Positions 1 to 64,000 of a stretch of DNA of 64,000 nt are shown here, piece by piece (the stretch's first letter is position 1; every line of letters begins with the position of its first letter). The position numbers and the translations under genes are program-made. Source of the stretch: Petrosia ficiformis (Eukaryota; Porifera; Demospongiae; Haplosclerida; Petrosiidae); assembly GCA_947044365.1 (NCBI GenBank), contig OX345636.1, positions 21,678,548-21,742,547 of the forward strand. Reading direction: 5' to 3'. A model generated the notes under the pieces. The model had not been told where the DNA came from. It saw only the letters and a program-made list of their open reading frames with translations, and made no database searches.

Positions 1-190
1 GGTCTTTTCGTGAACCCTGAAATAACTGGTGAATTATGTGGATTGTGTGGTAATGCAAGTGGAATCCTAGTATCATCTGATGGAATGATAGTTAATGATT
101 TGGCAGACCAGTACCAGATTGAGAAATTTGCTGATAGCTGGCAGAGGGAGCCACGTTACCAGATTCTACGAAATGATGGAAGGGACTGCA
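1..190 (+). CDS. Partial VWD-domain exon, 3' part of a gene running off the left edge
   Basis: The frame is open from base 1 and reads GLFVNPEITGELCGLCGN, then a D-rich stretch and F.DSW. This is the LCGN...D...F..SW ending typical of von Willebrand factor type D domains. The exon ends at a good donor (GTATGT at 191), leaving phase 1, the same intron phase as every intron of the Calx-beta gene at 24191-54320. VWD domains occur in large secreted matrix and mucin-like proteins, including sponge aggregation factors. No later exon of this gene was found before the repeats at 452, so the gene may end in an exon not recognised here. The in-frame GTG at 10 is not a start. The VWD call is firm; membership of the aggregation-factor family is inferred. 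Confidence 0.75.
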
Positions 191-451
191 GTATGTCATT
201 TTATGTATTAAACAAATTATCAGTGTTCTGCCCTCACTGGTCGGCACTGGTTGGGAATAACCACCTCTTATATAAATTAACCACCTCTCAGATAATACAT
301 ATATAGGCTACTGAGACTGGATAAATAGCACTAAATACAATGTAGAATCCAACTACCACTTAAATATCCTGGGCAGAACACTGGATTATATATTGATGCT
401 ATACTCTTTTGGTGGCCTTGTTTGCTACTTTTCATGTGGAATTGCTAATAA
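191..451 (+). other. Intronic or intergenic, nothing recognised
   Basis: Follows the splice donor at 191. AT-rich, with no further VWD-like frame and no clear polyadenylation context. Confidence 0.4.
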
Positions 452-926
452 TTATGGCCCGTAGGGCCATCCCTATGATTGCTTTCCCACGGGTTCGATG
501 TATGTTTATATAATATATATATGTTTGTGTCACCTACGCGAGTATGCGTTGTATACGTAGTTAAGGAAGTTACATCATTCCCGGGGGGCTCGGTCAATTA
601 ATGGGCGTGGCGCGTAAAAGAACGCGCGATCAAGCTCTACACATCAGCAGAAAGAAAGCTGTGTAGCTTACGTAGAAACTGGAACTAATAGCTAGCTATT
701 CTGCCTGAAATATATTCCTAAAGTTCTACAAGGTCCTTTGAAAGGTCAGGAGAGTAGATAATCAAAACAATAACTATAATAAGCTGTTGTCTTTCATGCT
801 TGATAAAGTCAGCCATGATTACTGAATGCTGGACACCACAAAGCAGTCATAGGGATACTTTTATCTTCACTTAAACTTGTAAAGCAATCATAGGGATGTT
901 TTTTTTCTCTATATACACTTGTTTAA
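452..926. repeat. M1-family MITE-like repeat, copy 1
   Basis: One of three copies of the same short element (others at 37521-37880 and 44890-46080). They share a left end with CCCTATGATTGCTTT, a central block with GTATACGTAGTTAAG, a block AAGTTCTACAAGGTCC, and a right end AAAGCAGTCATAGGGATAC. The two ends carry inverted ATCCCTATGA(T/C)TGCTTT, so this is a non-autonomous inverted-repeat element. There is no coding capacity. The outermost ends do not pair, so exact boundaries are uncertain. Confidence 0.6.
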
Positions 927-1489
927 TAATATGGTAACATACATGTAGCGAAATAACCCAATCTAAAAAGTATGTTAAGTCAAATACTTTGCATAACACT
1001 TATTATTATTCTTTTAGCTGTTTGTTCACTCGCATTCTCTTTTTATCATCCATCCATTGAGGCATGGCATGGCATGCATGTCTGTTTCAAATCTTTGCAA
1101 ATCAACTAAAGCAAATTACAAGAAGCCAATGGAAAGTTTCTTCGATCTTCCAGTAGTAAGCCTATATAATAGCCATTGAGCTATATAGGCATACTATTAC
1201 TGTAACTTAAATAATTATTATTGGTCATTATTGTCATACAAAAACAATACTACGTCATTTGCGTACCTCAAAAGATATTCATGTACAGACAAAGCTAGCT
1301 AGATTCCATGCCTAATTGAACAGCTATGATTACGTATACCCAATTAGTATATATAGCCTTGTCAATGCATCAGCAGTCTGTATATACACTGTATAGTACA
1401 GTTATGCACTCATCTAGCCTATATATCTATTGCATCTGCCCTCTATACCCATGCTCCTTGTAACCATCTAGGAGGTGCACGATCTGTGT

Positions 1490-3790
1490 ACACAGTGAAT
1501 TGGTGACCCCAGAGCTATGTTCTGTAGTGCTTGATTGGCCAGACTACTCCCGGGCCTTTAGTTGATAATTCACACCCAAACCCTCACCATTAGCACCAAT
1601 GTGGAGGACAAATTGCTTTGTAAAGCCTGGCGAGGATAAAACAGGCGGTGATGTAAGCAACTTCTTCATGTGTTCAAATGCAACACAACACTTGTCCATA
1701 GCATTAGACACAACAATAGATACAATGGACTTGCTATTTGTGAAAATCCAGGGACAAATCCATAGTAAACCGCAAGTCCCATAATCTCTCAAACAGTTTT
1801 CATAGCTGTCAGTAAAGGAAATAACTGTACAGTATCAAGTTTGTCAGTGTCTGGAACAACTCCTTTTTTTGACACGATCTGACCAAGATTACACACTTCT
1901 GAGCAACCCAGAGAATACTTATCTGGATGTATTTTATGACCATGTTTCGATCAACACAGAATCTCAGAGTGCATGTTGTATTACTTGATCGTCCAACATC
2001 TCCTTTACCATTCTGGAGATTTGATCACATGATGTGGCTGTTGAATTTGAAGATCATCAGATGTTCCAACAACATGTTCTACACATGTAATCTTTATGAC
2101 ATAGAAGTCAATCATCTAGTTCCAACTCTGATGATAGTCCTTTGTTCCTTTAACTAGTCCTCCCAACACAACACCACACTGTCCTGGAACACGTTCAGTA
2201 TGAACAAAGCATACAGGAGCATCACCAATAGAATCCTCCATTCGGAGTCTTGTTGAATCCTCCACGGATTTCTACTCCATCACACACAAGTAACAGCACC
2301 TAGGCATGATATCACATTGGGAAGGAAGGAATACCTGGAGTTCTATCTAAGTGCAGATATATCACAGTAACAGCACTCTCCCGTTGAACTCAATTTCAAC
2401 TTCAACCATAGTGGTTATAACCTCTCAGGAATACATCTTGTACAGGCAATGGTTCAGCTGTCATACCAACTTTCTTTCCTATGACCCTGAAGATGTCAAA
2501 TGACATGATCGTGACTGACGACCCAGAATCGACTAATGCCTCAACAGGTTGATCGCAAACTTTAACACTAGCATAGTAGAGTGATCCTACAGATCCTGTG
2601 ATTTGAAACGACTGCTTGTGTTCTCCTTCAGTCCACGCTGTATATTGATCAGATCACAATGACTTGCTTCATTCTCTTGGGTTACAAATGACGTCATAGT
2701 AGATTGGTGTTTTGTAGATACAGGAACAGGAGTCTCATTAGGTCAACGACACTGTGAACAGTCTCTCAACAAATGGCAATAACGTTTGTATTGATAACAT
2801 TTCAACCCTCAGGGAATGAAAATTGAATCTTTTGACATTTTAGCTTGTTCTTTTCCCACAACAGACGTATTTACTAGTAAAAGGTCTAGATGACTGATGA
2901 ATGAAGTGCTGACAGCAGCTTGTTTTGTTCTTTTGCAGCCCATGCTAAATGTAGATCATCGGCAATTCTCTTGGCAGAAGGCAAGACAATTTCCTGCCAC
3001 CTCAAATTCAAGCCTTGAGTGAAAAGATCATTCTTGCAATGCTTCACCTTATCTGGTAGGATTGCATGTATACTCTCTGCCTTACCAGTTAATAATAGTT
3101 CAAAAGTGTACCAGCTTCTCTTGTTCGATCAACTTCTGCATGTGTCTCCAATTTTCAGATGCAATGAACAAAGGCATCATCAATCTCTTCGTCTCCGGAG
3201 AACTTGTAATTGTGCCATCTAATTTCTCTAATACTGGCTTCTTCAACAAACTCAGTAGCTCTGGACATTATCACCGTCTACATAAACATCAGTTTTATTC
3301 CTCTTCAGCTTCTTCTTCAGTAAACATATCAAGTATCTAATTTCTTCTCATGTGCAGTTTACATCTCTCGGTATAATTCATCCTTAGCTTTCAAACATTC
3401 CATTTCATGTTACTTCCTCATTTTTGCAGCAAAATCAGTTATCTCCAACAACACATCCTGTGTGCTAAGTAGCTTGTCTTCCAACACCATGAAGGCAGAT
3501 TTACTATCTGAGATCTTCAATTTCAGAGTCTTGATCTCGATCCTCTTGAGCTTTAATTAACTCACTCTCCACATTTTCAAACCTTTTTTCTAAACTATTC
3601 TTATCTTCCTCATCTTCTTTAACTTTTGCTTTTAAATCATTTAAGCCTTCAGTTTTGTCTTGGTATACAGCATCCTTGATTTTCAGTTGTTCAACACATG
3701 GTCTCATAAATCCATTACAATCCTCTTCTATCCATCTCGATGGGACCTCCAAATGTAAACCTTTTTCTGTCGATGTCTGATTTAAAGTAT
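1490..3790 (-). pseudogene. Decayed Ty3/gypsy LTR retrotransposon (gag-protease-RT/RNase H pieces)
   Basis: On the minus strand, from its 5' side: a coiled-coil acidic gag-like stretch (3752-3504, rich in E/K/D with KEDEEDKNSLEKRFENVE); a zinc knuckle near 2815-2755 reading CYQYKRYCHLLRDC, in which the second Cys of the CX2CX4HX4C pattern is Tyr; an aspartic protease near 2600-2490 with the active-site motif VDSGSS; then 1792-1544, the end of the RT connecting into RNase H (LLTSPPVLSSPGFTKQFVLH, then GANGEGLG). Most of the reverse transcriptase is gone, frames are broken between the pieces, and no integrase was seen. No LTRs could be delimited. This is a relic inside the segmental duplication. 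Confidence 0.75.
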
Positions 3791-3799
3791 GTATATTAA

Positions 3800-4540
3800 A
3801 ATACTAACTCTCTCCTTCAATAAAAAGTTACAAGTACAATGGCTACAATCAACTCAAAAGAAAAACGTGGAGACCATGTGTTCTTGTAACCACATTTTAT
3901 CTTTAAAAATATAATTGAGAATCCATACTATGCATTACAATTCCGTGGACAATAATTATGCAGGTCATAGTGATTGCACAGCTCCACCTACACTCGCTTT
4001 AACACGTATTCCTGGGATAATTTTCAAAAAAACCTTTAAATGTTTACATTACACCTTTTATTTTTATCTGTACGCCATTATTATACTATAACATAATATT
4101 TTAAACTATACTTGACACATTTGTTTTCTATATAAAAAGAAGGACAAACTACCCACTGAACATGACATAAAAGATCGAAATGTTGTTTTGCAGTTTTATT
4201 TGTTTCTTCATAATAAAATCTTTTGGCAAAGTCAACCACAATACTATGTACAAAAAAGAAAGATGAATGTTCATTACGAATTATGAAAGTACATCAATAA
4301 TTATGCAGGGTAGAATATACATTGTGCTAAAGAACATTTAGTAATGCAGTAAACTAACAATATCAGGCTGTCATGCCTGTATATCATAACACACCTTACA
4401 TAGAAGAAAATAATAGAAGGGGCACAAAACAAAACAACTTTCTATTCTGAATTGAAAATGTACAGGCTTGTGAGATATCATTTATTGTAATAAAATTATA
4501 TATATTATGTATATTATATATATTATATATATTATATTAT
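3800..4540. other. Upstream flank of GPCR A, no exon recognised
   Basis: AT-rich DNA with a counterpart at about 55480-56080 in copy B. A signal-peptide exon for the GPCR was looked for here and not found with confidence. TA-rich tracts lie just before 4541. Confidence 0.4.
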
Positions 4541-7500
4541 ATGTCTCTTAAATTAGCACTTATAATTTGTCTTACTTTTCCTGTAGAACTTTCTCCTATT
4601 ATTACTCCAACTTATGGGAAGTTTACACTAGGGGTTACAAGAAACAACTCCATTGACATCTCAGTTAATATAACAGCTATACCTCCAATAAACCCATCTG
4701 CAATCCAGTGGTACTTTAACTCCATGCTGATTGAAGAACACAAGTCTAACAAATACATTTTTTGTTGTGGCAAACAATCATTGACTATCTTAGATGTACA
4801 ACACAGTGATGCTGGAATATATGAAATTACAGTAGGATCAAGTTCCATAAATATCACGTTGAATATCTATGGTATGTTCTTCAGTGTGTAATGCAATTGT
4901 ATGATTATATATATAATTATAATATTCCAATAACGTAGTTGAAGCTGCATTGCTGAATAAGAATGGCGTAATGACCACAAAGGAGACTGGAGAAAATATT
5001 ACCTTTAATTGTACTGCTGATGGAATTAACACACCCAAAATAATGTGGAGAAGAAATGGACAGCTTCTTTTCAATACTACAAGACTTAAAATAATCTTTT
5101 TCAGTAATAAAAAAGGATTTCGTTCCTTACCAGGAGCTCAACAGATCACTAGTTCACTAATTATCAGTGATTTGAAAGATAGTGACAGTGGTAACTACTC
5201 TTGTACTGCTGATAATGAAGCTAGGACACCAGTGTCATTGAGTTCCCCCTTTGTATTAACAGTATCATGTAATGCCACGAAGATGTTTTTTAATGTGAAT
5301 CTTACAAATTTTTGTTACTATAGCACTGCCTCCAATAAATTACTGTTCAAATTCACCATGCCTGAATGGAAGATGTCGGAGTTTAAGTGATAACTATTTG
5401 TGCACTTGTGATGAAGGTTATACAGGTCACAAATGTGAACTCAGTTGAGTGGATAAAAGCTAAAAGATTGTTTAATGTTTATAGTTTGTTCATTTCAACA
5501 GAAGTAATAGTCTATATACCACCCACAATTGAAATCCATCCAGTAGACACCATAGGTGAACTGTATCGGTCTGTCAGTCTCATATGTACAGCACGTGGCA
5601 ACCCAATACCTAATATCATATGGTACAAAGACAATATGCCTATACCAAACACTAACAGTAACACTTCTGTGTTAATATTCAATGAGCTGAACTTAAATGA
5701 TAGAGGATTTTACCATTGTGAAGCCAAAAGTATAATAAATGGAAAGAATGAATCAGATGCATCAGATATAATTGTTCTCAATATCAAAGGTTAGTTTGTC
5801 TATGATACTGTAGATATCAGTGGATTCTGTTTCATATTTGACAGGTATTGTTCAGTATGAAGCTATTATTGAATTACAATCACAATTTCAAAGTAAACAA
5901 ATCACTGACCTCATCCATCAGGTATGTATAAATAACACTTAGCAGATAGTTGTTCTATATCATCATTTTAAACAGATTAATGACTACCTCTCTGGTAGTG
6001 GTGATTTGACAAATGATGTGTCTTTTTTCCTTGTGACAGTACTGAATCAGGAAGATATTGAGTGGGTGCCACTATATAGGACAATTATCTCTTATTTATT
6101 ATTCTCTTTCACCAGTTAATATATATTATGATAATACCAATGTTTTGGCTATTTTAATCAATAGCCTTCATCAAGGTATAATGCAAAAAAATACAAACAA
6201 CAGACAGTTTAAATAGCTTAGTTCTGACAATGATAGACAGCATGATGGCTAGCTAGAGTGGTTGTGATGATAATTTCTGACATTGACACAATGGCTATGA
6301 TGGATGACATGACGACTAGCTAAGATGGCGTGGCGAGAGGAGCTCAGTGAGTGGGGTCACAGTTAACTGCTAGTATGGCTGGGGTAGGTTTCCACTATCT
6401 CTATTTGAAACCTGGTGGATATACCATGACTCATGGATGCATCGCTGGAACCATCGTTGATGTTGATGGAGAATAGTAGCATCTCCCCAGGCTATGTGAT
6501 GGTGAGAAGTCCAAGCATGCTTGGAGTTCTCACCATCATATAGCCTGTTTTTTTTTTTTTGCATTATACCCTGATGAAGGCTATTGATTAAAATAGCTGA
6601 AACGTTGGTATTATCATAATATATATTAACTGGCAAAAGAGAATAATAAATAAGAGATATGAATAATCCCAGCTATCAAGGTCTATATATAATTATATAT
6701 TATGTATTATGTATAGCCTGTAAATGTAGTTGATAATCTAACACGTACAGCCATTTAATTATTGTATTAATGGCATTCCTTCGAATGTATATATAATAAC
6801 TGAATACAGTGTTATCTATTACATTTAGTACTTATACTTACTGTCTACATCAAGGACCCTAATATGAGAATCATCATCCATTTTACTTATACTGTCTGAA
6901 TCTAACAATAGAATTAGAATCTGACACTTCTCGTGCACCTTTTTGCTCATTTCTCAACTGATTTCATCTACTTTTCTAGTTTAGAAAATTCGTTAGAAAT
7001 GATTCCAATTGTAATAACCTTAATAACTGAGGAAAAGGGAAGTGAAGAGTTATTAGAATTTGTCGAAGATAAAATGCAGAGACTTGAAACACAGTTGAAC
7101 TTTAATATCACAATTCAAGATGTTGATCGATTTGGTAAGAGAATATATAGGATAAAATGAAACAAGATCTCAAGCATTGTTTTATTCTCAGATGGCTGTC
7201 GTTCTAAAATTACTGAAATTCCTTCCTATCAATCTGGGAATACAAATTTAACAATATACATATCATGGCCAGAAAGTAACATTGGTGAACGTGCTAAAGT
7301 TCAGTGTCCTTGTGGTAATGTAACATTAGGGGGGAGGATTCTTTTAGCTACCAGATACTGTGGAGGTGATTTCACAAATGGAGGTCGATGGAGAAATCCT
7401 GATATAACACCTTGTAACTTCAGTGATGTATCTCGTGAAATATGTCAACTTGCGAAGGTATGTGTGTGCATTTAGATTTTTATAGAGGTGCTATTTACAA

Positions 7501-10397
7501 AATGTTAAACTTCTGTAGTTAGCAACAAATCAAAGGATAGAACAACTGCAAGATATCACTGACAATGGAAATGATTTGGGATCAACAGATGTTACTGTTT
7601 CAGTTGCTGTACTACTCACAACTACAGAGGAAGTATCTGGAAATCTATCTGTAAGTTATAAGTTATATGATGCAGCATATATATAATGTTTCAAAAATTA
7701 ATATTCACAGCTGACAAGTGATTTTTTGAATGTGGTAGATAATATAATAAATATAGATGAGGATACATTACAGGAGAGTCAAGAATCTTCCAATACCTCG
7801 GCCAAGTGAGAATTTTTCATGATAATTCACTAGCACTTGTTATCTTCTAATAGGATACTTGAAGCTATTGGATCTATAGTTGGAGATATTCCTGTTGGAA
7901 ATATTTCAGAACCTGTGGTTATTACCCGAAGAACATTTGCACTTTCAGTACAGCAAGTGGATCTTGATCAATTCATGGATATAGGTCAAAAGTTCAGTGC
8001 TAATCTTGGAGATTTTTCAAACATAAACATAAATGAGAGTATTGACTCTAGCGATTTGCAATTTGGAACCACCACACAGGCAACTGCTTCTGTTAAACTT
8101 CCTAGTAACTTATTCAGTGCAATTCCTAATGTCACTAGTAACACTAGAATCACACATGCAGTCTTCCTGTCTGATAGTTTATTCTTAAGGAGAAAGAGTA
8201 ATGACCTGGAGGTTGGAGGTATTATCATCTCAGCAGGTGTTGTAGGATATAACTCAATTCAAAGTCTAGATCCACCTGTCTCCATAAGCTTTCTCAAAAA
8301 CCCGGTATATATAACAATGATAGATTTAATTCTTGTTGTAAATCTGATATTTTCATATAGAGGATCAATGGTTCAGGACCTCTCTGCTCATTTTGGAACC
8401 CCATTTTAGATGGTAAAAAATATCTACAGAAGTAACATCAATTACTACTAGTGTATTATTTCATTATAGATGGATATGGAGACTGGTCACCTGATGGATG
8501 CAAAATTGATGAAAGTTATAATGATACTCAAGATTATGTTACATGTTTCTGCAATCATTTGACTAGTTTTTCTATACTCCTGGTTGGTCAAAGACACACA
8601 TCAACTGATTTCATTACAATGATTTGTATTTTCGCTTATAACATTACAGGATGTGTCTCCAACAATTGAACCAACAGAAGAAACACCATTGGCTCTTGCA
8701 CTGAATGCTGTGACATACATTGGAATAATCATATCAATTTTCTGTCTACTTATTACCATCATATCATATCTAAGTAGCAAGTATGTTAATTATTTATAAC
8801 TTTTTTTTTAATGTGATATTCATTCTTTACTATAGGAAACTACGTACCTCAGAAAATGGTCAACTACTCATTAATTTATGTTTAGCTTTAATTGGTCTAT
8901 ATATAACGTTCATATTTGCCATTCATAGCACACCAGTAATTGGTTTATGTGCATTTGTAGCTGCTACTCTGCAGTATTTTTTTCTTGTGAGCTTTATGAT
9001 TATGGCATCTGAGGCTATTAGCCTTTATATGAAACTAGTTGTTGTTCTTGGAAGAAATATACCTCATTTTGTTATGAAAGCTACTCTTATTAGTTGGGGT
9101 AAGTAATATTACATATAAGCATAGTTATTGTAATTTTGCATAAGGCAGTTATGTGTGTGAAAATCAATTCTTTATCGTCTTTTAGTGACACCGATATTTA
9201 TTGTCCTCTTCTGCTTTGCTCCAAATTATGAAAACTATGTCAGTGACCATTTGTAAGTTTTTAATCAATAAATATGAACTCAAAGTATGTCAAATATTTA
9301 ACCACTTTGAACAACTAGGGACAAATAGCTTTGGATTATTTATTCTTCCTTGTTTAGTTTTCTCTATTCACTCTTCTATCTCTTTTATAATTTAATAATT
9401 TTATTTCACATTATTTGTCTGATTCCAGGTTTAAGTCTATATATTCTTACTTGTACACTTCATTAGTATCGAAGTATACAGATTTAATTTTGTACTCGGA
9501 GGTCTGTATTTCATATATAAGAACAGGAAAAATTATGTAATTATTTCATTCATGTAAAAATAATAATTCTTATTATGTTATATATTTATGAATATAATAA
9601 TTAGGTACTCTCTCCCTTCCTTATGAAGAATAAAAATAATTTTATTTTAAATTCCATTCTGTAGTTGTCGTGCATTTAATATACCATACTATATTGGAAT
9701 GGTGGTTCCTTTCTTGATTATTTACATTTTCAACTGGATGGTATTTTGCATTATAATTGTCTCACTATTCCGTAAAACATGGACATCAAAGAATTTCAAG
9801 AAGAAACAAGAAAACATTTCCTTTGTTCGTCAACAGCTTGTGATTGTCACAGTTCTGTCCATCTTTTTCGGTTTAGGATGGGGCATTGGATTAATTGCTA
9901 CTCAGGATATTTACGATAATAAATTTGTTCGTGACATGTTTGCTGCCCTGTTTGTGATTATCACTGCTTTTCATGGATTATTTCTGTTCATTATGCACTG
10001 CCTTCGTTCAAAAGATGTTCGAAATGTTTGGAAACAATTGTTTTATGGGAAGTTTAGTGATCAATTTCAGATGTATTACTCACACGCCAGAAGCTCGGAA
10101 AATACAGATACTTTGAAAAAGAAAGTCAGTACATCCACTCTCCCTCTAGAGGAAGTGATAAAAGTTGACAAGAAAATGGCTAAAGAAGAAGAAGCAGGAA
10201 TGGAGGAATCTACTTTTAATCAAGCCACTATAGATTTGGATACTAGTGGTGAAGAACATGAGAAACAGGAAATGAAGAAGGAATTGTCGAATGCGGAAGT
10301 AAAGGTGGAAGAATCTTATCTTGCTATAACATTAGAATGTGCAGACGATGATGGAGAGAATGAAGTGGATGTGGATCCCACTGATCCAAAAAACTGA
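4541..10397 (+). CDS. Adhesion GPCR with Ig, EGF, HormR and GAIN/GPS domains (copy A)
   Basis: A 17-exon gene encoding about 1229 aa. Exons: 4541-4871, 4939-5268, 5324-5443, 5502-5789, 5845-5921, 5976-6061, 6980-7134, 7192-7457, 7519-7650, 7711-7805, 7854-8304, 8361-8412, 8470-8582, 8650-8780, 8836-9098, 9186-9252, 9665-10397. All boundaries are GT/AG and the phases close to the stop. Domains: Ig-like 1 and 2 (W.RRNG, DSGNYSC), an EGF module in exon 3 (NYCSNSPCLNGRC, CTCDEGYTGHKC), Ig 3 (IWYKDN, DRGFYHC), HormR (exon 8, Cys-rich with CPCGN and YCGG.F.NGGRW), GAIN, and GPS (CFCNHLTSFSILLV, predicted cleavage between L and T). Seven membrane segments begin in exon 14 (LALNAVTYIGIIISIFCLL), followed by an acidic cytoplasmic tail. 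The family senses matrix or cell contacts and signals through G proteins. Start: ATG 4541 gives a signal-peptide-like MSLKLALIICLTFPV, but CTTACTTTTCCTGTAG just before 4587 looks like an acceptor, so the true first exon may lie upstream. Confidence 0.88.
5324..5443 (+). CDS. EGF-like exon of GPCR A
   Basis: A 120-bp phase 1-1 exon. It is easily missed because the longest open frame here is a different, meaningless one. In the spliced frame it has six Cys in EGF spacing (C.NSPCLNGRC...YLCTCDEGYTGHKC). The AG before 5324 and the GTTGAG donor at 5444 keep it in phase with both flanking Ig exons, so it is a self-contained domain cassette. Confidence 0.85.
6086..6660. mobile_element. Foldback element with about 105-bp terminal inverted repeats
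   Basis: The left arm (about 6088-6190) and right arm (about 6545-6655) are near-perfect reverse complements, both containing a block like TATATATTATGATAATACCA and the pair GGCTATTGATTAAAATAGC. The central part has no coding sequence, though it includes a short inverted pair (GGTGAGAA... / ...TTCTCACC). It sits in intron 6 of GPCR A and stretches that intron to 918 bp. The copy B intron keeps only a scrap (AGCTGAAACATTGGTATTA near 57720). Confidence 0.8.
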
Positions 10398-11283
10398 TCA
10401 GTGAATGCTGATATTTACAAACCAGTGTCTTTGTTCTTTATTCGTATTTCATTGTAGCACTTTTTTTGTACTTGAAGTAATTTAATGTTTACGTAGCTAG
10501 TTTATTAACTTTGTTTCGCATTATAATTATAATTTAGAGTTCACTAAGTGCAAAAATATAAACATTACATAACACAGTGTCTTGTCAAACAGTTAGCAAA
10601 TACTGATTTGGGATACTCAGCAGTGATCACTTTGAAAGGTTGCAAGCTTTTTTCACACATTAATATACTCATTAATTAAGTTAATTAATAATAGGAACTT
10701 GTGCTATTCCGGCTTCCTTGTTAGCTACAATTGGTAAATCACTTGTAGAGAAAAAAAACAGATTAGCTATACAAACTCATCTATAATATATAATTAATCA
10801 TTATTAAGAGTTGGAAGAAAGCCTGCCATATAATACTAGAAAAATGTTTCTCTTCATGATCAGTATATATCAAGCAAAAATACTAATAGAAATAAAAGTT
10901 GTATATATGGATAAAAATTACAAATCAAGTGACTACAAAGGGTCCATATATTACTCCACTGAACCAAATTAATATAATAATTGTACAATAGCAACTCATG
11001 AATAAATAAACACCTATTGTAGCCAGGTGAACGGGACCCTTGTGGAAAGGACGGTCATGACCAGAGCGTATTCTGAATTGAATGAACAAGTTGAGTGGGC
11101 CGCTGCAACTACAGTTGGCACTACAGCCTGCCGGGCTGAGGCTAGTCACATGTACTGTGCTGAATTGAAAGCCGGGATGAGAGAATTGACCATGTAAATA
11201 ACTGAAATAATCATTAACTTAATTTACCACTTATTCATGCCAATCTTAATCGGAGCAGATCGGCAGAATCTTTTAACCCACCA
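10398..11283. other. 3' flank of GPCR A
   Basis: Contains the likely 3' UTR (to about 10600, conserved at 61403-61600) and the right boundary of the segmental duplication near 10915. Unique AT-rich DNA follows. No gene was recognised. Confidence 0.5.
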
Positions 11284-11370
11284 ATTATTAAACGGAGCAG
11301 AATATGGGAATTGAAAGAGATGTGGGGCCACCATCTCTTTCAATTCCCGTATTCTGCTCCGTTTAATAAT
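11284..11370. repeat. Near-perfect 87-bp hairpin
   Basis: The arm starting ATTATTAAACGGAGCAGAAT and its reverse complement ending GTTTAATAAT pair over about 39 bp with one mismatch and a loop of about 8-10 nt around TGGGGCC. It is GC-richer than its surroundings. It is probably a short foldback element; a small-RNA precursor cannot be excluded. Confidence 0.8.
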
Positions 11371-11413
11371 ATGTACATAATTATGTGAAACAAGGCGTGG
11401 TCTTTCTAAATGA

Positions 11414-12127
11414 ACTTGTGGGCGAGAACGTATTTTCTCTGACATACCTATCCAAGAACCCTCTAAACTACACGTAATAGTAGGGAGAAATCACACGAAA
11501 TCTACCTATACATCAACTAGGACACACTATATTGAACAAGAGTTCTTTCGTTGTGAAAGCTGTTTTAAAGGTAAACAGAATTGTGGTGTATATGCAACCT
11601 GTGCTAGAACTTGCCATGACAATCACAGGGTTTACTCAATAGGAACAAGTAGTTGCTTTTGCGATTGTGGGCTTCAAAATTATGCAATATGCTGTAAAGT
11701 TGGTGAGAAATGTTCCTACGATGCCTTTGAGAAAGTATCTACTGTCCAAAATTGGTACGAGTGCCATACATGTTGGGGAGGTGAACCATCTTTGGGCTGT
11801 TGTGAAGACTGTGCAAACGACTGCCATTCTGGACACAAACTAGTACCTCATATGATCATGCACCATCATTGTTTCTTTGTGATTGTGGCCATAAGCATAA
11901 TCCTAATGTCTGCACATATATATCATTCCACTGGCAGCAATTTCCATAAGCAGCCTTTCTACTTCAGCCACAAATGTTTCACAAACCCTATCGCTGAAGG
12001 TTGTTGTTACCAGTGTACAAAGCACTGTCATGATGGACATAGAATCAGTTTCAAGGGCATAATTTCAGCTTATTGTGACTGTGGATTAACTATTTGTTTT
12101 GTAAATTGTAAAATACCTTGTAAATGA
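11414..12127 (+). pseudogene. Triple UBR-box-like zinc-finger open frame, no start codon, one frameshift
   Basis: The frame is open for 237 codons from just after a stop at 11411. It reads three similar Cys/His modules: repeat 1 (11549-11680: RCESCFKG, CARTCHDNHR, CFCDCG), repeat 2 (about 11758-11900: YECHTCWGG, CEDCANDCHSGHK), repeat 3 (about 11970-12090: HKCF, CYQCTKHCHDGHR, YCDCG). The C..C, CH..H and CDCG pattern is that of UBR boxes, which recognise N-degrons in E3 ligases. In repeat 2 the CDCG lies one base out of frame (TGTGATTGTGGC at 11878), so one base has probably been lost, although the main frame stays open through the next repeat. There is no in-frame ATG before 11849. It could be an internal or last exon of a spliced gene, or a recently broken copy. 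Confidence 0.65.
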
Positions 12128-15100
12128 GACTCCCGTTATCTGATATTAAATACATAACAATGCACATTAAGCTTTTGTGAAAAAACATGTTAGTCATATT
12201 GAATGTGTATTTATGTAATTCCTGCAATTTTGTTTTTGTGAATGCTATATATCTACCATGTAGTATTAACACTTGCTCATAAGTTGAGCAATGGATTTTT
12301 TGTAGCACTAGTGTTAACAGTTTATATTTTTGGATGGACAGATCAGTAACATTACAACATACATAGTGCTTACACATAATTAATTAACTGTATTACAAAA
12401 TTAGGATGAACAGACAATAAGAATTACATTATTATACATACATGTACATAGCCATAATAATTAAATTTTAGTTTATTATGCCATAGTTTTGTGCGTGTAG
12501 AAATTAACATCAGCACTTCAAACAAGATACTAGCAGACTTCAAATTGTGGAAAGGATAACAACATACTTTCTTTTATAAAGGTATGGCTATTTTTATAAT
12601 TGATGGATACTATTTCCCATTTAACTTTAGCAAAAGTATTAATTATTAGTGTCAAGATTCAAGGACTCGTAGACCACCCAAAAATAAATTTACAGAAAAC
12701 TATTATTACAAATTGTATACAATATCTCAAATGTATATAATGTTGTGCATAAGAACATTTTTTATGAACCTGTTTACAGTATATAAATCAAGGACATAGA
12801 CTTGTTATCAAAACAGAAATATAGCACACGTATATATATATATATATAGTAGATAAAAATCAGCAACAGTATAATGCTATAAGTAACCAGTTCTATTCTT
12901 TTGCACAGGATTACGTTTGTTACTGAGTTATTCAAGCAATTGTGCTGTAGTAAATCAGGGTGGTGGGCTTGGGGGCAATGTATGCTCCGACGACAATTTC
13001 AAATTTTGCTGAATTTCTAATGCAGCCTAAGTTAACCCCATCTAGAACACTTTAATACATTCAGTGAACAAACTACATTTAATAAGTACACAATGATCAC
13101 AATGATATTTTTTATGTGTACATACATACACAGACATACATGGCTACTTACATATTTTCTCTTGTCAAGTTACACATTTGTTTTTCTGTTGTTCACAACT
13201 GCAATGAAGATAGCAAATCATTGCAGCTTACAGAACCACTTTAGTTGGCCCACCAACTTTCACATCTAAATATATCTTTCAAATTGTATCAGAATTAACC
13301 CCATTGTGTGTAATGTTTTAGTAAATGTCTTGTGAGATTATATAAAACGAAATCCTAGCTGGTCTTCAGAAATTGATGTGAAATAACACACATGTAGTTG
13401 CTTAACCAAACAAGCTAATGTAAATTTTAACCCTGCATTATAATTATTGCTATCATTAGCTATGATGGGGTATATTCCTTTCCTATTCATTGCTTATACA
13501 TGAGGATAAATAAGAGTGTACAGTTTTATGGGCTCCTGATAGCATAAGTATACTCGCAAGTGTGGGTTAGCACCTCACCCAACTTTAATTTCGTTCCTAT
13601 ATCACTGTAAAAATTAAAAGTTATTTTAAATATCAGTTGGTTACAGGAGTTTCAGTGTAATTATATTCTCCTCAATGCTGATTTGTTTTTCCTGCTAGGA
13701 ACTATTTACTTATTTAAGTACTAGTTCAGGACTAGTATATAAAGTACATGTCATAATAAAGCATATTAACCAAAACATGCACAAATACAATGTATACAGC
13801 ATAGTATTATATAAGTATAACGTGTGGTGTATTACCACTCTAACACCTGTGAAACAACAAATCTACACAAATTTGTACTTATAATAACAAATAATATCTG
13901 TTGTATCTAAATTAATATGGGATTCTTTACTATGTAATGTATTTTATATACTAGTTAATATAGATTTTATATGTAGTCTGATCAGGAGCTTATTAATGAA
14001 ACTCATGTAACTATACATGAATTAAAATAACCATTATAATACAATGATATGAATTGACTGAGTTATCTTTTACTACACTGTGCAAGAGTAGTGTCACTAT
14101 TGTGACACATAACATAGTCATAGTAGATAGAGTTAGTTATATATAATTTGAGTGAAATGAATAGATAGACATGTGGTCACATGTTTTTTTGGATGAATAT
14201 TTGACAGAACATCAAAGTCATCCCATTTATTCAGACCTACATGTGTCCATGTTCCATTGATATATAGCTGTACAACACTTTCATGGTCCCTTTGTGCTCC
14301 TGTCAACTTTGTATTTGATCACCAATACAATGTACATTACAAAGTGAGAAAAAAATGTAACCTATATAATTAATATTATGCTTAATAAGTACTAGTGTGA
14401 AATCACTATGCACGAGGTGTACATACATAATTCACCAGTTACGCATGGACCACTGTGAACATGATTTTGCTTTTCTGACAGGAAAGATGTGTTTCCCAAC
14501 CAACTATGGGAATAGTTTTGTCATATCTGGTGAAAGCACTGGGCAACTGCCTCAACACAGATGAGCCCCCACTTTAGTAGCTTAATAATTATAGTAATAA
14601 TATTACTGATTTTAGCTCTCAGATTGCACCAGAATCCAAATTTAAAATTCTCCTGTGGAGGCATGCCCCCTGACCCCTCTAAGAGGGCACACGGCATGAA
14701 AGCATGCCCGCACATCCTTGCATGTACCCCAACAGACGGTCTTCAGCCCCTCCACTTTTACTTACCTGTCTCCTCTCCTGATTTGTGCATCACTGTATCT
14801 ATTATTAGTCGCTAAAATTAATAGAGATTGCAATTAATATGCTGTTTCAGCTTATAATATTAAGATGTGTATTTATGTATAAATGATGTAAAAAAAAGAA
14901 AGCTTAACGTTTTTTTATCTCTGCATGTTTTATAAATGTCAATGAATGGCTAAATGATAATTTGGGATATTTTCCCCAGTGCAGTGCATGCACAAAGGGG
15001 CCAAGCGTATACATTATGTATACATTAAACTCCATATATATAGGGATGGCCTACTGGCCATAAAAATTGGAAAATCACTTTGTAATAGTTAAGCAGTTTC

Positions 15101-16002
15101 TAAACTCATCAAACAGCTTGAAATTAGTCATATAAGAGTGTGTGTACCGTACAATGGCTAATGCAGTTTACAGTATACGTAATTCCTGTGCTATCAGTTT
15201 AGAAAAGTCCATTATTAAATTTTCAATGAATTAATTATTCATACAAAATGATCATAATATGTACAAGAGTTTTTTTAGCTAGTTTTCAGATAGTCTTCTG
15301 TTGTGTCAATGATAATTTGCAGTATTTGCATAATTATGTTCTTGATGTTTTATTGCCATCATTCGCTTTGTGATGAAGAATGAAGACTAAGATTATGCAC
15401 ATCTGCAGGATATGCCCACTTAAATGATTGTATAAATATGGTTCACTTTCATTTACTGTTCATGTTTAGACAGTGAATGTATAATGTACTATATACATGT
15501 ATCTCCTAGCATTTGTAAAAAAATCATGAATGCCCGACAACATGTGCTCTCCTTATAGCACAAAGTCTTTGATCATAATTATCATAGTCTTGCATAGCCA
15601 TTTTGCAGGCATGTGATAGTTTTGTCCAAAAATGGAAAATTCCATAATATATATCTTTTGTACAAACAATATTCTTGGTAGGTACATAACTAAACAATTA
15701 TTTGCTATATATGTTTTGTGATTTGTATGATCATTAATATTTTAAAAACTGATATTTTAGCTCTAGGCAGTGCCTCAGCCCTTCATCATTTCAAAATTGA
15801 TGTTTAGAACATGTCAGCACTTTAGTAAAAAGCAATTTGTTGTTTGTTTTATATACATAGCATATTAAATTATGACTTGATGAAATGTGAACATCAACAA
15901 TTTAACAATAAAAAGATATTACAACCAAACCAATAATAATTATTCTTAAACATCACAATTATTGTTTTCTAATAATTATTTTATCATCAGTTTCAGTATT
16001 GC

Positions 16003-16039
<37 letters not shown>

Positions 16040-16805
16040 AGTTTGTTCATGTTGAGCTACATTTCATCAAGTTATATAATAAATTCTCATATCATATAAG
16101 CATTGAATTGTTTCATGTATGCACTATGTATGCAGAAATGATATATACCAGAGAAGAGAAACAATGAACACTAAATGATGGCTCTTAGCTTTCGCCTTTC
16201 AACCATGACAGTCACATTCTAACTCCATGTACTTCATGTTATTACAAGTTTCTGGCAAGTGATTCAAATGTAGTTACACATGCACACAGCTAAGATAAAG
16301 AGGAAATCTATTATTTTTGTCAATAATTGTGAGTGTATGTTTTCTATATACTTTCTGCGATGGTTTTCAGTGAAATTTTCACATAATAGCACAAGTAATA
16401 ATTATTATAGTATATTATAATGATGTCATTGATGACCATCCATTTTCTTTTTCTTGTGCGGGGCAATTCCATTGTGAATTTAATGTGTGGGCCAAATTTA
16501 ATGTGTGGACCAACTCTAGAAGAATCACAGCAGTAGGCATCAGTATAGCAATGAGGCTACACTGAGGAGCTGAAAAAATAAATCAGGATAGGCTAAGCTG
16601 TTGTCATGGTGGTTTTATACCTCTGGTGATATGGTAGCTACCCCCACGTACCAAATCATCAGCTGCAGTGCATCTAAATTTCTGAAACAGTGTTAGTTTA
16701 ATATTGCAGTCATTTTACTAAATGTCTATATTGTTTATTGATCATATCTGAGTTTTTGGACTGATCTCTAGGATACAAAGTAAGCTGATATTAATTGCAT
16801 ACCTT
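12128..16805. other. Long gene-poor stretch with scattered repeats
   Basis: No exon-like frame with recognisable protein similarity was found. It holds a repeat piece at about 14540-14760 (CTCTCAGATTGCACCAGAAT, then GGAGGCATGCCCCCTGACCC), a block at about 14985-15290 repeated at 39640-39940 (shared ATCAAACAGCTTGAAATTAG), and a TA run at about 16003-16035. The rest is AT-rich DNA in which I see nothing. Confidence 0.5.
14540..14760 (+). repeat. Interspersed repeat fragment with GC-rich palindromic core
   Basis: Carries CTCTCAGATTGCACCAGAAT followed by a core GGCATGCCCCCTGACCCC. From memory this combination resembles a dispersed element common in marine invertebrate genomes. The frame on either strand is not protein-like. 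Confidence 0.4.
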
Positions 16806-17192
16806 GCACTTTCTTTAAACTGGGACTATTTGGTGGGAATGACAAACCACAACATATATACACTCAAGTGTGTATATAAGACTGTAGTCCTATCAGTTGT
16901 GGGGAACTGAAGTTCTATTATACCCACAACCTAAAGTGCCGTCAGAATCCACAGAGTGGTAAGTCCCACGAAACGACCAGGAAAGACCACAATTTCCAAA
17001 GTGGATCCTTTAAGCTAGGCATCATCCCTCATTACCCAAGGCTTTGGAATATAGCTAATGTGATATATAGAGAAGTTTTTTATTATGAAGCAACCCTCCT
17101 AACGGTGTTACATTAGCAATGAAGACAGATACTCTCTTTCCAGGAAACAACATGACCGCAGCTGGACCAAATAGTCCCAGTTTGATGGGCAC
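16806..17192. mobile_element. Small TIR element (about 390 bp)
   Basis: The 18-bp inverted repeats AAACTGGGACTATTTGGT (16817-16834) and ACCAAATAGTCCCAGTTT (17166-17183) are perfect complements, with weaker pairing just outside (TTGCACT against GGGCACT). There is no coding capacity. It lies directly beside the tRNA-like sequence at 17209. Confidence 0.65.
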
Positions 17193-17208
17193 TCTTTTTT
17201 TTTAAGGG

Positions 17209-17280
17209 GGCAGCGTGGCTTAGTGGTTGGAGCTTGAGCCTCCTGATCAAAAGGTCGGTGGTTTGAGTCCAGCTGCAGTC
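17209..17280 (+). repeat. tRNA-derived SINE-like sequence
   Basis: Has a clear A box (TGGCTTAGTGG) and B box (GGTTTGAGTCC) at tRNA spacing. The ends partly pair as an acceptor stem (GGCAGCG with TGCAGTC, one A.A mismatch) and the D stem pairs (GCTT/GAGC), but the anticodon stem is poor. It is followed by an A-rich run at about 17287. This fits a pol III-driven tRNA-derived SINE head better than a working tRNA gene. Confidence 0.6.
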
Positions 17281-19619
17281 ATGAGGTTAAAAAAAACTTC
17301 TCTATAATTATATCTAATCAATTTGATTATATATTTTTTCATTGTTGTCACATCGTTGTTTTAATTACAAAAAATCAATAAAACATCTAGGTTATATAAT
17401 TATCATATAACCAAGTTTCTTTGATGAACATTAATGTTCATCAAAGAAACTATAAACAACTACAATATATGGCACTATATGTTTTTAGACCAGTTGTCTC
17501 TATCTATAAGATATGATTGTCCAATGTCCATGCAGACATTTGTTTAAAGTGCAAGACTCCATGACCACGAAAAAAATTGAATGGTACAGCTTTAACTACA
17601 TCAGTGAAGACAACTATAAATTCTTGAACCATATGTTATTTAACAAAAAATATCTTCAAATATTGATATATAACTACTGTATTCAAAACAATCTTCTGAC
17701 TCTGTGGCGATATGTACAACACTCCACTCTTGTAACAGATACCATGTATTGATACACATTGTGATCTATCAAACAAGAAAATAGAAATAAATTGCTACAA
17801 TAGTTAGCATTAAAAAAGTTATATAATATGTATATAATACATCTACATGTGTAAGTGTTATAGAGATATTTCAATAAACAATTAACATTGAAACATAGAT
17901 TTTTATAATACCCACGGCACACCTGTTAGTTGACCATCAACCTCACCACAAAACTTTTCAATATTATCCTTATATATATATCTACATTGCACTGAGTCCC
18001 TATAGTAATAGAAGCATGTAATAGTTTAACTTTCTGAAACTTTAACCAGTATATGCAGGTTTGTTAAGAACATGCCTGATAGGATTTCATCACCAAGATA
18101 TAGCCGAGGAACTGTGACGTATATTGTCCAGAACAAACAGCAAGTTTATGACAAAGCTGTTGCTGATGTTGTATTGCTATGAACTCAGCTATTTCACAAT
18201 CTGTGGATTCACAGGTTGCTGAGATAGACATAAATATGTAGCTATATACACCTACAGCAAAAGTAAAACACAAAGAAGCGATACTCATGTAAGGTTGTTA
18301 CTGATGTGGAAGTGGTTAGTTTCTAAGGTACCATCCCCATCTTGTTCCTGTGCTTTTTCAGTTTTGATATCCCTACATACTAATCCATTATCATGTTTAA
18401 AATGTATTATTATTCTTTAGCATTTCAATTGGGGGTGTGGGGGAGTATGTATTATTATTCATGATCAATTACAACCCCCTCCCCGGATCCCCCAATTATA
18501 GTCAATTAATTGGCATAGTGTGCCAAACCACACTGCTGCAAAATCTCAGTCCAACTGAGTCTGTAACAGTGTCAGAGAATTCGGAATTAACCTCTGATGG
18601 GATTGCCCTACCTTACCTTAGTTACAATGGACTTGTATCTTTTAGCAATAATTTTATTATCGTTACTGTCCCTGGGAAGTAATACACTTGGGAAACTGTT
18701 TGATGAGATTGTTCAAGGTAATTTAATTGATGATGGACTATGCTGACTTATAATATTAAAATGTTCATGTACTTTTTCGGTTTTGATGTCCATAAATGTT
18801 ATTTCATTTTATTGGAAAATGCTTTCATTATTCTCAAGTTTATATAGCATCATAGGTATTTTTCATAATGAATGAGCATATAAATTGATGTCTTAATTCA
18901 ACTATCGTTACATGATTTCATATGAACAGTATACTTACACATTTTTTGAATCTAATACTGATTGGGGCAAAAAAAAAACAAACCACTTCCATAATATACG
19001 TACATACCGTACATAAGCAACTACAGTGAATACATATAGCTATGCTTTTGTAGGATGTATGGTTTGCTTAATCTTGTTGCTGACATACAACCCAATATGT
19101 GTGCTTTTTCGTTTTGAATATTCCAACATGTTCTTTCATGTTATTAATAAAATTGTTTTATTATATTGATGGACGGATACCAAACTTACTATACTCTGAT
19201 TCAGGTGTGCATGAGTAGTTCACAAGTAATCGTTTAGTACTCAATTGTACCAATACTAACTTTATAATGATAAAGTTGCTAATTGACTTTGTATATATAA
19301 TTTTATTTCATGGTCAACTATAGTAATAATAAAATCTGAGACCTATGAGAACTCTGATAACTTATATATTTACTAATATTTACTACAATAAGAGTATAAA
19401 ATTTGTAACTTGCCCTATTTCCTAATTTAACGAGCGCCGTCAGGACGGGACCCTCGTCTACGTGGCAAGGTAATACAAACTATAATTTTTTTCGAAATAT
19501 AATATGCCAAAAGATTATAATTATCATTGCTCGTTTGTATGGTCATATAATAATGAGAATGTTTACTTCAGATTGTTTAGTTTGTGTATAAAACATATTA
19601 AGTTATAAAACCGTACTGG
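17281..19619. other. Gene-poor repeats
   Basis: Contains pieces of a dispersed repeat (about 18060-18390 and 18760-19130) with GTGCTTTTTCGGTTTTGAT-like and CACTTCCATAA...CGTACATAAG blocks, also seen inverted at 29885-30055. No convincing exon; the short open frames here fall inside these repeats. Confidence 0.45.
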
Positions 19620-19725
19620 CATGTTAGTTTTTATAATAATATTATAATAGATAATTTATATATATATAATATATATATAATTATATAATATATATATATA
19701 TATATAAATTATATAAACTAACATG
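19620..19725. repeat. Palindromic TA-rich foldback
   Basis: CATGTTAGTTT on the left and AAACTAACATG on the right bracket an almost pure A/T palindrome, giving a 106-bp cruciform-capable sequence upstream of the transposase gene. It may be an independent MITE or part of the element's left end. Confidence 0.6.
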
Positions 19726-19977
19726 TCACTACTTATTACTTTATAACTGAAAGATTTTAGTATGATTATACTAGTCTCTTCCTTGTCTATACTATAAGTC
19801 TTACATTTTAGTCTCTGTATTATCTGAAAGAAGAAAGAAAGATCCTCAATTCCACAAAGACAGCATACTGTCGTTTCCGGTAATCTTGCAACGGCGCTCT
19901 CAAACCGGAGATGACGTAACCTAATTTTTTTTGCTTAGTCAGCAAACAATTTCTAGCGGGAATTTTGAATTTTAATA

Positions 19978-20967
19978 ATGGATTCTTACGAACCGACTCG
20001 AACCATTGCTTACAGCAATGATTTGAGATGGAGGATGGTGTATCAAAGGAAAGTACTGAAGTATAACTATGCAGAGATCTCCAGAAATCTCGGTGTAGAC
20101 AAATCTACAGTTCAAAGGACTGTTGTTCTGTTTGATACAACTGGTGCTGTTGATAAAAAAGTCTACCCCAAGGAAAATTCATTCAGAAAGCTGACACTTC
20201 CAGCTCAATTACTCATTCTAAACCTTATTATCGAAAGACCTTCTGCTTATTTAAGTGAGATTCAACAGGAAATTGAAAATACACTTCAGATTGAAGTAAG
20301 TATTTCAACTATATGTAGATTTTTAAAAGAAAATGGTTTCTCCAGACAAAAACTACAGCGAGTTGCACTACAACAAGATTTACTCTTAAGAGACCAGTTC
20401 ATGTCAGACGCATCTGTCTTTTCACAAGAAATGTTTGTGTTTGTGGATGAAACAGGAGCAGACCAAAGAAATTGCCTTCGAAAATATGGGTACAGTCTAC
20501 GTGGAAAGACTCCTGTATCTCATGAGTTCGTAATTAGAGGAGAAAGGGTTTCTGCAATTGCATGTATGTCGTCATCTGGAATACTGGATATTAAAACAGT
20601 TAAAGGAACATCTGATGGAGATATATTTTATGACTTTACACAGACACATCTTCTACCATACTTAATGCCATATAATGGTATTAATATGCATTCCGTAGTT
20701 GTTTTAGATAATTGTTCAATTCACCATGTCTATGAAGTTAGAAAGGCAATTGAAGATGTTGGTGCTCTAGTTCTGTTTCTACCACCATACTCACCAGACC
20801 TTAATCCAATTGAGGAAGTATTTTCAAAAGTAAAGTACAGTCTTAAAACAATATCTATAGAACTACCACACATTACAGACCTGAATACTCTTCTATTAGC
20901 AAGCTTTACAACAGTAACAATGGAAGATTGTGTTGGATACATTAATCACTGCAAAATTTATTATTAA
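19978..20967 (+). CDS. Tc1/mariner-IS630-type DDE transposase, intact
   Basis: An uninterrupted 329-aa frame with a standard ATG. The N-terminal helix-turn-helix (about residues 12-60: YNYAEISRNLGVDKSTVQRT) binds the element ends. A second paired-like HTH follows, then the DDE catalytic core: first Asp in FVDETGAD (about residue 158), second in VVVLDNCSIHH (about 243), and Glu in PPYSPDLNPIEE, 34 residues after the second Asp. This enzyme cuts and pastes its own DNA. The length is typical, there is no stop or frameshift, and all three acids are present, so it could be active. It ends 80 bp from the stop of the convergent SHOCT gene at 21047-22055. Terminal inverted repeats were sought at 19430-19480 and 22560-22615 and could not be settled by eye. 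Confidence 0.92.
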   Translation: MDSYEPTRTIAYSNDLRWRMVYQRKVLKYNYAEISRNLGVDKSTVQRTVVLFDTTGAVDKKVYPKENSFRKLTLPAQLLILNLIIERPSAYLSEIQQEIENTLQIEVSISTICRFLKENGFSRQKLQRVALQQDLLLRDQFMSDASVFSQEMFVFVDETGADQRNCLRKYGYSLRGKTPVSHEFVIRGERVSAIACMSSSGILDIKTVKGTSDGDIFYDFTQTHLLPYLMPYNGINMHSVVVLDNCSIHHVYEVRKAIEDVGALVLFLPPYSPDLNPIEEVFSKVKYSLKTISIELPHITDLNTLLLASFTTVTMEDCVGYINHCKIYY

Positions 20968-21046
20968 TCAAATTGATTGTGTAATAACCAAACTTTAAAT
21001 ATTTGTCAATTATAAGCAAACATGAAAGGATATATATACCTCTTGT

Positions 21047-22055
21047 TTATGAATTAAGCTTGCGAAAAGAACAGATTATACTTTCCTTTTGTTCCTTGAA
21101 CTCATTTTCATTTATAATACCATCATCAAGTAGCTGTTGAAGATACCTCAGCTGTTCATAATTTTTCATTCTTAATTCAATAGATTTGCCAGGAGAAAAA
21201 CATGGTACTACTGGTGTTAAAGATTGATTAACAGGCTTTTCAGCAATAGTTTTGGCAAATGCTACTGCAGCAGTGGTTATAGCTTCACACATGTTTTCTT
21301 TTTTGGGTTCCTTTGACGTAATTCCTGAAAAGGTAGGAACATTTGGAGGTGTGTCATAGTTGTCATACAAGTCAGCAGCTATCATTCGAGCCCACAAACG
21401 TAGCCTAGGAGTATCAAACACTTCACTGTGCTTTTCCTGAAGATTTTTATAGATTTCATCCACTTCAGCCTCCTTGTCTTCTCGTGTTACATCAGTTCGT
21501 TTCCGCTTATTGGTCTTAATTGCATCTGATCTACCATCACACCATAGTACCAGTTCCCCACCATTTGGGTGTTTCGAGTACATAGATTTCAAGTCATCAC
21601 TTGTAACAAGGCAGAGCTTACAATGTTGTGGTCCATCATAATAACCAACATTAAAGTGAGTAGTATCAGACACTTGATCTTTAAATTCATCCATTAACTT
21701 TACTCTAATTGCTGCTACAGACTCAAATTTGGTATCAAAATGATGAAGCTCTCTAATAATTACATCACTTTTCTTGGATGGGTTAATGATTTTTACTTTA
21801 TACGAGTATTTTGGAGGCTATATCAGTTGAAAAAAAAGCAGTATTACAGAGTCATACTTGACATACAATTATAATTATTACTTGTAGATCTAACTGCAAA
21901 CATAATGGCAAGTTATACAAAATTATACTTACAATAGCAGCTTGAATGTTCGATGTGGTCCCAGTATTAAGAATAATCTGATTAGATCTACCAGTATGCT
22001 GCTGAACAGCTATTACTTGACGCAAAATATCAGGAGTCAATGCCATAGTAAACAT
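21047..22055 (-). CDS. SHOCT-domain protein, two exons, convergent with the transposase
   Basis: Exon 1 is 22055-21933 and exon 2 is 21817-21047. The donor GTAAGT and acceptor TGATATAG are clear and the phase is 0, giving about 297 aa (start at 22055, or 22046 three codons later). The C-terminus reads LRYLQQLLDDGIINENEF followed by KEQK, a SHOCT motif, a short oligomerisation-type domain often found at protein ends. The middle has a charged KRKR segment (possible nuclear signal) and a Cys pair (HCKLC). I do not recognise the rest. Its tight convergent placement beside an intact transposase suggests a second gene of the same mobile element, perhaps an accessory or DNA-binding factor; that is inference. 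Confidence 0.75.
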
Positions 22056-24190
22056 TACAGCAAACACCACATGATCAGAGTAAATTGATTGGCTAAATGT
22101 TATACCACACCCATTCCCGCTTTGACATTTTTTGTTATGCAAATGACAGTACACAGGTCCTCAAAACTGCTGACGTTCGAGTAACGTGCACAGCACATGA
22201 CTTTGAAAAATTGAAATAGGCGGAGTTTGAAAGTAATGGAGAATGCTTGGAGCCAGTACTCGATGTTGTAGCAACCACTACCCAAATTTTGTTTGCTTTT
22301 ATGTAGTGCTTTGCTAGCGATAGTCATGATACAGGAGTAGTTATGTTTTGATGTGTCCAGATGCCTCCACGAGTCTTCTCAAGTCTGGAAACAGTAACCG
22401 TGAGTTATAAACATTGTGATAACTTTATAACCGAAAGGTTTAAGAAGAATTCCTACGTTATTTTTTTTCCTTGTATAATTTGAAGTCTACCAGTACCCCT
22501 TTTGAAATGTCAATGTTTTTATTTTTCCAGAAAAATTGCTAACAGACACACAGACACACAGACAAAACGATTACCGTACCCTTCCGCCTACGCTATATAC
22601 GCGGCGAGGGTAATTATGTGGTGCAATTTGCCAAAAGTGTTGTGTGCACTGTAAAACATGAATGGGATATTTTAACCCTCAATTGGTTACATGAGTTTCA
22701 ATTCCTCCTGAGAATGTATAAGTCAATGCTTCTTTCTTGTCTAGCTAGGTATATAATGTTTGCATGTAGTAGTTTCATTTTGATCTATATTGACAAATTA
22801 TGGCGGCATGATAGCAAAAGCAATACAATGTGGTAATGTTTCAAATATTTGTGGAGTACATCACATGTTATTAATACACATTCATGTAAATGTACATGAA
22901 TTATGAGAGATCAATAGATATAATTATGTCAGTGAAATGGTAGGAGTTTCTACTCCTTCTGTCTCTTTGTAAGGTTAGTGGTGTAAACTCTCATGAGAAT
23001 AGGGGTCAAAAAAACAAATGCGAGTATTTTTCTTTTCCTAGTCTGTTTTTGCATTAGTATATAATGGACTTCATAATTAATTATTATTATTAATTCTTCA
23101 TTCACTACTTGCACTTGATGCTTGAGGGCAAAGATCCTCTTGTAGCTTTCCTCCAAGCTTTACAACATTTCTTCAGTATTCACATAATTATAGCCTGACA
23201 AAACCTGTAAGCATCTTTATCAATCTTGGAAACTGTTAATTTGATGTTTCTTGACATCCAATTGGGAAGACTCCTTTGTCTGTTCAATATGTGGTATTTT
23301 CCTGATGCCATGATTGTCTGTGATTTAGGTTTTCACAGATACATTCTTGAAGCTTTTGAGAAAGATGTGGAACACATTCCTACTACAATTTCCAAGAGAA
23401 GCAAATAAATATTACATATATGATTATAATTATAAGCAGATCACAAGAGCTGCTTCTTAACTATACTACAAAAGAACAGCTTGAAACAACTTAAAGAGCT
23501 CAAGATTACAGGCTACCAGCCAATTTATACTTCTAAGAGAGGAAGGTGAGCTTTCTCGGAATACTCTGGATGATTGTTTAGTTTTGGCAATACAGGATGA
23601 TATGAATACCACTATAATTCCATCCATAACAGAAAGATTAAAAAGTAAACATCTGATATTGGATGATTATGACATTATACTAGCTATAGGTTTTATCATT
23701 TAATCCATGTTTGGATGAACATGGAAATACATCCAATATGGCAGACCGGTACCACTTGATGTAGTCCCATCTATAGTGGGATGATTCAAAACATCTCAGC
23801 TAGCTGGATGATTATTATATTAGTTTAAATCCATGTTTGGATGTAAAGCATATACCTAATTAATAGAAGGTATGACTAATAGTAGAGATGATATGTATAG
23901 TAACAAATTAATAATTCTTAATTCAATCTTAATAATGTAATAATGGCAACGAATGAAATAACTTTATAGGATGAACAACATACTTTATTAATAAGAATGT
24001 ATAAGGTAATATGTTTACTAAGACTGATTTGATTATAATACTTTAGAATAAAATAACTTTCGGCCGTACGGCTTCCTTTGTTTCCACTAGCGCCACCTAT
24101 CATAAGTCAATAAAACTGCTCGTTGCATAGGGAGACCTTCATTCGCCGTACAGCCGGCTTGGTTAAAACTGAGGCCATTCTTCTGCAGTA
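22056..24190. other. Intergenic between the transposon genes and the matrix-protein gene
   Basis: No exon recognised. Contains AATCCATGTTTGGATG twice (23702 and 23826). The 130 bp before 24191 are GC-richer (GCCGTACGGCTT, CGCCGTACAGCCGGC) and are the likely promoter or 5' UTR of the gene starting at 24191. Confidence 0.45.
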
Positions 24191-54320
<30,130 letters not shown>

Positions 54321-54368
54321 GTAAGATATAATTATATGAACATAATAATAATATTCATAATTATATAG

Positions 54369-54910
54369 TTGTATGGCATATACATGAATGGCATGCACAC
54401 ACCTACACATACATGTATATTATACAGACACACACACATTCAATAATATCCATGCTTCTATTAATAATTATTAACAATGGCGTCCTCTTGTAAAGATATA
54501 ATTTCTGGAGTCGCTGAAACTCTCTTTTACATACTTCCTGAAGAGATGATCTCAATAATTGTACATCAGAATTTTACTATGAATGTGATTGGAATGGTGC
54601 TAGAATCATTGTGATAGTTTGACAAACAAAAAAATGATTTGTCTGGGATATAATAATAATAATAATATTATATGATCAAAGATTTTGCCAGTTTTGCAAC
54701 CTGCCAATTTTCTACCTTAAAGAGGATCTCTGGCTGTCTAGAAGATGTTGTTAGCCATAAAACACTAGATATCAAAAAGTATGTGTGTATTAAGAGTTGT
54801 TTCTATAATTTTAGCAGAAATTTCAGCTCATCACTTCCAATTGAAATGTATAGGCGGCCATTTCTTTCGATGCCATCCCTACATAGAGAGTACTACCGTA
54901 CTCTCTGATA
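54369..54910. other. Spacer between the matrix gene and duplication copy B
   Basis: The CA-repeat intron start copied from the Calx-beta 7 to 8 intron breaks off at about 54440. The rest is unique AT-rich DNA ending in AGAGAGTACTACCGTACTCTCT, an inverted repeat at the duplication edge. No gene recognised. Confidence 0.5.
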
Positions 54911-55189
54911 ATCGGTCAATATTGTTCATACAAAAACAATACTAGATCATTTGCGTTCACTTTGACCTCAAAAGATATTCATGTACAGACAAAGCTACGT
55001 AGCTAGATTCCATGCCTAATTGAACAGCTATGATTACGTATACCTAATTAGTATATATAGCCTCGTCAATGCATCAGCAGTTTTTAATACACCATATAGT
55101 ACAGTTATGCACTCACCTAGCCTATATATCTTTTGCATCTGCCCTCTATACCCATACTCGTTGTAACCATCTAGGAAGTGCACGATCTG

Positions 55190-55480
55190 TGTACACAGTG
55201 AATTGGTGATCCCAGAGCTATGTTCTGTAGTGCTTGATTGGCCAGACTACTCCCGGGCCTCTAGTTGATAATTCGCACCCAAACCCTCACCATTAGCACC
55301 AATGTGGAGGACAAATTGCTTTGTAAAGCCTGGGGAAGGTGGTGATGTAAGAAACGTCTTCATGTAAGCAACTTCTTCATGTGTTCAAATGCAACACAAC
55401 ACTTGTCCATCCACTGGAACTTAGCATTAGACACAACAATAGATACATTAGACTTGCTATTTGTGAAAAACTGTAGACAA
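55190..55480 (-). pseudogene. Ty3/gypsy RT-RNase H fragment, copy B
   Basis: Matches 1490-1790 on the minus strand, with an internal rearrangement (CTTCATGTAAGCAACTTCTTCATG duplicated) and a broken frame. After it the sequence jumps to the equivalent of about 3870, skipping about 2.1 kb. Confidence 0.65.
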
Positions 55481-55972
55481 TGTCTCCTTGTAACCACATC
55501 TCATCTTTATAAACATAATTTAGAATGCAACTATGCCTTACAATTCCATGGACAATATGCAAATCATGGTAATTGAACAGCTCCACTTACACTTGCTTTA
55601 ACGCCACTCCTGGGATAACTGTCAAAAAAACCTTTGAATTTTTACATTACACCTTTTATTCTTATCTGTACACCTTTGAACCTTTCACTTTTATAGTACA
55701 CCTTTTATTTTTATTTGTACACCCACAATACTGTGTACAAAAAAGAAAGATGAAATGTTCATTACGAATTATGAAAGTACATCAAAATAGACATTGTGCG
55801 ACGAAACATTTAGTAATACAGTATACTAACAACATCAGGCTATCATGCCTGTATATCATAATACACCTTACATAGACCTTATTCAGGAAAATAATAGAAG
55901 GGGCACAAAACAGAACAACTTTCTATTCTGAATTGATAATGTACAGGCTTGTGAGACATAATTTATTGTAAT

Positions 55973-55975
<3 letters not shown>

Positions 55976-56034
<59 letters not shown>

Positions 56035-56060
56035 CATATATATATACATATATATATAAT
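55976..56060 (+). repeat. (TA)n tract upstream of GPCR B
   Basis: About 35-40 TA units. The matching place in copy A is a shorter TATTATATATATTA tract. Confidence 0.95.
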
Positions 56061-56098
56061 GTATGCCTCTTAAATTACCACTTATAATTTGTCTGTAG

Positions 56099-59000
56099 AA
56101 CTTTCTCCTACAATTACTCCAACTTATGGGAAGTTTACACTAGGGGTTACAAGAAACAACTCCATTGACATCTCAGTTAATATAACAGCTATACCTCCAA
56201 TAAACCCATCTGCAATCCAGTGGTACTTTAACTCCATGCTGATCGAAGAACGCAATAAATCCAACAACCACAGATTTTGTTGTGGCAAACAATCATTGAC
56301 TATCTTAAATGCACAACACAGTGATGCTGGAATATATGAAATTACAGTAGGATCAAGTTCCATAAATATTATGTTGAATGTCTATGGTATGTTCTTCAAT
56401 GTGTAATGCAATTATATGATTATATATAATTATAATTATATAGTTGAAGCTGCATTGATGAATAAGAATGGCATAGTGACCACAAAAGAGACTGGAGAAA
56501 TTGTCACCTTTAATTGTACTGCTGATGGTATTAACACACCCAAAATAACATGGAGAAGAAATGGACAGCTTCTTTTCAATACTACAAGATTTAAAATAAT
56601 CTCTTTCAATAAAATAGAAGGATTTCGTCCCACACTAGAAACTCAACAGATCACTAGTTCACTAATTATCAGTGATTTGAAAGATACTGACAGTGATAAC
56701 TACTCTTGTATTGCTGATAATGAAGCTAGGACTCCAGTGTCGTTGAGTTCCCCCTTTGTATTAACAGTATCATGTAATGCCATGAAGATATTTATTCATA
56801 ATGATGTTACAAATTTTTGTTACTATAGCACTGCCTCCAACCAATTACTGTTCAAATTCACCATGCCTGAATGGAAGATGTCATAGTTTAAGTGATAACT
56901 ATTTGTGCACTTGTGATGAAGGTTATACAGGTCACAAATGTGAACTCAGTTGAGTGGATAAAAACTAGAAGATTGTTTAATGTTTATAGTTTGTTCATTT
57001 CAACAGAAGTATTAGTCTATATACCACCCACAATTGAAATCCATCCAGTAGACACCATAGGTGAACTGTATCAGTCTATCAGTCTCACATGTACAGCAAG
57101 TGGCAACCCAATGCCTAATATCATATGGTACAAAGACAATATTTCTATACCAAACACTAACAGTAACACTTCTGTGTTAATATTCAATGAGCTGAACTTA
57201 AATGATAGAGGATTTTACCATTGTGAAGCCAAAAGTATTATAAATGGAAAGAATGAATCAGATGCGTCGGATATAATTGTTCTCAATATCAAAGGTTAGT
57301 CTGTCAATCAGAATGTAGATATCATCAAATCGTGTTTCATATTTGACAGGTATTGTTCAGTATGAAGCTATTATTCAATTACATTCACAATTTCAAATCA
57401 CTGACCTCATCCATCAGGTATATAAAAATAACACTTAACAAATAGTTATATTGTTCCATATTGCCATTGTAAACAGATTAATGAGCACCTCTCAGGTACT
57501 AGTGATCCAACCAATGATGTGACTTTTTTCCTGGTGAATCAGGAAAAAAATAAGTGGGTGTCACTAATTAATTATATATTATGTATTTTTCAGGTTCTAG
57601 CGGAAGAGAGGTGCTGCACTGATCTATGTAATGCCATTTACTTTTGACGTTGTAAATAAATGTGATTGAATCGATATGCTTTGATTTTTATGTCAGCACA
57701 ACTGTGTTGAAGAGTGGCTAGCTGAAACATTGGTATTATGTATGGCCTGTTAATGGTAGTTGATATACATATATTTACCCACATTTTAATATTACATTGA
57801 GGACATACCTTGAATGTATGTATAAAAAATAACTAAATGCCATGTTATCTATTACATTTAGTACTACTATTCTTATTGTCTATATTAGACCCTAACACGA
57901 GGATTATCATCTTTTGTTATTTGACTCTTCTCATACACTTTTGTTGCTCTCTCATACTGACTTCATCTACTTTTTTAGCTTAGAAAATTCATTAGAAATG
58001 ATTCCAATTGCAATAACCTTAATAACTGAGGAAAGGGGAAGTGAAGAGTTATTAGAATTTGTTGAAGATGAAATGCAAAGGCTTGAAACTCAGTTGAACT
58101 ATAATATCAGTATTGATGATGTTGATCGATTTGGTAGGAAAATGTATGAAATGAATTGAAATAACTTTTAGACAATTTGTTTTTCTTATTCTCAGATGGC
58201 TGTCGTTCTAAAATTACGGAAATTCCTTCCTATCAATCTGTGAATGCAAATTTAACAATATACATTTCATGGCCAGAAAGTAACATTGGTGAACGTGCTG
58301 AAGTTCAGTGTCCTTGTGGTAATGTAACATTAGGGGGGAGGATTCTTTTAGCTACCAGATACTGTGGAGGTGATTTCACAAATGGAGGTCGATGGACAAA
58401 TCTTGATATAACACCTTGTAACTTCAGTGATGTATCTCGTGAAATATGTCAACTGGCGAAGGTATGTGTGTGCATTTAGATTTTTATAGAGGTGCTATTT
58501 ACAAAATGTTAAACTTCTGTAGTTAGCAACAAATCAAAGGATAGAACAACTGCAAGATATCACTGACAATGGAAATGATTTGGGATCAACAGATATTACT
58601 GTTTCAGTTGCTGTACTGCTTACAACTACAGAGGAAGTATCTGGAAATCTATCTGTAAGTTATAAGTTATATGATGCATCATATATATAATGTTTCAAAA
58701 ATTAATATTCACAGCTGACAAGTGATTTTTTGAATGTGGTGGATAATATAATAAATATAGATGAGGATACATTACAGGAGAGTCAAGAATCTTCCAATAC
58801 CTCAGCCAAGTGAGGATTTTTCATGATAATTCACTAGCACTTATTATCTTCTAATAGGATACTTGAAGCTATTGGATCTATAGTTGGAGATATTCCTGTT
58901 GGAAATAATTCAGAACCTGTGGTTATTACCCGAAGAACATTTGCACTTTCAGTACAGCAAGTGGATCTTGATCAATTCATGGATATAGGTCAAAAGTTCA

Positions 59001-61402
59001 GTGCTAATCTTGGGGATTTTTCAAACATAAACATAAATGAGAGTATTGACTTTAACGATTTGCAATTTGGAACCACCACACCGGCAACTGCTTCTGTTGA
59101 ACTTCCTAGTAACGTATTCCGTGCAATTCCTAATGTCACTAGTAACACTAAAATCACACATGCAGTCTTCCTTTCTGATAGTTTATTCTTAAGGAGAAAT
59201 AGTAATGACCTGGAGGTTGGAAGTATTATCATCTCAGCACGTGTTGTAGGATATAGCTCAATACAAAGTCTAGATCCACCTGTCTCCATAAGCTTCCTCA
59301 AAAACCCGGTATATATAACAATGATAGATTTAATCCTTGTTGTAAATCTGATATTTTCATATAGATGATCAATGGTTCAGAACCTCTCTGCTCTTTTTGG
59401 AACCCCATTTTAGACGGTAAAACATATCTGCAAAGTAACATCAATTACTACTAGTGTATTATTTCATTATAGATAGATATGGAGACTGGTCATCTGATGG
59501 ATGCAAAATTGATGAAAGTTATAATGATACTCAAGATTATGTTACATGTTTCTGCAATCATTTGACTAGTTTTTCTATACTGCTGGTTGGTCAAAGACAC
59601 ACATCAACTGATTTGATTATAATGATTTGTCTTTTTGCTTAAAACATTACAGGATGTGTCTCCAACAATTGAACCAACAGAAGAAACCCCATTGGCTCTT
59701 GCACTGAATGCTGTGACATACATTGGAATAATCATATCAATTTTCTGTCTACTTATTACCATCATATCATATCTAAGTAGCAAGTATGTTAATTATTTAT
59801 AACTTTTTTTCAATGTGATATTCATTCTTTACTATAGGAAACTACGTACCTCAGAAAATGGTCAACTACTCATTAATTTATGTTTAGCTTTAATTGGTCT
59901 ATATATAACTTTCATACTTGCCATTCACAGCACACCAGTAATTGGTTTATGTGCATTTGTAGCTGCTACTCTGCAATATTTTTTTCTTGTGAGCTTTATG
60001 ATTATGGCATCTGAGGCTATTAGCCTTTATATGAAACTAGTTGTTGTTCTAGGAAGAAATATACCTCATTTTGTTATGAAAGCTACTCTTATTTCTTGGG
60101 GTAAGTAATATTGCATATAAGCATAGTTATTGTAATTTTGCAGAAGGCAGTTATGTGTGTGAAAAACAATTCTTTATTGTCTCTTAGTGACACCAATATT
60201 TATTGTCCTCTTCTGCTTTGCTCCAAATTATGAAAACTACGTCAGTGACCATTTGTAAGTAGTCAATAAATATGAACTCAAAGTATGTCAAATATTTAAC
60301 AGCTTTGAACAACCAGGGACAAATAACTTTGGATTACTTTTGCTTTATTCTTCCTGTGTTTAGTTTTTTCTATTCTTTGTTTTTACTCTTCTATCTCCTT
60401 TTATAATTTATTTCACATTAAGTGTCTCATTCCAAATTTAAGTCTATATATTGTTAATTGTACACTTCATTAGTATCGAAGTATAGTGATTAAATTTTGT
60501 ACTCAGAGGCCTGTATTTCATATATAAGAACAGGAAAAAGTATGTAATTATTTCATTCATGTAAAATTCTTATTATGTTATATATTTATAATTAGATATC
60601 TACAATTATATCTACTCTTTCCCTTTATGATGAATAATTCTATTTTTCAATTCCATTCTGTAGTTGTCGTGCTTTTAATATACCATACTATATTGGAATG
60701 GTGGTTCCTTTCTTGATTATTTACATTTTCAACTGGATTGTATTTTTCATTATAATTGTCTCACTATTTCGTAAAACTTGGACATCAAAGAATTTCAAGA
60801 AAAAACAAGAAAACATTTCCTTTGTTCGTCAACAGCTTGTCATTGTCACAGTTCTGTCCATCTTTTTCGGTTTCGAATGGGGCATTGGATTAATTGCTAC
60901 TCAGGATATTTACGATAATAAATTTGTTCGTGACATGTTTGCTGCTCTGTTTGTGATTATCACTGCTTTTCATGGATTATTTCTGTTCATTATGCACTGC
61001 CTTCGTTCAAAAGATGTTCGAAATGTTTGGAAACAATTGTTTTATGGGAAGTTTAGGGATCAATTTCAGATGTATTACTCACACGCCAGAAGCTCAGAAA
61101 ATACAGATACTTTAAAAAAGAAAGTCAGTACATCCACTCTCCCTCTAGAGGAAGTGATAAAAATTGACAAGAAAATGGCGAAGGAAGAAGAAGCAGGAAT
61201 GGAGGAATCTACTTTTAATCAAGCCACTATAGATTTGGTTACTAGTAGTGAAGAACATGAGAAACAGGAAATGAAAAAGGAATTGTCGAATGCAGAAGTA
61301 AAGATGGAAGAATCTTCTTTTGCTATAACATTAGAATGTGTAGATAATGATGGAGAGAATGAAGTGGATGTGGATCCCAGTGATCCAAAAACTGATCAGT
61401 AA
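56099..61402 (+). CDS. Adhesion GPCR with Ig, EGF, HormR and GAIN/GPS domains (copy B)
   Basis: Paralogue of 4541-10397. Exons: 56099-56386, 56444-56773, 56829-56948, 57007-57294, 57350-57417, 57477-57553, 57979-58133, 58196-58461, 58523-58654, 58715-58809, 58858-59308, 59365-59416, 59473-59585, 59653-59783, 59838-60100, 60188-60254, 60664-61402. About 1210 codons, closing in phase to TAA. Same domain order, GPS CFCNHLTSFSILLV kept, membrane segments nearly identical. Length differences are whole codons (exon 5 is 9 nt shorter, exon 6 is 9 nt shorter, the first Ig has one extra codon). Differences cluster in the Ig domains, around the GPS, and in the tail; TM6 has FGFEWGIG where A has FGLGWGIG. 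The ATG equivalent to 4541 is followed by an in-frame TAG because of a 10-nt deletion, so the start must come from an upstream exon not found, or the gene is N-terminally broken. Confidence 0.85.
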
Positions 61403-62379
61403 ATGCTGATACTTACAAACCAGTGTCTTTGTTTATATTTCATTGTAGCACTTTTTTTTGTACTTCAAGTAATTTAATTTTTAGATAGCTAGTTTTTTAA
61501 CTTTGTTTTGCATTATAATTATAATCTAGAGTTCACTAAGTGCAAAAATATAAACATTACATAACACAGTGTCTTGTCAAACAGTTGGCAAACGCTAATT
61601 TGGGTTACTTAGCAGTGACCACATTGAAAGCTTTTTTCACCCATGAGTATATATATGTACTCATTAATAATTATTAGTAACTTGTGCTATTCAAGCTTCC
61701 TTGTTAGCTACAATTAGTAAAACACTTGTAGAGAAAAAACAGCTTATAAAACTTTATCTATAATTATTAATCGGAAGAAAGCCTGCCATATAATACTATA
61801 TAGAAAAATTCTTTCCTTCATGATCACTATATAGCAATGCACAAATACTAATAGAAATAAAAGATGTATGGATAAATTAATGTTAAAACCCAAACATTAT
61901 GTGAAAAAGAAGGTTGACAGAATTAATCCACTTGCAATTAACCTTTTGTGCACTTTTAGTAATGATTTCACTACAACCAATGCGAGGTTTCCTAATGTGT
62001 GTCAAAAGAAACCTGTATTTAAAAGAAATTTAGTAGAAATAATTATGAAGACATTGCATGTTTTTCAAGATAGCAAGGAAACATGTCGTGTCTGTGCGTT
62101 TTCTTAAGTATCTATAGAGTTTCTGTCATGTTTCCTTACAGATTTCTATTGACCACATGTAGGTATGCAATTACACTCAATGCTATACAGGTCACTGGGT
62201 CACAGTAAAGTATACATATTAAACTTGATTCAACTAAATGAAAATGACAGTGCCAGGGAAGCTTGTGAAAAAGATTCAGTCAGGCATGGGATGGTTGGAC
62301 TATGACAAACTTCAAGCAGCTGCCACTCCTCCATGTCATGGGGTGAGATTAACCCATCTCTGATAGCTACAGTACTGTT
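61403..62379. other. 3' flank of GPCR B and intergenic
   Basis: The likely 3' UTR is shared with copy A to about 61885. The 79-codon open frame at 61868-62107 has no recognisable domain and starts at the duplication edge. A repeat at about 62070-62160 matches 36480-36560 (GTTTCTGTCA.(A/G)TTTCCTTA.AG). Confidence 0.4.
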
Positions 62380-63510
62380 GGCAAGTTCAGGGGATACAAT
62401 GTGTCTCCTCTGCCACCAGTCAGACCACCAGACAAATGGGTGTGCCCAACAGGCCTTGGAGGATCACTCCCAGCAGCCCCTGGCCAATTTATTACAAGCA
62501 GAGACTCAGACCCTAACCTGTGGATGACGTCTGTCAGTGATTTAATAACTGAGGGGTTGTGTTAGGTGAGAGGGGAAATGCAAGTATCAACGCACTCCCT
62601 TGTTTTGATGTGTGCTTGGTATAGGAGAGGACATGGACCTCCTAAGCCTGGAGACAGTGCTTCAAGGATTCCTTGTGTGAGGTCTGTCAGGGTCAACCCA
62701 ACTCAGCCAAATGCAAGTACCTCACATTTTGCAACCTGATCACATTTGAACCCTGCCCCTGAAAGAGGCAATAATATGTTTTTATGTTACCTGGCTTGCT
62801 AAACAGAACCTAAAGTATTCCTCCATTTGTGGTTATTTATCAGCACTTAAAGATAACAGAGGGTCATCCTGATCCCTGCATGAACAATGTATTTCTACGG
62901 TGTTCTACTGGAAACCAACCAGTCCACATTCGTCTGCCAATCACACCAGAGATATTGAAACAGGTTTGGTCTAGTGCCTATGTGCAGCAAGACATTACAA
63001 TGATGTGTGCACCCAGACATTACAATGATGTGGGCAGCATGCTGCTTCGGTTTTTTTGCATTTCTTTGTTGTGGAGAATTCACTTCAACAAAGGAAAGCC
63101 ATTCAGCCCCACTTCAAGCAGTCGGTGTTCATGTAGATGTCACACAAACCCACATGCATCAGTTCGTTTTTGAGTAAGAGTAAAACAGAACCATACGGCA
63201 AAGATATCACCTTGTTAGTGGGAGCGACAGGGTCCGTTTATGCCCAGTAGCAGCAGTACTTGCTTATCTAGCAATCCATCCTAGTACTCGTGACCCATTG
63301 TTCCTGCACACCAGTGGTGTACCCCTATGAGGAAGTCGCTAGGTTTAAGCAGGGGCTTTCATTCATGGGAATTGATTCCAGTGGTTACAGCTTCAGTATA
63401 GGTGCTGCAACAACAGCAGCAAGGGTTGGTATCCTACATTCTACCATATAGATTCTTGGTAGGTGGGAATCATCTGCATACTGCTTGTACATCTGATCTC
63501 CTAGACAACA
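62380..63510 (+). pseudogene. Broken tyrosine-recombinase retroelement (DIRS-like)
   Basis: Pieces in order: a Cys-rich knuckle (62400-62455: CLLCHQSDHQTNGC), a second Cys cluster near 62680 (CEVCQGQPNSAKC), then the recombinase. It has RLPITPEILKQVWSS at about 62930, CPVAAVLAYLAIHPSTRDPL (63241-63300), and GIDSSGYSFSIGAATTAAR at 63369-63425, followed by degraded L..W.SSAY..Y(I) at about 63450-63500. The catalytic H..R of HSFR is replaced (YSFS), there are stops (63328) and at least two frameshifts. Such recombinases are typical of DIRS-type retrotransposons, common in sponges and cnidarians. No reverse transcriptase was seen inside the window. Confidence 0.75.
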
Positions 63511-64000
63511 GCTTACAGACATATTATGAAACGGTTCAAACCTAGTGTCTGTACTGCAACCAAAGGGATTAATTGTATAGTATATTTCTGCATTCATTGT
63601 TTTCAGTATTTATGTATACTATTATACTATTGATGTCTTCTTTGTATATCTATATGTTCATGGTTTGATGGTTATATCAATATTTACCACCATCATAATG
63701 CACCATTATTCAATGTTTCTACTATTGTCTTGGGAATAGTTTTTAATACTCCCCTGGGCAGTAAGGACTCCGCCCTTAACTAAACTCCTCTCCCACAATT
63801 AGCAAAGAGGTAGTGGCAAGCAATAGATGGGGCTTAGGTTTCACCCATGGGGGGAGTCCTGTGCCTCTATGAATCTCCCATAACTCCTCTTATACTATGC
63901 CACTAAACTGAAGAGGTCAAGCATGGAAGTAGCTATATATATCCTCAAACTGGGCAGCTCGTCTGGCCTAGCCAGCCTGGTTGGACTGTACTTGATTATA
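63511..64000. other. Right edge, nothing recognised
   Basis: GC-richer than the rest (CACCCATGGGGGGAGTCC near 63842) and possibly the untranslated end of the recombinase element. No frame of interest on either strand. Confidence 0.35.

Follow-up and report, generated by a model that had tools for sequence, protein, structure and literature searches.

Probable single-chain giant adhesion GPCRs with matrix-type modules in a tandem gene cluster of the sponge Petrosia ficiformis

We analysed a stretch of 64,000 nucleotides of Petrosia ficiformis DNA (the window), in which Ig-type adhesion GPCRs alternate with matrix-type sequences, and conclude that each such unit is very probably a single gene that encodes a very large, single-chain adhesion GPCR. 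The modules of this model follow one another in the order signal-peptide-like exon, IgGFc_binding, Calx-beta array with VWA (and VWD in copy A), Ig-Ig-EGF-Ig, HRM, GAIN/GPS and 7TM. The window belongs to a tandem cluster of six units spread over 274 kb, four of which end in a GPCR and two (the paralogues U2 and U2b) in a single helix, with some units decayed; it is a birth-and-death cluster. Our results indicate that the domains first annotated here are real and the gene boundaries first drawn around them probably wrong, which serves as a warning that giant genes of symmetric exons are readily split into false neighbour genes.

Two GPCR 3' ends were found on the same strand of the window (copy A, 4587-10397; copy B, 56099-61402). 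As the first-pass annotation had proposed, these are two adhesion GPCRs of the same orientation with Ig/EGF ectodomains, and each GPCR part comprises 17 exons with AG/GT borders and is stop-free from Ig1 to the 7TM. DNA blocks of the two parts are 88-97% alike, with a dS of 0.083. Positive selection on Ig2 between A and B was considered and is not claimed, the dN/dS of 1.12 resting on few changes. The features of copy A are as follows.

1.5-28.7 kb upstream of the window: copy A model exons for signal peptide, IgGFc, Calx-beta and VWA
1..190, + strand: 3' part of the phase 1-1 VWD exon, which follows the last Calx-beta exon and precedes Ig1; the exon begins some 0.4 kb upstream of the window
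4587..5789, + strand: Ig1 (4587-4871), Ig2 (4939-5268), EGF (5324-5443) and Ig3 (5502-5789), all phase 1-1
5845..7134, + strand: linker exons L1-L3
7192..8304, + strand: HRM (7192-7457) and GAIN exons (7519-8304)
8361..8582, + strand: GPS exons, with the sequence ...CFCNHLTSFSILL
8650..10397, + strand: 7TM exons and cytoplasmic tail, ending at the stop

Those of copy B are the following.

24191..24266, + strand: putative signal-peptide exon with a phase-1 donor, from the hydrophobicity scan only and not common to other units
24639..26036, + strand: IgGFc_binding exon, phase 1-1
28163..41394, + strand: Calx-beta array (N1 to g2), mostly two half-exons per domain
41784..42341, + strand: VWA 1
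42699..43765, + strand: Calx-beta exons h1, h2 and i1, the last an orphan half without a partner
47756..48266, + strand: second cassette, Calx-beta g1-g2
48682..49239, + strand: VWA 2, with an ORF 84% identical to the VWA 1 ORF
49608..54320, + strand: remaining Calx-beta exons, the last at 54130-54320
56099..57294, + strand: Ig1, Ig2, EGF and Ig3
57350..59308, + strand: linkers L1-L3, HRM (58196-58461) and GAIN exons (58523-59308)
59365..59585, + strand: GPS exons
59653..61402, + strand: 7TM and cytoplasmic tail, ending at the stop

In copy A, Pfam detected three Ig_3 stretches, EGF (22.8 bits, cut-off 21.5), GPS (53.8 bits) and 7tm_2 (87.7 bits), the last two above their cut-offs, and GAIN/GPS lies directly 5' of a family B2 7TM. 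HRM scored 23.9 bits within the chain, below the cut-off of 26.2, and 26.3 bits as a single ORF. Adhesion GPCRs cleave themselves at an HL/T motif; CNHLTSF occurs in both copies, and in copy A (CFCNHLTSFSILL) HL/T is the putative cleavage site. The window part of the copy A VWD exon gave no match in the Pfam scan by itself, and the exon joined across the window edge scored 24.7 bits (cut-off 22.9). The copy A VWD was not among the 38 matches of a VWD search of the genome. Elsewhere, at C16, C6 and C2, IgGFc and VWD matches are near neighbours. The IgGFc_binding, Calx-beta and VWA exons upstream of the copy B GPCR are likewise real by Pfam, with 9 + 2 Calx-beta stretches in the parts scanned; the exons of copy B from Ig to GPS were placed by homology, and 7tm_2 was found in its last exon. 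The Calx-beta, VWA and VWD content that had been described is supported.

We placed the start of gene A about 28.7 kb upstream of the window. Because the IgGFc, Calx-beta and VWA exons of A continue upstream, base 1 of the window is no true gene boundary. A 'VWD-ending' gene had been described before A and an 'IgGFc/Calx-beta/VWA' gene before B; they look unlike mainly because the window cuts copy A. The VWD of the former is real. The copy A chain runs through 46 exons, with AG/GT throughout, and encodes 3,623 aa, stop-free from the signal-peptide-like exon to the terminal stop. Stop-free chains were also obtained for U1 (46 exons, 3,523 aa) and for the copy at C1:34 Mb (25 exons, 2,196 aa), where no signal peptide was found within the 1.3 kb examined. 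IgGFc followed by an Ig-type adhesion GPCR recurs in this genome at C1:34 Mb, C5 and C14. The compact C5 locus gave a stop-free chain of 21 exons and 1,620 aa with signal peptide, IgGFc, EGFs, Ig-Ig-EGF-Ig, HRM, GAIN, GPS and TM1 up to the TM2-4 exon; one of its donors is GC, and it leaves out a short TM4-like exon and the TM5-7 exon. At C14, a stretch of about 9 kb holds IgGFc and, after it, Ig exons, HRM and GAIN (exons not chained). Exon borders were chosen by homology, AG/GT and phase, a choice that favours an open chain. Our home-made gene finder merged neighbouring genes and gave poor models on L027/L028, and served as a source of candidate exons only.

The alternative is that each unit holds two genes, a secreted IgGFc/Calx-beta/VWA/VWD matrix protein followed by an Ig-type adhesion GPCR that is perhaps its receptor. 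We regard this as very unlikely. It draws on the gap of about 1.7-4.4 kb between the last Calx-beta or VWD exon and Ig1 in the C1 units, on the existence of IgGFc/Calx-beta proteins that lack a GPCR (Amphimedon P0092/P0093), and on the 30 of 43 Ig-type adhesion GPCR matches without a same-strand IgGFc match 5' within 45 kb, a count that speaks against the one-gene model. The 13 that do have one were reached in none of 2,000 shuffles. Within 20 kb, same-strand IgGFc matches are more frequent 3' (9) than 5' (5) of the GPCR matches, which tandem packing could explain. In A and U1, moreover, the Ig1 frame stays open 5' of the acceptor and continues into MSLKL(A/P)LIICLTFPV, a candidate signal peptide. 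Three loci (B, C5 and the C1:34 copy) lack such a stretch before Ig1, and in U3 it is interrupted. The last matrix exon and Ig1 share phase 1, which was seen for Ig1 in the five loci checked (U1, A, B, C1:34 and C5), and the Ig1 acceptor AG stands in the same place in all six loci aligned. A scan for phase-1 signal-peptide exons returned a likely exon 5' of IgGFc common to four of six units, and at the five Calx-Ig junctions a single shared one, in U3 and B, whose sequences agree at 94% in that region. The scan is a weak control: further shared hydrophobic stretches came up, and the four units with the common exon resemble one another in DNA. Single proteins with IgGFc, Calx-beta, GPS and 7tm_2 are predicted in two sponges, Amphimedon (P0095, 2,790 aa) and Halichondria panicea (P0096, 2,347 aa). 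Taken together with the chains of A and C5 and the Ig1 acceptor, these fused proteins suggest that the supposed partners are most likely halves of one polypeptide, and the idea of a secreted ligand encoded beside its receptor is therefore not supported as stated. The matrix-type exons before each GPCR are real, and they probably do not form a separate secreted gene.

Since MSLKL(A/P)LIICLTFPV is in frame with Ig1, a short Ig-only receptor could come from A and U1. A locus might accordingly make both products, the giant receptor and a shorter one from an internal promoter before Ig1, together with module-skipping isoforms whose phase the symmetric ectodomain exons would preserve. The in-frame ATG and hydrophobic stretch before Ig1 in A and U1 would fit this, but we consider it improbable: the hydrophobic stretch coincides in part with the acceptor's polypyrimidine tract, and none of the four further loci in the comparison has an intact counterpart.

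That copy B is a decaying pseudogene, with only A-type units working, is a reading we take seriously without favouring it. Its last Calx-beta exon (54130-54320) carries a 4-nt deletion absent from the four other copies aligned, and with the usual donor its phase does not fit Ig1 among the gene-finder candidate exons; f2 is truncated, and splicing the orphan half-exon i1 to 47756 creates a stop. Codon changes private to B number 9 synonymous and 30 nonsynonymous, those private to A 27 and 17, so that B may be decaying. On the other hand, 28 of 30 upstream exon matches and 17 of 17 GPCR exons are open with AG/GT, and the chain without i1 and the last Calx-beta exon is open over 45 exons and 3,537 aa. 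An open frame in copy B thus requires splicing that omits i1 and either omits the last Calx-beta exon or uses an alternative donor in it. U3 is decayed, with 17 of 23 exon matches intact.

The ectodomain module exons (IgGFc, Calx-beta, VWA, VWD, Ig and EGF) are symmetric, phase 1-1, and differ in number and order between tandem units; because of this symmetry, modules can be gained, lost or skipped with the frame intact. Tandem duplication of both supposed partners, as suggested before, is borne out, as duplication of one unit with module shuffling. A putative recognition role of the cluster is plausible. Cleavage of the chain would occur at the GPS, and the huge outer fragment would stay attached or be shed; through its modules it may bind matrix or a neighbouring cell, and force on it, or its loss, would expose a tethered agonist and start G-protein signalling. 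The cluster would then provide several sensors for adhesion or recognition, with cassette shuffling as the source of diversity in their outer parts. A bolder version, which we think unlikely, is a modular self-recognition receptor system. Here aggregation-factor-like matrix modules and the GPCR would be made as a single chain, and cleavage at the GPS would yield a ligand fragment resembling matrix and the signalling half that belongs to it; differences between individuals would lie in the shuffling of symmetric Calx-beta/VWA cassettes, with U2 and U2b as non-signalling partners. If the one-gene model is right, this sponge has clusters of very large receptors with matrix or aggregation-type modules directly on a GPCR, arranged as tandem arrays with module gain and loss, and these provide a concrete signalling receptor candidate for sponge cell adhesion and recognition. 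The question of ligand-receptor binding would then also become simpler, namely whether one transcript crosses the junction and whether the GPS is cut.

Grice et al. 2017 reportedly described sponge aggregation factors with Calx-beta and VWD, and the units share these domain types. However, each unit terminates in either a GPCR or a single helix, whereas aggregation factors are secreted; in place of a secreted proteoglycan core, the copy A chain model continues into Ig and 7TM. The link, as read from the sequences, is one of shared domain types only. VLGR1/ADGRV1 is likewise a giant adhesion GPCR; it has numerous Calx-beta domains next to GAIN/GPS and 7TM, carries EPTP/EAR and LamG modules, and is not known to have HRM. 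The units resemble it in the Calx-beta array of a giant ectodomain and differ in having IgGFc, VWA, Ig, EGF and HRM. ADGRV membership was considered and not adopted. EPTP and LamG had no Pfam match in the parts of the units scanned, and HRM is present, with the borderline scores given above. ADGRV is discussed in PMC12716839. Among solved structures the best match is ADGRG6, with G2 and L3 also among the closest chains. An AlphaFold model of IgGFc (7-row alignment; pLDDT 64, pTM 0.66) was of middling quality and was set aside; it gave PDB TM-scores, under either normalisation, of about 0.05-0.22 among the matches listed.

Sponge adhesion GPCRs with Ig and HRM are described in PMC4302439. Two from Amphimedon, P0001 and P0002, share 51% and 48% identity with copy A across some 1,100 aa and have Ig, GPS and 7tm_2 by Pfam, with an HRM match in P0002 only and an EGF match in P0001 only. 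Unlike the units, neither matched Calx-beta, VWA or IgGFc in Pfam, and P0001 has 11 Ig_3 stretches, against three in copy A. At its start P0001 has 20 aa that resemble the end of an IgGFc domain (E 5e-4, two-sequence search). Our protein searches scored the best 7,985-7,992 candidates by shared words, and an absence from them is therefore weak. Halichondria panicea LOC135335851 (P0096) has a signal-peptide-like start (by eye), IgGFc, Calx-beta, HRM, GPS and 7tm_2; from HRM to 7TM its identity is 31%, the 7tm_2 match stops at position 134 of 250, and it differs from the units by Sushi in place of Ig/EGF and by VWA without a match. Its matches in the genome analysed here reach 25-34% identity (21 matches, with 20 of 397 candidates scored), which sets this genome apart from H. 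panicea. Amphimedon queenslandica P0095 (UniRef 'Calx-beta domain-containing protein') differs from copy A in having two IgGFc stretches, a kinase domain at its C-terminus, for which the copy A tail gave no match, and no Pfam match for Ig, EGF or VWA. It shares with the units IgGFc_binding, a Calx-beta array, HRM (below cut-off), GPS and 7tm_2, and is colinear with copy A, residues 16-592 of A aligning with 28-616 at 33% identity and 2738-3554 with 1732-2552 at 40%.

We surveyed 274 kb of contig OX345636.1 (C1:21468548-21742547), locating exons by homology, and extended the search to the 191-Mb genome (29 contigs). Six units in the 274 kb have Calx-beta exons downstream of an IgGFc exon. Four of the six (U1, U3, A and B) run on into Ig and 7TM exons, and the other two (U2 and U2b) finish in a single helix, called by eye, with 7TM fragments only, 17-31 kb further downstream. 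The order of modules varies from unit to unit. The units, and their exon matches in an intact phase 1-1 frame, were as follows:

Window start to 10,397, + strand: 3' part of copy A (a receptor unit beginning upstream of the window), homology-placed exons; copy A, 27 of 28
Window ~24,191-61,402, + strand: copy B, second receptor unit, homology-placed exons; 28 of 30
Upstream of the window: U1; 28 of 28
Upstream of the window: U3; 17 of 23, with two broken matches each for e2 (one Calx-beta half-exon) and the VWA exon
Upstream of the window: U2 (L008), single helix and short tail in place of the GPCR; 6 of 7
Upstream of the window: U2b (L012-L014), the same ending; 12 of 14
C1:33.97-34.00 Mb, - strand: seventh unit (C1:34 copy), placed by homology; 8 of 8

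The GPCR parts of A and B comprise 17 exons apiece, with AG/GT borders and no stops. Extended upstream of the window, copy A formed a single open chain of 46 exons and 3,623 aa, running from a signal-peptide-like exon through IgGFc, a Calx-beta array with one VWA, VWD, Ig-Ig-EGF-Ig, HRM/GAIN/GPS and 7TM to a stop. Similar building gave 46 exons and 3,523 aa for U1, and 25 exons and 2,196 aa for the C1:34 copy, in which a signal peptide was looked for and none found in the 1.3 kb scanned. The openness of these three chains alone is not proof, because exon borders were chosen in building them. Support for one gene independent of the cluster chains comes from other sequences. A compact version of the plan on C5 (21 exons, stop-free, one donor GC instead of GT) starts at a signal peptide, continues with IgGFc, EGFs and Ig-Ig-EGF-Ig and reaches the TM2-4 exon, the final two exons lying outside the chain. 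The C14 locus has an IgGFc exon with Ig, HRM and GAIN exons after it inside ~9 kb, as separate unchained exons. IgGFc, Calx-beta, GPS and 7tm_2 occur together in single predicted proteins of Amphimedon (P0095, colinear with copy A) and Halichondria panicea (P0096), and the start of Amphimedon P0001 resembles the IgGFc tail (a weak match of 20 residues).

At the junction from Calx-beta/VWD to Ig1, the AG acceptor of Ig1 sits at the identical place in all six aligned loci, and Ig1 is in phase 1 in the five loci checked for phase; in U3, Ig1 is frame-broken. Evidence against a single gene comes from A and U1, where the Ig1 frame runs upstream into an ATG-containing hydrophobic stretch, and therefore a short second product is possible in these two. 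This stretch is absent in B, the C1:34 copy and C5, and interrupted in U3. A scan for phase-1 signal-peptide exons returned a likely one before IgGFc, common to four of the six units, and at five Calx-Ig junctions the only shared candidate was that of U3 and B, two units with 94% DNA identity in that region; the scan is a weak control, because the four sharing units are alike in DNA and other shared stretches were also returned. The interval that separates Ig1 from the VWD exon in copy A contains a reverse-transcriptase RNase H-like fragment (window 1544-1834, - strand), below the Pfam cut-off.

Genome-wide, a same-strand IgGFc lay 5' within 45 kb of 13 of the 43 Ig-aGPCR matches (30 were without), a count that includes tandem copies not mutually independent; 2,000 shuffles gave a mean of 0.6 and a maximum of 8, none reaching 13. 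At this distance IgGFc lay 3' on the same strand for 12 matches and on the opposite strand for 1. Within 20 kb, the figures, likewise including tandem copies, were 5 for the 5' side (shuffle mean 0.30; 9 of 2,000 reached 5), 9 for the 3' side and 0 for the opposite strand. The separate loci behind these counts are the C1:21 cluster, C1:34, C5 and C14.

Between A and B, dN/dS was 0.22 in 7TM, 0.44 overall and 1.12 in Ig2. Synonymous and nonsynonymous codon changes numbered 27 and 17 private to A, 9 and 30 private to B, and 8 and 21 private to U1. The last Calx-beta exon of B carries a 4-nt deletion, and inclusion of an orphan half-exon would produce a stop. With both exons left out, B reads through 45 exons and 3,537 aa without a stop; if the orphan is left out and the last Calx-beta exon uses an alternative donor, the open chain reaches 3,588 aa. 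Copy B is either decaying or dependent on skipping or alternative splicing of its damaged exons.

Other elements accompany the units. At window 11414-12127 (+), an ORF carries a pair of zf-UBR (UBR box) stretches, and ORFs like it recur in the upstream 274 kb; a transposase-like gene lies between A and B (19969-20967, +; its 332-aa ORF encodes DDE_3 endonuclease and HTH domains); and DEAD-helicase fragments occupy the minus strand of copy B introns (27457-27807 and 45306-45632). Elsewhere, IgGFc and VWD matches are same-strand neighbours within a few kb of each other at C16:2.35-2.37 Mb, C6:1.56 Mb and C2:8.28 Mb, possible sources of the copy A VWD, and VWD matches run along both strands at C1:38.5-40.4 Mb, a candidate place of true aggregation-factor genes.

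Domain order, phases, tandem units and decay were read from the sequence. The locus is most likely a family of giant modular receptors in a birth-and-death cluster. The first-pass annotation had matrix genes alternating with receptor genes and is confirmed in part: its same-strand parts with stop-free GPCR ends held, but a matrix gene apart from the receptor is not supported. Its side-by-side ligand and receptor gives way to the probable giant receptor, on the chains of copy A, U1 and C5 and the single proteins P0095 and P0096. GPS cleavage, outer-fragment binding and tethered-agonist activation are established adhesion-GPCR biology. Both A and B carry CNHLTSF at the GPS, where the chain would be cut; the outer fragment may bind matrix or adjoining cells, and the tethered agonist would activate the receptor. 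A recognition role would fit with the cassette shuffling.

The available part of PMC12465263 holds nothing on this IgGFc/Calx-beta/aGPCR type, and the available text of an Amphimedon graft transcriptome reports aggregation-factor adhesion genes as not enriched (PMC5450542). Sponge GPCR and Calx-beta genes respond to microbes in sections of PMC6208332 and PMC11229196, the receptor type of A and B being absent from those sections. Within the part available, PMC12716839 names ADGRV as the sole aGPCR subfamily of metazoans that has an orthologue in choanoflagellates. In the Amphimedon GPCR survey, Ig, EGF and HRM are described in aGPCRs of sponges, and the term 'calx-beta' is absent from its main text (PMC4302439). 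Among the open-licence papers searched, in the text available, IgGFc, Calx-beta and GPCR came together in PMC8242945 alone, a Halichondria transcriptome whose receptor-figure domains include IgGFc-binding, Calx-beta, VWA and GAIN, the bearer protein being unstated in that section. P0096 reached a best identity of 34% to this genome among matches scored. The nearest named proteins, among the matches listed in protein database searches, are from Amphimedon, in which P0092 and P0093 share the IgGFc-Calx-helix plan of U2 and U2b, the helix again called by eye.
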